Source of the DNA: Rhodocyclales bacterium
Lineage (GTDB): Bacteria; Pseudomonadota; Gammaproteobacteria; Burkholderiales; Rhodocyclaceae
Direction: 5' to 3'
DNA length: 64,000 bases
Assembly (NCBI GenBank): GCA_026399435.1
Contig: JAPLQX010000032.1
Span: forward strand, 32,281 to 96,280
In this document: positions 1-64,000 of the stretch, one piece after another
Layout of the letters: the number at the start of each line of letters is the position of its first letter
Numbering within the stretch: position 1 is the stretch's first letter
Notes under the pieces: model-generated
What the model was told of the DNA's origin: nothing
Database searches by the model: none
Seen by the model: the letters and a program-made list of their open reading frames with translations, nothing else
Position numbers and translations under genes: made by a program

Positions 1-414
1 CAGCGCCGCCGCCAGCGCCACCCCCGTGACCAGGAGGATCGCGGCATTGCCGAAGGTGCTCTGCATGGCAAGGTTGGCGAGAAATCCCGGCAGCGCGATC
101 GAGATGATGCCGCCGGTCAGGAAGGCCCATACCCCGATGATCAAAACGCCGCCGAAGTTGGCCACCACCAGGCCAAGGGTAATGTCTCCCGTTGCACGAA
201 TCAGGATCGCGCCGAGCACGGGAGTGAAAATGCCGGCCGCGAACAAGGCATATTCGACGGCCAGGAGATGCCCGCGCGCCACGATGAGGCCAACCAGCAT
301 CAGCGAAACGACCACCGAAATGGTCAGCAGGGATTTGGCGATGCCCCGGTGACGCGTGTTCTTGCGGGGATCATCGCGGACCGCGGGTGGCACAAACCAA
401 TCGATGACATCCAT
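1..414 (-). CDS. N-terminus of a polytopic membrane protein, probably a sensor (partial)
   Basis: Reading leftward from an ATG at 414-412, the frame is open to the window edge, giving 138 residues with no stop. It starts MDVIDWFVPPAVRDDPRK, a short soluble lead, followed by four to five closely spaced hydrophobic segments (roughly residues 27-46, 50-70, 79-100, 103-117 and 121-138). This layout, a short cytoplasmic lead followed by a compact helical bundle, is common at the front of sensor histidine kinases and diguanylate cyclases. The output domain lies outside the window, so the function is inferred. A GGGAG ribosome-binding site lies just upstream of the start on the minus strand. Confidence 0.6.
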   Translation of the reverse strand, partial: MDVIDWFVPPAVRDDPRKNTRHRGIAKSLLTISVVVSLMLVGLIVARGHLLAVEYALFAAGIFTPVLGAILIRATGDITLGLVVANFGGVLIIGVWAFLTGGIISIALPGFLANLAMQSTFGNAAILLVTGVALAAAL

Positions 415-544
415 GTTTCTGGTGCTCCCTGCCGATGCCAGGCTGCCGAGGGATATCGGACGGAAACGATTGTACAGGCGGCGGCGAATCATTAAACCCT
501 GAAGTGAATGTGGTCACCGTACTGTCACCGACTCTTGGGTTTCC

Positions 545-883
545 CTTCGAAGGGAGATGCCGGGTCTCGCCCCGGCGGGCGAGATACTTTCTTGTGATGC
601 GACAAGAAAGTACCCAAAGAAGCGCACCCCGCCGCCCCGGCCCTGCGGGCGGAGGGCTCGCCAGAGTCTCGCCCGTTCGCGCGGCGCAAGGCCAATAAAT
701 TGGCCTTGCGAAACCCCGCGCTCACCCCTCGCTGCGGAAGGCCCGCCGGGCCGGCCGCTAAACTCGCTGCGCTCGGACAACGCGACCGGACTTCCCCCGG
801 CGAACCTTCCTCGCTCGGCGGAACAGAGGGGAAGGAAAAGCGTCGCACGGGTCAGTTCATGACGAAAACAAACTTCGCGGATA
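545..883 (+). repeat. Long intergenic repeat, copy 1
   Basis: This GC-rich stretch is the inverted partner of 1985-2240. It contains a hairpin ACTTTCTTG...CAAGAAAGT (586-612), the text CGCTGCGGAAGGCCCGCCGGGCCGG, abbreviated here by its ends CGCTGCGG and GGGCCGG (730-755), a block around AACGCGACCGGACT (779-792), and the tail GAGGGGAAGGAAAAGCGTCGC (ends at 845). All recur in copy 2 in the same order on the opposite strand. Copy 1 has about 85 extra bases, including a perfect hairpin at 686-709 (GCAAGGCCAA, loop TAAA, TTGGCCTTGC). Several small open frames cross it but they are not conserved between the copies, so it is treated as noncoding. Confidence 0.75.
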
Positions 884-1054
884 GACTAGATTAGTACGAC
901 GAGATAAAGATGCGAAGATGGCCCCCGTGAATCAACTCAGAGAAACTCTGTTCGTAAGCGGCAAGTTCACGCGGATCACTGGGATATCCGGCTGCCACAT
1001 TCCCCGTTTACTCGTCGGCGATATCGCGCTAGACCTACAGGGAGTAACTATCGT

Positions 1055-1555
1055 ATGGATATACCCAATCCACTACTTACGGGATCAACCGGCACACAGC
1101 AGCCAGTTGATGGGCCTGTCGTACTCCCTGAGCCGTACAACCCTTTGGCGGGACTACCTTTGGCTCAGCGTGTTGAAGGACTTGCCGCAACACACGCCAG
1201 AAATCTTGGCGGCGAAGTGGCGGCAACCCTGATCGCTGGCTCCTTTTCACAGTTGTCCGACGATCTGCGCATTCAGAGGGAGCAGAATGCTGAGCAACTA
1301 GCGAAAACGTCACGCCTGCAAGACGATCTCACAACCTACCGCACCCAAACTGCCGTCCTTGAAGAACGCCTTAGGGCAGTTGAGAGGACACAATCCGTCA
1401 AGCAAGTCGCTGTGTTTGCCGGAACAGCAATGCTTGCCGTAGCAGTGGATCTGTACAAAGGGCAGTTAGATGCGCTTGCGGCAATCGTTGCAGTTCTTGG
1501 TGCAGGTCTCCTTGTCTTCAGTTGGTTCACCGGACACGGAGGTACATCCAAATGA
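1055..1555 (+). CDS. Unrecognised coiled-coil protein with C-terminal membrane hairpin
   Basis: A 166-residue protein I do not recognise. Residues 1-55 are Pro/Gly-rich and low in charge. About 60-115 is hydrophilic with heptad-like spacing (LSDDLRIQREQNAEQ, AVLEERLRAVERTQ), predicting a coiled coil. About 117-160 holds two hydrophobic segments (VAVFAGTAMLAVAVDLY and LAAIVAVLGAGLLVFSWF) separated by a short charged turn, so the protein is probably anchored by its C-terminus. AGGGAG lies just before the ATG. Its stop overlaps the next gene's ATG (ATGA), suggesting translational coupling and joint function. The region is clearly lower in GC than its surroundings, which suggests transfer. It lies between inverted repeat copies. 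A competing open frame at 918-1232 was rejected because it lacks these features. Confidence 0.7.
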   Translation: MDIPNPLLTGSTGTQQPVDGPVVLPEPYNPLAGLPLAQRVEGLAATHARNLGGEVAATLIAGSFSQLSDDLRIQREQNAEQLAKTSRLQDDLTTYRTQTAVLEERLRAVERTQSVKQVAVFAGTAMLAVAVDLYKGQLDALAAIVAVLGAGLLVFSWFTGHGGTSK

Positions 1556-1968
1556 TGGTCAGCACGATTGACGAGCTGTCGATCATGGCAGTACTGGAAC
1601 GCGGTGTTCCGAACAAGGAATGCATTGCGATTCAAGCGAACGCAATCGTTAACTTAGGGCAGTATGGTCTGATGCTAGGAATCTCCAGTGGTTCAAGGGG
1701 TGCTTGGCCGATCAAAGACAATCTGCTCTGGTTCGGAGATGGGTGGATCAAAAAGGACGACTGGTTATTCGTGTACACAGGGCCTGGTCGGGCAGAGTCC
1801 AACAGCCTGCCGAACTCCACCGAAACGCTCTACTCGATTCATTGGGATCGAAAGCAAACCATCTTTCATATGCGCGAGGTGGTGCCTATTCTTTTCCGAG
1901 TGGACGCTGTAAATGTCGACAATGCTCCACCTGCGTTGGCCTCACCTACTGGTGCTAAGCAGGTCTAG
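1552..1968 (+). CDS. Conserved hypothetical small globular protein, second gene of cassette
   Basis: A 138-residue protein starting at the ATG that overlaps the upstream stop; an earlier in-frame GTG at 1522 is less likely. It has no signal peptide or membrane segment. Key features are an N-terminal ELSIMAVLERGVPNKE stretch, VNLGQYGLMLGI near residue 40, LLWFGDGWI near 63, WLFVYTGPG near 75, IHWDRKQTIFH near 100 and VVPILFRVDAV near 113. From memory, proteins with this Trp-Phe-Gly / Tyr-Thr-Gly / His-Trp pattern occur sporadically in many bacteria as hypothetical proteins, probably all-beta. I know of no assigned function. Low GC and coupling to the membrane-anchored partner suggest a small accessory module, but no defence or toxin role can be shown from sequence alone. 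Confidence 0.7.
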   Translation: MMVSTIDELSIMAVLERGVPNKECIAIQANAIVNLGQYGLMLGISSGSRGAWPIKDNLLWFGDGWIKKDDWLFVYTGPGRAESNSLPNSTETLYSIHWDRKQTIFHMREVVPILFRVDAVNVDNAPPALASPTGAKQV

Positions 1969-1984
1969 CAATAAAGTGTCGGCT

Positions 1985-2240
1985 TCGGATTTGTTTTCGC
2001 CACATCCCGCCACGCGCGACGCCTTTCCTTCCCCTCTGTCCCGCCGAGCGAGGAAGGTTCGCCGGGAGTAGTCCGGTCGCGTTGTCTGAGCGAAGCGAGT
2101 TTAGCGACCGGCCCGGCGGGCCTTCCGCAGCGAGGGTAGCCTGACGCAGTCAGGCCGGGGCGGCGGGGAGCGCTTCTTTGCCTACTTTCTTGCGCGAACA
2201 AGAAAGTAGGTCGCCTGCCGGGGCGAACTCCCGGCAAGTC
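1985..2240 (-). repeat. Long intergenic repeat, copy 2 (inverted relative to copy 1)
   Basis: Read on the minus strand it follows copy 1: GTTCGCCCCGGCAGGCGA, then hairpin CTACTTTCTTG...CAAGAAAGTAG (2181-2208), AAAGAAGCGC, CCTCGCTGCGGAAGGCCC, CAACGCGACCGGACT, GGCGAACCTTCCTCGCTCGG, GAGGGGAAGGAAAGGCG and GCGAAAACAAA. It lacks the about 85-base insert of copy 1. Together the copies bracket about 1.1 kb holding the two cassette genes. Such repeats usually sit between genes in this group, so bracketing may be coincidental. Confidence 0.75.
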
Positions 2241-2253
2241 ACAACAAGCCTGG

Positions 2254-2273
2254 ATTCCCGCTTTCGCGGGAAT
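2254..2273. repeat. 20-base palindrome of the dRS3-like type
   Basis: ATTCCCGC, loop TTTC, GCGGGAAT is a perfect 8-base stem. It fits the Neisseria dRS3 pattern (ATTCCC, 8 bases, GGGAAT), a dispersed repeat used there as an integration target. Only this one copy was seen in the window. It lies directly outside the long repeat copy 2. Confidence 0.7.
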
Positions 2274-2300
2274 GACGTGCGTTTGGTCGGCAGCGCCAGG

Positions 2301-2322
2301 AGTCGGCGCTGGCGATACGGCA
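2301..2322 (+). repeat. Dispersed 22-base motif, copy (intergenic, upstream of metG)
   Basis: Matches AGTCGGCG at the 5' end and ACGGC near the 3' end; 20 of 22 bases agree with the window consensus. It is noncoding, about 80 bases before the metG start. Confidence 0.65.
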
Positions 2323-2398
2323 TTCCGCCCCGGTACAATGCCCCCCTTAAGATGCGGCAGGCCGCACGCCCGCCGCCAGCACCCGGAAAGACCGTGTC

Positions 2399-4573
2399 AT
2401 GACCCGCAAGATCCTCGTCACCAGCGCCCTGCCCTATGCCAACGGCGCGATCCATCTCGGCCACCTGGTCGAGTACATCCAGACCGATATCTGGGCGCGC
2501 TTCCAGAAAATGCGCGGCCACGAATGCTGGTACGTCTGCGCCGACGACACCCACGGCACGCCGATCATGCTGCGCGCCGAAAAGGAAGGCATCACCCCCG
2601 AACAGCTGATCGCACGCGTGCATGACGAGCACTCGCGCGACTTCGCCGGCTTCCATGTCGCCTTCGACAACTACTACACGACGCATTCGGAAGAGACGCG
2701 CCACTATTCCGAGGACATCTTCAGCAAGCTCAAGGCCGCCGGCCTGATCGAAATCCGCTCGATCGAGCAGTATTACGACCCGGTCAAGCAGATGTTCCTG
2801 CCCGACCGCTTCATCAAGGGCGAGTGCCCGAAGTGCGGCGCGAAAGACCAGTACGGCGACGCCTGCGAATCCTGCGGCGCGGCCTATGCGCCGACCGACC
2901 TGAAGAACCCCTACTCGGCCGTGTCCGGCGCCCAGCCGGTGCTGAAGTCCTCCGACCACTATTTCTTCCGGCTTTCCGACCCGCGCTGCCAGGCCTTCCT
3001 GCGCGAGTGGACGCAGCGCGGCGGCCGCTTGCAGTCCGAGGCCGCCAACAAGCTCCAGGAATGGCTGGGGGCGCCGGACGAGAACAAGCTCACGGACTGG
3101 GACATCTCGCGCGATGCGCCGTATTTCGGCTTCGAAATCCCCGGCGCGCCGGGCAAATTCTTCTACGTCTGGCTCGATGCGCCGATCGGCTACATGGGTT
3201 CGTTCAGGAATTTCTGCACGAAGAAGGGGCTCGACTTCGACGAGTTCTGGGGCAAGGATTCGAAGGCCGAGCTGTATCACTTCATCGGCAAGGACATCCT
3301 CTACTTCCACGCCCTGTTCTGGCCCGCCGAACTGGAACACGCCGGCTACCGCACGCCGACCAATGTCTTCGCCCACGGCTTCCTGACCGTCGACGGTTCG
3401 AAGATGTCGAAGTCGCGCGGCACTTTCATCACCGCCGAGTCCTATCTGACACAGGGCCTCAACCCGGAATGGCTGCGCTACTACTTCGCCGCCAAGTTGA
3501 ACGGCACGATGGAAGATATCGACCTCAACCTCGAAGACTTCACCCAGCGCGTCAATTCGGACCTGGTCGGCAAGTACATCAACATCGCCAGCCGCGCGGC
3601 GGGATTCATCTCCAAGCGCTTCGCCGGGCAGCTGCTGCATGCCCATCTCAATGAGCGTTTCCAGGCCGATCTGCCGGGCCTGATGGAAGCCGCCGAGGAA
3701 ATCGCCGGCCACTACGAGGCCCGCGACACCGCCCGCGCCCTGCGCCGCGTCATGGCCCTGGCGGACCAGATCAACCAGTATGTGGACAAGAACCAGCCCT
3801 GGGTGCTGGCCAAATCGGAGGAACACGCCGAACAGTTGCACACCGTGTGCAGCGTGCTGATCAATGCCTTCCGCCTGCTCACCATCTATCTCAAGCCGGT
3901 GCTGCCGAAACTGGCGCAGCGCGCCGAGGAATTCCTCAATGTCGCGCCGCTGCACTGGGCCGATGCCGGCCACCTGCTGCCGCCGGCGCACCTGATCAAT
4001 GCCTACGAGCACCTGATGCAGCGCATCGACGCCAAGCAGATCGACGCGCTGATCGCGGCCAACCGCGAATCGCTGGAGCCCACGGCGGCACCGGTCGCCG
4101 TATCACCAGCGCCGACTCCTGAGCCGCACTCGCCGCAACGTCATGCCCAGCATCAGCAGCACGTCGCCGCCCCCTCTCCCCAGCCCTCCCCCGCAAGGGG
4201 GGAGGGAGTAGAAGGCGGCGCTTTCGCGCCGGTCATCGGAATCGACGACTTCAACAAGGTCGACCTGCGCATCGCGCGCATCGTCGACGCGCAGCACGTC
4301 GCCGGCGCCGACAAGCTGATCCGACTGACCCTCGATATCGGCGAGGGCGACGGCAAGACGCGCACTGTCTTCGCCGGCATCAAGGCGGCCTACGATCCGG
4401 CCACGCTGGTCGGCCGCCTGACGGTGATGGTGGCCAACCTCGCCCCGCGCAAGATGAAGTTCGGCCTCAGCGAAGGCATGGTGCTCGCCGCCTCGGACGC
4501 CGACGGCAAGTCGCCCGGCATCTTCCTGCTCTCGCCCGACAGCGGCGCCCAACCCGGAATGCGGGTGAAGTAA
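2399..4573 (+). CDS. metG: Methionyl-tRNA synthetase
   Basis: Class I synthetase charging tRNA-Met in the cytoplasm. 724 residues, full length for the dimeric type. The HIGH signature is HLGH (residues 19-22), the KMSKS loop is at about 335-339, and a zinc knuckle is at about 142-160 (CPKCG...CESCG). The anticodon-binding helical domain runs to about 560. A Trbp111-like C-terminal tRNA-binding/dimerisation domain starts at about 615 ([15 protein letters not shown]). The linker between them, about 560-612, is low-complexity and contains a C-rich palindrome read in frame ([15 protein letters not shown] 4172-4206) and a copy of the 22-base motif (4096-4117). Neither belongs to the family core. 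The start has GGAAAG upstream. Confidence 0.97.
4096..4117 (-). repeat. Dispersed 22-base motif, copy inside metG
   Basis: On the minus strand it begins AGTCGGCGCTGG and ends ACGGCG (20/22). It is translated as VAVSPAPT in the interdomain linker of MetG, a different reading frame from the copies in other genes. Confidence 0.65.
4172..4206. repeat. C-rich palindrome inserted in frame in metG
   Basis: CCCTCCCCC (4184-4192), loop GCAA, then GGGGGGAGGG form a stem with one bulged base, preceded by CCCCCTCTCCCC. It encodes [11 protein letters not shown] in the linker of MetG. It belongs with similar elements in leuS, uvrD and the yqeY-dnaG gap. Confidence 0.65.
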
Positions 4574-4845
4574 TGCAAGTTCGCCGGCTGGTCATCACCG
4601 GCCTGGTTCAAGGCGTCGGCTTCCGCTACGGCATGGCGGCCGAGGCCCGGCTGCTGGGCGTCACCGGCTGGGTACGCAACCGCCGCGACGGCAGCGTCGA
4701 GGCGATGATCGCCGGCAACGCCAACCAGATCGAAGCGATGCTGGAGTGGAGCAACGTGGGGCCGGGCGGCGCCGTGGTCGAGAACGTCATGTGCGAAACC
4801 GCGAGCGGCGAATTCGCCGAGTTCGAGCTGCGACCAACCGCCTGA
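4573..4845 (+). CDS. acyP: Acylphosphatase
   Basis: A 90-residue cytoplasmic acylphosphatase, hydrolysing carboxyl-phosphate bonds. The family signature is intact: GLVQGVGFRYG (catalytic Arg at residue 18 in FRYG) and GWVRNRRDGSVEA (catalytic Asn near 36 in RNRRDG). Length matches the family. It starts at the last base of the metG stop codon (TAATG), so it is probably co-translated with metG. Confidence 0.95.
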   Translation: MQVRRLVITGLVQGVGFRYGMAAEARLLGVTGWVRNRRDGSVEAMIAGNANQIEAMLEWSNVGPGGAVVENVMCETASGEFAEFELRPTA

Positions 4846-4995
4846 ATTGCGCCGCAACGGCCGCCGCGTGGCCCTTATTGGGGCATTTCGCCAGTCGCTG
4901 GATTGTCGGCAGACTGTGGTTAATTCCACACCACGTGCACTGCAACATGCCTCTCCCCCTTGTCACTTAAGTTAGAAACAGGCATATTCGACGCC

Positions 4996-5718
4996 ATGCC
5001 CTCGAAATCCAAAACTCAAGCCAGCCTTTCGGAACGCCTGCCCTTTGTCGTGCGCTGCGTGCGCGACGAGTCGGAACTCGAAAAAGCGGTATCCATCCGC
5101 CGCAGCGCTTACGGGCGCCATGTGCCGGAGCTGGCGGCGCGATTTGCCACTCCCGAGCCCAGCGACCTCGATGGCAGCAGCCGTGTCCTGGTGGCCCTGT
5201 CGAGGGTCGACGGTGCGCCCCTGGGCAGCATGCGCTTTCGTACCAACCAGAACCAGCCGCTGGATCTCGAACACTCCGTAACCTTGCCCGGGGAGCTCAC
5301 GGGCAGAGTGCTGGCCGAAGCGACACGCCTTGCAGTCACCCAGGCAGCCGTAGGCCGGGTGGTCAAGGCGATGCTCATGAAGAGCATGTTCCTGTATTGC
5401 GAAGCCAACAGCGTTGACTGCATCGTGGCTGCCGCCCGCATGCCGATGGACCGGTTCTACCACTGGCTGCTGTTCGAGGATGTCTTTCCCGGTGGCGAGT
5501 TCATCCCGATGGCACATGCGGGCATGATCCCGCACCGGGTCATGGTGTGCGACGTGGTAGAAACCAAGCGCCGCTGGATCGAAGCCGACCATCCCTGGTT
5601 CGACTTGTTCTTCCGGGCTCAGCATCCGGACATCGAATTCGCTCTGGGCGCGAAAACCGCCGCCGGGCGCGATCATGACAGCGACGAGGAAGCAGAAGCT
5701 TCGATGTCATTGCGCTGA
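4996..5718 (+). CDS. FeeM-like N-acyltransferase (GNAT fold)
   Basis: About 240 residues from ATG 4996; an in-frame TTG at 4960 could add 12. The core, from FVVRCVRDESELEKAVSIR to FDLFFRAQHPDIEF, resembles N-acyl amino acid synthase (FeeM) domain proteins, which share the fold of acyl-homoserine-lactone synthases and transfer acyl chains from acyl-ACP to an amine. The recognised elements are GSMRFRTN, EATRLAV (the strand before the acyl pocket), MLMKSMFLYCEAN, and a late AHAGMIPHRVMVCDV. The substrate is not predictable. Upstream at 4915-4930 are inverted arms TGTGG...CCACA, a possible operator. The next gene is a c-di-GMP enzyme, a pairing that may link a membrane or lipid signal to c-di-GMP, though this is inference. 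Confidence 0.75.
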   Translation: MPSKSKTQASLSERLPFVVRCVRDESELEKAVSIRRSAYGRHVPELAARFATPEPSDLDGSSRVLVALSRVDGAPLGSMRFRTNQNQPLDLEHSVTLPGELTGRVLAEATRLAVTQAAVGRVVKAMLMKSMFLYCEANSVDCIVAAARMPMDRFYHWLLFEDVFPGGEFIPMAHAGMIPHRVMVCDVVETKRRWIEADHPWFDLFFRAQHPDIEFALGAKTAAGRDHDSDEEAEASMSLR

Positions 5719-5785
5719 CACGTGCCATTCGGTTCCAGGGAATGGCCGTGAACCGATCTAAACCGACGGCGCGGATTACGATTCA

Positions 5786-8776
5786 ATGAGTTCTCGTCGC
5801 GTTCGCCGATTGTTGCTTCTGGCACTGCGGGACCTCTTCCGCGGACTCCTGCGTCGCAATTCCACCTGGCTGGAACGGCTTTGCGTCATTGGCCTTCCGT
5901 TCGCGCTGGCTTGCGTGATGGCGCTGGCGCTGGTGAATTGGGAGTCCGACGGGCCGGTCGGCAACCCCGTGGACGTGCCATTCACCGCCATGGTCTTCGC
6001 TCCGGATGATGGCGGTATCAAACCTGCCACAGCCCGCGAGGCCCTCGGCGGAACCCAGCCGGTTTCATCCTTCGACACACAGCTGTCGGAAGCGCCTGTC
6101 TGGTTCAGTTTCACGCCGCCGGTGCTCCCGGCCGACACGGCAGGCCCGCCACTCGTTTACTTCCCGTCCCGCCATGCGCGCACGCTTTCCTGCTGGCGGG
6201 GTACCGCGTTGACCCCGCTGGGCAGCGCGACGCGCACCGCTACCAACGGGGCGCTGACATTGGCAAACGCCGGTTTCGCAACGACCTCCGTCGATCTCTC
6301 CAACGTGCCGGTCCTGTGCCGTGCCACATTCGTCGGCCCCGCCCGCCTCGCGGTAGCGGCCTGGAGATCCGCGGATTTCGACCGGACGGTGCAGGTGTTC
6401 GCGAGCGACATGGGCATGCTCGAGGGCGGCCTGACGGTGCTGGCCGTGTTCATGCTGCTGGCCGCAATTGTCAATCGCGAACCCGTCTACCTCGTGTTCG
6501 TGGCCTGGTTGCTGGTCAACGCCCGGCTGGGTGCGATTTCCGCCGGATGGGACACGCACTGGCTCGGCCATCAGGTGCCTGCAGCATGGCTGGACGGGAT
6601 ACGCAAGTTCGTCCTGGCGGCGAATTTCCCGCTGACGGCCTACCTGTTCCTGCGGCTGTTGCGCAAGGATCTTGACCGGATCGACAGCCGGGCGCTGCGG
6701 CAAGGGCTGGAACTGCTCTACATTCCGATGTTCGCTGGCGCGCTTTTCCTGCCGTACCGGCAGTTCATTCCGATGCTGTGGCTCGGCTCCGCTATCGGCT
6801 ACGGCATCATCGTCTATCTGCTGGCGCGCATTCTGCTGGTTTCGCAGTCCCGCATCGCCCTCTGGTTCGCGGCGTCGCTGGCGGTGACCGCGATTGCCGC
6901 CTTTGCCGAAATAATCCGGGCGATGCTGGGTCTGCCGGGGCTTATTCCCTACGTCAACAGCGTCACCGCTGCACTCTGTTCAGGCCTGCTGGCGGCGACG
7001 GCGCTGGCCGAGCAGATGCGCAGCGAACGATCCGGCCGCGAGGAGGCCGAGGTCGCCCTGCGCAAGACCTATGACCAGGTTCCGGTGGCTTTCTTCACTG
7101 CCGACGCGACGGGACGAATTCTGCGCGGCAATCCGGCCCTCGGTCGCCTTCTCGGCCAGCAGGCACTGGACGGCAAGGCGCACTGGCAGCAGCTCTTCGA
7201 GCCCGGGACATGGGAGTCGCTCAGTTTGACGCTGGCCCAAAGCCCCCGAGCGCAATTGCGCTTCCAGTCGATCGCCCAGGATGCGTGGTACGAGGTGCGG
7301 GCTTCAATCGGAGACGGGCTGATCGAAGGTTCGATAGAGGACATCACCGAATCCGTCACCGCCAACCGCAAGTTGATGTATCTGGCCGACCACGACCAGC
7401 TTACGGGGGCGCTGAGCCGGCGCGCGATCGAGCAGGCGCTGCGCGGCGCGATCCGATCCACCGGCCCTATGACACATAGCACGCTGGCCTACATGGATCT
7501 GGACCGGTTCAAGACGGTCAACGATCTTTTCGGGCACACCGCGGGTGACGCGGTACTGCGTCAGTTCTGCGCCCAGGTTGTCAAATCGCTCGGGAACGAC
7601 CATTTGCTCGGGCGCATCGGCGGCGATGAGTTTCTGATCCTGTTCAATGGCCTGTCCCTGGCGGAAGCCGGAGCAAAATGCCGCGAACTGGTCGATCAAA
7701 TCGACGGCAGTTCGTTCCGGGTTAACGACCTGGCTTTCCGTATCGGCGTGTCCTTCGGCGCGGTGGAGGTCACGGCCGGGCTCGAGGTGGCGGATCTGAT
7801 CTCCGCCGCAGATCGCGCGTGTCGCGAGGCCAAGCGCAAGTTCGTCGCCGGCCATGTCGTGACCTATGGCCCGGATGCGCCCGCGTTTCAGGAACATGAG
7901 GAAGAACGGGCGCTGGTGGCCCGCCTTACGCCGGAACAAGCGCCGCAATTCCTCGCCATCGCGATGCAGCCGATCATGTCGCTCAGCGATCCCTTCGGCG
8001 CGCTGGATTTCGAGGTGCTGCTGCGGGCACGGGCGCCGGACGGCACGGTGATGCCGGCCGGCCGGGTGATCGCGGTGGCCGAGGCGCACGGTCGCGTCGG
8101 GGTGATCGATCGATGGGTGCTGCGTGAAGTGCTGGAATGGCTCGACACCAATCTCGCACAACTGACCGCCACCCGTTTTGTGACCATGAATTTCTCCGGC
8201 GCCTCGATCAACGACGAGCAGTTCATGGCCGACGCCTATGCCATGCTGCGCGCCCACCCGCGCGCCGCCAGCCGTCTTTGCGCGGAAATCACCGAAGGCG
8301 TCGCCTTGCGCGACTTCGACCAGACGCGGCGGGTGATCGAACGACTGCGCGAGTTCGACGTAAAACTGGCACTGGATGACTTCGGTGCCGGCTACACCTC
8401 TTTCATGTACCTCAGCGACCTTCAGGCGGATGTCATCAAGATCGACGGCGCGATCGTCGAATCGGCGGCTCGCCACCCGTCGCGCCTGTCCATCGTGCAG
8501 GCCATCAGCGACCTGTCGCGCAACCTCGGCATGCGCTCGATCGCCGAATGGGTCGAGGACGCGGCAACCCTGCGCGCCATGGCCGAAGTGGGCATCGACT
8601 ACATCCAGGGCTTCGGCATCGCAAAAGCGATGCCGCCGGCAGAGATCCTCCTCGGCCCGCATGCCGCGCACTGGATCACCGATCCCGCGATCAGGAAGGC
8701 GCTGGTCGATATTCAGGCGAACCGCTCGGTCGTCGACGACGGCGTCACCTTCAGTACCGGCAAGAACCTGCACTAG
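5786..8776 (+). CDS. Membrane GGDEF/EAL protein with 7TM-like sensor and PAS
   Basis: 996 residues that probably make and/or degrade cyclic di-GMP. Order: N-terminal helix (about 30-50); a periplasmic region to about 205 resembling a DISM extracellular domain; about seven membrane helices to about 405; PAS (about 425-520); GGDEF domain (about 530-690) with intact RIGGDEF, so cyclase activity is plausible; EAL domain (about 710-970). The expected upstream RxxD inhibitory site is GNDH, so product inhibition is probably absent. The EAL signature is EVL (DFEVLLRA), which keeps the metal-binding Glu. Later EAL elements are intact: EITEG, LDDFGAGYTS, DVIKIDG. An isolated gene, 67 bases after the acyltransferase. 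Confidence 0.92.
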   Translation: MSSRRVRRLLLLALRDLFRGLLRRNSTWLERLCVIGLPFALACVMALALVNWESDGPVGNPVDVPFTAMVFAPDDGGIKPATAREALGGTQPVSSFDTQLSEAPVWFSFTPPVLPADTAGPPLVYFPSRHARTLSCWRGTALTPLGSATRTATNGALTLANAGFATTSVDLSNVPVLCRATFVGPARLAVAAWRSADFDRTVQVFASDMGMLEGGLTVLAVFMLLAAIVNREPVYLVFVAWLLVNARLGAISAGWDTHWLGHQVPAAWLDGIRKFVLAANFPLTAYLFLRLLRKDLDRIDSRALRQGLELLYIPMFAGALFLPYRQFIPMLWLGSAIGYGIIVYLLARILLVSQSRIALWFAASLAVTAIAAFAEIIRAMLGLPGLIPYVNSVTAALCSGLLAATALAEQMRSERSGREEAEVALRKTYDQVPVAFFTADATGRILRGNPALGRLLGQQALDGKAHWQQLFEPGTWESLSLTLAQSPRAQLRFQSIAQDAWYEVRASIGDGLIEGSIEDITESVTANRKLMYLADHDQLTGALSRRAIEQALRGAIRSTGPMTHSTLAYMDLDRFKTVNDLFGHTAGDAVLRQFCAQVVKSLGNDHLLGRIGGDEFLILFNGLSLAEAGAKCRELVDQIDGSSFRVNDLAFRIGVSFGAVEVTAGLEVADLISAADRACREAKRKFVAGHVVTYGPDAPAFQEHEEERALVARLTPEQAPQFLAIAMQPIMSLSDPFGALDFEVLLRARAPDGTVMPAGRVIAVAEAHGRVGVIDRWVLREVLEWLDTNLAQLTATRFVTMNFSGASINDEQFMADAYAMLRAHPRAASRLCAEITEGVALRDFDQTRRVIERLREFDVKLALDDFGAGYTSFMYLSDLQADVIKIDGAIVESAARHPSRLSIVQAISDLSRNLGMRSIAEWVEDAATLRAMAEVGIDYIQGFGIAKAMPPAEILLGPHAAHWITDPAIRKALVDIQANRSVVDDGVTFSTGKNLH

Positions 8777-8857
8777 GCCTCGCCCCGGCCGCTGAGCCCG
8801 CATGCCGGCATTGTGGCCGCCGACTTTCGCCGCGCCGGCCCATGCCATAATCGACCG

Positions 8858-10642
8858 ATGCTCCATCTCTCCCGCGATATCCTGATTGGCTTCCTGCTGG
8901 TGTGCGCCGCGGCCTGGGGCCTGATGTCCACGCGCACCCTGCGCTTCGCCGACCAGTCGCTCTACGATGCCCAGGCGCGCTGGATGCGCACCAATGCGCC
9001 GACGCCGCTGGCCCACGATGTCGTGGTCATCGGCCTCGATGAGGCCGCCTACGAAACCATCCCGGAGCCCACGGTCCTCTGGCACACCCACCTGGCCGCC
9101 CTGTTCGCCGGCCTTTCGGCCGCGCAGCCGGCCGTGGTCGGGCTGGCGATACCGCTGCCGGTGCGCTCCTACGACTTCCTGGTCAAGGACATCGATGCCA
9201 CGCTGATCGCCGGCATCTACCTGCTGCGCGGAGCGGCACCGCTGGTGGTCGGCCAGCCGCCCGGCGTCGGCACCCGGCTGCGCCCCATCGCACCGGAACT
9301 GCTGACCGCCATCGGCCCGGGCGCAGTGGCTTCGCTGGCCATCTGCGAAGACACCGACGGCACCGTGCGCCGCATCAACCAGAGCCGCTGCCGCTCCGAA
9401 GACAAGCAGGAACCGCTGGCCATGGCGATGGCGAAGCACCTGGGGCGGGAGGGCTCGCCCACCGGCATGATCGACTACAGCGTCGGCGGTGCCATCGAAT
9501 ACACGCCGGTCGGCACGGTGCTGGACTGGATCCACCGCGGCGAGGATGAGAAGCTGCGCGCCCTGGTCAAGGGCCGCGCCGTCGTGGTGGCCAACCTGCT
9601 GCCGACCGAAGCCCGCCATCGCCTGCCGGTGCCGCTGGCCGCCTGGGAACCTGCGAGCCGCACCGAGCCGGGCGCCGTGGTGCACATCCAGGCCCTGCGC
9701 TCCCTGCTCGGACGCGGCCTGATCGAGCGCGTGCCGCAGAGCCTCTCGCTGCTCCTGGCCGGGCTCGGTGCGCTGCTCTGGTTCGGCCGCGGCGGCTGGC
9801 TCAAGGCCCTGGTGCTGGCCGCCATCATCGGCGGCTTCCTCGCCGGTTCCACCTTCGCGCTGTGGCACGGCAGCTACCTGCCCGTGGCGAACATCGTCAT
9901 CGTCACGCTGCTCGCCTTCACGGCCCGGCAGGCATGGGACTTCGCCCGCCGTTTCCACGAAAGGCAGACCTTGCGCACCATGTTCGCCGGCCACGTCAGC
10001 CCGCAGGTGATGCGTGCCCTGCTTGGTGGCGAACTGCAAATCGAGCAGAACGGCCAGCGCCAGAACGTGACCCTGTTTTTCGCCGGCATCCGCGGCTTCG
10101 CGGCGCGCAACGCGCAGTCCACGCCCGAGGCCATGATCAGTCTGCTCAACCGCTTCCATGCGGCCGCCGCGCTGGCCATCCAGAACAGCGGCGGCGCCGT
10201 CGACAAATACGTCGGCGACGGCCTGATGGCGACCTTCGGCCTGCCGCAGCCGCTGCCGGCACCGCAGCGCAACGCGCTGGAAGCCGCGCAGGACCTGCTG
10301 TTGCGCGTCGACCAGCTCAACCTCGAACTCGCCGCGGAAGGCATCGAAGCACTCAAGATCGGCATCGGCATCCACTGCGGCGAGGTGCTCGCCGGCCATG
10401 TCGGCTCGCGCCGGCGCCGCGAGTTCTCGGTGATCGGCGACGCCGTCGCTGTCGCCAGCCGCCTCGAAGCCATGACCAAGGAATACGGACATCCGGTGCT
10501 CTGCTCCCAGGATGTCGCCGCCGCCGTGGGCTTTGCCGGGGGCCTGGTCGATCTCGGCACGCCGACGCCGAATATGCCAAATTCACCCCACCTTTGGGGC
10601 TGGACGCCGCCGCTGACGGCGCCGCCGGGAGGAGGCAAGTGA
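8858..10642 (+). CDS. CHASE2 / adenylate-cyclase-like protein with degenerate active site
   Basis: 594 residues from ATG 8858; an upstream GTG at 8813 is less likely. The N-terminal helix is followed by an extracytoplasmic CHASE2 sensor (about 25-325), three membrane helices (about 330-395) and a class III nucleotide cyclase domain (about 415-575). The second metal Asp is present (KYVGDGLMATFG), as are the substrate Lys and the Asp in SVIGDA. The first metal Asp is Gly (FFAGIRGF, where FADIRGF is expected) and the transition-state Asn is Ala (AVAVASRLE, where VNxASRLE is expected). Catalysis is therefore doubtful and a sensory or scaffold role is likely. Its stop overlaps the GTG of the Mla-like permease, so it heads that operon. 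Confidence 0.85.
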   Translation: MLHLSRDILIGFLLVCAAAWGLMSTRTLRFADQSLYDAQARWMRTNAPTPLAHDVVVIGLDEAAYETIPEPTVLWHTHLAALFAGLSAAQPAVVGLAIPLPVRSYDFLVKDIDATLIAGIYLLRGAAPLVVGQPPGVGTRLRPIAPELLTAIGPGAVASLAICEDTDGTVRRINQSRCRSEDKQEPLAMAMAKHLGREGSPTGMIDYSVGGAIEYTPVGTVLDWIHRGEDEKLRALVKGRAVVVANLLPTEARHRLPVPLAAWEPASRTEPGAVVHIQALRSLLGRGLIERVPQSLSLLLAGLGALLWFGRGGWLKALVLAAIIGGFLAGSTFALWHGSYLPVANIVIVTLLAFTARQAWDFARRFHERQTLRTMFAGHVSPQVMRALLGGELQIEQNGQRQNVTLFFAGIRGFAARNAQSTPEAMISLLNRFHAAAALAIQNSGGAVDKYVGDGLMATFGLPQPLPAPQRNALEAAQDLLLRVDQLNLELAAEGIEALKIGIGIHCGEVLAGHVGSRRRREFSVIGDAVAVASRLEAMTKEYGHPVLCSQDVAAAVGFAGGLVDLGTPTPNMPNSPHLWGWTPPLTAPPGGGK

Positions 10643-11400
10643 ACGCCTTCGCCAGCAGCCGCGTGGGTGGGTCCCTGAGCGGCTACCTGCTCCTTGCCTG
10701 GTTCGCCGCCAGCCGGCGCCGCGAACTGCGCCGGCCGCTCCTGCGCTATCAGTTCCAGCGCCAGATTTACGCGGCCGGCGTCGCCGCCCTGCCTGTGATC
10801 GGCGTGCTGGCCATGCTGACCGGGGCCACGGTCGTCACGCAGCTCGCCGCGCTGGTCGGCACCGACAGCGACCTGACCCAGCGCATGATCTTCCTCGGTC
10901 TCTTCTTCGAACTGGCGCCGCTGCTCTCTGCGCTGGTGGTGGTCGCCCGCAGCAGCGCCGGAATTGCCTCGGAACTCGCCGTGATGAACCTGCACGACGA
11001 ATTCACCACCTTGCGCCGCCTCGGCGTGCCCGCCGCCGATTACCTGCTGCTGCCGCGCGTCTTCGGCCTGGTCATCGCCCTGCCGGCGGTCACCGCGTGC
11101 TTCCAGGTCATTGCCATCGGCAGCGGCTGGCTTGCCACGGCGCTGATCGAAGGCAGGCCGCTGGCAGAGACGGCCGGACGCTTCCTCGATCTGGCCGACC
11201 CGTGGCTGGTCCTGCTGAGCCTCCTCAAGAGCGCGGTCATGGGTGCCGTCGTCGGTATCATCGCCTGCCACCACGGCAGCAGCGGCAAGGGCTCGACGCA
11301 GGCCATTTCCGGGGCCGCGATGCAGGCCGTGGGCGGCGGGCTGATCGCCGTCTTCGTGGTGGATGTCGCCTTCGCCACACTGGTCTACGCCTTGAGATGA
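10639..11400 (+). CDS. MlaE-family ABC transporter permease
   Basis: 253 residues from GTG 10639 with a good GGAGG site; the start overlaps the previous stop (GTGA). MlaE permeases sit in the inner membrane and move phospholipid between membranes together with an MlaD ring and an MlaF ATPase. Family features: an amphipathic lead (ELRRPLLRYQFQRQIY), five to six membrane helices, LTGATVVTQLA, the coupling stretch ELAVMNLHDEFTTLRRLGV, DYLLLPRVFGLVIALP, and LLSLLKSAVMGAVVGIIACHHG, the conserved Cys/His/Gly end of MlaE. The permease itself looks normal although its ATPase partner does not. The longer frame upstream of 10639 is a shadow of the cyclase gene. Confidence 0.9.
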   Translation: MNAFASSRVGGSLSGYLLLAWFAASRRRELRRPLLRYQFQRQIYAAGVAALPVIGVLAMLTGATVVTQLAALVGTDSDLTQRMIFLGLFFELAPLLSALVVVARSSAGIASELAVMNLHDEFTTLRRLGVPAADYLLLPRVFGLVIALPAVTACFQVIAIGSGWLATALIEGRPLAETAGRFLDLADPWLVLLSLLKSAVMGAVVGIIACHHGSSGKGSTQAISGAAMQAVGGGLIAVFVVDVAFATLVYALR

Positions 11401-12017
11401 GCACCCTGCACGCCACCCTCGAAGGCCGCCGGCTGTCGCTGTTCGCCGGAGACCGTTTGTGTCTGACGCTGCCGCTCGACGAAGGCGGCCGTCATCGCCT
11501 CGTCGTTGCCGATCCGGCCACCGCGCAATCGGCGGTGGAAGCGCTCGAGCACTGCCCCGCGGTCGGCGTGCTACCCGCCAATGGCGGCTTGCTCGGCGCC
11601 ATGACGGTGGCCGAGAATTTCACGCTGGCCCTGCGCTACGACGGCGACCCCGAGGATCCGCGCGACTGGGAACACGATCTGGAAACCATCCTCGCACTTT
11701 GCGGTCTGCCCGCGGAACGCATCGCCACGCTGGGCCGCCAGCAACCGATGAACCTCGAACGCACCGAGCGCTGGACCGTCGGCTTCGCCCGCTGCCTGCT
11801 GCGCCCGCCCGAGTTGCTGGTGATCGACCGCCTCTTCGCCGGCCTGGCGCGACGCGAAGCGAATGCGCTGATCGCCGTGGAAGCCGTCTACCATCTGCGC
11901 CACCCCTTCCGGCCGGTGCTGTTCGTCGACCTCGACAGCCATGAACTGCCCGAACTGCCCGACTGCCGGTCACTGACCGAACTTGCCGAAACCGCGGAGG
12001 CCCCATGTCCCTGCTGA
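11397..12017 (+). CDS. Degenerate MlaF-like ABC ATPase
   Basis: 206 residues, starting in the ATGA overlap with the permease. Position and residual similarity mark it as the ATPase of this Mla-like transporter: MTVAENFTLAL follows where the Q-loop is expected, and LLRPPELLVIDRLFAGLARREA sits where Walker B and the D-loop belong. Walker A (GxxGxGKS/T) is absent, replaced by LVVADPATAQSAVEAL. The LSGGQ signature is unrecognisable (PMNLERTERWTVG), and the Walker B catalytic Glu is Arg (VIDR). It cannot be a conventional ATPase. Either it is a structural subunit or ATP hydrolysis is supplied by another MlaF encoded elsewhere. No frameshift is visible. Confidence 0.75.
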   Translation: MSTLHATLEGRRLSLFAGDRLCLTLPLDEGGRHRLVVADPATAQSAVEALEHCPAVGVLPANGGLLGAMTVAENFTLALRYDGDPEDPRDWEHDLETILALCGLPAERIATLGRQQPMNLERTERWTVGFARCLLRPPELLVIDRLFAGLARREANALIAVEAVYHLRHPFRPVLFVDLDSHELPELPDCRSLTELAETAEAPCPC

Positions 12018-12943
12018 TCCAACACGACAGCGATGCCGCCGCGCTGCGCCGCGGCATCCACCGCTTCCTGTTCGTCGCCGCGCTGGCGACGCTGGCCCTG
12101 CTCGCCGCCATCGTCGTTCGCCAGGGCCTGTTCCGCCAGACCACCACCTACAGTTTCGTCACCGACAGCGCCCAGGACATCGTCAAGGGCCAGGCGGTGC
12201 GCATCGCCGGCTTTCGTGTCGGCGCAGTGGCCGACGTCAGCCTGAAGGACGACGGGCAGGTGGTCGTCACCATGGAGATCGATGCCGATCACATGCGCTT
12301 CGTCACTTACGACGCACGCGTGGAACTGCGCAAGGAAGGCCTGGTCGGTTCGCCTACGCTGGAAATCGTGCCGGGGCCGGACAAGAGCCGGCTCGCCGCG
12401 GCCCAGGCGCGGCTGACGTTTTCGCGCGCCGAGGGCCTCGGCGCGCTGGCCAATCAGGTGCGCGACGAGTTCGTGCCCATCCTCAGGGACATCAAGGTCA
12501 TCACCGGGGTGCTGGCCGATCCGCAGAAGGGTCTTCCAGGTACGCTGGCCCAGGTGCGCGCGAGCTCCGAGGCACTCAACGCCCTGCTCGCCAACAGCAA
12601 CCGTCAGGTGAACGGCATCGGTGGCGCCGCCACCCGGGTGCTGGGCAAGGCCGAGGAGGACCTGAGCCAGCTCGGCCAGACACTGGCGGCCGCCAACCAG
12701 CGCCTGCCCGGCCTGATCGATCGCACGCAACAGGTGCTCGACCACGTCGAGAAGATCACCGCGGAAGCCGAGATCAGCGTGCCTCCGGCCCTGCGCGAAG
12801 GCAGCGCCGTGGCCGCGGACGTGCGCGAAATAGTCAGCGGCGCCAGGCAGGCGTGGCCGATCCGCAACTTCGTCGATGCGCCGGCGCCGGCCAGGCTGAA
12901 GATGGACAGCGATCTGCGCGGGGAGGCCGGCCGTGCGCGCTAA
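12005..12943 (+). CDS. MlaD-like MCE-domain lipid-binding protein
   Basis: 312 residues, overlapping the ATPase gene by 13 bases. One N-terminal membrane helix (about 19-38) is followed by a single MCE domain (about 45-125; YSFVTDSAQDIVKGQAVRIAG, shortened here to its ends YSFVTD and VRIAG, then GLVGSPTLEIVPG). The long C-terminal region is helical with Ala/Leu/Gln repeats (about 165-270). MlaD-type proteins form hexameric periplasmic rings that carry phospholipids between the permease and outer-membrane or soluble partners. The helical tail could form the central channel. Its last bases overlap the lipoprotein gene. Confidence 0.9.
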   Translation: MSLLIQHDSDAAALRRGIHRFLFVAALATLALLAAIVVRQGLFRQTTTYSFVTDSAQDIVKGQAVRIAGFRVGAVADVSLKDDGQVVVTMEIDADHMRFVTYDARVELRKEGLVGSPTLEIVPGPDKSRLAAAQARLTFSRAEGLGALANQVRDEFVPILRDIKVITGVLADPQKGLPGTLAQVRASSEALNALLANSNRQVNGIGGAATRVLGKAEEDLSQLGQTLAAANQRLPGLIDRTQQVLDHVEKITAEAEISVPPALREGSAVAADVREIVSGARQAWPIRNFVDAPAPARLKMDSDLRGEAGRAR

Positions 12944-13793
12944 GACGCTGTTGATCGCAACCCTGATCCTCGCCGGCTGCGCGGCGGCACCGAATTCCGC
13001 CACCTCGCCGGCCGAGCCGCCCCGCCTCAAGGCCGCGCTGGAAGCCGAAAGCGATGGCGCCAAACGCTACGGCCGCGGCGATTACGCCGCCGCGGTGCGG
13101 CGCTTCGACGAAGCCGCACGGATTTACGCCAGCATCGACGACATGCCGGGTGCCGCGCGCAACCGCTTGCATCTGGCCCGCAGCGAACTCGCCCAGGGCC
13201 GCGCCGAAGCCGCGCTGCTGGTGCTGGAATCGGCGGACCGCGGCAGCGACGCCGGCCCGACACTCGACACCCTGCTGCTCAGGGCCCAAGCGCAGTTGGC
13301 GCTGGACCGGCATGCCGCCGCGCAACAGAGCCTCGCCGCGGCGAGCGGCCAATGCGCCGGCGCCTGCCCGCAAGCAGCGAGCCTGCATCTGCTGCAGGCG
13401 CGCGCGGCACTCGCCGCGAACCTGGCGGCGGATGCGCTCGCGCACGCCGAAGCCGCGCTGAAGCTGTTGCAGGGCAAGGACGAAGCGGCCGAGACCGGCA
13501 ATGCCTGGCGGCTCATCGCCGCGGCCCGTCTCGCTGGCGGCGACGCCGGCGGCGCCCTGCCCGCTGCCAACGCCGCGCTGGAGATCGACCGCCAGCTCGC
13601 GCTGCCGGAAAAGATTGCCCGCGACTGGCTGCTGATCGGCGACATCCGGCGCAAAGTCGGCGCTGGTGGCACGGCGGCGGCCTACCGGCGAGCGCTGGAT
13701 GTGGCGAACGCGGCAGGTCTCGCCGACCTCGCCCGACAGGCCAAAGAAGCGCTGGCTGCCAACAACGAAGTTCTGCCGGAACGGAAACCCTAG
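12933..13793 (+). CDS. TPR-like outer-membrane lipoprotein of the Mla-like operon
   Basis: 286 residues from GTG 12933, overlapping mlaD-like by 11 bases. The N-terminus LLIATLILAGCAAAP has a lipobox (LAGC, lipidated Cys near residue 16). The rest is alpha-helical, Ala-rich and organised in TPR-like pairs (AKRYGRGDYAAAVRRFDEAA, DALAHAEAALKLL, ALPAANAALEID). In comparable operons a lipoprotein serves as the outer-membrane partner, so this may replace the MlaA/ABC-type auxiliary component; that is inference. A copy of the 22-base motif lies inside at 13655-13676. Confidence 0.85.
   Translation: MRAKTLLIATLILAGCAAAPNSATSPAEPPRLKAALEAESDGAKRYGRGDYAAAVRRFDEAARIYASIDDMPGAARNRLHLARSELAQGRAEAALLVLESADRGSDAGPTLDTLLLRAQAQLALDRHAAAQQSLAAASGQCAGACPQAASLHLLQARAALAANLAADALAHAEAALKLLQGKDEAAETGNAWRLIAAARLAGGDAGGALPAANAALEIDRQLALPEKIARDWLLIGDIRRKVGAGGTAAAYRRALDVANAAGLADLARQAKEALAANNEVLPERKP
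13655..13676 (+). repeat. Dispersed 22-base motif, copy inside the lipoprotein gene
   Basis: AGTCGGCGCTGG...CACGGCG, 20/22 to the window consensus; translated as KVGAGGTAA. Confidence 0.6.
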
Positions 13794-13816
13794 AACGAAA
13801 GTAGTAGACGACCGAC

Positions 13817-13844
13817 TTGCCTCTATGCATATTCTATGTAGAAT
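13817..13844 (+). promoter_or_regulatory. Predicted promoter with 14-base palindromic operator
   Basis: TTGCCT (13817-13822), 16 bases, TAGAAT (13839-13844). A perfect palindrome ATTCTA-TG-TAGAAT spans 13831-13844 and covers the -10 box, so a bound repressor would block transcription. The small HTH protein just downstream is a natural candidate for autoregulation. Confidence 0.55.
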
Positions 13845-13877
13845 GATTTCACCCCTCACCCTCGAAGGAGAATAAAA

Positions 13878-14096
13878 ATGGCCCGCAAGAACAAACTCGA
13901 TTTTTCCGACATCGCCGCCGCACGCAAGAAGCAGAACCTCAACCAGAAGGACTTCTGGACGCGCTATGGCGTCACCCAATCGGGTGGCTCGCGCTACGAG
14001 TCCGGTCGCAATATTCCGAAGCCGCTGGCGATCCTGCTGTGGCTGCATCGCTCGGGCAAGGTGACGGACAAGGATCTGGCAGACGCCCTGAAGTAA
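13878..14096 (+). CDS. Small helix-turn-helix DNA-binding protein
   Basis: 72 residues with a strong ribosome-binding site (GAAGGAG, 7 bases before ATG). Residues about 10-55 form an XRE/Cro-like helix-turn-helix: IAAARKKQNLNQKDFWTRYG, then VTQSGGSRYESGRNIPKPLA, in which the recognition helix matches the usual SxxSRYExG pattern. The remaining residues form one helix (LLWLHRSGKVTDKDLADAL). It has no sensing domain. The palindrome over its promoter suggests self-repression. It is not clearly linked to the neighbouring thioesterases. Confidence 0.85.
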   Translation: MARKNKLDFSDIAAARKKQNLNQKDFWTRYGVTQSGGSRYESGRNIPKPLAILLWLHRSGKVTDKDLADALK

Positions 14097-14149
14097 GCGC
14101 GTCTTGAGCGAGCAGGCTGCAGAATCCGCGCGCGGCAGGCAGTGAAGCA

Positions 14150-14572
14150 ATGATGATCGAAACCGCGCGCGGCACGGTGCATGAGTGGCAACGCGACCAC
14201 ATGGGCCACATCAACGTGCGCGCCTATGTGGATTTCTTCGATGCCGCCTGCTGGCAGTTTTATGCGGCGCTGGGCTTGCCCGCGTCGTTACTGCGCAGCG
14301 GCGCCGTGAAGCTGGCGGCGGTGCAGCAGAACATCAGCTACACGAAGGAACTCTATCCCGGCGATACGGTGGCGGTACGCAGCGGCATGCTGGAACTGCG
14401 CGAGAAGGTGCTGCGCTTCCGCCATGAGCTGATCAATACCGAAACGGGCGAAGTCTGCTCGATCTGCGACTTTACGGTGGTCTGCCTCGACCCGGAGACC
14501 CGCAAGTCGCGCCCCTTTCCGCCGGAGGTGGCAGCGCGCGCCGGGGATTTGATGTGGCCGCCTGCCCCATAG
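14150..14572 (+). CDS. Hotdog acyl-CoA thioesterase (YbgC/FcbC type)
   Basis: 140 residues, full length for a single-hotdog thioesterase. The catalytic Asp motif is WQRDHMGHINVRAYVDFFD (Asp near residue 15), followed by the hydrophobic central helix and QNISYTKELYPGDTVAV. These enzymes cleave short to medium acyl- or aroyl-CoA in the cytoplasm; the exact substrate is unknown. The next gene encodes a second hotdog protein of a different subtype. Confidence 0.88.
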   Translation: MMIETARGTVHEWQRDHMGHINVRAYVDFFDAACWQFYAALGLPASLLRSGAVKLAAVQQNISYTKELYPGDTVAVRSGMLELREKVLRFRHELINTETGEVCSICDFTVVCLDPETRKSRPFPPEVAARAGDLMWPPAP

Positions 14573-14596
14573 AATAAGTACGCCACAAAACACTCG

Positions 14597-15079
14597 ATGA
14601 AGAAGCACCCGCCGGAAGCAAGCATGACCGAGTTCGAGCCCGAATTCGTCACGGGCTTGACCATGATTTTTGAAGAACTGATTGTCTTCAACCAGGTCCT
14701 CGGCTTGAAGATCGTCTCAATCAAGCCGGACGGCGTCAGCGGACGCATCGCCATGCGCGGCGATCTTGTCGGCAGTCCCAACCGGCTCCATGGCGGCGTC
14801 ATCAGCGCGGGGCTGGATGCCATGGGCGGCCTGGCCGTCATGGCGGCGATCGGCGCGCGCCACATGGACGAGGCGCCGGCCCAGCGCCTGCATCGCTTCG
14901 GCAAGCTCGGCACCATCGATTTGCGCATCGACTACCTGCGTCCCGGCATCGGCGAACATTTCGAGTTGCGCGCCGACGTATTGCGCCTCGGCTCGCGCGT
15001 GGCGACCACCCGCATGGAATTTCTCGGCGCCGACGGCAAACTGCTGTCGACCGGGGCGGGCGCCTACATCGTTTCGTGA
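14597..15079 (+). CDS. PaaI-type hotdog thioesterase
   Basis: 160 residues from ATG 14597; an in-frame ATG at 14624 with GGAAG upstream is an alternative start. The core contains NRLHGGVISAGLDAMGGLA, the HGG(V)xxxxxD signature of PaaI/YdiI thioesterases, and later FGKLGTIDLRIDYLRPG. Likely hydrolyses an acyl- or aryl-CoA ester. It lies 24 bases after the first thioesterase, probably the same transcript, and ends 8 bases before the convergent cupin gene. Confidence 0.88.
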   Translation: MKKHPPEASMTEFEPEFVTGLTMIFEELIVFNQVLGLKIVSIKPDGVSGRIAMRGDLVGSPNRLHGGVISAGLDAMGGLAVMAAIGARHMDEAPAQRLHRFGKLGTIDLRIDYLRPGIGEHFELRADVLRLGSRVATTRMEFLGADGKLLSTGAGAYIVS

Positions 15080-15086
15080 ACCCGCC

Positions 15087-15556
15087 TCACGCCGTGACCA
15101 TGGCCTTGACCATGGCCAGGTAGGGCGCCGCTTCCGGAGCGTTTTCAGCCGGCGCCCACGGCGCCTTTTCGGCCGGAGTGAAGGGCAGATAAGGGCCGGC
15201 CTTGGCTTCGAGAAAAACGGTATCGGGTTCCAGCGCCACGGCCGTATGCCAGGTGCCGTGCGGAATATCGACGCCGATCGCCGTACCGCCGGCGCCGACT
15301 TTCACGCTGCGCATTATTCCTCCCTGATCGTCGAACAGCACCAGCCCGAGGAGGCCGCGCAGGACGACGAAGGTCTCGTCCTTGTTCGGATCGAGATGGC
15401 GATGCGGCGGGATGTAGGAATCGGTCTGCATCGCATTGAGCAGGCGATGCCCCGGATGCTCGTCGTAGGGATGGAAATTGCGATTCTTGCGCCGACGCGG
15501 ACTGGCGGCCGCCTCGACGCAGAGTGCATCCAGCAGCGCGTTGTCGATCAGCGTAA

Positions 15557-15560
<4 letters not shown>
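15087..15560 (-). CDS. WbuC-family cupin metalloprotein
   Basis: 157 residues from the ATG at 15560, which overlaps the dnaE stop (ATGA); the frame extends further upstream but that part is shadow. A cupin of the WbuC type: N-terminal RRKNRNFHPYDEHPGHRLLN, shortened to RKNRNFHP, then SYIPPHRHLDPNKDETFVVLRG with the His-His-Glu metal set, and the second cupin motif DIPHGTWHTAVAL. WbuC proteins occur in polysaccharide clusters and as stand-alone genes; their reaction is not established. It contains a copy of the 22-base motif. Confidence 0.85.
15279..15300 (-). repeat. Dispersed 22-base motif, copy inside the cupin gene
   Basis: AGTCGGCGCCGG...TACGGCG on the minus strand, 19/22 to consensus; translated as KVGAGGTA. 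Confidence 0.6.
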
Positions 15561-19024
<3,464 letters not shown>

Positions 19025-19111
19025 GGCGCAGCAATTTTACTCCCCCGCCACCGCCGGGTACCTGGATTTACTTCGCGCTTTCTGGCAAAAAAAACCTTGC
19101 CTCCTGCCGGA

Positions 19112-19741
19112 TCAGACCGGCTGCTGAACCCAGTCGAGCAGCGGTTGCCACTGCTCGATGTCCTTTTCCGCGCGGCTGGTCGGCAGCTCGAAGATGCTCA
19201 TGCCGTGCGCCGCGGCCTGCACGTAGTTCTGGGTATCGCGCAGGTGCGCCACCACGGGCAGGCCGACGCCGTCGAGAAAGCGCTCCAGTTCCCCCGCTGC
19301 CCGGGTGCGTGCATCGACCCGCATGGCGACGATGGCGACGAAGGCCTCGTGCTTGCGGATTTCCTTCTCCTCGAACAACCGGTCGAGAAACTGGCGCGTG
19401 GCGAGGATGTCGAAAATCGAGGGCTGCAGCGGCACGATCACGCGCCGGACCATTTTCAGAACGTGGGCCAGCTTCTTGCCGTGCAATCCGGCCGGCGTAT
19501 CGAGCACGACATGAGTGGTGTCCTTCGGCGGCCGCGCCGGATGGTCCGGCTCGATGTCCCAGGTCGCGATGTGCGGCAGCGCCGGCGAACGCAGCTTGAG
19601 CCATTCGCGCGAGGACTGCTGGCGGTCGATATCGCCGAGCATGACGCGCTTGCCCTGCCCGGCAAAATAACTCGCCAGATTGGTCGCCAGCGTCGTCTTG
19701 CCGACGCCTCCCTTCGGATTGGCGATCAGGAAAGATTCCAT
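19112..19741 (-). CDS. ParA/MinD-like P-loop ATPase, orphan
   Basis: 209 residues from the ATG at 19741; the frame extends further upstream but lacks a good start. A deviant Walker A is present (NPKGGVGKTT, residues about 8-17), then DIDRQQSSREWL in the Walker A' position, and THVVLDTPAGLHGKKL as Walker B. It is a short ParA-family ATPase lacking an N-terminal DNA-binding domain and with no ParB-like gene beside it, so it is probably a cargo-positioning or regulatory ATPase. The quinone oxidoreductase stop lies 5 bases upstream of its start, suggesting one minus-strand transcript with qor. Confidence 0.85.
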   Translation of the reverse strand: MESFLIANPKGGVGKTTLATNLASYFAGQGKRVMLGDIDRQQSSREWLKLRSPALPHIATWDIEPDHPARPPKDTTHVVLDTPAGLHGKKLAHVLKMVRRVIVPLQPSIFDILATRQFLDRLFEEKEIRKHEAFVAIVAMRVDARTRAAGELERFLDGVGLPVVAHLRDTQNYVQAAAHGMSIFELPTSRAEKDIEQWQPLLDWVQQPV

Positions 19742-19745
19742 CAGC

Positions 19746-20720
19746 TTAGGGCAACAGTACCGAGGAACCCGTGGTCTTGCGCGCCACCAGGTCGATCTGG
19801 GCCTGCGCGGCATCCTTCAGCGCATAGGTCTGGTTGAATTCGATCTTCACCTTGCCGGAGGTGACAATATCGAACAGCTCGCCGGAAATGGCCACCAGGT
19901 CCTTGCGCTGCGCGATGTAGGTGAACAGCGTGGGCCGGGTGATGAACAGCGAACCCATCTTGGCCAGCAGGCCGAGGTCGAAAAGCGGCACCGGTCCGGA
20001 CGCGGCGCCGAACAGCGCCATCATGCCCAACGGCTGCAGGCATTCGAGCGAGCCCATGAAGGTGTCCTTGCCGATCGAGTCGTACACCACGCGCACGCCC
20101 TTGCCCCCGGTGATCTGCTTGACCCGCTCGGCGAAATTCTCGCGCGTGTAGATGATCGTGTGGTCGCAGCCGTGCGCCTTTGCCAGCGCAGCCTTCTCGT
20201 CCGAACTGACCGTGCCGATCACCGTGACGCCCAGCGCCCTCGCCCACTGGCAGACGATGAGGCCGACGCCGCCGGCCGCGGCATGGATCAGGATGGTGTC
20301 GCCGGCCTGCACCGGGCAGGTGCGGCGCAGCAGGTATTGCGCGGTCATGCCTTGCAGCATCATCGCCGCACCGGTCTTGAAATCGATGGCATCGGGCAGC
20401 TTGACCAGGCGGTCGGCCGGGATGTTGCGCAGCTCGGAATAGGCGCCGACCGGGCCACCGGCATAGGCGACGCGATCGCCCGGCTTGAGATCGGTGACCG
20501 CGCTGCCCACCGCCTCGACCACGCCTGCCGCTTCAAGGCCGATGCCGGACGGCATCGGCACCGGATACGCTCCGGTGCGGTGATAGATGTCGATGAAATT
20601 CAAGCCGACGGCGTGATGCCGGACGCGGGCCTCATTCGGCGCCGTGTCGCCAACGCCGACTTCTTCCCAGCGCAGGACTTCGGGTCCGCCGATTGAATGG
20701 AAACGGATTGCGTGACTCAT
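19746..20720 (-). CDS. Quinone oxidoreductase (zinc-independent MDR family)
   Basis: 324 residues, standard for QOR/crotonyl-CoA-reductase-like medium-chain dehydrogenases. The GroES-like N-terminal domain (VRHHAVGLNFIDIYHRTGAY) is followed by the NADPH Rossmann domain with AAAGGVGLIVCQWARALG, matching AAxGGVG. No zinc-ligand Cys set is visible. Probably reduces quinones with NADPH in the cytoplasm. Same minus-strand cluster as maeB, ending 3 bases downstream of the maeB stop. Its N-terminal coding sequence carries a copy of the 22-base motif (20640-20661). Confidence 0.93.
   Translation of the reverse strand: MSHAIRFHSIGGPEVLRWEEVGVGDTAPNEARVRHHAVGLNFIDIYHRTGAYPVPMPSGIGLEAAGVVEAVGSAVTDLKPGDRVAYAGGPVGAYSELRNIPADRLVKLPDAIDFKTGAAMMLQGMTAQYLLRRTCPVQAGDTILIHAAAGGVGLIVCQWARALGVTVIGTVSSDEKAALAKAHGCDHTIIYTRENFAERVKQITGGKGVRVVYDSIGKDTFMGSLECLQPLGMMALFGAASGPVPLFDLGLLAKMGSLFITRPTLFTYIAQRKDLVAISGELFDIVTSGKVKIEFNQTYALKDAAQAQIDLVARKTTGSSVLLP
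20640..20661 (-). repeat. Dispersed 22-base motif, copy inside the quinone oxidoreductase gene
   Basis: AGTCGGCGTTGG...CACGGCG on the minus strand, 21/22; translated as EVGVGDTAP. Confidence 0.65.
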
Positions 20721-20723
20721 GGT

Positions 20724-23009
20724 TCAGCCTTTCAAATGATTTGCGTCGACGACGGCCAGCGCCGTCATATTGACCAGACGGCGCACTGTAGCAGTAGCGG
20801 TCAGGATATGCACGGGCTTGGCGGCGCCGAGCAGCACCGGCCCGACCGTGATGCCGTCGCCCGAGGTGGCCTTGATCAGGTTGAAGGAAATATTGGCCGC
20901 ATCGACATTGGGCATGATCAGCAGGTTGGCCTCGCCCTTGAGCCGGCAGTCGGGATACAGCTTTTCGCGGATCTCCTGCGACAGGGCGGCGTCGCCGTGC
21001 ATCTCGCCGTCGACTTCGAGGCCCGGCGCGCGCTCCTCGATCAGGCGCCTCGCCGCCGCCATTTTCAGCGCCGAAGCGGAGCGCAGGCTGCCGAAGTTGG
21101 AATGCGACAGCAACGCCACCTTGGGTTCGAGGCCGAAGCGGCGCACTTCCCTGGCAGCCATCAGCGTGATCTCGGCGATCTGTTCCGCCGAAGGGTCGTC
21201 ATTGACGTAGGTGTCGCAGAGGAACAGCGTGTGCCGCGCCAGCAGCAGCATGTTCATCGCCGCGAAGCAATGCGCGTCCGCCGCCAGTCCGATGACGTCA
21301 TTCACATGCTTCAAATGCTGCGCGTGACGGCCGACCACGCCGCACAGCATGGCGTCGACATAGCCGCGATCGAGCAGCATGGCGCCGATCAGCGTCGGAT
21401 CCGAGCGCAGCGCCTGCTTGGCGCTGCCCGGCGTCACGCCCTGGCGCCCCATGATGTCGTGATAGCCCTGCCACAACTCCTTGTAGCGCGGATCGGAATC
21501 CGGATTCACCACCTCGAAGTCGCGCCCCGCCACCAGGCGCAGGCCCGCCGCGTCGATCCGTTTGCCGATCACCTCGGGACGGCCGATCAGCACCGGCTGC
21601 GCGAGGCCTTCGTCGAGCACCGCCTGCACCGCGCGCAGCACGCGCTCGTCCTCGCCTTCGCAGTAGATAACGCGGCGCGGCGCCTTCTTCGCCGCCGAAA
21701 ACACCGGCTTCATGACGAAGCCGGAGTGATAGACGAAGCTGTTCAGCTTGTCGCGGTAGGCATCGAAGTCGGCGATCGGCCGCGTCGCCACGCCCGACTC
21801 TGCCGCGGCCTGCGCCACGGCCGGCGCGATCTTGACGATCAGGCGCGGATCGAAGGGGCGCGGGATCAGGTACTCGCGACCGAAGGCCAGGTTCTCGCCG
21901 CCATAAGCCATCGCCACCACGTCGGACGCCTCGGCCTGCGCCAATTCGGCAATCGCGCGCACGGCGGCGAGCTTCATCTGCTCGGTGATGGTGGTCGCGC
22001 CGGCATCCAGCGCGCCGCGGAAAATGAAGGGAAAGCACAGCACGTTGTTGACCTGGTTCGGGTAGTCCGAACGCCCCGTGGCGATGATGGCGTCGGAGCG
22101 CACGCTCTTGACTTCCTCGGGCAGGATTTCCGGCGTCGGATTGGCCAGCGCCAGGATCAGCGGATTCGCCGCCATCTTCGCCACCATGTCCGGCTTCACC
22201 ACACCGCCCGCCGACAGGCCGAGGAACACGTCGGCATCGGCCATGACGTCGGTCAGCTCGCGCGCGTCGGTCTTCTTCGCATAGCGGTCCTTGATCGGAT
22301 CCATCAGCTTGGTGCGCCCTTGATAGACGACGCCTTCGATGTCGGTGACCCAGATGTTCTCGACGCGCACCCCAAGATTCACCAGCAGGTCGAGGCAGGC
22401 CAGCGCCGCCGCACCCGCGCCCGAGGTGACCAGCTTGATCTCGTCGATCTTCTTGCCGACCAGCGTCAAGCCATTGAGAATGAAGGCTCCGACCACGATC
22501 GCCGTGCCGTGCTGGTCGTCGTGGAACACGGGAATCTTCATGCGCTCGCGCAGCCTGGACTCGATGTAGAAGCACTCCGGCGCCTTGATGTCTTCGAGGT
22601 TGATGCCGCCGAAGGTCGGCTCCATCGCCGCGATCATGTCGATCAGCTTGTCGGCGTCGGGTTCCTGCAGTTCGATGTCGAAGACGTCGATGCCGGCGAA
22701 TTTCTTGAACAGCACGCCCTTGCCTTCCATCACCGGCTTGGCCGCCAGCGGCCCGATGTTGCCGAGGCCCAGCACCGCCGTGCCGTTGGTCACCACGCCG
22801 ACCAGATTGGCGCGCGAGGTGAGGCGGCTGGCCATGTTCGGATCATCGACGATGGCATTGCAGGCGGCGGCCACCCCCGGCGAGTAGGCCAGCGCCAGGT
22901 CGCGCTGGTTGGTGAGGCCCTTGGTCGGCACCACCGCGATCTTTCCGGGGGTGGGCCATTCGTGATACTCGAGAGCGGCGGCGGAGAGATTTTCTTGTTC
23001 GTTGGACAT
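20724..23009 (-). CDS. maeB: NADP-dependent malic enzyme with phosphotransacetylase-like domain
   Basis: 761 residues, starting at [19 protein letters not shown] (ATG at 23009); upstream open frame is not coding. The malic enzyme part (about 1-430) has the Tyr/Lys region [20 protein letters not shown], shortened to [17 protein letters not shown], metal-binding [17 protein letters not shown], and Rossmann [13 protein letters not shown]. The C-terminal part (about 440-761) resembles phosphate acetyltransferase and is usually regulatory in MaeB. It converts malate to pyruvate with NADPH. First gene of a minus-strand cluster with qor and the ParA-like gene. Confidence 0.96.
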
Positions 23010-23082
23010 CGCATTGACTCTGCTGGGGGGAACGCGAGATTTTAGACCTCTACGGCCGGCAGGACCATTACGGAATTCCACG

Positions 23083-23104
23083 AGTCGGCGTCGGCGGGAC
23101 GGCG
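23083..23104 (+). repeat. Dispersed 22-base motif, copy (intergenic, maeB-parA)
   Basis: AGTCGGCG...GGACGGCG, 18/22 to consensus. It lies in the divergent gap between maeB and the ParA-like gene, outside any coding sequence. Confidence 0.5.
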
Positions 23105-23185
23105 CTCGCCCCCTTCGCCACAAGGCTTGCCGCAATGCAACATTTGCTGTGGCAGAATCTCAAAATCCAAATTCGGGAGTCCATC

Positions 23186-23992
23186 ATGAAGCGTGTTGTA
23201 TTCAACCAGAAGGGCGGCGTCGGCAAGAGCACCATCACCTGCAACCTCGCCGCCATCGCCGCCGCACGCGGCGCCCGCACGCTGGTGATCGACCTCGATC
23301 CGCAGGCCAATTCCACGCAATACCTGCTGGGCGCCGCGGCCCGCGACCTGGAACTCACCGCCAACGAGTTCTTCGACCAGATGCTGAGCTTCAAGCTGCG
23401 CCCGCTGGCCACCGAGGAATTCATCACCGCGACGCCCTTCGAGAACCTCTCGATCCTGCCCTCCGGCCCGGCGCTGGAGGAACTGCAGGCCAAGCTCGAA
23501 TCGCGCTACAAGATTTACAAGCTGCGCGAAGCCCTCGACGCCCTCGAAGGCTACGACGAAATCTGGATCGACACGCCGCCCGCGCTGCACTTCTACACCC
23601 GCTCGGCGCTGATCGCCGCCGACGCCTGCCTGATCCCCTTCGACTGCGACGAGTTCGCCCGCCGCGCGCTCTACAGCCTGCTCGACAACGTCAATGAAAT
23701 CCGCGCCGACCACAATGCCGGCCTCGAAGTCGAAGGCATCGTCATCAACCAGTTCCAGGCCCGCGCCAGCCTGCCGCAGCAGATCATCAGCGAGCTGCGC
23801 GAGGAAGGCCTGCCGGTGCTGGGGTCCTTCCTCTCGTCCTCGGTGAAAATCAAGGAATCGCACCAGCAGGCCAAGCCGATGATCCACCTCGACCGCAGCC
23901 ACAAGCTGGCGCAGGAATTCGGCGCGCTGTTCGACGAACTCGAAAAGGCGCGCAAGGCCCGCGCCAAATCGGCGGCGAAGAAGCGCGCGTGA
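23186..23992 (+). CDS. ParA-family partition-type ATPase
   Basis: 268 residues from ATG 23186 (GGGAG site). Deviant Walker A FNQKGGVGKSTITCN (residues about 5-19), Walker A' DLDPQANST, and Walker B IWIDTPPALHFY. It has the usual length of chromosomal ParA-like ATPases without an extra N-terminal domain. The C-terminus is Lys/Ala-rich (KARKARAKSAAKKRA), possibly for DNA contact. No parB or parS-like partner is next to it, and it is not in a gid/rsm context, so it is likely an orphan ATPase positioning another cargo. Ends at a convergent terminator. Confidence 0.88.
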   Translation: MKRVVFNQKGGVGKSTITCNLAAIAAARGARTLVIDLDPQANSTQYLLGAAARDLELTANEFFDQMLSFKLRPLATEEFITATPFENLSILPSGPALEELQAKLESRYKIYKLREALDALEGYDEIWIDTPPALHFYTRSALIAADACLIPFDCDEFARRALYSLLDNVNEIRADHNAGLEVEGIVINQFQARASLPQQIISELREEGLPVLGSFLSSSVKIKESHQQAKPMIHLDRSHKLAQEFGALFDELEKARKARAKSAAKKRA

Positions 23993-24023
23993 AGGTCGGC
24001 GTCACGCAGGCCCGCAAGAAAGA

Positions 24024-24047
24024 AAATGCCCGCGATTGCGGGCATTT
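24024..24047. terminator. Bidirectional intrinsic terminator
   Basis: Perfect stem AAATGCCCGC (24024-24033), loop GATT, GCGGGCATTT (24038-24047), with A-rich and T-rich flanks. It lies between the end of the ParA gene and the convergent DUF2283 gene and can serve both. Confidence 0.75.
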
Positions 24048-24069
24048 GTCCACAAAAGCCGGGGATAGG

Positions 24070-24261
24070 TCAGGCAGCGGCTTTCAGTGGTGCTGCCGGT
24101 GTTTCACGTTTGCTGGCGTTCAGCACCTCGACCGCAACAACCTTTCCGGCAGCGTCAAAGTCCAGGATGATGCCCGGCTGTACCTGCTCGGACTCAATGA
24201 TTTTGCTGTCGGTCAGTCGCACATAAAGCGCGTCGACTTCCGGGTCATACTCGATTTTCAT
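24070..24261 (-). CDS. DUF2283 small protein
   Basis: 63 residues matching DUF2283: MKIEYDPEVDALYVRL, then IIESEQVQPGIILDFDAAGK and VVAVEVLNASKR. Family function is unknown. DUF2283 genes are commonly directly downstream of a DUF4258 gene, and here the upstream sequence is a deleted DUF4258 remnant whose stop overlaps this ATG. If the pair is a toxin-antitoxin-like module, this is the surviving half. Confidence 0.85.
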   Translation of the reverse strand: MKIEYDPEVDALYVRLTDSKIIESEQVQPGIILDFDAAGKVVAVEVLNASKRETPAAPLKAAA

Positions 24262-24364
24262 AGCTTGCCTTTCATGGTGCGGTCAAAGAAGACCGTAACG
24301 ACATGGGGCGAATTTCCCGTTCCCGAATGACGTCTTCCGCATGCTGGCCCAAGGTGTAATTCAT
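24258..24364 (-). pseudogene. DUF4258 gene remnant with internal deletion
   Basis: From the ATG at 24364 the minus strand reads MNYTLGQHAEDVIREREI, the usual DUF4258 N-terminus, then runs into a foreign frame and stops. In a second frame the same segment ends VTVFFDRTMKGKL followed by a stop overlapping the DUF2283 start, which is the usual DUF4258 C-terminus. About 45 central residues are missing and the two ends are out of frame, so the gene is inactivated by an internal deletion. Confidence 0.65.
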
Positions 24365-24469
24365 GCCGGTAGTCTAGCTCGAAAGCGATTTGTGGGAGCG
24401 GTGTCATTCAAGGCCGCCGGGCTTATAGATTGCGGGCGGAATCGGACACGCGCGAGGCGAAACAGCGCC

Positions 24470-24494
24470 TACAATGCATACACATAACCGTGTA
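24470..24494 (+). promoter_or_regulatory. Possible -10 box and operator for the AbrB/VapC locus
   Basis: TACAAT at 24470-24475 resembles a -10 box. TACAC (24479-24483) and GTGTA (24490-24494) form an inverted repeat just after it, as expected for an AbrB-type antitoxin binding its own promoter. No convincing -35 was found. Confidence 0.3.
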
Positions 24495-24511
24495 GCCACA
24501 AGTACGCAACC

Positions 24512-24757
24512 ATGAACCTGATCATTGCACGATGGGGCAACAGCTTGGCGCTGCGCATTCCCGCCGACTATGCCTGGCGCGCCGGCCTCAAGGAAGGCGA
24601 CAAGGTGGAGGCCAGGTTGACCGCGGACGGCGGGATTGCCATTCGTCCCGCGCGATGGAATAGAAAGCTCTTCGCCCAGGAACTCGCGAAGACGCGCGAC
24701 GCCATGCCGATGGGAATATCGGTGATGGACGAAGTGCGACGCGGCGCGTGTCGCTGA
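24512..24757 (+). CDS. AbrB/MazE-type antitoxin
   Basis: 81 residues. An N-terminal SpoVT-AbrB swapped-hairpin domain (residues about 1-48: IIARWGNSLALRIPADYA, LKEGDKVEARLTADGGIAI) binds operator DNA; a C-terminal tail (about 50-81) would bind the toxin. The stop overlaps the ATG of a PIN-domain toxin remnant (TGATG), as in VapB/VapC operons. With its toxin destroyed, it is an orphan antitoxin. Confidence 0.85.
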   Translation: MNLIIARWGNSLALRIPADYAWRAGLKEGDKVEARLTADGGIAIRPARWNRKLFAQELAKTRDAMPMGISVMDEVRRGACR

Positions 24758-24907
24758 TGCTGTACATCGATACCAGCGTGCTGGCCGCGCTGCACACGCA
24801 TGAAGCGAAAAGCGCCGACGTTTCGCGCTGGTACGGCGTGGCGACAATTTGATGAAGTGATGGCAGAGAACGCGAAGCGCCTGAAATTCAAGCTGGCCGC
24901 GTTTTGA
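24757..24907 (+). pseudogene. PIN-domain (VapC) toxin remnant with internal deletion
   Basis: ATG 24757 reads MLYIDTSVLAALHTHEAKS, the PIN N-terminus with its first catalytic Asp (YIDTS), and stops at 24850-24852 after 31 residues. In another frame, 24848-24907 reads FDEVMAENAKRLKFKLAAF and stops, resembling a VapC C-terminus. The central about 80 residues with the other acidic residues are gone, so no ribonuclease activity is possible. Confidence 0.65.
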
Positions 24908-24953
24908 CCGCAGGCCTGCACCCACCAACCCGATCGACGCCGACTCGCCAGCC

Positions 24954-25628
24954 ATGATCCCGGGCCTGATCCTCGCCATCATCTTCGGCATCGTCGCCAT
25001 AGTCGTCTGGCAACGCTACCGGCGGCTTGCCCGCGAACGCTACATCCGCGACTACACGCTGCCCAAGGGCCTCTACGAGCGCCTGCGCAAGCGCCGCCCG
25101 GAACTGGAAATGAAGGACTGCATGCTGGTCGCGCGCGGCCTGCGCAAGTTCTTCCTCGCCCACCTGAACTCGGGAAGGAAATTCGTCTCCATGCCCTCGC
25201 AGGTGGTCGACGACCTGTGGCACGAGTTCATCCTCTACACCAAGGCCTACGACGATTTCTGCAAGCATGCCTTCGGCCGCTTCCTGCACCACACGCCGGC
25301 CGTCGTGCTCGGCGCCGAAAAGCGCGATAACGAAGGCTTGCGCCGCGTCTGGTGGTACGCCTGCAAGGAAGAGAACATCAACCCCGCGAACGCCCTGCGC
25401 CTGCCGCTGCTGTTCGCCCTCGACGCCAAGCTCGGCATCGCCGACGGATTCGTCTACGCCCCCAACTGCAAGTCACTGCGCAGCGACAGCAAAGGCAACG
25501 TGCATTGCGGCGCCGACTTCGGCGACAGCTCGGTGGATGGCTGCACCGATGGTTTCGGTGACAGTGATGGTGGTGGCGGCGATAGCGGCGGTGATGGGGG
25601 AGGCGGGTGCGGGGGTGGCGGCGACTGA
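24954..25628 (+). CDS. Membrane-anchored glycine-rich-domain protein
   Basis: 224 residues. A single N-terminal membrane helix (about 4-20) is followed by a basic region, a conserved central domain with DDLWHEFILYTKAYDDFCKH (His-rich, about 88-107; here quoted to 20 residues) and LRRVWWYACKEENINP, and a C-terminal tail almost entirely Gly/Asp/Ser, ending GGCGGGGD with Cys residues interspersed (about 185-224). This matches proteins annotated as glycine-rich domain-containing; their function is unknown. The terminal Gly-rich tail may be an unstructured secretion or sorting signal. A copy of the 22-base motif begins 2 bases after the stop. Confidence 0.7.
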   Translation: MIPGLILAIIFGIVAIVVWQRYRRLARERYIRDYTLPKGLYERLRKRRPELEMKDCMLVARGLRKFFLAHLNSGRKFVSMPSQVVDDLWHEFILYTKAYDDFCKHAFGRFLHHTPAVVLGAEKRDNEGLRRVWWYACKEENINPANALRLPLLFALDAKLGIADGFVYAPNCKSLRSDSKGNVHCGADFGDSSVDGCTDGFGDSDGGGGDSGGDGGGGCGGGGD

Positions 25629-25629
25629 T

Positions 25630-25651
25630 TGCCGTCTCGCGAGCGCCGACT
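25630..25651 (-). repeat. Dispersed 22-base motif, copy (intergenic, before yefM)
   Basis: AGTCGGCGCTCG...GACGGCA on the minus strand, 19/22 to consensus. Directly after the glycine-rich protein gene. Confidence 0.55.
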
Positions 25652-25679
25652 CTCGCAAAGCCTTGTGGCAGAACGGTTC

Positions 25680-25715
25680 TTGACATTACGTACGTATTAC
25701 CGTACGCTCTGTACA
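25680..25715 (+). promoter_or_regulatory. yefM/yoeB promoter and operator
   Basis: TTGACA (25680-25685), 17 bases, TACGCT (25703-25708). Overlapping GTAC-centred repeats (ACGTACGT at 25688-25695, CGTACG at 25701-25706, TGTACA at 25710-25715) match the TGTACA core of YefM operators, consistent with autorepression by the antitoxin-toxin complex. Confidence 0.65.
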
Positions 25716-25726
25716 AGGAGACCCCA

Positions 25727-25969
25727 ATGACCACCCTCACTGCCAGCGAAGCCCGCGCCAACCTCTACCGCCTCATCGACCAAACCGCGAAATCGCACGA
25801 ACCCATACTGATCTCCGGCAAGCGCGGCAGTGCCGTCCTCGTCGCCGAAGAGGACTGGAAGGCGATCCAGGAAACGCTTTACCTGCTGTCGGTTCCCGGT
25901 ATGCGCGAATCGATCAAGGAAGGCATGGCTGAACCGCTGACTGAAAGCGCGACGGAACTCGGCTGGTGA
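25727..25969 (+). CDS. yefM: YefM/Phd-type antitoxin
   Basis: 80 residues from ATG 25727 with AAGGAG upstream. Type II antitoxin of the Phd/YefM family: MTTLTASEARANLYRLIDQT is the DNA-binding N-terminus, then EPILISGKRGSAVLVAEEDW, and a flexible acidic C-terminus (MAEPLTESATELGW) that would wrap the toxin. It neutralises the YoeB-like RNase encoded by the overlapping next gene (GTGA overlap). Confidence 0.92.
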   Translation: MTTLTASEARANLYRLIDQTAKSHEPILISGKRGSAVLVAEEDWKAIQETLYLLSVPGMRESIKEGMAEPLTESATELGW

Positions 25970-26229
25970 GTTGGCAACTGGTCTATGCGAAGTACGCGCT
26001 GAAGGACGCAAAAAAACTGGCGGCAAGCGGACTCAAGCCCAAGGCGCTGGAACTTCTTGCCATTCTCGAACGCGATCCGCTGCAGAATCCGCCACCGTTC
26101 GAAAAGCTCGTGGGCGATCTCGCGGGCGCCTACTCACGCCGCATCAATATCCAGCACCGGCTCGTCTATCAGATCTTCCCCGAGAAACGTACGGTCCGCG
26201 TTCTTCGCATGTGGACGCACTACGAATAG
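25966..26229 (+). CDS. yoeB: YoeB/Txe-type mRNA interferase toxin
   Basis: 87 residues from GTG 25966. RelE superfamily, YoeB branch, cleaving mRNA on the ribosome. Features: ALKDAKKLAASGLKPKALEL, NPPPFEKLVGDLAGAYSRRI, NIQHRLVYQIF and VRVLRMWTHYE, with the conserved Arg-Ile-Asn-x-x-His-Arg-Leu-Val-Tyr run and the terminal His-Tyr used in catalysis. It appears intact, unlike the two toxin remnants just upstream. Confidence 0.92.
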   Translation: MSWQLVYAKYALKDAKKLAASGLKPKALELLAILERDPLQNPPPFEKLVGDLAGAYSRRINIQHRLVYQIFPEKRTVRVLRMWTHYE

Positions 26230-26271
26230 AGAGCGTTCGGTCCGTTCATCGCCAACGCTCATGCCGAATGC

Positions 26272-27546
26272 CTATTGCGACAAAGACCTTGGCGGCGCTG
26301 ACCGAACGCACCTCAACGCCCAGTAATTGAAAGCCGCATACACGACATAAGCCAGCGCCCACGCCAGCCCGATCGCCGGTAGCGAGAGCGCACCGGGCAG
26401 CAGCACCAGCAGCGCGGCGAACAGAGGCAGGGACAGAAGCTCCCCGACCGTCACCGCCCATCCCGCGCCGCGCGCGAAGAGGCCGAACAAAAAGATCCAC
26501 GACAGCATGCGCAGGGCATCGCCGGCGAAGAAGGGCAAGGCATCGAGCCGGCCGACGGGAAAGCCTTCGCGGTAAAGCAGCGCCAGCACCTGCGGCAACA
26601 GCAGCCACAACATGCAGAGCGCCAGCTGCGCGGGGCGCAGGACCTGCTTCACCGCTGACCGCAGTTCCGCGGCAAAGGCCGGTGCCGCCTTCACCGCCGC
26701 CAGCCGCGGCAGGAAATAGGCGTTGAGCAGGCCTGCCGCGACGGCCGTGATCCATTCGCTGGTGCGCCACAGCGCCTGCACTGCGCCAACCGCTTCCCAC
26801 GACGCCGATGCCGCGATCTCCAGGCGCGCGACGGCCATGGCGGCCGGACTCAGGATGCCGATCGCGATGCCTGCCGCTACGAACGGGCGCAAGCCGTGTC
26901 CCGTCGGCAGCGTCTCTTTGGCAGATCGTGAATCGATGATCAGCAGCAGCGTCGCCACGGTGCCGAACAGGGCCTGACCGCCGAGCAGGTACGACAGTTC
27001 GGCATTCGGTGGCGCCCGCCACAAGGCGAGCAGCGGCACGCTCAACTGCGCCGCAACGACCACGATGGCGCGGCCTGGCCGCGCGCGCCCGAGCAGCCAG
27101 GCGACGAACAGTCCGGGCGCGACGCCGATCCAGCCGACGGCGAGCGCCGGCAGGACCAGCGGCGCCAGATGCGGCGGCAGCAGCAAGGGGAGCAGGCCGG
27201 ACACGGCCAGCAGCGCGAGCACGGCGAGGCAGATGCCCGAGAGCATCATGCCAAGGCGCAAGGCATCGCCCAGGAGTCGGCGCTGGTGGTACGGCGCGAC
27301 GCCCGCCACGCGGCCGGTAAGCCCGATGCCGACGCCGAGCAGCGTGACGCCGGCGACCATCTCGGCCAGGCTGTTCACCTGCGCCCAGTGCGCGACGAGC
27401 TCCGCGCCGCCGCGCAGCGCGAGCAGCTTGTCGATCAGCGCGCGGCCGGCCAGCCCGGTGAGGACGAAGCCAAGCGCGGGCAGCAGCCGGGCGAGTTGTC
27501 GGCGATGCGGCGTGGCGTCAGAAGGTGCCGGGATAGGCACCGCCAT
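26272..27546 (-). CDS. Flippase-like polytopic membrane protein
   Basis: 424 residues with about 10-12 hydrophobic segments. The start (LARLLPALGFVLTGLAGRAL) and the helix spacing resemble MATE-like lipid or oligosaccharide flippases (Wzx/MVF superfamily), though no catalytic motif exists to confirm this. A short cytoplasmic lead (PAPSDATPHRRQ) precedes the first helix. It overlaps the SDR gene upstream by 29 bases. No glycosyltransferases are adjacent, so the substrate is open. A copy of the 22-base motif lies inside at 27275-27296. Confidence 0.65.
   Translation of the reverse strand: MAVPIPAPSDATPHRRQLARLLPALGFVLTGLAGRALIDKLLALRGGAELVAHWAQVNSLAEMVAGVTLLGVGIGLTGRVAGVAPYHQRRLLGDALRLGMMLSGICLAVLALLAVSGLLPLLLPPHLAPLVLPALAVGWIGVAPGLFVAWLLGRARPGRAIVVVAAQLSVPLLALWRAPPNAELSYLLGGQALFGTVATLLLIIDSRSAKETLPTGHGLRPFVAAGIAIGILSPAAMAVARLEIAASASWEAVGAVQALWRTSEWITAVAAGLLNAYFLPRLAAVKAAPAFAAELRSAVKQVLRPAQLALCMLWLLLPQVLALLYREGFPVGRLDALPFFAGDALRMLSWIFLFGLFARGAGWAVTVGELLSLPLFAALLVLLPGALSLPAIGLAWALAYVVYAAFNYWALRCVRSAPPRSLSQ
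27275..27296 (+). repeat. Dispersed 22-base motif, copy inside the flippase-like gene
   Basis: AGTCGGCGCTGG...TACGGCG, 19/22. It lies antisense to the gene (which reads PYHQRRL there), a third reading frame for the motif. Confidence 0.6.
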
Positions 27547-28297
27547 CGATCAGCCAGTTCTGTCCGGTGATGAAGCCGGCCTGCGTCGAACATAGCCAAG
27601 CGCAGGCAGCGCCGAAGTCTTCTGCATTGCCTATGCGGCCGGCGGGAATCGTCGCCACCCGCTCGGCCAGGGCCTGCTCGTAGGGTATGCCACGGGCCTT
27701 GGCCTGGCCGCCTACCACCGTAGCGACTCGCTCGGTGTCGTGGAAGCCGGGCAGCAGGTTGTTGATCGTGACATTGTGCGCCACGGTCTTGCGCGAGAGT
27801 CCCGCGACGAAACCGGTAAGACCCAGACGCGCGCCGGTGGACAGGCCCAGCACGTCGATCGGCATCTTGACCGCACCCGAGGTGATGTTGACGATGCGGC
27901 CGAATTTGCGTGCGATCATGTGATCGACCGTGGCCTTGATCAGCTCGATCGGCGCCAGCATGTTGGCGTCGAGCGCCGCCAGCCAGTCGTCGCGCGACCA
28001 GTTGCGAAAATCGCCGGGCGGCGGACCGCCGGCGTTGTTGACCAGGATGTCCGGCGCGGGACACGCGGCCAGGGCCGCGGCGCGGCCCGCCGGCGTCACG
28101 ATGTCGGCGGCCACGGTGATGACCGTGGCGCCGGTCGCCGCGCGTATTTCAGCGGCGGTCTTTTCCAGCGCCTCGGCGCCGCGCGCCACCAGGGTCACGT
28201 TTACACCCTCGCGCGCCAGCGCGAGCGCGCAGCCGCGACCCAGTCCCTTGCTCGACGCGCACACCAGCGCGCTGCGTCCGCGAATTCCCAGGTCCAT
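27518..28297 (-). CDS. Atypical short-chain dehydrogenase lacking the catalytic Tyr
   Basis: 259 residues. The Rossmann N-terminus is classical (ALVCASSKGLGRGCALALA; ILVNNAGGPPPGD) and the C-terminus is normal (LWSTxx...GQNWLIDGGAYPG). At the active site ITSGAVKMPIDVLGLSTGAR replaces the usual Ser...YxxxK, so neither Tyr nor Lys is where expected. A subgroup of SDRs with this sequence is common in Proteobacteria and is annotated as 3-oxoacyl-ACP reductase-like. It may use an alternative mechanism or be non-catalytic. Downstream of an alpha/beta hydrolase and uvrD on the same strand. Confidence 0.85.
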   Translation of the reverse strand: MDLGIRGRSALVCASSKGLGRGCALALAREGVNVTLVARGAEALEKTAAEIRAATGATVITVAADIVTPAGRAAALAACPAPDILVNNAGGPPPGDFRNWSRDDWLAALDANMLAPIELIKATVDHMIARKFGRIVNITSGAVKMPIDVLGLSTGARLGLTGFVAGLSRKTVAHNVTINNLLPGFHDTERVATVVGGQAKARGIPYEQALAERVATIPAGRIGNAEDFGAACAWLCSTQAGFITGQNWLIDGGAYPGTF

Positions 28298-28307
28298 TTT
28301 CAGCCTT

Positions 28308-29096
28308 TCAAGAATCAGTTTTCAGAAAACCGGCGACCAGCTGCTTGAAGGCCTCCGGCTGCTCGATGCAGCATAGATGCGATGCCGATGGAATGACTTC
28401 CAGCCGCGCACCGGGAATGCTTGATGCAATGACTTCGCTCATCGCCGGCGGCGTGCCGGGATCCTGTGCCCCGACGATGACCAGCGTCGGCGTGCGAATG
28501 GCGCCGATCCGCGCCGTGATGTCGAGATGGCGAATAGCATCGACGCAGCCGGCATAGCCCGCCGCCGGTGTATTCGCGATCAGCCGTCCGATGCGCTGCA
28601 TCATGTCGGACCGCGCGGCACGAAACTCCGGCGTGAACCAGCGTCCCAGCGTAGCCTCGACCAGACCGGCGCAACCCTGGGCGCGGACGATGGCGAGGCG
28701 TTCGTCCCACAGCGGCGAAGCCTCGAGCGGAATGCGGCTGGTGGAACTGGCAATCACCAGTCTGTTCAAGCGCTGTGGCGCGAGCAAGCCCAAATGCTGG
28801 CCGATCATGCCGCCCATCGACAAGCCGAGGAAGTGCGTGCGCTCGATCTTCAATGCATCGAGCAGGCCGGTGACATCGGCGGCCAGTTGCTCGAAGCTGT
28901 AAGCCCCATCCGGCACGGCAGTGCCGCCGTGGCCGCGCGTGTCGTAGCGCAGCACGGTGAAAGTCGGCGCCAGCGCTGCGGCGAGTTCGTCCCACATGGT
29001 CAGGTCGCAGGAGAGTGAATGCGACAGCGCGACCCAGGGGCCGTTGCCTTCGACAAGGTAGCAAACGTCGATGTCATTGACGCGGATGGTTTTCAT
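28308..29096 (-). CDS. Alpha/beta hydrolase, 3-oxoadipate enol-lactonase-like
   Basis: 262 residues from the ATG at 29096, overlapping the uvrD stop (ATGA). An alpha/beta hydrolase fold: oxyanion region LSHSLSCDLTMWDELAAAL, nucleophile elbow FLGLSMGGMIGQ (Ser in GLSMGG), acid region VGAQDPGTPP, and base SASHLCCIEQP with the catalytic His. It resembles PcaD-type lactonases, but no other beta-ketoadipate genes lie nearby, so the substrate is uncertain. 10 bases separate it from the SDR start downstream. Confidence 0.85.
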   Translation of the reverse strand: MKTIRVNDIDVCYLVEGNGPWVALSHSLSCDLTMWDELAAALAPTFTVLRYDTRGHGGTAVPDGAYSFEQLAADVTGLLDALKIERTHFLGLSMGGMIGQHLGLLAPQRLNRLVIASSTSRIPLEASPLWDERLAIVRAQGCAGLVEATLGRWFTPEFRAARSDMMQRIGRLIANTPAAGYAGCVDAIRHLDITARIGAIRTPTLVIVGAQDPGTPPAMSEVIASSIPGARLEVIPSASHLCCIEQPEAFKQLVAGFLKTDS

Positions 29097-31387
29097 GCTG
29101 CCTCCAGTTTGGCGACCGACAGCGCCAGCCACTTCATGCCGGCGGCGCCGAAATTGACCTGTACGCGGGCATCCGTTCCGCCGCCCTCGGCATTGACGAT
29201 GACGCCGAGACCGAATTTTGCATGCATCACGCTCTGGCCGATGCGCAGGCCGCTACCGCCGCCCGACGATTCGCTGCGGCGCGGAGTGCTGCTGTAAGTC
29301 GGCGCACCTGCTGCGCCATAGGCGCGGCTGCCACCATCGGGTACGGCGAAGCCGCCCTTGCCGGCGCGCGGCGTCAGCCATTTCACCAGTCCTTCGGGAA
29401 CCTCGTCGAGGAAGCGCGAGGGCAGGTTGTAGCGCGTCTGGCCGTGCAGCATGCGGGTCTGCGCAAAACTGAGGTAAAGCCGCTGCCGCGCGCGCGTGAC
29501 GGCGACATACATCAGGCGCCGCTCTTCTTCGAGGCCCGACTTTCCGTCCCGTGTCTCGGACATCGAGTTCTCGTGCGGGAACAGTCCGTCTTCGAGACCG
29601 CTGATGAAGACCACGTTGAACTCCAGCCCCTTGGCCGAATGCACGGTCATCAGCTGCAGCGCGTCGTCGCCCTCGCCGGCCTGATGCTCGCCGGCTTCGA
29701 GCGAGGCGTGGGCGAGGAAGGCGGACAGGTCGTTGCCGAACTCGCCGCTTATGCCACCCGTGATCTCGCCATCCTGGTTCGGCTGGCCCTCCTCGGCGAC
29801 GAAGCTCGCGGCAGCGTTGATCAGTTCGTCGAGGTTGGCCAGACGCTCCTGGCCTTCCTTCTCGTTCTGGTAATGGGCGCGCAGGCCGGACAGTTCGACG
29901 ACGTGGTCGACCAGTTCCGGCAGCGGCAGATGCGCCGCCTCACGCAGCTTGACGATGAGTTGCGCGAAGCCGGCCAGCCTGACGCCGCCTGCACCGGCGA
30001 CCTGCGGAATCGCCGCATGCAGGCTGCTGTTGGCTGCCTTCGCCGCATCCTGCAGGTTTTCCAGGCTGCGCGCGCCGATGCCGCGCGCCGGGAAATTCAC
30101 CACGCGGGCGAAGGCCGTGTCGTCCTCGGTGTTGGCGATCAGGCGCAGGTAGGCCAGCGCATGCTTGATCTCGGCGCGCTCGAAAAAGCGCAGGCCGCCA
30201 TACACGCGATAGGGCAGGCCGGCATTGAACAGCGCATGTTCCAGCGCCCGCGACTGCGCGTTGCTGCGATAGAGCAGCGCGATCTCGGCGCGGGCATGGC
30301 CGTCGCGCGACAGGGCTTTGACCTCCTCGACGATCCAGCGCGCTTCGTCGCCCTCGGAATAGGATTCGTAAATCCGGATCGGCTCGCCGCTGCCGGCCTC
30401 GGTCCACAGGTTCTTGCCGAGGCGCGACGGGTTGTTCTTGATGATCGCATTCGCCGCATCGAGGATGTTGCCGTGGGAACGGTAGTTCTGTTCGAGGCGG
30501 ATCATGTTCTGCACCTTGAACTCGCGCTCGAAGTCGGCCATGTTGCCGACGTCCGCGCCGCGGAAAGCGTAGATCGACTGGTCGTCGTCGCCGACCGCAA
30601 ATATGCAGGCGCCCCTGGGCGCCTCCGAATAGTCGCCCCCTTTCCCGGAAAGGGGGTCGGGGGGATAGCTCTTGGCGGGACCGCCTGCAAGAAGCTTGAG
30701 CCAAGCGTATTGAAGCTTGTTGGTGTCCTGAAACTCGTCGACAAGGATGTGGCGGAAGCGCTCCTGGTAATGGCGGCGCAGCGGTTCGTTGCGCTCCAGC
30801 AATTCGTAGGAACGCAGCAGCAGTTCGGCGAAATCGACCACGCCTTCGCGCTGGCATTGCGCCTCGTAGGCCTCGTAGAGCCCGACCCGCTTCCTCGCCC
30901 AGTCGTCATACGCCTCGACGGCAGCCGCGCGCAGGCCCTGCTCCTTCTGCGCGTTGATGAAATGGCACAACTCGCGCGGCGGAAACTTCTCGTCATCGAC
31001 GTTGAGCGATTTGAGCAAGCGCTTGACCGAGGCCTGCTGGTCGGCCGAATCAAGAATCTGGAACAATTGCGGCAGCCCGGCATCGCGATAGTGGGCGCGC
31101 AGCAGGCGGTTGCACAGACCGTGAAAGGTACCGATCCACATGCCCCTGACGTTGATCGGCAGCATGCCGGCCAGCCGCGTCTGCATTTCCTTGGCCGCCT
31201 TGTTGGTGAAGGTCACGGCCAGCACGCCCGGCGGCGAGACCTGGCCGGTGGAAATCAGCCAGGCGATGCGCGTCGTCAGCACCCGCGTCTTGCCCGAACC
31301 GGCGCCGGCGAGGATCAAGGCATGCGCCGGCGGCAGCGTGACGGCCGCGAGCTGCGGCGCGTTGAGATGGTCGAGCAGGGATGTCAT
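29093..31387 (-). CDS. UvrD/Rep-type ATP-dependent DNA helicase
   Basis: 764 residues, SF1A helicase: Walker A AGAGSGKTRVLTTR (about 28-41), motif II DEFQDTN, motif III GDDDQSIYAFRGAD, motif IV/V YRSHGNI and VHSAKGLEFNVV, motif VI YVAVTRARQRLYL. The C-terminal tail is about 100 residues, Gly/Ser-rich with a conserved final module. Between KLLAGG and the GDDDQSIY motif lies an insertion of about 24 residues, from SYPPDP to SEAPRGA, encoded by palindromic DNA (30608-30664) and absent from typical UvrD. Repair and replication-restart helicase; UvrD versus Rep cannot be decided here. Confidence 0.93.
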   Translation of the reverse strand: MTSLLDHLNAPQLAAVTLPPAHALILAGAGSGKTRVLTTRIAWLISTGQVSPPGVLAVTFTNKAAKEMQTRLAGMLPINVRGMWIGTFHGLCNRLLRAHYRDAGLPQLFQILDSADQQASVKRLLKSLNVDDEKFPPRELCHFINAQKEQGLRAAAVEAYDDWARKRVGLYEAYEAQCQREGVVDFAELLLRSYELLERNEPLRRHYQERFRHILVDEFQDTNKLQYAWLKLLAGGPAKSYPPDPLSGKGGDYSEAPRGACIFAVGDDDQSIYAFRGADVGNMADFEREFKVQNMIRLEQNYRSHGNILDAANAIIKNNPSRLGKNLWTEAGSGEPIRIYESYSEGDEARWIVEEVKALSRDGHARAEIALLYRSNAQSRALEHALFNAGLPYRVYGGLRFFERAEIKHALAYLRLIANTEDDTAFARVVNFPARGIGARSLENLQDAAKAANSSLHAAIPQVAGAGGVRLAGFAQLIVKLREAAHLPLPELVDHVVELSGLRAHYQNEKEGQERLANLDELINAAASFVAEEGQPNQDGEITGGISGEFGNDLSAFLAHASLEAGEHQAGEGDDALQLMTVHSAKGLEFNVVFISGLEDGLFPHENSMSETRDGKSGLEEERRLMYVAVTRARQRLYLSFAQTRMLHGQTRYNLPSRFLDEVPEGLVKWLTPRAGKGGFAVPDGGSRAYGAAGAPTYSSTPRRSESSGGGSGLRIGQSVMHAKFGLGVIVNAEGGGTDARVQVNFGAAGMKWLALSVAKLEAA
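30608..30657. repeat. Two palindromes inserted in frame in the helicase gene
   Basis: AGGCGCC, loop CCTG, GGCGCCT (30608-30625) followed by CCCCCTTTCC-C-GGAAAGGGGG (30637-30657), both perfect. They encode most of the extra loop next to the DDDQSIY motif of the helicase. The second is of the same C-rich class as those in metG and leuS. Confidence 0.65.
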
Positions 31388-31484
31388 GGCGAGGGCGCGT
31401 GGGTGAACTTGGGATTATATCGACCGGCCGGATGCCAGGCCGCTCCGCTAGAATTACCCGCTTACGCTGCCAGGAGCGCCCGGA

Positions 31485-33995
31485 ATGGCCGGCCCCGTTG
31501 TGGATGACAAGACATCAAATCTGACTACGCTGAGTGAAGTCGGCCGCCGCCGGCTCCAGGTCGGACTCTGGGTCATGCTGGGGATGGCGGTGATCGCCGT
31601 GGCGCTGCAGCCGGTGCTGGCTCCGAGGGAAGGCAGTCGCGCCGTCGGTGCATTCATGATGATCCCCACGGCGGCCGTTGGACTGTGGTTGATCGGCAAG
31701 CAGCGCGTGCGTCCGGCAGTCATGGCGCTGGTCTTCGGCGGCTGGCTGGTTGTCACGCTCAGCTCGGCAATTCATGGCGGCGTCTTTGCCGCGGGAGTCT
31801 ACGCCTACCCGATACTGGTCGTCGTCTGCGCCTGGACCCTCGGCATGCGGGTCACGCTTGCGCTGGCGATACTGACCATCGCAACGGAAGCGATGCTGAC
31901 CATAGCCGGAATTCAGGGCCTGATTTCGCAGACGCCGGCGCCGGCGCCATGGCAGTGGGCGGTTCATGCCGTATTGCTGGTCGGGGCACTGGGCTTCGTC
32001 GGTTTTTCGATTGGCGCCTACGACGACCAGATCAAATACATCCGCGCGCTATCCGCGGAACTGGCGCTGAAGGTCGCCGATATCGAAGCGAAGAACCGCG
32101 AGCAGGAACTGCAAACCCTGCGCTACCGCACCCTGCTCGACGCCCAGTCGGATGCCGGGCTGGGACTGTTCATGATCAGGAATCGCCGCATCACCTTCGT
32201 CAACGAGGCGGTCTCCCAGATGCTGGGTTTTTCGCACGAAGAGCTGCTGGCGCTGCCGAGCTATACCGAACTGCTGCATCCCGACGACCTGAAGCGCGTG
32301 GCGCTGAACCATGAGCGCCGGCTGCGCGGCGATAGCTTCGAAAACCGCTACGACATCGTCGTGCAGACAAAATCCGGCGATCGGCGCGAAGCTGAAATCA
32401 CTGTCGCCCTGCTGCCCGGTGACGACGAACCCGGGGTTCTGATCATTCTGGCCGACATCCACGAACGCAAGCAGGTGGACCGCGAGCTCGCGCATTCGCG
32501 GGAAATGTTCTCCCACGTGTTTCAGAGCAACCCGACGGCCGTGGCGATCAGCCGCGTCAGCGACGGCCGCTACCTGGATGTCAATCCCAGCCATTGCCGG
32601 CTTTTTGGCTGGAGCCGGGAAGAGATGGTCGGGCGCACCTCCGTCGAGCTTGGCATCTGGCCAAACCTTGACCAGCGCGAGATCTGGGCGGCGGAATTGC
32701 GCCGGACCGGCCAGCTCGCCAATCGGCCCGCCGCGATGCGCGATCGCAATGGCAGGCCGCTCAGCGTCGCCATCACGGCCGAGATATTCGCGGTCGCGGA
32801 CGAGCCGGTGGTGCTTGCCTTCGTCAGCGATTTCACCGATCTGCGGCAGGCCGAGGCCGGCCTGCGGCTAAGCGAAGAACGCTTCGGCCAGGTGTTCCAG
32901 GCCAGCCCGGTGGCCACAGTGATCAGCCACCTCGCCGACGGCGCCTACCTCGATGTCAATGAGGCCTTCACCCGGCAGTTCGGCTGGGAACGGGACGAAG
33001 TCCTCGCCACCACCGGCGAAAACCTCGGCCTCTGGCCGGACCTCGTTGTGCGTGCGCGCTGGATCGCCACTCTGCGCGAGAAAGGCGTCGTGCGCGACTT
33101 CGACGTCGAGCTGCGCACCCGATCGGGCGAGCTGCGGCAATGCATCGTCTCCGCCGAGCTGATCGAATTCGACAACGAGCAGTGCCTGATCGCGCTGATT
33201 CACGATATCAGCGATCGCCACCGGGCCGAGGATGAAGTGCGCCGGCTCAACAGCGAACTGGAAGAGCGGGTGCTGCAAAGAACCATGGAGTTGACCGAGG
33301 CCAACCAGGAGCTGGAGTCGTTCGCCTACTCGATCTCCCACGACCTGCGCGCGCCCTTGCGCGGCATCGACGGCTTCTCCCGGCTGCTGCAGGAAGAATA
33401 CGAACAGCGACTCGACACCCAGGGGCGGGAATATCTCGCGCGCGTGCGCCGCGCCGCGCAGCGCATGGGCACCCTGATCGACGACCTGCTGGAACTGTCG
33501 CGGGTGACCCGCCAGGAAATGAAGCGGCAGCCGGTCGATCTGTCGGCCGTTTGCAGGGAAGTGGCCGCCGGCCTGCGCCAGGAACAGCCGGAGCGCACCG
33601 TCGAGGTGTCGATCGAGCCGGGTTGCACCTGTGAGGGCGACCCGCAATTGCTGCGCGTGCTGGTGGAAAACCTGCTCGGCAACGCCTGGAAGTACACCCG
33701 CACCACGCCGGACGCACATATCGAGTTCGGCGTTGAACGCGACCAGGCGGAGGGCGATGTTTTCTACGTTCGCGACAACGGCGTGGGCTTCGACATGGCC
33801 TACGCCGGCAAGCTGTTTGCGCCCTTCCAGCGGCTCCACAACCCGAATGAATTCGAAGGATCGGGTATCGGCCTGGCCTCCGTCTGGCGCGTGGTACGCC
33901 GCCACGGCGGGCAGATCCGGGCCGCGGCCGAAGTCGGACATGGCGCCACCTTCCGTTTCAGCCTCTCTGCCGTGCAAGCGAATAGACAGCAGTAA
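31485..33995 (+). CDS. PAS-domain sensor histidine kinase
   Basis: 836 residues. Five or six membrane helices (about 20-190), a short coil, then three PAS domains (about 215-335, 340-460 and 465-585; the last two are near repeats, both starting with an F.QVFQ/FSHVFQ..P.A..IS pattern). Then a HisKA domain with phosphoacceptor in AYSISHDLRAPLRGIDGF (His near 624), and HATPase (N-box NLLGNAWKYT, G1 VRDNGVGFDMAYAG, G2 GSGIGLASVWRVVRRHGG). It is a bacteriophytochrome-like kinase type. No response regulator is adjacent. Its membrane domain resembles that of the PAS receptor at 44355-45761, so they are probably paralogous receptors. Confidence 0.93.
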   Translation: MAGPVVDDKTSNLTTLSEVGRRRLQVGLWVMLGMAVIAVALQPVLAPREGSRAVGAFMMIPTAAVGLWLIGKQRVRPAVMALVFGGWLVVTLSSAIHGGVFAAGVYAYPILVVVCAWTLGMRVTLALAILTIATEAMLTIAGIQGLISQTPAPAPWQWAVHAVLLVGALGFVGFSIGAYDDQIKYIRALSAELALKVADIEAKNREQELQTLRYRTLLDAQSDAGLGLFMIRNRRITFVNEAVSQMLGFSHEELLALPSYTELLHPDDLKRVALNHERRLRGDSFENRYDIVVQTKSGDRREAEITVALLPGDDEPGVLIILADIHERKQVDRELAHSREMFSHVFQSNPTAVAISRVSDGRYLDVNPSHCRLFGWSREEMVGRTSVELGIWPNLDQREIWAAELRRTGQLANRPAAMRDRNGRPLSVAITAEIFAVADEPVVLAFVSDFTDLRQAEAGLRLSEERFGQVFQASPVATVISHLADGAYLDVNEAFTRQFGWERDEVLATTGENLGLWPDLVVRARWIATLREKGVVRDFDVELRTRSGELRQCIVSAELIEFDNEQCLIALIHDISDRHRAEDEVRRLNSELEERVLQRTMELTEANQELESFAYSISHDLRAPLRGIDGFSRLLQEEYEQRLDTQGREYLARVRRAAQRMGTLIDDLLELSRVTRQEMKRQPVDLSAVCREVAAGLRQEQPERTVEVSIEPGCTCEGDPQLLRVLVENLLGNAWKYTRTTPDAHIEFGVERDQAEGDVFYVRDNGVGFDMAYAGKLFAPFQRLHNPNEFEGSGIGLASVWRVVRRHGGQIRAAAEVGHGATFRFSLSAVQANRQQ

Positions 33996-34109
33996 GCGCT
34001 AACAGCTGAAGCGCGCCGGGAGGGATGGGCGCAAAGCAAATGACGCAGCGCAACAGCAATGCTTGAACTTAGGGTGTACAGCCTAGATCTTGCCTGTATG
34101 ATGAGAATT

Positions 34110-34164
34110 GTTGCAATGCAACACCATTGCCTGAAAATGGCTTAACCCGGCCTACAAGGCCGGG
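34110..34164 (+). promoter_or_regulatory. Structured leader upstream of the 121-residue protein gene
   Basis: Three hairpins lie within 55 bases: GTTGC-AAT-GCAAC (34110-34122), CCATT...AATGG (34124-34140) and CCCGGCC, loop TACAA, GGCCGGG (34146-34164). The last is followed within 17 bases by AGGAG and the ATG, with no T-run, so it looks like a translational control element. No known riboswitch class was recognised. Confidence 0.4.
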
Positions 34165-34193
34165 GGTAGCCCGACAGGACAGGAGAAACAGGT

Positions 34194-34559
34194 ATGAACA
34201 TGAACGCGAAACACAACGCACCCAAAGCACCCAAACTGCTGCCGTGGCTGGCAAAAAAGGCGGGCATCAGCGAGCAGCGCGCACTGGCGCTGTGGCAAGA
34301 GTCCGAGCGCTGGGCCGCGCGGCAGGCCGCCCCCGGCTCGTCGGCTTACTTCAAGCTGGCGGTGGATCGGCTGCTGGAACTCACGGCCGCTGAATCCCTG
34401 CGGGAGGACGCGGCATCGTTCGGCTGGCGTCCATGGGCGCGCGCCCAGGCGCGGTGCTGGGCGATTTCGATGCAATTGGCGCAGCAAGGCTCGGCCCTGA
34501 CAGCGCGCGGTTGGCGGCTGATCGGATCAACCACCCACCAACATCAGCAACTCAGCTAA
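34194..34559 (+). CDS. Unrecognised 121-residue protein
   Basis: Not recognised. It has a good AGGAG site 9 bases upstream and no signal peptide or membrane segment. The sequence is basic and helical: KLLPWLAKKAGISEQRALAL (a small HTH-like start), then RWAARQAAPGSSAYFKLAVD and FGWRPWARAQARCWAIS, rich in Trp (6) and Arg. The C-terminus is Gln/His-rich. A single-gene unit with a structured leader, convergent with the FecR-SPOR gene 9 bases downstream. It could be a small regulatory or RNA-binding protein, but nothing in the sequence proves this. Confidence 0.7.
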   Translation: MNMNAKHNAPKAPKLLPWLAKKAGISEQRALALWQESERWAARQAAPGSSAYFKLAVDRLLELTAAESLREDAASFGWRPWARAQARCWAISMQLAQQGSALTARGWRLIGSTTHQHQQLS

Positions 34560-34567
34560 CAACCAGG

Positions 34568-35452
34568 CTAGCGCACCACGCTTGGCTTCAGGCCGGTCAC
34601 GGCCTTGAGCCGTGCCGCCGCGACAGCCGCTTCGTCGGCGCTGGAAAAACCGCCGAGCAGCAGTTCGTAGTTCCGGCCCTCGGCCTGCGCCTGACGCGGC
34701 CGGATGCGCGCGGCAAAGCCAGCCTCGCGGAGCCGGTCGTACAGTTCCAGCGCTCCTTCCTCGCTCGTTGCCGTGGCAGCCAGCACGCGCCACTTGCCCT
34801 TGGCCCGCGCCGCGCCATCGCCCGCCTCGATTTCGGTCTGGCGTGACAACTGCCGGAAAACCCCCGGGTCGAGCGTCTTGACTGCGGCCGCCTGGCCGCG
34901 CGGCGCATCGAAATACGTCATCGGCTGGCTCAGTTCAGTGACTTCGCCGGCACGCGTGATCTCGATGCGACCTTCGAGCAAGGCCACGAGTTCGCCAGTG
35001 CTGTCCGTCCTGCCCCACAGGTCGGTGCCGCGAATGCCGATGGTGGCGGTGGCGACACGGATGGAGAGGTCACGCGGCAGCGTTTTCTTGAACTTGCCCG
35101 TGGTGAAGCGGAAGGCTCCCTCCAGGATGTCCAGCGCGCCGCGAAAAGATTTTTGCGGCTGCAGGCTGCGCGTGTGGAACGTGAAGCGCGCGCCTTCGCC
35201 AAGCTTGACCCGGCTGCCCTCCGCCAGCATCAGGTAGACGCGCGCGCCCTGCCCGGTGCGCAGCACATCGCCGCTCTTCAACTCCATGCCCGGCGTCAAG
35301 GGCACCGTGACGCCTTCACGATCGCGCCAGGCAGGCGATTGCACGGCCTCCACAGTCGCCGGGGCAAGCGTGGCCGCGGCAAAAACCGCCGGAGCGGACA
35401 GCGACAGTGCAAGACTGGCAAGCACAGCGAAAAGCAGGTTCGAGGGCCGCAT
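34568..35452 (-). CDS. Secreted FecR-like protein with C-terminal SPOR domain
   Basis: 294 residues from the ATG at 35452 (AAGGA upstream). Cleavable signal peptide (residues 1-25, LFAVLASLALSLSAPAVFAA). A FecR-like beta region (about 50-190) carries the GxVxL-type repeats (LKSGDVLRTGQGARVYLMLA, GEGARFTFHTRSL, ATATIGIRGTDLWGR) common in periplasmic FecR proteins. The C-terminal SPOR-like domain (about 225-294, KWRVLAATATSEEGALELYD, NYELLLGGFSSADEA) may bind denuded peptidoglycan. Probably a periplasmic, cell-wall-associated protein. It lies in a divergent pair with leuS. Confidence 0.8.
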   Translation of the reverse strand: MRPSNLLFAVLASLALSLSAPAVFAAATLAPATVEAVQSPAWRDREGVTVPLTPGMELKSGDVLRTGQGARVYLMLAEGSRVKLGEGARFTFHTRSLQPQKSFRGALDILEGAFRFTTGKFKKTLPRDLSIRVATATIGIRGTDLWGRTDSTGELVALLEGRIEITRAGEVTELSQPMTYFDAPRGQAAAVKTLDPGVFRQLSRQTEIEAGDGAARAKGKWRVLAATATSEEGALELYDRLREAGFAARIRPRQAQAEGRNYELLLGGFSSADEAAVAAARLKAVTGLKPSVVR

Positions 35453-35485
35453 GCAAATCCTTTCGATCATATGGGGCGGTTATAA

Positions 35486-38242
<2,757 letters not shown>

Positions 38243-38252
38243 GAGGTTCCTC

Positions 38253-38834
38253 ATGCGCGCAACGAAACTGTCCCTCATCCTGCTGTCGATCAGCCTGCTG
38301 ACCGCCTGCGGCTTCAAGTTGCGCGGCAGCGCGGAACTGCCCGGCCACAAACTGCCGTTCGCCACCATCGCCCTCTCGCTGGCGCCCACTTCGGAGTTCT
38401 ATGCCCTGCTCAAGCGCAACATCGAGGCATCGTCGCCGGGAACGCGGGTGGTCGGCGAACTCAAGGAGGCGGACGCCGTCCTGACGGTGCTGGGCGACAC
38501 GAGCCAGAAGAACATCCTCTCGCTCAACGCCGCAGGCCGTGCCCGCGAATACCAATTGGTGCGGACCTTCAGCTTCAAGGTAAATGCGAACGTCGTACCT
38601 GCGACGCCCGCGCCGCAGGTCAAATACACGGACGCACGTCCCGCGGTCGTTGCCACCGAGTACATCCCGCCCAGCACGATCACGCTCCGCCGCGACATCA
38701 CCTTCAGCGACGACCTGGTGCTGTCCAAGGAATCCGAAGAAGCGCTGCTCTGGCGCGACATGGAAGGCGATCTGGTGCAGCAGTTGATGCGGCGGCTGGC
38801 GGCGGCGAAACTGCAGCCGGTCAAGACCGAGTAA
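38253..38834 (+). CDS. lptE: LPS-assembly lipoprotein LptE
   Basis: 193 residues starting 10 bases after leuS. Lipobox ISLLTACGFKLRG puts the lipidated Cys at residue 19. The CGFKLRG start, YALLKRNIE and the late LVQQLMRRLAAAKL match LptE, the plug lipoprotein of the outer-membrane LptDE translocon for lipopolysaccharide. The leuS-lptE-holA order is conserved in Beta- and Gammaproteobacteria, which supports the call. Confidence 0.92.
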   Translation: MRATKLSLILLSISLLTACGFKLRGSAELPGHKLPFATIALSLAPTSEFYALLKRNIEASSPGTRVVGELKEADAVLTVLGDTSQKNILSLNAAGRAREYQLVRTFSFKVNANVVPATPAPQVKYTDARPAVVATEYIPPSTITLRRDITFSDDLVLSKESEEALLWRDMEGDLVQQLMRRLAAAKLQPVKTE

Positions 38835-38839
38835 GTCTC

Positions 38840-39742
38840 GTGCAGCTGCGGCCCGAGCAACTCGCGGCGCATCTCGCGCAGTTGGATAAGCCGCTGGCGC
38901 CGCTGTATCTCCTGCACGGCGACGAGCCGCTGCTGGTGATCGAGGCCGGCGACGCGATCCGCGCCGCCGCCCGCAAGCAGGGTTTCGAGGAACGCGAGGT
39001 CATCATCGTCGGCACCAGCTTCAAGTGGGACGAGCTGTTCTTGGCTGCCGGCAACATGTCGCTGTTCGGCGGCAGCAAGCTGGTCGATCTGCGCATTCCG
39101 TCCGGCAAGCCGGGACGCGAAGGCAGCGAGGCGCTACAGCGCTACATCTCGACGCTGGGCCCGGGCATCGTCACCCTGATCACGCTGCCCGAGCTCGACT
39201 GGCAGACGAAAAAGGCCGCCTGGGTCAGCGCTTTGTCGAATGCCGGCGTCGCTATCGAATGCAACGCGCCGCCGCCGGCGCGCCTGCCGCAATGGATCGC
39301 CGAGCGCATGGCGCGCCAGCAGCAGAGCGCGCCGCGCGCCGCACTGGAATTCATCGCCGCCCACGTCGAAGGCAACCTGCTGGCGGCGCATCAGGAACTC
39401 CAGAAGCTCGGCCTGCTTTATCCGCCGGGCGAGCTTTCGCTGGCGCAGATCGAGGCCGCCGTGATGAACGTCGCCCGCTACGATGTGTCGGATCTGCGCG
39501 ACGCCCTCAAGGCTCGTGACACGGTGCGTGCGGCGCGCACGCTGGAAGGCCTCAAGGCGGAAGATGCCGCGCCGCCGCTGGTGCTCTGGGCGCTGGCCAC
39601 CGAAGCGCGCAGCAGCTCCGCCCGTCCGGCGCTCTTGCATGCGGCGAAGATTGACCGCATCATCAAGGGTCTCGCGCGCGGCGACATCTGGGACGAGTTT
39701 CTGCAACTGGCGCTGCGCTTGACGCAACCGAGGACACGGTAA
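38840..39742 (+). CDS. holA: DNA polymerase III delta subunit
   Basis: 300 residues from GTG 38840. Clamp-loader delta: [20 protein letters not shown] at the start, the beta-clamp-binding stretch near [19 protein letters not shown] (MSLFG), then AAA+ core [15 protein letters not shown]. Somewhat shorter than E. coli HolA; the helical lid appears compact ([10 protein letters not shown]...[14 protein letters not shown]). Neighbours lptE and proA fit the usual cluster. It opens the sliding clamp with gamma/tau and delta prime. Confidence 0.93.
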
Positions 39743-40998
39743 TGGATGTAAAGACCTACATGCAGCAAGTCGGCCGCAACGCCCGCGAGGCGTCGCGCGC
39801 CACGGCGCGCGCCTCGACCGGCGCCAAGAACACGGCGTTGCTGGCCATGGCGGCAGCGATCCGCGAACGCAGTGGCGAACTGCTCGCGGCCAATGCCGCC
39901 GATGTCGCCGAAGCGCGCGCCAACGGCCTCGACGCGGCAATGATCGACCGCCTGACGCTCACCGGGACGAGCGTCGAGGCCATGGCGCAAGGGCTGGAAC
40001 AGGTGGCGGCGCTGCCCGATCCGGTGGGCGAAATCAGCGACTTGAAGCGCCGGCCCTCCGGCATCCAGGTCGGCAAGATGCGCGTCCCGCTCGGCGTGGT
40101 CGGCATCATCTACGAAGCGCGGCCGAATGTCACCGCCGACGCCGCCGCCCTGTGCCTGAAATCGGGCAACGCCGCGATCCTGCGCGGCGGCAAGGAAGCC
40201 CTGCGCTGTAACCAGGCCATCGCCGCCTGCGTGCGCGCCGGTCTCGCCGCGGCGGGCCTGCCCGAAACGGCAGTGCAGGTGATCGAAACCACCGACCGCG
40301 AGGCGGTCGGCCATCTGGTCGCCATGCCGGAGTACGTCGATGTGATCGTGCCGCGCGGCGGCAAGGGGCTCATCGAGCGCATCTCGAAAGAGGCGCGCGT
40401 GCCGGTGATCAAGCATCTCGACGGCAACTGCCACGTCTATGTCGATGATGCCGCCGATGCCGCCAAGGCGCTCGCCATCCTCGAAAACTCCAAGACCCAA
40501 CGGCTGGGCACCTGCAATACGGCCGAATCGCTGCTGATCGCGCGCTCAGTCGCCGTGTCGCTGGCGCCGACTCTTTGCAACATGCTCACTGCCCGCGGCG
40601 TCGAAATCCGCGGCTGTGCGGAAACGTGCAAGCTGGTGCCGCAGGCAATCGCGGCCACCGAAGAAGACTATTACGCCGAATACCTGGCCGCGATCATCTC
40701 GGTCAAGGTGGTGGCCGATGTCGGCGAAGCCATCGCCCATATCAACAAGTATTCCTCGCAGCACACCGACGCCATCGTCACCGAGAACTACACGAACGCG
40801 ATGCGTTTCCTGCACGAGGTGGATTCAGCTTCCGTGATGGTCAATGCCTCGACCCGCTTCGCCGACGGCTTCGAATACGGCCTCGGCGCCGAAATCGGAA
40901 TTTCCACCGACAAGTTCCACGCCCGCGGCCCGGTGGGGCTGGAAGGCCTCACCTCGCAGAAGTGGATCGTGCTGGGCAACGGGGAAGTTCGCGACTAG
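39742..40998 (+). CDS. proA: Gamma-glutamyl phosphate reductase
   Basis: 418 residues, beginning in the holA stop overlap (TAATG). Proline biosynthesis: converts gamma-glutamyl phosphate to glutamate semialdehyde with NADPH. Aldehyde dehydrogenase fold. The catalytic Cys is in [13 protein letters not shown] (near 255), with [12 protein letters not shown] and [10 protein letters not shown] present (read here as [15 protein letters not shown]). Length is normal. A 22-base motif copy lies inside at 40551-40572 with no disruption of the frame. Confidence 0.97.
40551..40572 (-). repeat. Dispersed 22-base motif, copy inside proA
   Basis: AGTCGGCGCCAG...CACGGCG on the minus strand, 20/22; translated as VAVSLAPT, the same frame as in metG. 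Confidence 0.6.
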
Positions 40999-41005
40999 CC
41001 GGTCG

Positions 41006-42415
41006 TCACCACTTCACCCGCACCCCATACTCCAATACGGTGGTGCCGCCAGCCGGAATCGTGACGTTCCATGATGCAATCCGGGCCGATTCCTTGCTGT
41101 GCTTCTGCGATTCCTGCACCATCTCCCAGTCGCCGGGCAGGGGTTCCTGCACCTTGACGGTGACCGCTTCGTCCTTGGCGTTGCGCAACTCGATGCGCCA
41201 TGCCGACTCACTGACGTTGTCGGCAATCTTGCGGTAACTGGTCTGCTTGCGCTCCGCAGTGATATCAAAGGCCTCGCCCAGCCTGAGTTTGAGCTTTTCA
41301 TTCTTCGCCGTGTGCGCGATGCGATCCTCGCCGACGAACTGCGCCGCGCCCTTGCTGTCCCTCGCATAGACCCGCACGATGCCGGCCGGCAGCGGCTTGC
41401 CGAGTTGTCCACCCTTGTTCTCGAACTCGAGGAACACGGCGGGTTTGAGCTTCTGGCCGATTTGGGCGTAGCGGTCGCGGTAATACCAGTCGTTGCCGGC
41501 CAGCAGGTATTCGCGACTCGCCGGCACCGCGCCGGCCGACAGCAGGGCCAGTTGCTTGGTCTGGTTGTCGGCGATGCTTGTCGGCCGCTCGAAGCTGTAG
41601 AGGTGGTAATCCATCAGCGCCTCCTCCGTCGCCTCCGTCGACTTGGCGCGCGGGGCCGCTGCCGCCATGGCATAGGCTCGTTGCTGCTCGGGCTGGCGTA
41701 CGCGATTGACCGTGCCGGCGACCAGTTGCAGGATCGCGTTGTCGAATCCGGCGCCGCTGCGATTGGTCAGCGTCACCCAGCCGTTGAGGTCGAGGGTCTT
41801 GCCATCGGTAGACAAGTTGGCGACATAGTCCGCCTTCCACGACAGGCCGCCGGTGAGATAGGAAAGCTCGACCGCCTGCTTGCCGCCGGCCGCTTCGAGC
41901 AGGACCGAGAGCGTCGGCCGCTCGCGCAGGTTGGCCGGCACGCTGTCGAAAGCCAGCCGTCCCGGCACGCCGGTCTCGATGCGGTCGTTGAAGCGCAATA
42001 CCGTACCCTGACCGGCTGCCAATACCGTGGCCGTCTCGCGCCTTTCCTCACCGGTGGTCGGGTGGGAGCGAATCACCGTCACGTCGCGGCCGACGTATTT
42101 TTCCAGCAGCTTCTGCGGCGTCAACAAGTCGAAATCGAAATTCTGCTCGACCAGGCTCAGCGGCTGCCCGGAAACCGCGCGCAGCAGCGCCGTTTCGGGG
42201 CGCATCTGCGCCGCCACTTCGCGCAGCGAAAGGCGCGTCAGCCCGGCCGGCAGATCCACCCGGCGGCGCTCCTTGACCAGCGCCAGATCGTCGTTGTACA
42301 CGGTGACCGCAACGGCTTCGCGATCTGCCGCGCCGGACGCGACATCGCGTACCGGCTCGGCCGCCTGGACCGCGGCCGCCAGAAAAAGCCCGACACCCAG
42401 CAAGCGTTTTTGCAT
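41006..42415 (-). CDS. Secreted DUF4139 protein
   Basis: 469 residues from the ATG at 42415. Signal peptide (LLGVGLFLAAAVQAAE). A DUF4139 domain fills most of the protein: VTVYNDDLALVKERRRVDLP, shortened to YNDDLALVKERR, the central LSYLTGGLSWKADYVANLS, LNGWVTLTNRSGAGFDNA, and C-terminal SYRKIADNVSESAWRIELRN, shortened to SESAWRIELRN. Probably periplasmic and beta-rich; biochemical function unknown. Convergent with proA and divergent from the chalcone-isomerase-like gene. Confidence 0.85.
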   Translation of the reverse strand: MQKRLLGVGLFLAAAVQAAEPVRDVASGAADREAVAVTVYNDDLALVKERRRVDLPAGLTRLSLREVAAQMRPETALLRAVSGQPLSLVEQNFDFDLLTPQKLLEKYVGRDVTVIRSHPTTGEERRETATVLAAGQGTVLRFNDRIETGVPGRLAFDSVPANLRERPTLSVLLEAAGGKQAVELSYLTGGLSWKADYVANLSTDGKTLDLNGWVTLTNRSGAGFDNAILQLVAGTVNRVRQPEQQRAYAMAAAAPRAKSTEATEEALMDYHLYSFERPTSIADNQTKQLALLSAGAVPASREYLLAGNDWYYRDRYAQIGQKLKPAVFLEFENKGGQLGKPLPAGIVRVYARDSKGAAQFVGEDRIAHTAKNEKLKLRLGEAFDITAERKQTSYRKIADNVSESAWRIELRNAKDEAVTVKVQEPLPGDWEMVQESQKHSKESARIASWNVTIPAGGTTVLEYGVRVKW

Positions 42416-42507
42416 CACATTCTCCCTGCCGATCGATGGCGCAACCATAGCATGCCTGCATCGGCGTTATCATGGCGGCAGACTGTCCACATTCGAGGAG
42501 ACGCATC

Positions 42508-43080
42508 GTGAACAAAGTGCTTGCCATCCTGCTGCTGGCCCTGTCCCTGCCCGCGCTTGCCGCGCTCGAAGTGGCCGGCGTGAAATTCGAGGACACGGCG
42601 AAAGTCGGTGCCGGCGACACGGTGATCAACGGCGCCGGAATGCGCAACCGGGTCTTCTTCAAGGTCTATGCGATCGCCCTCTACCTGCCGCAGAAACAGG
42701 CCGCAACGGCCGACGTGCTGGCCACCAAGGGGGCCAAGCGCATTGCCATCGTGACCCTGCGCGACCTGACTGCCGAACAGTTCGTCGATGCCCTGATCGA
42801 GGCCCTGAAGAAGAACCACGACGACGCAACGCTGGCGGCCCTGCAGCCGAAGATCGACCAATTCCGCAGCACCATGCTGTCGATCGGCAACGCGCCTGAA
42901 AAATCGGTGGTGCACCTCGACTGGCTGCCCGACACGGGCACGCGGCTGACCTTCAACGGCACGCAGAAAGGCAGCGACATCGCCGGCGAGGATTTCTACC
43001 GCGCCCTGCTGAGAATCTGGCTCGGCGACAAGCCGGCGCAGGACGACCTCAAGGACAAGCTGCTCGGCAAGGCCTCGTAA
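42508..43080 (+). CDS. Secreted chalcone-isomerase-like protein
   Basis: 190 residues from GTG 42508 with GAGGAG upstream. Signal peptide (KVLAILLLALSLPALAALE). The mature part matches bacterial chalcone-isomerase-like (CHAL) proteins: VAGVKFEDTAKV, NGAGMRNRVFFKVYAIALYL, LRDLTAEQFVDALIEALKKN, and LTFNGTQKGSDIAGEDFYRA (each 20 or fewer residues). Plant chalcone isomerases close a flavanone ring; the bacterial members lack a known substrate and may bind fatty acids. The next gene's ATG overlaps its TAA. A copy of the 22-base motif lies at 42603. Confidence 0.82.
   Translation: MNKVLAILLLALSLPALAALEVAGVKFEDTAKVGAGDTVINGAGMRNRVFFKVYAIALYLPQKQAATADVLATKGAKRIAIVTLRDLTAEQFVDALIEALKKNHDDATLAALQPKIDQFRSTMLSIGNAPEKSVVHLDWLPDTGTRLTFNGTQKGSDIAGEDFYRALLRIWLGDKPAQDDLKDKLLGKAS
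42603..42624 (+). repeat. Dispersed 22-base motif, copy inside the chalcone-isomerase-like gene
   Basis: AGTCGGTGCCGG...CACGGTG, 19/22; translated as KVGAGDTV. Confidence 0.55.
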
Positions 43081-44315
43081 TGGCCGACGGGGCGCTCGCC
43101 GGACTCCGGGTACTCGACCTCTCGCGCGTGCTGGCCGGCCCCTGGGCCTCGCAGCTGCTGGGCGACCTCGGGGCCGACGTGATCAAGATCGAGCGCCCGG
43201 AAAAAAACGGCGCGGGCGGCGACGACACGCGCGGCTGGGGCCCGCCATGGCTGGCCGACGGCGCGGGCCGGCCGACCACCGACGCTGCCTATTTCCTGTG
43301 CACCAATCGCAACAAGCGCTCGCTCTCCATCGACATCACGCAGCCGGCAGGGCAGGCGATCGTGACGGACCTCGCCGCGCACTCCGACGTGGTGCTGGAG
43401 AACTTCAAGGTCGGCGGGCTCAAAGCTTACGGCCTCGATTACCCGAGCCTGTCGAAGATCAACCCGAAGCTGGTGTATTGCTCGATCACCGGCTTCGGCC
43501 AGGACGGCCCCTACGCGGCGCGCGCCGGCTACGATTTCCTGATCCAGGGCATGGGCGGCCTGATGAGCGTGACCGGCCGCGCCGATGAAGAGGACGGCGC
43601 CGGTCCGCAAAAAGTCGGCGTCGCGCTGACCGACATTCTCACCGGCCTCTACGCCACGGTCGCCATCCAGGCCGCGCTGGCGCATCGCGAGAAGACCGGT
43701 CAGGGCCAGCACATCGACCTTGCGCTGCTCGACGTGCAGGTGGCCTGCCTGGCCAACCAGGCGATGAACTATCTGGTCTCGGGCAAGGCGCCGCACCGCA
43801 TGGGCAACGGCCATCCGAACATCGTGCCCTACCAGGATTTCCCCACGGCGGACGGCGACATGATCCTCGCCATCGGCAACGACGGCCAGTTCGCGCGCTT
43901 CTGCGAGCTCGCCGGCCATGCCGAATGGAGCGGCGACGAGCGCTTCGCCACCAACGCGGCGCGGGTCAGGCATCGCGCCGAGCTGCTGCCGCTGCTGCGC
44001 CAGACCACGGTGATGAAGACCACCACCGAATGGATCGCCCTGCTGGAAAATGCCGCCGTGCCTTGCGGCCCGATCAACGATCTGGCCGGCGTGTTCGCCG
44101 ACCCGCAGGTGCTGCATCACGGCCTGCGGATCGAGATGCCGCATGCCGCGGGCGGCAGCGCGCCGCAGGTGGCCAACCCGATTCGTTTCTCGGCCACGCC
44201 GATCGACTATCGACTGGCGCCGCCGCTGCTGGGGCAGGATACCGACGCCGTGTTGCGCGAACTGGGCCGCAGCGCGGAAGACATCGCGGCACTGCGTGCG
44301 GCGGGAGTGGTTTAG
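43080..44315 (+). CDS. Class III CoA-transferase (CaiB/BaiF family)
   Basis: 411 residues. Features: LRVLDLSRVLAGPWASQLLGD, shortened to DLSRVLAGPWASQLLGDLG, the ADVIKIERP segment, CTNRNKRSLSIDI, and YDFLIQGMGGLMSVTGR. Catalytic Asp in LLDVQVACLANQ (LLD). Class III transferases move CoA between acyl-CoA and a free acid (e.g. formyl- or succinyl-CoA with an aryl or carnitine-type acceptor). Frc-like, but the substrate cannot be told from sequence. Its start overlaps the previous stop, a possible pairing with the chalcone-isomerase-like protein. Confidence 0.9.
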   Translation: MADGALAGLRVLDLSRVLAGPWASQLLGDLGADVIKIERPEKNGAGGDDTRGWGPPWLADGAGRPTTDAAYFLCTNRNKRSLSIDITQPAGQAIVTDLAAHSDVVLENFKVGGLKAYGLDYPSLSKINPKLVYCSITGFGQDGPYAARAGYDFLIQGMGGLMSVTGRADEEDGAGPQKVGVALTDILTGLYATVAIQAALAHREKTGQGQHIDLALLDVQVACLANQAMNYLVSGKAPHRMGNGHPNIVPYQDFPTADGDMILAIGNDGQFARFCELAGHAEWSGDERFATNAARVRHRAELLPLLRQTTVMKTTTEWIALLENAAVPCGPINDLAGVFADPQVLHHGLRIEMPHAAGGSAPQVANPIRFSATPIDYRLAPPLLGQDTDAVLRELGRSAEDIAALRAAGVV

Positions 44316-44354
44316 CGGGCCTTCTTGGAAGTACGCGGGTTCCGACTCAGCTTG

Positions 44355-45761
44355 TCAAGAAATCGGGTTTGCCCGCTTCGCGTCTGCGGCGGCTCGCTTC
44401 TCGTCGGTGATGTCCTCATACATCCCCAGCACTCCGATGATCTCGTTTTCCTGATTCCTGAGCGGAACCATCGACATGCGCAGCAATCTCACCTCGCCCT
44501 TCGGGGTCGTCTGCTCCATTTCGAAGGACAGCCTGGGGGAGCCGGACTCCATGACAGCCAGGTCGACAGAACGATAAGACGGTGCATGGTCCGCCCAGGC
44601 CAGCTGATAATCGTCCTTGCCAAGCACATCCTTCGGGTGCGCCATCCCGGCATCCCTGGCGAAAGCCTCATTGCAGCCGAGATAGCAGAGATTGCGATCC
44701 TTCCAGAACACCCTTACCGGTACGGTGTCGATGACAGCCCGGAAGAGATTTCGCGATTTGGCAATCTCTTCTTCCGTCGCCTTGCGGTCGGTAATGTCAC
44801 GGGCATAGCCGACCATGCCGATGACTTTGCCATCAACCAGCACGGGCGACTTGCTGGTCTCGCACCAGCGCCACCGCCCACCCATTTCGATCAACTCCTC
44901 GACAGGTTTGCTGGTGCTGCTGCTGAATACAGCCAGGCCATTCGAGCGGTACTCTCCCGCCAGATTCGAAACGGCGATGTCCAGGTCGGTCTTGCCCACC
45001 ACGGTTTCGGCGGAGGGCCAGCCGAAACCTTCGAGAAAGGCCTGATTCACGGCAAGATAGCGGCCTTCTTCATCTTTCAGCCAGACCATGAACGGGAAAT
45101 TGTCCAGCAGCGCCCGCAGAAAGCCTTCGCGTTTTTCGACGGCCTTGAGGTGCACCTCGATCTCGCCGTTCAGACGAGTCACTTCAGCGTAACGCTCGCG
45201 GAACAGTTTCAGCAGATACACGGTCAGTACGGCGCTGATGAGCAGCACCATCACCTGCACGAACGCCACCATGATCGGCGACAAGGACAAGCTGACGTCC
45301 ATCAGCCCGGTCTGCTGGCTCACGGCCAGGAGCACCAAAGCGACGCAACTGGCGCCGAACAGGCCGAGGCAATATCGGGTTCCGAGCATCCATCCGGCGA
45401 CGATCAATATGAGCGGATAGGCCACCAGGATCGACGAGCGGATACCTTCGGTGACGAAACCCGACACGGTAACGACCAGCCAGCCGCCGATGGCCAGCAG
45501 CCGCAGCGCCGGAATCACTCCGCGGTAGCGATACATCACTTGCGCGCAGGCGGCGAGAATTGCGATGCCAGCAGTGACGTAGACGCGCCCCGGGGTTTGC
45601 ATCGGCGTATCCAGCATGACCAGCATGAAAACCGCCGCCCCGGCGAGGATCGCCCAGATGGCAATGCTCAGGTACGGGCCACGTTCCCCGAGCAGCAACT
45701 CCGGAAACTCGTCCGCTGCATCCTTTTCAGATGACAAGAGCTCGCGAATCATGTTCTTCAT
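44355..45761 (-). CDS. Membrane PAS-PAS receptor without output domain
   Basis: 468 residues. Five to six membrane helices (about 28-195), then a coil and two PAS domains (about 210-325 and 335-455, with FMVWLKDEEGRYLAVNQAFL and VFWKDRNLCYLGCNEAF). It then stops after GMYEDITDEKRAAADAKRANPIS, which is the usual linker leading to a GGDEF or kinase domain, but none follows. The membrane domain is like that of the kinase at 31485-33995 (both carry GGWLVVT and a YPL/IL..W.LG.R pattern). Either a scaffold receptor or a truncated kinase/cyclase; the CoA-transferase gene ends 40 bases away, so no output domain fits. Confidence 0.85.
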   Translation of the reverse strand: MKNMIRELLSSEKDAADEFPELLLGERGPYLSIAIWAILAGAAVFMLVMLDTPMQTPGRVYVTAGIAILAACAQVMYRYRGVIPALRLLAIGGWLVVTVSGFVTEGIRSSILVAYPLILIVAGWMLGTRYCLGLFGASCVALVLLAVSQQTGLMDVSLSLSPIMVAFVQVMVLLISAVLTVYLLKLFRERYAEVTRLNGEIEVHLKAVEKREGFLRALLDNFPFMVWLKDEEGRYLAVNQAFLEGFGWPSAETVVGKTDLDIAVSNLAGEYRSNGLAVFSSSTSKPVEELIEMGGRWRWCETSKSPVLVDGKVIGMVGYARDITDRKATEEEIAKSRNLFRAVIDTVPVRVFWKDRNLCYLGCNEAFARDAGMAHPKDVLGKDDYQLAWADHAPSYRSVDLAVMESGSPRLSFEMEQTTPKGEVRLLRMSMVPLRNQENEIIGVLGMYEDITDEKRAAADAKRANPIS

Positions 45762-45898
45762 ATGGTCACTCTACCGATTGTCTTGCACTCGACGGCCTAT
45801 GAACAATGCATTTAGCTGACCGATGCTACGCTCGCAAGCTTTCGAGTGTCAATCACACCTGCTGGTCATCGCCGCGACCACTGAAGTTGTGGGGCCAT

Positions 45899-48100
45899 TC
45901 ACGACTCCAGCACCCGCAGCTCGGCGTTGGTGTAGCGCAGCCGGCTGGCGAGTACGCTGGCGATGCCTTCCATCAGCTTGAGCCCCAGCTTCTTGTGTTC
46001 CTCGGCGAACTTGTCGAAGGCGAGCCGCGACAGCACATAGAGTTCGGTGTCGACGAAAGCCACTGCGTTCGCCGAACGCGCCTCGCCATCGAGAAAGGCC
46101 ATTTCGCCGAAGAATGCGCCGCGACCGAAAGTGCCGAGGTGGTGCGCCTGGCGATCGGACAGAGGCAGCACGATGCGTACCGCACCGCGGCGAATCAGGA
46201 ACAGTTCGTCACCGGCATCGCCGCGCGAGAAGATCGTGTCGCCCGCTTTTATGCTGCGCTTTTCCATGCACTGTTCCAACGCTGCCAACGTCTGCTCCTT
46301 GCGTCCGGCAAACAGCTCGACCTCGTGCAATTCCAGCGCGACTTCCTCGTCGCGCAGCAGTGCCGCCTCGTGGATGATGCGATCCTCGACCCATTCCAGC
46401 GCATCGTCCAGGGCCGGAAACACGCGCACCGGACTGTCCTGGCGAATCAGGCCGACCTGGTCGAAATATTGCTGCATGTCGCGTCCCGACGGCAGGGTCA
46501 GCGGAATTGCGCTGAAGATCAGAAAACCGTTGCGCTCGGCCAGCATGTCCTTTACCTGCTCCAGCAAATGCGCTGCGGTGACGTCCACGGTCTGGATCCG
46601 GCGCATGTCGAGAATCAGGAAGTCGCGCGTCTTGAGTTCCGGTTCCAGGCTCAGGTAGAGCTGGTCGGCTGTGCCAAAGAACAGGCTGCCCTGCAACTCG
46701 ATGATCGCGGCGCGACTGCCATGGGTAGTGAGAATTTCCATTTCCTCGTGGGTGCGGATCCGCTTGGAGAAGGTCTCGTTGCCGAGCAGCTTGCGACGGA
46801 TGATGGAACCGCCGATTTGCTCGCGGATGAACAACATGACGGCAAGCACGATGCCGACGCCGGATGCCGCGATCAGGCTCACGGTCAGCGCTGTGCCGAT
46901 CACCGCGGCGATCACCGCGAAATCGAGCATGGTCGAGCGCGACTTGAGATAGTTGAGGCTGTTGCGGTCGATCATGCGCACGCCGATCACGATCAGGATG
47001 CCGGCCAGGCCGGCCACCGGCACCCACGAGATGAAGTTCGCCAGCAGCAGGAAAGCGACCAGCGCGAGCACGCCCTCGACCACGCCGGAGAAGCGGCTGC
47101 TGGCGCCGCCCGAAATATTCACCAGGGTCGCGCCCATGGTGCCGGCGCCGGGAATCCCGCCGATCGCGCCCGAAGCAAGATTGCCCAGACCCTGCCCGAT
47201 CAGTTCGCGGTTCGAATCATGACGCGAACGGGTCAGCGCATCGAGCACCACGCAGGTTTTCAGCGTATCGATCGACAGCAGTACGGCCAGGGTGAGCGCC
47301 GGTATCGCCAGCATTTTCATCTGCTGCAGGCTGACGTCGGAAAATGCCGTCCAGCGTTCGGCCAGGCCGGCGAAGAAGCTGCCGCTGCCGCCGCTATCCA
47401 GCGCGCCGACCACCAGCGTGTTGGCCTGCAGAGTCAGCAGCGCCGGATCCAGCAGGGCAAGACCGAAGTAGACGGCAACACCGGCAATCAAGCCGAGCAC
47501 AGCGCCCGGCACGGCCTTGATCAGGCGCGGCGCACCCACCATCACGGCAATCGTCACGATGCCGACGGCGATTCCCTGCCAGCGCCATGCGTCCGGCGTG
47601 GTCAGCGCCGCCCAGAAGTGCAGGGCCTTGGGCGTGCCGAGCAGCTTCGGCACCTGGCTGCCGATGATGATCAGCCCGACTCCGGACAGGTAGCCGCTGA
47701 CTACCGTGTAGGGCATGTACTTGATCAGACGGCCCAGACGCAAGACACCGAACATGACCTGCATCAGGCCGGCGAGCAGGCCGAGCAGGGTCAGCAACAG
47801 CAGCGTCGTATCTATTGATATGCCGCTGCGCATGGCCTCGATGGCAAACGCCGATACCACCGCCGCTGCCGGTGCGCAGGGTGCCGAGATGAGCCGACTG
47901 GTGCCGCCGAAAGAGGACGCTACGAGCCCGATCGCCGTGGCACCCAGAATGCCGGCCAGCGCCCCCATCGCAACATGGGCGCCGCCGAGCACGGAATAGA
48001 TCGTCACGCCGTAGGCGATCGCCGAGGGCAGCGCCACCAGCATGGCGGCAAATCCGCCCCAAAAATCGCCGGCAGGGTTTTCCAGCTTTGGCAGTTTCAT
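45899..48100 (-). CDS. SulP anion transporter with STAS and cNMP-binding domains
   Basis: 733 residues. A SulP/SLC26-type transporter with about 12-14 membrane segments (about 10-415; LPSAIAYGVTIYSVLGGAHV, GAIGGIPGAGTMGATLVNIS), then a STAS domain (about 440-555, IIELQGSLFFGTADQLYLSL, LDMRRIQTVDVTAAHLLEQV), then a cyclic-nucleotide-binding domain (about 595-715, AGDTIFSRGDAGDELFLIRR, FGEMAFLDGEARSANAVA with the R-S-A phosphate cassette). Probably a membrane anion (sulfate or bicarbonate) transporter gated by cyclic nucleotide. It is divergent from the TRAP operon across 218 bases. The fusion occurs in some Proteobacteria but is not common. Confidence 0.9.
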   Translation of the reverse strand: MKLPKLENPAGDFWGGFAAMLVALPSAIAYGVTIYSVLGGAHVAMGALAGILGATAIGLVASSFGGTSRLISAPCAPAAAVVSAFAIEAMRSGISIDTTLLLLTLLGLLAGLMQVMFGVLRLGRLIKYMPYTVVSGYLSGVGLIIIGSQVPKLLGTPKALHFWAALTTPDAWRWQGIAVGIVTIAVMVGAPRLIKAVPGAVLGLIAGVAVYFGLALLDPALLTLQANTLVVGALDSGGSGSFFAGLAERWTAFSDVSLQQMKMLAIPALTLAVLLSIDTLKTCVVLDALTRSRHDSNRELIGQGLGNLASGAIGGIPGAGTMGATLVNISGGASSRFSGVVEGVLALVAFLLLANFISWVPVAGLAGILIVIGVRMIDRNSLNYLKSRSTMLDFAVIAAVIGTALTVSLIAASGVGIVLAVMLFIREQIGGSIIRRKLLGNETFSKRIRTHEEMEILTTHGSRAAIIELQGSLFFGTADQLYLSLEPELKTRDFLILDMRRIQTVDVTAAHLLEQVKDMLAERNGFLIFSAIPLTLPSGRDMQQYFDQVGLIRQDSPVRVFPALDDALEWVEDRIIHEAALLRDEEVALELHEVELFAGRKEQTLAALEQCMEKRSIKAGDTIFSRGDAGDELFLIRRGAVRIVLPLSDRQAHHLGTFGRGAFFGEMAFLDGEARSANAVAFVDTELYVLSRLAFDKFAEEHKKLGLKLMEGIASVLASRLRYTNAELRVLES

Positions 48101-48318
48101 TGACTATCCTGCGTAAGATCGCTCAAAGCCAATTCTGTCACGAAGCGCCATCTTCTTGTCAGAACTGATGCACAGGTCCGCTACTCGACCCGGTGCGCTT
48201 CTGCTCTCGGCAAAGCCACACAAATTCCCGGCTCACCAACCCCCGGCCTGACTCACGACGCCGGAGTGTTGTAAGCTTCATCCCACAATAGACCAATACC
48301 CCGGAGGAACCAACTACC

Positions 48319-49266
48319 ATGAAGCAATTCCGTATCCTGCTTGCTGCCACGGCGGCGATTTCAATTTCCGTCTCGGTGCATGCCGCTGATTTCATCACCG
48401 TCCTGACCGGTGGCACTTCCGGCGTGTACTACCCGATGGGCGTCGCGCTGTCGCAGATTTACGGCAAGGCCATGCCGAACGCCAAGGTGTCGGTGCAGGC
48501 CACCAAGGCCAGTGCGGAGAACCTGAACCTGCTGCAAGCGGGGCGTGGCGAGATCGCCTTCACGCTGGGCGATTCCCTGTCCGATGCATGGAAGGGCGAT
48601 GAAGAGGCGGGCTTCAAGACGCCGCTGAAAAAATTGCGCGGCGTCGCGGGGATTTATCCGAACTACATCCAGATCGTCGCCGCCGCCGATTCGGGCATCA
48701 AGACCCTGGCCGACCTGAAGGGCAAGCGGGTTTCCGTCGGCGCCCCGAAGAGCGGCACGGAACTCAATTCGCGCGCCATCTTCAAGGCCGCCGGCATGAG
48801 CTACAAGGACTTTTCCAAGACCGAGTACCTGCCTTTCGGCGAGTCGGTCGAGTTGATGAAGAACCGCCAGCTGGATGCCACGCTGATCTCCGCCGGGCTC
48901 GGCGTCGCGGCCCTGCGCGATCTGGGCACCTCGGTGAAAATGGTCATCGTCACCATTCCCGCCGATATCACGGCGAAAATCGGCGACCCGGCCTATCAGA
49001 CAGCCGTGATCCCGGCCAAAACTTATGAGGGCCAGAGCGCCGAAGTGCAGACCATCAAGGTGCAGAACTTCCTCGTCACCCACGAAGGCGTGTCCACCGA
49101 GACGGTCTATCAGCTGACCAAGAGCATGTTCGACAACCTCGACCTGCTCTACTCGGCCCACGCCGCGGCCAAGGCCATCACCAAGGCCGACGCACCCAGG
49201 GGCATGCCTGTGCCGATGCATCCCGGCGCGGAGAAGTACTATCGCGAAGCCGGCCTGATCAAGTAA
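48319..49266 (+). CDS. TAXI-family TRAP transporter solute-binding protein
   Basis: 315 residues with signal peptide (FRILLAATAAISISVSVHAA). TAXI proteins are the extracytoplasmic receptors of TRAP transporters: TVLTGGTSGVYYPMGVALSQ at the start, QATKASAENLNLLQAGRGEI, ADLKGKRVSVGAPKSGTELN, and AAALRDLGT type hinge. Strong GGAGG site. The fused TRAP membrane subunit follows 18 bases later, so this is a complete transporter. Likely ligand a carboxylate or amino acid such as glutamate; not decided by sequence. Confidence 0.95.
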   Translation: MKQFRILLAATAAISISVSVHAADFITVLTGGTSGVYYPMGVALSQIYGKAMPNAKVSVQATKASAENLNLLQAGRGEIAFTLGDSLSDAWKGDEEAGFKTPLKKLRGVAGIYPNYIQIVAAADSGIKTLADLKGKRVSVGAPKSGTELNSRAIFKAAGMSYKDFSKTEYLPFGESVELMKNRQLDATLISAGLGVAALRDLGTSVKMVIVTIPADITAKIGDPAYQTAVIPAKTYEGQSAEVQTIKVQNFLVTHEGVSTETVYQLTKSMFDNLDLLYSAHAAAKAITKADAPRGMPVPMHPGAEKYYREAGLIK

Positions 49267-49284
49267 GTCGCGGCCCGCACCCGC

Positions 49285-51354
49285 ATGCAATACGACCGCG
49301 TCACCGCCCCCGATCACGGGGCGGAGGAAATCTCCGAGCATGGCATTCCGCGCCGTCTCGGAGGACTCCCTCTGCAGATCGCAACCGGCATCGCGCTGGC
49401 CTTCTCCACCTACCAACTGGTCATCGCCGCTTTTGCGCCGCTGTCCAGCCTGGTCACCCGCAGCGTGCACGTCGGCTTTCTGCTGGCGATCACGCTGGTG
49501 CTCTACCCGAGCTTCCGCCACAACGCGAAGATTTCCCGCGTGCCATGGCATGACTGGTTCCTCGCTGGCGGTGCCTTCAGCCTTTCGCTGTACCACTGGA
49601 TTTTCGAGGCCGAGCTGATCCAGCGCTCGGGCGATCCGTCCGGCATCGACATCGCGGTCGGCTGCGTATTCGTCATTCTGGTGTTCGAAGCCACGCGACG
49701 CGTCATGGGCCTCGCGCTGCCGATCATGTGTGCCGGCTTTCTGGCTTACGGACTATGGGGCCAGTATCTGCCGGAATTCATTGCCCATCGCGGTTATAGC
49801 TTCACCCAGATCATCGACAATCTCTACCTGTCCACCGAAGGCGTGTTCGGCGTGCCGACCTACGTCTCCGCCACCTACATCTTTCTCTTCATCCTGTTCG
49901 GCGCGTTTCTCGAACACGCCGGCATGATCCGGCTGTTCAACGCCCTGGCACTGGGCACCGTCGGCCACACCCAGGGCGGCCCGGCGAAGGTCGCGGTGAT
50001 CTCCTCCGGACTGATGGGCACCATCTCCGGCTCGGGCGTGGCCAATGTACTCACCGTCGGCCAATTCACCATCCCGCTGATGATGCGCTACGGCTACTCG
50101 CCGGTGTTCGCCGGCGCCGTCGAAGCAACCGCCAGCATGGGCGGCCAGATCATGCCGCCGGTGATGGGCGCGGTCGCCTTCATCATGGCCGAGACGCTCA
50201 ACGTGCCGTATTCGGAGATCGTCAAGGCCGCCATCATCCCGGCCATCCTCTATTACTTCACCGCCTTCTGGATGGTGCACCTCGAAGCCGGCAGCAAGGG
50301 CCTGCTGGGCATCCCCAAGGAGGAACTACCCAACCCTTGGCGCGCCCTCAAGGAAAACTGGCATCTGGTGCTACCGCTGGCCGCGCTGGTGGCCATGCTG
50401 TTCCACGGCTTCACGCCGATGTTCGCCGGCATGGTGGGCCTCGCGCTGACCGCCATCCTGATCCTCGGCGCCGGCATTGCCGCGCGCGTCTCGAACACCG
50501 CCTTCCGCTACGTCTTCTGGCTCGCGGTGGGGCTGGCCTCGTCGCTCTTCGTCAAGTGGGGCATCGTGCCGGTGCTGGCGGTCATCCTGGCGCTGGTGGC
50601 GATCAGTTTCTCGGTCAAGGGCGGCCGCCATACGCTGCACCTGCTCAAGATGAGCCTGGTCGATGGCGCCAAGCAGGCGATTCCGGTGGGGCTGGCCTGC
50701 GCCATCGTCGGCACCATCGTCGGCGTGCTTTCGCTCACCGGTGCCGCATCGACCTTCGCCACCTGGATCATGGCCGCCGGAGAGAAAAGTCTGTTTCTTT
50801 CCCTGCTGCTGACCATGGTGATCTGCATCGTGCTCGGCACCGGCCTGCCCACCATCCCCAACTACATCATCACTGCCGCCATTGCCGCACCGGCCCTGGC
50901 CAAGCTCGGCGTGCCGCTGATCATCAGCCACATGTTCACCTTCTACTTCGGCATCATGGCCGACCTGACGCCGCCCATCGCGCTGGCCGCGCTGGCCGCG
51001 TCTTCGATCGCCAAGGCGTCGCACGACGCCATCGGCTGGAAGGCGACGCAAATCGCCATCGTCGGTTTTGTGGTGCCCTATCTCGCCGTCTACGAACCCG
51101 CGCTGATGCTGCAGGGAGACTGGACCGTGCTCGATGTATTGCTGTCGATAACCAAGGCCGTAGTGGCGATCATGCTCTGGTCGGCAGCGGTGATCGGCTA
51201 CTGGCGCGTCCCTCTCAAGCTCTGGGAGCGCGCCGCCGCCATCGTCGCCGCCTGCCTGCTGGTGGCCTTTTTCCCCTGGTCCGACGAAATCGGCTATGCG
51301 ATGGCCGTGCTGCTGGTCGCCAACCACCTGCGGCGCGCAAAAGCGGCGGCATGA
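49285..51354 (+). CDS. TRAP transporter fused 4TM/12TM membrane protein
   Basis: 689 residues with about 16-18 membrane segments. The N-terminal part (to about 150) corresponds to DctQ and the rest to DctM, with the TRAP core HTQGGPAKVAVISSGLMGTI, SGSGVANVLTVGQFTIPLMM and GGQIMPPVMGAVAF. Fused 4TM/12TM proteins are the standard partners of TAXI receptors. Sodium- or proton-driven solute uptake across the inner membrane. The DUF1850 gene overlaps its stop (ATGA). Confidence 0.95.
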   Translation: MQYDRVTAPDHGAEEISEHGIPRRLGGLPLQIATGIALAFSTYQLVIAAFAPLSSLVTRSVHVGFLLAITLVLYPSFRHNAKISRVPWHDWFLAGGAFSLSLYHWIFEAELIQRSGDPSGIDIAVGCVFVILVFEATRRVMGLALPIMCAGFLAYGLWGQYLPEFIAHRGYSFTQIIDNLYLSTEGVFGVPTYVSATYIFLFILFGAFLEHAGMIRLFNALALGTVGHTQGGPAKVAVISSGLMGTISGSGVANVLTVGQFTIPLMMRYGYSPVFAGAVEATASMGGQIMPPVMGAVAFIMAETLNVPYSEIVKAAIIPAILYYFTAFWMVHLEAGSKGLLGIPKEELPNPWRALKENWHLVLPLAALVAMLFHGFTPMFAGMVGLALTAILILGAGIAARVSNTAFRYVFWLAVGLASSLFVKWGIVPVLAVILALVAISFSVKGGRHTLHLLKMSLVDGAKQAIPVGLACAIVGTIVGVLSLTGAASTFATWIMAAGEKSLFLSLLLTMVICIVLGTGLPTIPNYIITAAIAAPALAKLGVPLIISHMFTFYFGIMADLTPPIALAALAASSIAKASHDAIGWKATQIAIVGFVVPYLAVYEPALMLQGDWTVLDVLLSITKAVVAIMLWSAAVIGYWRVPLKLWERAAAIVAACLLVAFFPWSDEIGYAMAVLLVANHLRRAKAAA

Positions 51355-51725
51355 GCCTTTGCCTCGCGGCGGGCGCGGTTAGCGCCGTGCTCGCCATCGA
51401 GAGCTTCACCTTGGCCTGGATGCACTCGATCGAAAAGATCCGCTGGGAAGAAGACTGGCGCATCGAAGGCCACACGCTGGTCATCAGCGAAGCCCGCATC
51501 CGCGGCAGCGGCGCCGGCATGGAGCCGCCGGCCGGCAGCGTGCTGAAGGACGGCGTCTGGCATTACCGGCCGACCTTGCCACCGCAGAAGATGCTGCGCC
51601 TCACCCACTCGCCCCACACTGCCGGCTACGAACTCTGCATCGATGGCAGTTGCCGGCCGCTTGCAGATCATCTGCCGCGGATCGACAATAACGTCGTGAT
51701 CGAAATCAGGGAGTGCGCATCATGA
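51351..51725 (+). CDS. DUF1850 protein, TAXI-TRAP accessory
   Basis: 124 residues. The N-terminal hydrophobic segment LAAGAVSAVLAIESFTLAWM, shortened to SAVLAIESFTLAWM, may be a signal or anchor. Conserved HSIEKIRWEEDWRI, then EARIRGSGAGMEPP and LTHSPHTAGYELCIDG. DUF1850 genes occur beside TAXI-TRAP operons, suggesting a role in assembly or substrate handling; its mechanism is unknown. It overlaps the TRAP permease stop and the ogt start (ATGA on both sides). Confidence 0.85.
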   Translation: MSLCLAAGAVSAVLAIESFTLAWMHSIEKIRWEEDWRIEGHTLVISEARIRGSGAGMEPPAGSVLKDGVWHYRPTLPPQKMLRLTHSPHTAGYELCIDGSCRPLADHLPRIDNNVVIEIRECAS

Positions 51726-52192
51726 AGCCCTATTCCGCCGTCCTGTCCGCGCCCGGCTTTTCCATCGGCATCTGCTGCAACGATGACGAGATCACCGCCA
51801 TCGACTATCTGGAACCGCAGGCGGAGATCCCGCCGAAGGCCCCGCTGGCAAGGGAAGCCGTGCGCCAGTTGCGCGCATGGCTGAAGAACCCGTGCTTCGA
51901 ATTCGGCTTGCCGCTGGCGCCCGCCGGCACGCATTTCCAGCGCCGGGTGTGGAGCGAGATCGCCGCGATCCCGGCCGGCCGGACGAAGAGCTACGGCGAG
52001 GTCGCCGCCGCCATTCACAGCGGCCCGCGCGCGGTGGGCAATGCCTGCGGCGCCAATCCCTATCCGATCGTCGTGCCCTGCCATCGCGTCGTTGGCGCTA
52101 ATCAGGGACTGGGCGGTTTCGCCCGGCAGCGCGGCGGCTTTCTGCTCGACATCAAGAAGTGGCTGCTGCTGCACGAACATGCTGGCTTCTGA
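51722..52192 (+). CDS. ogt: Methylated-DNA-protein cysteine methyltransferase
   Basis: 156 residues starting at the ATGA overlap with DUF1850; an in-frame GTG at 51713 is possible. Repairs O6-methylguanine by suicide transfer to the Cys in NPYPIVVPCHRVVGANQG (near residue 118). The Arg finger and wing motif FQRRVWSEIAAIPAGRTKSY, GEVAAAIHSGPRAVGNACGA and the Tyr are all present. It overlaps the xerD start by 14 bases. Part of the TRAP-DUF1850-ogt-xerD transcript by spacing, though functionally unrelated to transport. Confidence 0.93.
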   Translation: MKPYSAVLSAPGFSIGICCNDDEITAIDYLEPQAEIPPKAPLAREAVRQLRAWLKNPCFEFGLPLAPAGTHFQRRVWSEIAAIPAGRTKSYGEVAAAIHSGPRAVGNACGANPYPIVVPCHRVVGANQGLGGFARQRGGFLLDIKKWLLLHEHAGF

Positions 52193-53093
52193 CGCGGCGC
52201 TGATCGACGAATTCATCGACGCGCTGTGGCTCGCTGACGGGCTATCGAAGAACACGCTGGCGAGCTACCGCAGCGATCTGGCGCTGTTTGCGCAGTGGCT
52301 GGCGCCGCGCCATGACTCGATAGTCGGCGCCGACGAGACGGCGATCAACGCCTATCTCGCGCATTTGAATGCCCGCCCCGGCGGCATCAAGTCGACCAGC
52401 CAGCGTCGCCTGATGGCGACGCTGCGGCGCTGCTACCGCTGGCTGCTGGATCAGGGCCGGCTGCAGGCCGATCCGCTGCTCAACATCGACAAGCCGCGGC
52501 CGATCCAGCGCTTTCCCAAGACGCTCTCCGAGAAGCAGGTGGAAGACCTGCTGAATGCACCGGACGTGAACACCCCGCTCGGCCTGCGCGACCGGGCCAT
52601 GTTCGAGCTGCTCTATGCCACCGGACTGCGCGTCTCCGAACTGGTCGGCGTGCGCCTGTTCGAGGTGAGCCTCAACGACAACGTGGTGCGGGTGATGGGA
52701 AAGGGCTCCAAGGAGCGCCTGGTGCCGCTGGGACAGATCGCCGCCGAGTGGTTGCAGCGCTACATCGCCGACGCGCGTGGCGAACTGCTCAAGCAGCATG
52801 TGTCCGACGCGGTATTCGTCACCACGCGCGGCAGCGGCATGTCGCGGCAGATGTTCTGGACCCTGGTCAAGAAGTACGCCCTGCGCGTCGGCATTCCGCA
52901 GGAGCGCATTTCGCCGCACGTGCTGCGTCACGCATTCGCCACTCATCTGCTGAATCACGGCGCCGACCTGCGCGTGGTGCAACTGCTGCTCGGCCACGCC
53001 GACATTTCAACGACGCAGGTGTACACCCACGTCGCCCGCGAACGGCTGAAGCAACTGCATCGTGAGCATCATCCGCGCGGCAAAAGAGACTGA
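52179..53093 (+). CDS. xerD: Site-specific tyrosine recombinase XerD
   Basis: 304 residues, normal for XerD. N-terminal core-binding domain (IDEFIDALWLADGLSKNTLA) and catalytic domain with the active-site Arg in ATGLRVSELVGV (near 148), Lys in GKGSKERLVPLG, HVLRHAFATHLLNHGADLRV, GHADISTTQVYTHV with the nucleophile Tyr. It resolves chromosome dimers at dif with XerC, at the septum via FtsK. A copy of the 22-base motif lies at 52322 in the N-terminal coding region. Confidence 0.95.
   Translation: MLASDAALIDEFIDALWLADGLSKNTLASYRSDLALFAQWLAPRHDSIVGADETAINAYLAHLNARPGGIKSTSQRRLMATLRRCYRWLLDQGRLQADPLLNIDKPRPIQRFPKTLSEKQVEDLLNAPDVNTPLGLRDRAMFELLYATGLRVSELVGVRLFEVSLNDNVVRVMGKGSKERLVPLGQIAAEWLQRYIADARGELLKQHVSDAVFVTTRGSGMSRQMFWTLVKKYALRVGIPQERISPHVLRHAFATHLLNHGADLRVVQLLLGHADISTTQVYTHVARERLKQLHREHHPRGKRD
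52322..52343 (+). repeat. Dispersed 22-base motif, copy inside xerD
   Basis: AGTCGGCGCCGACG...ACGGCG, 19/22; translated as VGADETA. Confidence 0.55.
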
Positions 53094-53099
53094 GCAAGC

Positions 53100-53873
53100 T
53101 CAGGCCGGGCAGGCGTGCCTTTGCAGGGCCTGCAATATCTCGCCACTCGCCCTGTCCTGAACGAAAACCACCACTCCAAGGTCGGCGCGCTTCCAGCCGG
53201 CATCCAGCGCGAGTTCCTGATGCAGGGACAAACTTCCGTCCTTGCCCAGCGTCAGCGGGCCGATCAGGCGGCGCACCACATAGTCGTGATGCAGGGTCTT
53301 GCCGGCGTTCTCCCCAGCGCGCACCCGTGATTCGAGGTTGTTCTCGTACAGCGCGAGCCAGACCTCGACGGCGGCAGTCGTGGCGGGAACCCGGATCTCG
53401 GCGCCGACGGTCAGATGCCTGCCGCCAGTTGCGCCAAGCTCAAGAGCGATGCTGGCACCCGAACGAGTTTCGCCCACACCATCGAGCGGGCTCCCGGCGC
53501 TGCGCCAGTCGCGCCCGTTGCGCAAGAACTGCGGCGTATAGACCAGGCGCGAATTGGCAAGACCGGCCATGACCTGCTGACGCCGGGTATGCAGCGGGCT
53601 GGCGAAGCGGTCGACCCAGCCCAGACGATCCCAGTAATCGACATGGAAGGCCAGCGGCACGAGGCGCCCGGCATAGCCGGCCTCGCTCTTGAATTGCGAC
53701 AGCTTTTGGTCAGCGGGCGGACAACTGTCGCAACCCTCCGAGGTGTAGAGCTCGAGCAGCACGGCGCGCTGCGCTGCGCTTTGCGCAACGCACGCCGGCG
53801 CCGCAAGGGCCTCTGCGCCCGACATCGAAGCCAGGCAGGCAAGCAGCAAACAGGCGGACCGGCAGGCATTCAT
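53100..53873 (-). CDS. Secreted DUF1223 protein
   Basis: 257 residues from the ATG at 53873, giving a clear signal peptide (LLLACLASMSGAEALAAP); a longer frame starts upstream without better support. DUF1223 core: VLLELYTSEGCDSCPPADQK with a thioredoxin-like CDSCPP, then LAFHVDYWDRLGWVDRF, and YTPQFLRNGRDW. Secreted thioredoxin-like-fold proteins of unknown redox role. Convergent with xerD, 6 bases apart. Confidence 0.85.
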   Translation of the reverse strand: MNACRSACLLLACLASMSGAEALAAPACVAQSAAQRAVLLELYTSEGCDSCPPADQKLSQFKSEAGYAGRLVPLAFHVDYWDRLGWVDRFASPLHTRRQQVMAGLANSRLVYTPQFLRNGRDWRSAGSPLDGVGETRSGASIALELGATGGRHLTVGAEIRVPATTAAVEVWLALYENNLESRVRAGENAGKTLHHDYVVRRLIGPLTLGKDGSLSLHQELALDAGWKRADLGVVVFVQDRASGEILQALQRHACPA

Positions 53874-54019
53874 GGCATGGCTCCAGCAGATTGACGGCGC
53901 CCCTGGCGTGGTGCGCTTCTGCCTTGGACGCATGAGAGCGGGATTCCTTACTCACCATGGTAAATCCCCTTGGGGACGCGAGGCCGCCGGTCATTGGGCA
54001 GAGGGGTAGAATTCATCGC

Positions 54020-54511
54020 ATGAAACCCGATACCCACGCCCCCGAAACGCCGGCGACCAAGTTCCTCAACAAGCACGGCGTCGCCCATTCCAACCATCTC
54101 TACGAGTACGAGGAGCATGGCGGCACGCAGGTGTCCGCCCGCGAGCTCAACGTCTCCGAGCACGCCGTGGTCAAGACCCTGGTCATGGAAGACGAAAACG
54201 CGAAGCCGCTGATCGTGCTGATGCACGGCGACCGCAAGGTGTCTACCAAGGAACTGGCGCGCCAGATCGGGGTCAAGAAGATCAGTCCCTGCAAGCCGGA
54301 GGATGCGCTGCGTCACACCGGCTACATGGTCGGCGGTTGTTCTCCGTTCGGCACCAAGAAGCCGCTGCCGGTGCATTTGGAGAAGACCATCCTCGACCTG
54401 CCGCTGATCTACATCAACGGCGGCAAGCGCGGCTATCTGGTCGGCGTCCATCCGCACGACATCCTGCGCGTGCTGCAGCCCAAGATCGTGGAGTGCGGTC
54501 TGAAAGACTGA
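54020..54511 (+). CDS. ybaK: YbaK/Cys-tRNA(Pro)-type deacylase
   Basis: 163 residues from ATG 54020. YbaK/ProX-like editing domain that hydrolyses mischarged aminoacyl-tRNA: ATKFLNKHGVAHSNHLYEYE, VVKTLVMEDENAKPLIVLMH, and CKPEDALRHTGYMVGGCSPF, shortened to HTGYMVGGCSPFGTKKPLP, with the key Lys and Gly residues of the family. Acts in trans in the cytoplasm to remove Cys from tRNA-Pro. Divergent from the DUF1223 gene and convergent with folB. Confidence 0.92.
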   Translation: MKPDTHAPETPATKFLNKHGVAHSNHLYEYEEHGGTQVSARELNVSEHAVVKTLVMEDENAKPLIVLMHGDRKVSTKELARQIGVKKISPCKPEDALRHTGYMVGGCSPFGTKKPLPVHLEKTILDLPLIYINGGKRGYLVGVHPHDILRVLQPKIVECGLKD

Positions 54512-54525
54512 TCAGCAAGGCAGGG

Positions 54526-54879
54526 TTACTTCTCCCGGCTGCGCTCGATCTGCACGCCGACGCGGCGCACACCCTTCATGATGCCCATCTTGGCGATGCT
54601 GATCTTGACCCAGGGCGCGCCGAACTCGTTCAGCAGCAGGCCGATCACGTATTCGCCGAGCGTCTCCAGCAGGTTGAAATGACGCGTCGCCAGTTCGGCG
54701 CGGATGCGATCGATCACCGCGTCGTAGCGGATGGTCTTGTCGATGTCGTCGTTCTGCGCCGCCTCGTCGGGCACGCCGAAGGTCAGGCTGATCTCCAGCG
54801 TCTGCGACGCCGCCTTCTCGCGCTCGAAAATTCCGACGTTCGCGTCGACCCGCATGTCGTCGATGAAGATGAAGTCCAT
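54526..54879 (-). CDS. folB: Dihydroneopterin aldolase
   Basis: 117 residues from the ATG at 54879 (MDFIFIDDMRVDANVGIFER). Folate biosynthesis: cleaves dihydroneopterin to the hydroxymethyl precursor. Family features: VGIFEREK with the active-site Glu, RYDAVIDRIRAEL, FNLLETLGEYVIGLLL, and KISIAKMGIMKGVRRVGVQI with the catalytic Lys. Often named FolX/FolB. The gap upstream (54880-55110) holds repeat-like hairpins. Confidence 0.92.
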   Translation of the reverse strand: MDFIFIDDMRVDANVGIFEREKAASQTLEISLTFGVPDEAAQNDDIDKTIRYDAVIDRIRAELATRHFNLLETLGEYVIGLLLNEFGAPWVKISIAKMGIMKGVRRVGVQIERSREK

Positions 54880-54924
54880 CACGCCTCCGCAGGGCCGCCC
54901 CAAGGGGGCGTGAAGTCAACAACG

Positions 54925-54948
54925 CGGAAGCCACGCAGCGGCTGAACC
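54925..54948 (-). repeat. 24-base repeat, copy 1
   Basis: On the minus strand GGTTCAGCCGCTGCG, then TGGCTTCCG. It matches the plus-strand sequence at 60615-60638 in 23 of 24 bases. Both copies lie in noncoding DNA beside hairpins. The gap 54880-55110 otherwise holds GC-rich hairpins and no gene. Confidence 0.6.
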
Positions 54949-55014
54949 ATGGTCACCCCTTTCCTTGGGGCGAAGGCGGGGTTTCGCAGGGCACTGCTCT
55001 GCGCCGCCGTAGCC

Positions 55015-55036
55015 GGTCGGCTGTGCAAAGCCGACC
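55015..55036. repeat. GC-rich hairpin in the folB-plsY gap
   Basis: GGTCGGCT, loop GTGCAA, AGCCGACC, a perfect 8-base stem. No T-run follows, so it is not called a terminator. Confidence 0.4.
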
Positions 55037-55110
55037 GTGGGACGGGGGCTGGGGGATAGGTCATGTTCACAGCTCCAGATTAGAATTCAGGCCATTCTAG
55101 GGAATCCACA

Positions 55111-55707
55111 ATGAACCTGCTTGTTTCCGCCGTCCTCGGCTATCTGCTCGGCTCCGTGCCGTTTGCCGTGATCGTCTCGCGCGCCTTCCGCCTGGCCGAT
55201 CCGCGCAGCTTCGGGTCAGGCAATCCGGGCGCGACCAATGTGCTGCGCAGCGGCAACAAGCTGGCGGCATTGCTGACGCTGATCGGCGACGCAGCCAAGG
55301 GCTGGCTCGCCATGTTCATCGCCGCAAGAGTCGGCGCTGACGGGACGGCGATCGCGGTCACGGGCCTGGCGGCTTTCCTCGGCCATGTATTTCCCTTCAC
55401 CCTCGGCTTCAGGGGCGGCAAGGGGGTGGCGACCGCGCTGGGCGTGCTGCTGGGCTTCTCCGCTGCCCTGGCTGGCATCACGGCCGGCATCTGGCTCGCG
55501 GTTGTCGCCATTACGCGCTATTCGTCGCTTGCAGCATTGGTCGCGGCGGCAACGGCGCCCTTCCTCACTTGGTGGCTGCTCGGAAAAGCCGACATCACCG
55601 CGGTGGTCGCCCTCATGTGCGCGGTGCTGATCTACCGCCACAAAAGCAACATTCGCAAACTGCTCGCCGGCAGCGAAGGCCGCGTCGGCGGCAGAAAACA
55701 GGACTGA
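55111..55707 (+). CDS. plsY: Glycerol-3-phosphate acyltransferase PlsY
   Basis: 198 residues. Integral membrane acyltransferase making lysophosphatidic acid from acyl-phosphate. The three loop motifs are SGNPGATNVLR (near 39), GHVFPFTLGFRGGKGVATAL and ALVAAATAP / KADIT. About five to six membrane helices. Divergent from folB, with tsaD nearby on the opposite strand, a usual association. The 22-base motif copy at 55329 encodes RVGADGTAI. Confidence 0.95.
   Translation: MNLLVSAVLGYLLGSVPFAVIVSRAFRLADPRSFGSGNPGATNVLRSGNKLAALLTLIGDAAKGWLAMFIAARVGADGTAIAVTGLAAFLGHVFPFTLGFRGGKGVATALGVLLGFSAALAGITAGIWLAVVAITRYSSLAALVAAATAPFLTWWLLGKADITAVVALMCAVLIYRHKSNIRKLLAGSEGRVGGRKQD
55329..55350 (+). repeat. 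Dispersed 22-base motif, copy inside plsY
   Basis: AGTCGGCGCTGACG...ACGGCG, 19/22; translated as RVGADGTA. Confidence 0.55.
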
Positions 55708-55736
55708 AGCGCACGCCGCTGGCGACGCGGCCAAAC

Positions 55737-56138
55737 TCAGAACCTGGTTGCAACCGGCGCGGTGCGCAAATGCGGGACGTACTGTTTATCGACAACACCG
55801 ATATGACCGACCAGCCATTCTTTCAGCATGTTGGTCATGCCGGCACTGACGTCTTCACGAATCGAACGCTGCTTGATTTCAAGCAGATCGACAGAGAACG
55901 CCCGGTGGGCGGCGATATGGGCTTCCAGGTCGGGGTATCCGTGCAGACGCATCAAGGCTTCTTCCACCGCAAAGTGGACGTTGACGAAACTGTTCAGTTC
56001 GACGAGCGCGAAATGCACCGCAGACCATTTGTCATCCGAAGTAACCGCCTGTTCCAGACGCGCCACAACATCGAACAGGACCTGATGCTGCTGGTCAATC
56101 TCGTGAATTCCGGTAAGCAGGTTGTCGGTCCAGCCCAT
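55737..56138 (-). CDS. Bacteriohemerythrin
   Basis: 133 residues from the ATG at 56138 with AAGGAGCC upstream. Di-iron oxygen-binding hemerythrin: HEIDQQHQVLFD (His, Asp/Glu), VHFAVEEALMRLHGYPDLEA and HIAAHRAFSVDL, WLVGHIGVVDKQYVPHL with the final ligands. Cytoplasmic oxygen carrier or sensor, as commonly found in betaproteobacteria living at oxic-anoxic boundaries. Divergent from the double-cNMP gene across 160 bases. Confidence 0.93.
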   Translation of the reverse strand: MGWTDNLLTGIHEIDQQHQVLFDVVARLEQAVTSDDKWSAVHFALVELNSFVNVHFAVEEALMRLHGYPDLEAHIAAHRAFSVDLLEIKQRSIREDVSAGMTNMLKEWLVGHIGVVDKQYVPHLRTAPVATRF

Positions 56139-56300
56139 CGTGGCTCCTTGCAGGTCTTTGAACATAAACAAAGCGGATGATTGTAGTCTGGATTTGTGCC
56201 CCGATTGACAGGCCACAAGGCCCGGGCTCCGATTGCGCGGCGTCCCTTATAATGCCGACTCGCTGCAAAACGCACATCTCTCGATCCAGGACACACTTGC

Positions 56301-57206
56301 ATGGATGATTTGGACTTTTCAGCCAAACCCGACGCATCGGCCCCCAAGCCGGTGGTGAAGCCGAGCCCGCCTGGCGAACCCGCTTCTCTCTATGAACCCA
56401 GGCTGGCGCTGGAGTTTTTCAAGATCGCCGGAACGCTGGAGCAGTTCCCGGCCGGCAAGCAGATATTTGTCGAAGACGAAAAATCCTCCGGGTTTTTCTC
56501 CAAGGGCGCCCGCATCTATTTGCTGCTCGAGGGCGACGTTGCGCTGACGCTCAAGGGCAAGCCGCTCGAACTGGTCCTGCCCGGCGAGACGTTCGGCGAG
56601 ATGGCGGCCATCGCCGACATCCCCCGAAGCGCGACGGCGACGGCCCGGAAGAATTGCCGGGTACTGTCGCTCGATGAAAAAGCTTTCCTCAATTCGCTGC
56701 AACAGATGCCCGAGTTTGCATTGATGCTGATGAGCGCCATGGCCCAGCGCCTGCGGCGCAGCGTCGCAAAACTGGCTACAGCGAAAAAGGCTTCGGTCGC
56801 GGCACTGGTCCAGAAGAATCTGCTGGACAAGAAAATGCTTGCGGAATTGCAGCAGGCGCTTGGCGATCCGTCGCCGACAGTGGCCCAGGCCGGTCAGAAT
56901 GTCCTTACCCAAGGCGCCGTGGGCGCCTGCATGTTCGTCGTGATCCAGGGCCGCATTGCGATATCGGTCGACGGCCTGCTGATCGAGCACGTCGGACCGG
57001 GCGGAACCTTCGGCGAGATGGCGCTGGTCGATCGCGCCGGCCGCGCCGCTACCGCCACCGCGGAAGCTGACAGCGCTTGGTTCCTTATAGCGCGCGAAGC
57101 CTTTCTTTCCATGGTCAAGTCGAGGCCGGCATTCGGCCTTGCGCTGCTGCGTTCCATGAGCGGGCGCGTGCAGCACATCGGCAGCCTCCTGCGCGACGGA
57201 TCCTAG
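56301..57206 (+). CDS. Double cyclic-nucleotide-binding-domain protein
   Basis: 301 residues. Two cNMP-binding domains (about 50-165 and 195-295): first LLLEGDVALTLKGKPLELVL, FGEMAAIADIPRSATATA; second FVVIQGRIAISVDGLLIEHV, FGEMALVDRAGRAATATAEA. Between them lies a helix (AMAQRLRRSVAKLA). No DNA-binding HTH, kinase or channel is attached, unlike CRP. The phosphate cassettes keep G-E and R-[SA]-A patterns, so ligand binding is plausible. It may regulate a partner protein by interaction. Co-directed but not overlapping with neighbours; tsaD lies downstream on the minus strand. Confidence 0.85.
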   Translation: MDDLDFSAKPDASAPKPVVKPSPPGEPASLYEPRLALEFFKIAGTLEQFPAGKQIFVEDEKSSGFFSKGARIYLLLEGDVALTLKGKPLELVLPGETFGEMAAIADIPRSATATARKNCRVLSLDEKAFLNSLQQMPEFALMLMSAMAQRLRRSVAKLATAKKASVAALVQKNLLDKKMLAELQQALGDPSPTVAQAGQNVLTQGAVGACMFVVIQGRIAISVDGLLIEHVGPGGTFGEMALVDRAGRAATATAEADSAWFLIAREAFLSMVKSRPAFGLALLRSMSGRVQHIGSLLRDGS

Positions 57207-57212
57207 CGGCGC

Positions 57213-58229
57213 TCAGGCCAGCAGATCGAGCGGCCAACGCGGACGGACGACGAAAGCGCCCCGGGCCGAGTCCGCCACGTCGCCCTGCAGCAGGCGCTGC
57301 GCGCCGCAAAAGGCAATCATCGCACCGTTGTCGGTGCACAGCTCCAGTTCGGGATAGAACACCCGGCCGCCGATCTTCGCCATCGCCTCGTCCAGCCGCT
57401 GGCGCAAACGGCGATTGGCACCGACGCCGCCGGCCACCACCAGTGACGAGAGTCGGTGCTGGCGACACGCCGCGACTGCCTTGGCCGCCAGCACTTCGGT
57501 TACCGCTTCCTGAAATTCCGCGGCGAGATCGGCTTTGTCGGCGTCCGTCAAGTCGTGAGCCCGGGCAGCGGTCAGCACCGCGGTCTTCAGGCCGGAAAAG
57601 CTGAAGGACAAATCGCCGCTGTTCAGCATCGGCCTAGGCAACTTGTAGCGACCCGGCTTGCCGCTTTCGGCCAGCTTCGCCAGCGCCGGCCCGCCGGGGT
57701 AACCCAGGCCGAGCAGCTTGGCGGTTTTGTCGAAGGCCTCGCCTGCCGCGTCGTCGAGCGATTCGCCGAGCAACTGGTAGGCGCCGACCCGCGTCACGCA
57801 CATCAACTGCGTATGCCCGCCGGAGACCAGCAGGGCGATGAACGGGAAGACCGGCACGTCGTCCGCCAGCAGCGGCGAGAGCAGATGGCCTTCGAGGTGA
57901 TGGACGGGTAGCGCGGGTATGCCCAGTGCCATTGCCAGTGCCTCGGCAAAACTGGCGCCGACCAGCAAGGCCCCCGCCAGCCCCGGCCCCGCCGTGTAGG
58001 CGATCGCATCGATGTCGCGGCGCGTACATCCCGCTTCGGCCAGCACGCGCTCCAGCAGCGGGATCAGCCGCCGCACATGATCGCGCGACGCCAGCTCCGG
58101 CACCACGCCGCCATAGGCCTCGTGCATCGCCACCTGGGTATGCACGGCATGTCCGAGCAGGCCGCGCTCCGTGTCGTACAGCGCAACGCCGGTTTCGTCG
58201 CAGGAGGATTCGATGCCGAGGACTTTCAT
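57213..58229 (-). CDS. tsaD: tRNA N6-adenosine threonylcarbamoyltransferase TsaD
   Basis: 338 residues from the ATG at 58229. Kae1/Qri7 family, transferring threonylcarbamoyl to A37 of ANN-decoding tRNAs with TsaB and TsaE. Metal-binding HHLEGH (near 110) and phosphate-binding [40 protein letters not shown]. Length is standard. A 22-base motif copy (57451) lies on the strand opposite to the gene, read as CRQHRLSS by TsaD. Confidence 0.97.
57451..57472 (+). repeat. Dispersed 22-base motif, copy inside tsaD
   Basis: AGTCGGTGCTGG...CACGCCG, 20/22; antisense to tsaD, so the coding frame differs from that in plsY or proA. Confidence 0.6.
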
Positions 58230-58279
58230 GGGCGGCATTCTACCGGCTGGCTATAATCGGCTGAAGCAACACCGCCGAA

Positions 58280-58301
58280 AGTCGGTGCTGGCGACACGGC
58301 G
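58280..58301 (+). repeat. Dispersed 22-base motif, copy (intergenic)
   Basis: AGTCGGTGCTGG...CACGGCG, 21/22 to consensus. In the 96-base divergent gap between tsaD and the receiver-like gene, hence not protein-driven. Confidence 0.7.
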
Positions 58302-58325
58302 AACCGGACTCGCGGCGAAGAAAAA

Positions 58326-58643
58326 ATGAAGATACTGCTTTTGTGTCACGACCTGACCACGCTGCTGCGTCTTGATGCGGCGTGGACCGCGGCCGGAGCG
58401 ACGGTGCTCAAGAAGACCAGCAACGAGAAGCCGGACTGCATTGTCATCGACCTCGGCCGGGGCGACGCACTGATAGAGATTGCGCGGCTGCGCGTGCTGC
58501 ATCCCGGGGTGGACATCATCACCTGCGCAACGACCTTCGACGGCGATGCCGTCGCGGCGGCGAAAGCGGCCGGCGCGACCGACTTCGCCGCGCGCAGCTC
58601 GATCGACCTGCGCATCAAGCGCCGCCTCAAGCTCCCGGGTTAA
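58326..58643 (+). CDS. Receiver-domain-like small protein
   Basis: 105 residues. CheY-like fold: KILLLCHDLTTLLRLDAAWT, central strand PDCIVIDLGRGDALIEIARL with Asp at the phosphorylation position (VID), and VDIITCATTFDGDAVAAAKA, ending with GATDFAARSS. Only one acidic residue (HD) sits at the first acidic-pair position and the usual conserved Lys near the end is not clear, so phosphorylation is uncertain. It may be a pseudo-receiver. The GT-B-like gene follows after 6 bases, probably co-transcribed. Confidence 0.75.
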   Translation: MKILLLCHDLTTLLRLDAAWTAAGATVLKKTSNEKPDCIVIDLGRGDALIEIARLRVLHPGVDIITCATTFDGDAVAAAKAAGATDFAARSSIDLRIKRRLKLPG

Positions 58644-58649
58644 ACACGG

Positions 58650-59726
58650 GTGCACCTGCTGGTCGACATTTCGGCCCATGGTTTCGGCCATCTGGCGCAG
58701 ACCGCACCGGTACTGGATGCCCTTGCTTCGCTGCTGCCGACCTTGCGTCTGACGGTGCGCAGCGCACTGCCGCGCCAGCAACTGGCGCGCCGCATTGGCG
58801 CCGCCTTCGAGCATGTGCCGGAAGCACGCGACTTCGGCTTCGTCATGCACAACGCCGTGGATATCGACCTCGCCGCCAGCGCGCAGCGCTATCGCGAGTT
58901 CCACGCCGACTGGGCGCAACGGGTCGCGGCCGAGGCGGCATGGCTGCGCCGGCACCGGGTCGATGCGCTGCTGAGCAATGTCGCCTACCTGCCGCTGGCC
59001 GCTGCCGCAGAAGTCGACATTCCCGCCGCGGGCCTGTGCTCGCTGAACTGGGCCGACCTGTTCGCCCACTACTTCGGCGCTGAGCCGTGGGCCGGGCAGA
59101 TTCATGCCCAGATGCTGGCCGCCTACAACGCCGGCCATGTTTTTCTGCGCGTCGCGCCCGGCCTGCCGATGGCGGACCTGCGGCATCGGCACGATATCGC
59201 CCCGATTGCGATGCTCGGCCGCCGCGATCGCGCACATGTGGCGCGGCTGCTCGGCCTGAAAGAGGACGAGCGCTGGATTCTGCTGGCCATGGGCGGCATG
59301 GAGTTTCGCCTGGCCGTGGAAGAGTGGGCGCAAACTCCCGGCCTGAACTGGCTGGTGCCGGGCGACTGGAAAATCCGGCGCGACGATGTTCGCAGCTTCG
59401 ACCTGCCCGGCCTGGATTTCAGCGACCTGCTGGCCAGCGTCGATGCGGTGGTGACCAAGCCCGGCTACGGCACCTTCGTCGAGGCAGCCTGCAGCGACAT
59501 TCCGATCCTTTACCTGCAACGCGACGACTGGCCGGAAACCCGCCACCTCGCAGCCTGGCTCGGCACGCATGCCCGCGCCGGGATGCTGCCCCGCGAGCGA
59601 CTGCTGGCAGGCGACTTCATTGGCGACTTGGAGCGGCTCTGGCGGACGCCGGCACCAGCCGTACCGCTGGCCGGCGGCGCCGATGAGGCGGCACGCTGGC
59701 TGGTGGCGGCATTTGGGCTGGCCTGA
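58650..59726 (+). CDS. GT-B-fold glycosyltransferase-like protein
   Basis: 358 residues from GTG 58650. Two-lobed GT-B layout: N-terminal HLLVDISAHGFGHLAQTAPV (Gly-rich loop of MurG-like enzymes), then WVxxxxxDALLSNVAYLP and LFAHYFGAEPW; C-terminal lobe DERWILLAMGGMEFRLAVEE, VVTKPGYGTFVEAACSDIPI (donor-site PGYGTxxEA as in UDP-sugar transferases) and RDDWPETRHLAAWL. It resembles the N-terminal half of L-arabinokinase-type and other uncharacterised transferases. Acceptor and sugar are unknown. Confidence 0.75.
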   Translation: MHLLVDISAHGFGHLAQTAPVLDALASLLPTLRLTVRSALPRQQLARRIGAAFEHVPEARDFGFVMHNAVDIDLAASAQRYREFHADWAQRVAAEAAWLRRHRVDALLSNVAYLPLAAAAEVDIPAAGLCSLNWADLFAHYFGAEPWAGQIHAQMLAAYNAGHVFLRVAPGLPMADLRHRHDIAPIAMLGRRDRAHVARLLGLKEDERWILLAMGGMEFRLAVEEWAQTPGLNWLVPGDWKIRRDDVRSFDLPGLDFSDLLASVDAVVTKPGYGTFVEAACSDIPILYLQRDDWPETRHLAAWLGTHARAGMLPRERLLAGDFIGDLERLWRTPAPAVPLAGGADEAARWLVAAFGLA

Positions 59727-59743
59727 AGCCGGCGCAGAAACGA

Positions 59744-59771
59744 TTGACATCAATGGCAAAGCGTTTAGAAT
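59744..59771 (+). promoter_or_regulatory. Sigma-70 promoter of rpsU
   Basis: TTGACA (59744-59749), 16 bases, TAGAAT (59766-59771), about 33 bases before the rpsU ATG. A near-consensus housekeeping promoter, as expected for a ribosomal protein gene. Confidence 0.75.
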
Positions 59772-59804
59772 GCGCGCCTTTCCCGCCTCTCCAGGATTAA
59801 TGCA

Positions 59805-60017
59805 ATGCCGGGTATTCGCCTCAAGGAAAACGAGCCGTTTGAAGTTGCGATCCGCCGCTTCAAGCGCGCCATCGAAAAGACTGGTCTGCTGACCGAGCTG
59901 CGCGCACGCGAGTTCTACGAAAAGCCCACCACCGAGCGCAAGCGCAAGGCAGCAGCGGCAGTCAAGCGCCATCACAAGCGCATTCGCAGCCAGCTTCTGC
60001 CGCCCAAGATGTATTGA
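59805..60017 (+). CDS. rpsU: 30S ribosomal protein S21
   Basis: 70 residues, standard S21: [40 protein letters not shown], and a basic tail [20 protein letters not shown]. It binds the 30S platform near the 3' end of 16S rRNA. Heads the macromolecular-synthesis cluster (rpsU-yqeY-dnaG-rpoD). A strong terminator follows it, so it is partly expressed independently of the downstream genes. Confidence 0.98.
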
Positions 60018-60071
60018 GCCAGCTATGGTTCGCGTCGTTTAAGCGAACCGCGGCTGTACCGCTTGATCGTG

Positions 60072-60095
60072 AAAAACCGCCGAAAGGCGGTTTTT
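60072..60095. terminator. Intrinsic terminator after rpsU
   Basis: AAAAACCGCC, loop GAAA, GGCGGTTTTT: a perfect 10-base stem whose 3' arm ends in TTTTT. It sits between rpsU and yqeY, so it would end most rpsU transcripts before dnaG and rpoD. Confidence 0.85.
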
Positions 60096-60118
60096 GTGCT
60101 TCTAAAAAGGATGATTTG

Positions 60119-60568
60119 ATGAGCCTCGAAACGCGTATCGACGACGACTGGAAAGCCGCCATGAAGGCCGGCGAGAAGGCCCGCAAGGACGCGCTGAGCC
60201 TGCTGCGCGCCGCCATCAAGCAGAAGCGGGTCGATGAGAAAGTGGAAATCGACGACACGGCGGTGATTGCGGTGATCGAAAAAATGCTCAAGCAGCGCAA
60301 GGATTCGATCACCCAGTACGAAGCCGCCAAGCGCCAGGATCTGGCCGATGCCGAGAAATTCGAGGTATCCGTGCTGGCGACCTACATGCCGCAGGGCCTC
60401 GGCGCCGCCGAGGTCGAGGCGATCGTCGTCGCCGCGATCGCCCAATCGGGTGCCAAGGCCCCGTCCGACATGGGCAAGGTGATCGCGCTGGTCAAGCCCC
60501 AAGTGGCCGGCCGCGCCGACATGGGGGAAGTCTCGAAGCTGGTCAAGGCGAAACTCGCGGGGGCATAA
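60119..60568 (+). CDS. yqeY: GatB/YqeY-family protein
   Basis: 149 residues from ATG 60119 with AAGGA upstream; upstream open frame crosses the terminator and is not coding. YqeY proteins resemble the tRNA-binding tail domain of GatB. Features: MSLETRIDDDWKAAMKAGEK, RKDALSLLRAAIKQKRVDEK, LATYMPQGLGAAEVEAIVVA and GKVIALVKPQVAGRADMGEV, each quoted at 20 or fewer. It commonly sits between rpsU and dnaG. Probably contacts tRNA, role not established. Confidence 0.93.
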   Translation: MSLETRIDDDWKAAMKAGEKARKDALSLLRAAIKQKRVDEKVEIDDTAVIAVIEKMLKQRKDSITQYEAAKRQDLADAEKFEVSVLATYMPQGLGAAEVEAIVVAAIAQSGAKAPSDMGKVIALVKPQVAGRADMGEVSKLVKAKLAGA

Positions 60569-60583
60569 CACGGAGCCCATCCC

Positions 60584-60610
60584 CCACCCCTTCCCTGCGG
60601 GAAGGGGTGG
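60584..60610. repeat. C-rich palindrome in the yqeY-dnaG gap
   Basis: CCACCCCTTCCC, loop TGC, GGGAAGGGGTGG, a perfect 12-base stem. It is the intergenic counterpart of the coding-region elements in metG, leuS and uvrD. It could act as a transcriptional attenuator before dnaG, but no T-run follows. Confidence 0.6.
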
Positions 60611-60614
60611 CGCC

Positions 60615-60638
60615 GGTTCAGCCGCTGCGCGGCTTCCG
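60615..60638 (+). repeat. 24-base repeat, copy 2
   Basis: GGTTCAGCCGCTGCG followed by CGGCTTCCG; 23/24 match to the minus-strand copy at 54925-54948. It lies 17 bases before the dnaG start. Confidence 0.6.
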
Positions 60639-60654
60639 GGCACATAATATCGCC

Positions 60655-62409
60655 GTGATCCCAGAAAGCTTCGTCCAGGAACTGCTCGCCCGCATCGACA
60701 TCGTCGATGTGGTCGAACGCTACGTCCCGCTGCGCAAGGCGGGTGCCAATTACAGCGCCTGCTGCCCGTTCCACTCCGAGAAAACCCCGTCCTTCACCGT
60801 CAGTCCGTCGAAGCAGTTCTACCACTGCTTCGGCTGCGGTGCCCACGGCAGCGCGATCGGCTTCCTGATGCAGCATGCCGGCATCGGCTTCATCGAGGCT
60901 GTCGAGGATTTGGCCTCATCGGCCGGCCTGCAGGTGCCTCACGAAGAGCGCAACCGCGCCGAGCGAGCCAAAAAGGCGCCGCTGACCGAAGTGATGGCGC
61001 GCGCCATGATGTTCTACCGCGAGCAGCTCAAGGCCTCGCCCAAGGCCGTCGAATACCTCAAGAACCGCGGACTGACGGGCGAAATCGCCGCGAAGTTCGC
61101 TCTCGGCTACGCCCCCGACGGCTGGCAGGGCCTGCAGCAGGTGTTTCCCGATTACAACGACCCGGCCCTGGTCGAATGCGGCCTCGTCATCGTCAATGAG
61201 CAGGGCCGCCGCTACGACCGCTTCCGCGACCGCGTGATGTTTCCGATCCTCGACCAGCGCGGCAACGTGATCGGCTTCGGCGGCCGGGTGATCGGCGAAG
61301 GCGAGCCGAAATACCTGAATTCGCCCGAAACGCCGCTGTTCGAAAAGGGCCGCGAACTCTATGGACTCCCGCAAGCGCGCAAGGCCATCCAGGAAGAAGA
61401 CACGGTACTGGTGGTCGAGGGCTACATGGACGTCGTCGGCCTCGTGCAGAGCGGAGTCGAAAACGTGGTGGCGACCCTCGGCACGGCAGCGACCGACGCC
61501 AACGTGCAGAAACTCCTGAAACAGGCCAGCCGCGTGGTCTTCTGCTTCGATCGCGACAGTGCCGGCGATCGCGCCGCGTGGCGCGCCATGGAAGTGAGCC
61601 TGGGCCACCTGGCCGACAACAAGACCGTCGAAATCCTCCAGATGCCAGGCAACCAGGACCCGGACGAGTTCATCCGCGAGCACGGCAAGGAGGCCTTCGT
61701 GCTGCAGACCCGAAGCGCCACCCGCCTGAGCGAATTCCTCCTGCGCGAACTGGTCAAGCGAGCCAATCCCAGCACGCCCGAGGGTCGCGCCATGCTGGTG
61801 CACGAGGCAAAGCCGCTTCTGCAGAAAATGGCCGCACCGATCCTGCGGGTCCAGCTGACCAAGGAAATTGCCCATCGCGCGCAAGTCTCGCAGGCGGAAG
61901 TCGAGGCCCAATGCGGCCTCAAGCCGCTGGCGCGCAGCCGCTATGCGCCGGCACAGATGAAGCAGCGTCCGATGCCCTCTTCCGTCGAATACAAGCTGTT
62001 GCAGATCCTTTTGCACAAGCCGGAATGGGCGGCCAACCTGCCGCTGGACCTGATCGACCGCGAGCGCGTGGAAGGCGAGGCGCTGATTGCGATTGCCGAT
62101 GCGATCGAGCACGGCGAACTGCCGGCGGGCGGTTTCGGCCTCCTGCTGGAGTTCTTCCGCGACACCCCCCACGAAGCATTGGTTGCCGGCATTGCGGCAA
62201 ACATGGTGGAAGAGGTCGATCTCGGAGCCCTCGAAGCCATGTTCAACGATTCCATCGTCCGCCTGCGCCACACGGCCCTCACCGCGGAGATCGAGGAGCT
62301 CACCGCCCGCGCCCGGCAGGGCTTGAGCCAGGAAGACCGGCAGCGCCTCGCCGAACTGCTGGCAAAGAAGCGCCCGGCGGCGCCCTCGACGGGCGGCAGC
62401 CCGATGTGA
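60655..62409 (+). CDS. dnaG: DNA primase
   Basis: 584 residues from GTG 60655 (VIPESFVQELLARIDIVD); the frame extends upstream through repeats without a proper start. N-terminal zinc-binding domain CPFHSEKTPSFTVSPSKQ with HCFGCGAHG (Cys/His ligands at about 40, 43, 61 and 64). TOPRIM domain VLVVEGYMDVVGLVQSGVEN (Glu and Asp metal site), and the C-terminal DnaB-binding helical domain ending ELLAKKRPAAPST. Synthesises RNA primers on the lagging strand with DnaB. Short intergenic gap follows to rpoD. Confidence 0.96.
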   Translation: MIPESFVQELLARIDIVDVVERYVPLRKAGANYSACCPFHSEKTPSFTVSPSKQFYHCFGCGAHGSAIGFLMQHAGIGFIEAVEDLASSAGLQVPHEERNRAERAKKAPLTEVMARAMMFYREQLKASPKAVEYLKNRGLTGEIAAKFALGYAPDGWQGLQQVFPDYNDPALVECGLVIVNEQGRRYDRFRDRVMFPILDQRGNVIGFGGRVIGEGEPKYLNSPETPLFEKGRELYGLPQARKAIQEEDTVLVVEGYMDVVGLVQSGVENVVATLGTAATDANVQKLLKQASRVVFCFDRDSAGDRAAWRAMEVSLGHLADNKTVEILQMPGNQDPDEFIREHGKEAFVLQTRSATRLSEFLLRELVKRANPSTPEGRAMLVHEAKPLLQKMAAPILRVQLTKEIAHRAQVSQAEVEAQCGLKPLARSRYAPAQMKQRPMPSSVEYKLLQILLHKPEWAANLPLDLIDRERVEGEALIAIADAIEHGELPAGGFGLLLEFFRDTPHEALVAGIAANMVEEVDLGALEAMFNDSIVRLRHTALTAEIEELTARARQGLSQEDRQRLAELLAKKRPAAPSTGGSPM

Positions 62410-62415
62410 TATAAT
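62410..62415 (+). promoter_or_regulatory. Possible -10 box upstream of rpoD
   Basis: TATAAT directly after the dnaG stop, about 112 bases before the rpoD ATG. No clear -35 is seen, so an extended or weak internal promoter is possible. Confidence 0.35.
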
Positions 62416-62527
62416 TTGCGGTTCTCCAACGCTTATACGGCGCGCTGAGTCGGTTTACCCGTGAACATCGCGGCGTTTCCCTGACCGACAGTGCCGCGCC
62501 GCAATCGCGTTCCAGCAGAGGATAGTC

Positions 62528-63520
62528 ATGCCGAAGGAAATCGCGAAGCAGAGCAAGTCGAAGGCCGCCGCCAAACCGGTCGCGAAAAAGCCCGCGCCGA
62601 AAAAGCCCGTGCCCGCAAGAAAGCCTGTCCCCGTCAAGGCCGCCGCCAAACCGGTCGCAAAGAAACCTGCGCCCGCCAAGGCCCCGGCGAAAGTCGTTGC
62701 GAAGACTCCAGCCAAGGCCGCTGCCAAGGCTCCGGCCAAAGCCGCTCCGGCGAAGGCCCCGGCCAAAGCTCCGGCCAAGGCCACCCCTGCCAAGGCAAGC
62801 CCTGCCAAGGCCGCGAAGCATGCAGCACCCGCGGTCGCCGCCGCCGTGCCGGCAGCCGTTCAGCCCAAGCCGATCGCCGCCAAGTCGGTGGCCAAGGCCA
62901 TCGCCGAATCGCGTGGCCGCAAGGGCAAGGAAAAGCTGATCGCGCCCGAAGCGACGCCGATCGACATGGACACCAAGCGCACGCGCTTGAAGAACCTGAT
63001 CGCGCTGGGCAAGGAACGCGGCTACCTGACTTACGCCGAGATCAACGACCATCTGCCCGACGACCTGGTGGATGCGGAGCAGATCGAATCGATCATCTCC
63101 ACCTTCAACGACATGGCGATCCAGGTGTTCGACGAAGCGCCTGCCGTCGATGACCTGCTGCTCAACGAATCGGCACCGGCGCCGGTCGATGCCGAAGCGG
63201 TCGAAGAAGAAGCCGAACAGGCCCTGTCCACGGTCGATTCCGAATTTGGCCGCACCACCGACCCGGTGCGCATGTACATGCGCGAAATGGGCTCGGTCGA
63301 ACTCCTCACCCGCGAAGGCGAAATCGAAATCGCCAAGCGCATCGAGGACGGCCTGAAGCACATGATCATGGCGATTTCCGCCTGCCCCACGACCATCGCC
63401 GAGATGCTGGAGACGGCCGGCAAGGTGGCGCGCGACGAAATGCGCATCGACGAACTGGTCGATGGCCTGATCGACCCCAACGCCACCGACGAAGACATCG
63501 AGGCGCTGGCCGAAGACTAA
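62528..63520 (+). CDS. rpoD: RNA polymerase sigma-70 RpoD, N-terminal part up to an in-frame TAA
   Basis: 330 codons then TAA (63518-63520). Residues about 1-140 are a Lys/Ala/Pro tail (AAAKPVAKKPAPKKPV-type repeats, histone-H1-like). Region 1.1 starts near TRLKNLIALGKERGYLTYAE. Region 1.2 is clear: TTDPVRMYMREMGSVELLTR and GEIEIAKRIEDGL. The non-conserved region follows and the stop falls in its acidic stretch (IEALAED then stop). The same frame continues with sigma sequence immediately after it. A single G-to-T change would turn Glu (GAA) into TAA. Sigma-70 is essential, so this is either a sequence error, a real lesion backed by a second copy, or a recoding site. The rest of the gene runs off the window. 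Confidence 0.85.
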   Translation: MPKEIAKQSKSKAAAKPVAKKPAPKKPVPARKPVPVKAAAKPVAKKPAPAKAPAKVVAKTPAKAAAKAPAKAAPAKAPAKAPAKATPAKASPAKAAKHAAPAVAAAVPAAVQPKPIAAKSVAKAIAESRGRKGKEKLIAPEATPIDMDTKRTRLKNLIALGKERGYLTYAEINDHLPDDLVDAEQIESIISTFNDMAIQVFDEAPAVDDLLLNESAPAPVDAEAVEEEAEQALSTVDSEFGRTTDPVRMYMREMGSVELLTREGEIEIAKRIEDGLKHMIMAISACPTTIAEMLETAGKVARDEMRIDELVDGLIDPNATDEDIEALAED

Positions 63521-64000
63521 GAACTCGAAGTCGAAGAGGATACCGAGGACGAGGACGACGACGGCAGCGCGCGGATTTCCGCCTCCCTTCTGCAACTCAA
63601 GCAGGATGCCCTCGAACGCTTCTCGGTGATCCATGCCCTGTTCGCCAAGCTGCAGCCGGCGCTGGCGAAGAAGGGTTCGCAGGACAAGGGTTATCTTCGC
63701 CTGCAAAAGCAGATTTCCGAAGAGCTGATGAACATCCGCTTTACCGCCAAGTCGATCGAGCGCCTGTGCGACTCGGTGCGTGGCATCGTCGAAGCGGTCC
63801 GCAGCCACGAGCGGAAGATCCTGCATCTATGCGTGGACAAGGCGCACATGCCGCGCGCACAGTTCATCAAGACCTTCCCCGGCCATGAAACCGACATGGA
63901 ATGGCTGAAGCACGAAGTGCAGGCGAACAAGCCGTATTGCTCGCAGTTGATGCGTGCCGCGCCGAACATCCTCGAAGAACAGCAGAGGCTGATCGACCTG
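63521..64000 (+). CDS. rpoD: RpoD continuation after the in-frame stop (partial)
   Basis: All 160 codons after the TAA are open in the original frame: ELEVEEDTEDEDDDGSARIS then SLLQLKQDALERFSVIHALF, RLQKQISEELMNIRFTAKSI, ERLCDSVRGIVEAVRSHERK and IKTFPGHETDMEWLKHEVQA. These match the end of the non-conserved region and the approach to region 2 of sigma-70, which continues beyond the window. In-frame ATG at 63728 could restart translation but would omit regions 1.1-1.2 and the acidic block. Confidence 0.85.

Follow-up and report, generated by a model that had tools for sequence, protein, structure and literature searches.

In 2025, the Neisseriaceae and the Pasteurellaceae were the only families named in one source (PMC12616744) as selecting self-DNA via short genomic motifs. 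The DNA uptake sequence (DUS) of the Neisseriaceae occurs once per 400–1100 bp (PMC7371117) and is divided by lineage into dialects a few bases apart (PMC3630211). The USS of the Pasteurellaceae has a 9 bp core, AAGTGCGGT or ACAAGCGGT, and ComN/PpdA as its predicted receptor (PMC12616744); it is said to arise by point mutation in homologous regions (PMC7811141). A point-mutation origin and dialects are in print for both DUS and USS (PMC3630211, PMC7811141). Here, we describe a longer, two-armed motif scattered over a 64-kb window (the whole 64,000-nucleotide stretch of Rhodocyclales DNA that was analysed). Judging from its sequence and distribution, this motif is likely to serve Rhodocyclaceae as a DNA uptake sequence, and among the candidate roles raised by an earlier sequence-only reading of the window (uptake sequence, chromosome-organisation or replication site, very small mobile repeat), uptake is the best fit. 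Our searches of open-access literature on uptake in Rhodocyclaceae, Sulfuritalea, and Burkholderiales turned up no earlier report of the motif.

The motif and its copies in the window

The sequence-only reading listed 14 copies with the core AGTCGGYG-N8-ACGGCG, and all of them were recovered at their positions, ten matching this core exactly and four with one mismatch. The list was incomplete, as a fifteenth copy lies at 28959-28983. The full motif spans 24-25 bp, RARAGTCGGCGCTGGYGRNACGGCG, with the consensus AAAGTCGGCGCTGGYGRNACGGCR; RAR, three A/G-rich bases upstream of the core, is part of it. The motif has two arms and reads AAAGTCGGCG...ACGGCG. The eight bases between the conserved blocks, described earlier as variable, are mostly CTGGYGRN. 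A loose scan of the core with up to three mismatches yielded 48 matches in the window versus 34.0 +/- 5.9 in shuffles, 2 of 100 shuffles reaching 48; because this count was too permissive, the 25-mer and a weight matrix were used instead. The full 25-mer with up to four mismatches occurred at 16 window sites, whereas 60 dinucleotide shuffles averaged 0.07. With a weight matrix trained on the relative G002, the 14 listed copies scored 26.1-40.2 bits. The best score in the control, 40 order-3 Markov windows, was 24.7 bits, so the fifteenth copy (25.7 bits) stands only just above it. The copies, including two degraded ones, are as follows:

2298..2322, plus strand: motif copy (2301 in the sequence-only reading), intergenic, upstream of metG; one core mismatch; 35.4 bits
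4096..4120, minus strand: motif copy, antisense in metG (tRNA-synt_1g); exact core; 33.7 bits
13652..13676, plus strand: motif copy, sense, RKVGAGGTA; 29.1 bits
15279..15303, minus strand: motif copy where a short ORF begins, reading KVGAGGTA in the sense frame; 40.2 bits
20640..20664, minus strand: sense motif copy, translated as EEVGVGDTA, within a gene of the alcohol-dehydrogenase family (quinone oxidoreductase-like); 34.0 bits
23080..23104, plus strand: motif copy upstream of a malic-enzyme gene and probably intergenic; 26.1 bits
25630..25654, minus strand: motif copy, probably intergenic; 34.6 bits
27272..27296, plus strand: motif copy on the antisense strand of ORF 26272-27546, which has no Pfam match; 28.9 bits
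28959..28983, plus strand: copy overlooked by the sequence-only reading, antisense in an alpha/beta hydrolase gene; one mismatch; 25.7 bits
38098..38122, plus strand: degraded copy in a leucyl-tRNA synthetase gene; 15.9 bits, below the control maximum of 24.7
38369..38393, minus strand: weak degraded copy; 13.2 bits, below the control maximum of 24.7, and may be chance
40551..40575, minus strand: motif copy on the antisense strand of proA (aldehyde-dehydrogenase family); 32.3 bits
42600..42624, plus strand: sense motif copy, translated as AKVGAGDTV, within a chalcone-isomerase-like gene; 34.6 bits
52319..52343, plus strand: sense motif copy, translated as SIVGADETA, within the gene of a tyrosine recombinase (xerD-like); 32.2 bits; orthologs aligned
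55326..55350, plus strand: motif copy, sense, ARVGADGTA, in plsY; 36.4 bits; orthologs aligned
57448..57472, plus strand: motif copy, antisense in tsaD; 27.5 bits; orthologs aligned
58277..58301, plus strand: motif copy adjoining tsaD, probably intergenic; 36.7 bits

The xVGAxxTA frame noticed in coding copies was borne out for the six on the same strand as their gene. Four copies had been called intergenic; this holds for the one at 2298, whereas the ORF caller places those at 23080, 25630, and 58277 inside ORF ends. At 23080, an intergenic position is nonetheless plausible because the malic-enzyme domain begins only at residue 64 of the overlying ORF. Pfam matches agreed with most of the proposed gene names, namely MetG, TsaD, PlsY, the tyrosine recombinase (xerD-like), the aldehyde-dehydrogenase family protein (proA), and the chalcone-isomerase-like and alcohol-dehydrogenase-family (quinone-oxidoreductase-like) proteins, while "lipoprotein", "cupin", and "flippase-like" had no Pfam match above the cut-off.

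Abundance and dialects across Rhodocyclaceae

Our genome-wide counts revealed 212 exact-core copies in the source genome (96 plus, 116 minus) versus 0 for the reversed pattern. All 31 genomes of the source genus carry the motif, with 14-565 exact-core copies against 0-2 for the reversed control. Enrichment, which the sequence-only reading had proposed to check genome-wide, was found on both strands, far above this control. In related genomes, where it had also suggested looking, the motif is abundant in ten Rhodocyclaceae genera: at least 100 copies (up to three mismatches) were present in 60 of 326 family genomes and 10 of 68 genera, and the maximum outside Rhodocyclaceae was 19 copies. Across 400 kb of the G002 genome we located 79 sites (40 plus, 39 minus), about one per 5 kb and the majority within genes; inverted motif pairs within 150 bp were not seen in this genome. 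The G002 copies inside genes fall in all six reading frames, and others are intergenic, in agreement with the earlier view of a nucleotide-level signal. Motif 10-mers were the most over-represented in G002 after a CRISPR-like array was masked, and they ranked top in G072 and G063; the top 10-mer of G076, whose matrix was built on 15 sites, is not the motif. Unmasked, the k-mer scan of G002 was dominated by the CRISPR-like array.

The motif occurs in dialects. Three members of the source genus carry AGTTGG in large numbers (307 in G001, 361 in G016, and 358 in G028), versus 0-7 in the other 28, and G028 has AGTTGG at all three orthologous sites examined (xerD, plsY, and tsaD). Six g43 genomes contain 364-648 copies with up to three mismatches, yet just 3-19 with the exact core; in one of them, G072, the last motif position is A in 90%. 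The g34 genome G063 has the dialect AAAGTCAGTC. These changes are concerted, with hundreds of sites differing together at one base.

Orthologous sites and the origin of the copies

Protein-guided alignments of xerD, plsY, and tsaD (20-21 genomes per gene) showed that the motif occupies the same codons from one species to another, and that genomes without it have substituted codons there. The site was free of gaps in all 20 rows for xerD, 20 of 21 for plsY, and all 21 for tsaD; the length of xerD varies just upstream of the site. Of 1049 rows in raw nucleotide alignments of the site regions, 270 were gapped inside the motif, whatever the cause. We then compared similarity in the motif with that in the flank, leaving out rows gapped in the motif; the rows share sites and genomes and are therefore not independent. 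The motif was more alike than the flank in same-dialect g1 pairs (0.887 vs 0.835; 61 of 425 rows dropped for gaps) and towards the carriers G091 (0.904 vs 0.815; 8 of 44 dropped) and G061 (0.872 vs 0.777; 11 of 41 dropped). Towards the low-copy G017, it was far less alike (0.683 vs 0.836; 2 of 30 dropped). The carriers G153 and G165, which have few g1 sites in common, gave 0.737 for the motif and 0.804 for the flank (34 of 70 dropped), and of 46 raw nucleotide pairs with the non-carriers G034 and G113, only 2 were gap-free in the motif (44 dropped). For G028, G026, and G076, 6 of 40, 13 of 43, and 12 of 29 rows were dropped, respectively.

G017 belongs to the source genus and has 14 exact-core copies and 72 with up to three mismatches; its orthologous sites are eroded. 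G026 holds 110 exact-core copies and 255 with up to three mismatches genome-wide and is listed as 10% contaminated, and we therefore describe it as reduced at the tsaD region, motif loss not being established. The TsaD proteins of G293 and G205 are distant from those of their genus mates (67 and 69%), and the two genomes may never have had the motif.

These observations bear on the competing explanations. REP/BIME and RPE are dispersed short repeats, and a very small mobile repeat inserting itself, one of the earlier candidates, would produce hundreds of near-identical dispersed copies; the motif gaps in raw rows and the varying length upstream of the xerD site could be read in the same way. 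The protein-guided alignments of the three genes contradict this explanation and make it very improbable: unlike REP/BIME or RPE, the motif lies gap-free at orthologous codons, with substituted sequence of the same length where it is absent, and it is mostly genic in G002. The favoured xVGAxxTA frame would agree with a protein motif, codon bias, or mere chance, but the counts of the reversed control, the use of six frames, and the intergenic copies leave such explanations with hardly any credibility.

The matS, KOPS, parS, and Noc sites are short chromosomal protein-binding words, and a cytoplasmic nucleoid-organising or segregation protein that binds sites of this type and shapes the chromosome would fit the many short sites, their spacing in G002, which is more even than chance (CV 0.78 vs 1.02 expected, P 0.005), and the fewer extra copies on viral contigs (density per kb 0.010 over 120 viral loci and 0.037 over 118 genome loci, all of these loci having been preselected for a copy). 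We consider this unlikely. Unlike matS-, KOPS-, or Chi-type sites, the motif is non-palindromic (6 of 24 consensus positions equal their own reverse complement), has no replication polarity (37 vs 42 sites relative to local GC skew in G002), and is not regionally confined, as the four 100-kb stretches sampled in G002 hold 11, 21, 22, and 25 sites per 100 kb, with both strands in each. The scarcity and erosion of sites in G017, a member of the same genus, and the concerted one-base dialect switch at hundreds of sites also speak against it, so that the replication or chromosome-organisation role named by the sequence-only reading fits poorly. Another DNA transaction that drives its target, such as a Chi-like recombination hotspot, a modification site, or a self-marker in defence, would likewise be expected to enrich the motif throughout the genome and to produce dialects. 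Chi-like sites, however, are short words oriented with replication, a polarity absent from the motif sites, and restriction targets are normally avoided, the opposite of the enrichment observed here; we regard an explanation of this sort as rather improbable.

Competence genes and comparison with known uptake systems

If the motif is an uptake sequence, uptake itself likely proceeds through a receptor of the competence pilus, probably a minor pilin, that would preferentially bind DNA fragments carrying the motif and lead to their import. The imported self-DNA would recombine with the chromosome, and alleles gaining a good copy would spread since they would be taken up more often. We propose that such favoured uptake, the likely drive behind the motif, would let point mutations build up copies on either strand, at any place where the encoded protein can accommodate them. 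A shift in receptor preference would cause the copies to drift jointly to a new dialect, and loss of competence or of the receptor would leave them to decay.

Carriers hold the competence genes, ComEC and pilins, and non-carriers hold both too. Among the genomes examined, the ComEC domain was found in 20 of 21 carriers, in 7 of 9 with low copy numbers, and in 11 of 12 representing non-carrier genera; a match was missing in the carrier G200, the low-copy genomes G358 and G229, and the non-carrier G100. Being present in 38 of 42 genomes, ComEC was rejected as a discriminator. ComP_DUS (PF16732) pilins occurred in 50 of 53 genomes, reaching at least 60 bits in 19 of 30 non-carriers and only 3 of 21 carriers; a ComP-family pilin thus does not track the motif across these 53 genomes. 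A search for pilin signatures by DNA pattern in eight genomes showed no gene following the motif, and a comparison of the pilins of the low-copy G017 and G026 with those of G002 and G005 showed no clear loss. Both negatives fall short of absence because the DNA pattern misses pilins without a G-F cleavage site and the ORF filter missed some pilins, leaving the latter survey incomplete. One PilE-like pilin, ending in CW...C, diverges rapidly among members of the genus (37-69% identity among the better matches). In G008, which has more exact-core copies than any other genus member, its match is only partial (43 bits). This pilin was not adopted as the receptor, a good match being absent from some carriers.

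If the uptake reading is true, Rhodocyclaceae would be the third bacterial family with a DNA self-recognition tag, and this in environmental bacteria. An independent origin would provide a test of why uptake sequences arise, as selected self-recognition or as a by-product of biased uptake, and the dialect switches and apparent loss within one genus would be available for such tests. The motif would also offer a handle on gene flow and genetic tools in the carrier bacteria. On balance, we lean slightly towards a third, independently evolved system of self-recognition in transformation, comprising ten genera, a long two-armed 25 bp sequence, at least five dialects as would-be mating barriers, and a receptor that would be neither ComP nor ComN.

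Comparison with the two described systems indicates both differences and likenesses. The DUS is a 12-mer of the ATGCCGTCTGAA type with an invariant CTG core, and the present motif has 24-25 bp and two arms (by-eye comparison with PMC3630211 and PMC7371117). CTG occurs inside the consensus, but outside the DUS context, and a short GACGGC(A) stretch shared with DUS may be chance. By eye, the motif likewise does not correspond to the GCGG core of USS (PMC12616744). The motif word is about twice the length of the DUS/USS cores (9-12 nt). At its G002 density, it is about 5-13 times sparser than DUS and also sparser than USS (about one per 1 kb), and in G002 no inverted pairs were seen, a difference from DUS. 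Similar to the Neisseriaceae DUS with its receptor ComP, the motif has numerous copies on both strands, and minor pilins of the ComP_DUS family occur in its carriers; similar to the Pasteurellaceae USS, it is abundant, has dialects, and shows conserved positions outside the core. Three features expected of an uptake sequence, namely over-representation on both strands, concerted dialects, and point-mutation copies at homologous positions (in three genes), are found in the Rhodocyclaceae motif.

A repeated word in the window and its layout in a relative

The repeated word that the sequence-only reading had placed at 14 positions was borne out, with the core AGTCGGYG-N8-ACGGCG exact in ten copies and carrying one mismatch in four. 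A logo of 213 sites (30 from the window's own genome and 183 from named genome contigs) yielded the consensus RARAGTCGGCGCTGGYGRNACGGCG, in which three extra bases, R-A-R, precede the core; because the sites were picked by the core, its columns in the logo are predetermined. At up to four mismatches, the 25-mer occurred at 16 sites in the window, whereas 60 shuffled versions averaged 0.07. A weight matrix trained on a relative's genome, G002, recovered the 14 copies and one additional copy at 28959-28983, which scored 25.7 bits, barely above the best of 40 simulated windows (24.7). Three imperfect 18-base repeats at 564-683 were not related to the motif, and an Rfam search of window positions 1-3000 returned no match.

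Four 100-kb stretches of G002 held 79 matrix sites divided 40/39 between the strands, with 65 in genes, 13 intergenic (expected 7.8), and one at an edge. All six reading frames were occupied, albeit unequally (26, 17, 12, 5, 4, and 1). Site orientation showed no relation to local GC skew (37 vs 42); each stretch had sites on both strands, the skew being positive in two and negative in two. Spacing was more even than random (CV 0.78 vs 1.02, P 0.005), and the consensus was not palindromic (6 of 24 positions match). After masking of a CRISPR-like array, no 10-mers in G002 were more strongly over-represented than those of the motif. This array (contig C1 near 1,352,300-1,353,300, locus L356; repeat GTAGCTATCCGGGGTGAGAGAGGGAGCTACAA, recurring about every 67 bases) shared no words with the window.

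Substitution at orthologous sites

Protein-guided alignment, for which 20 tsaD neighborhoods were retrieved, placed the site in 14 of 20 rows for xerD, 15 of 21 for plsY (including a copy with three mismatches in genome G076), and 16 of 21 for tsaD, the window's own genome being counted among the rows. The protein alignment over the site was gap-free in every row except the PlsY of G113, which is one residue longer; motif-less genomes therefore have an equally long, substituted sequence at that place, and presence or absence of the motif in these three genes is by substitution, not insertion. In xerD, the length of the stretch immediately upstream of the site differs among genomes.

Among same-dialect genomes of the window's genus (g1), the motif was more conserved than its flanks (identity 0.887 vs 0.835; 364 of 425 aligned pairs gap-free), as it was toward G091 (0.904 vs 0.815), G061 (0.872 vs 0.777), and, barely, G028 (0.868 vs 0.849). 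The order was reversed toward G026 (0.759 vs 0.828; 30 of 43 pairs gap-free) and toward G017, a genome with 14 exact-core copies (0.683 vs 0.836; 28 of 30); the low G017 value fits either erosion or a lineage that never acquired these sites. Motif identity was likewise below that of the flanks toward the carriers G153 and G165 (0.737 vs 0.804; 36 of 70 pairs gap-free), G076 (0.682 vs 0.756; 17 of 29), and the non-carriers G034 and G113 (0.520 vs 0.704, with only 2 of 46 pairs gap-free in raw nucleotide alignment), and these last three comparisons show that the sites are not common to different genera.

Distribution and dialects

The window's own genome (2.88 Mb, 81% complete) contained 212 exact-core copies (strands 96/116) and none of the reversed pattern, and all 31 examined genomes of its genus held 14 to 565. 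A degenerate 24-mer at up to three mismatches, scanned against 326 family genomes with a completeness of 80% or more, occurred 108 to 860 times in 60 genomes, termed carriers, of ten genera (g1, g32, g34, g43, g47, g62, g69, g70, g88, and g90). Two more genera showed traces (43 vs 4 and 35 vs 2 reversed-pattern controls), and the remaining genomes had at most 67 copies each. Across 384 genomes of the order's other families, the top counts at up to two mismatches were 19, 19, and 16. The two 19s belong to G739 and G759 (family f15); G482 (family f38) had 16 vs 3 controls, including perfect copies of three different dialects (e.g., C5:60969, C34:277116, and C45:8908), which look as if acquired from several carrier genera. 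At least 118 stretches matched a version with 16 specified bases; 64 of the 80 named matches listed bore Rhodocyclales, Rhodocyclaceae, Sulfuritalea, Rugosibacter, or Sulfurisoma in the title, and some came from groundwater or lakes. TsaD identity to the window's protein was 74-85% in carriers of other genera (full matches; g90 genomes align in pieces only) vs 60-73% in non-carrier genera, which suggests that the carriers may form one clade. Few or no copies were found in some genomes of carrier genera, namely G017 (g1), G293 (g43), G205 and G358 (g34), and G272 and G229 (g90), where the motif was lost or never gained; these are candidates for comparative identification of a receptor.

Zero-mismatch and three-mismatch counts were strongly discordant in some genomes because their entire copy set had shifted. 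Six g43 genomes had 3-19 exact-core copies vs 364-648 at up to three mismatches; one of them, G072, has A at the last position in 90% of sites, whereas other g43 genomes retain G. The word starts AAAGTCAGTC in G063 (g34), and AAAGTCAGCGCC... is common in G076 (g47), whose matrix was built from 15 sites only. Three species of the window's genus carry AGTTGG in 307, 361, and 358 copies (AGTCGG: 46, 61, and 48), compared with 0-7 in the 28 remaining genomes, and G028 has the T at all three orthologous sites. That hundreds of unlinked sites differ together at one base points to something that reads them.

A likely role in DNA uptake

We consider it likely that the motif works like an uptake sequence. 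From the sequence pattern, which is what we observed, we infer that a pilus receptor would bind the word on a DNA fragment, that the bound fragment would be imported and then recombine, and that good copies would spread through biased uptake. Of 21 carriers searched for a ComEC domain, 20 had one, the exception being G200 (85% complete); the domain occurred in 38 of 42 genomes irrespective of the motif; ComP_DUS pilins occurred in 50 of 53, again irrespective of it. No receptor emerged from the genomes examined for ComP_DUS pilins (53) and ComEC (42), and a PilE-like pilin matched just partially in G008, the genus member richest in exact-core copies. The motif may instead be bound by a cytoplasmic protein. 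The PilE-like pilin, a ComP_DUS-family minor pilin with a CW...C end, adjoins a FimT-like pilin (L309:9786-10328, with relatives among L415-L444); its better matches within the genus are 37-69% identical, vs 87-95% for TsaD. At least 120 viral-collection stretches (L159-L278) contain an exact copy, and they may be either host flanks of proviruses or genuine phage DNA; extra copies were less dense in viral contigs than in genome loci, all preselected for having a copy (0.010 vs 0.037 per kb).

Passages in earlier work describe dialects of the Neisseriaceae DNA uptake sequence, DUS (PMC3630211); a point-mutation origin of, and strong discrimination in uptake by, the Pasteurellaceae uptake signal sequence, USS (PMC7811141); sparse uptake sequences in acquired islands (PMC7371117); and only two families known to select self-DNA by such motifs (PMC12616744). 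The motif belongs to neither the Neisseriaceae nor the Pasteurellaceae sequence family, and confirmation of an uptake role would make it a third origin of uptake sequences. Taken as a whole, its features are those that characterize DUS and USS, although its word is longer than the cores of either, is sparser than DUS, and has no clear core in common with them.
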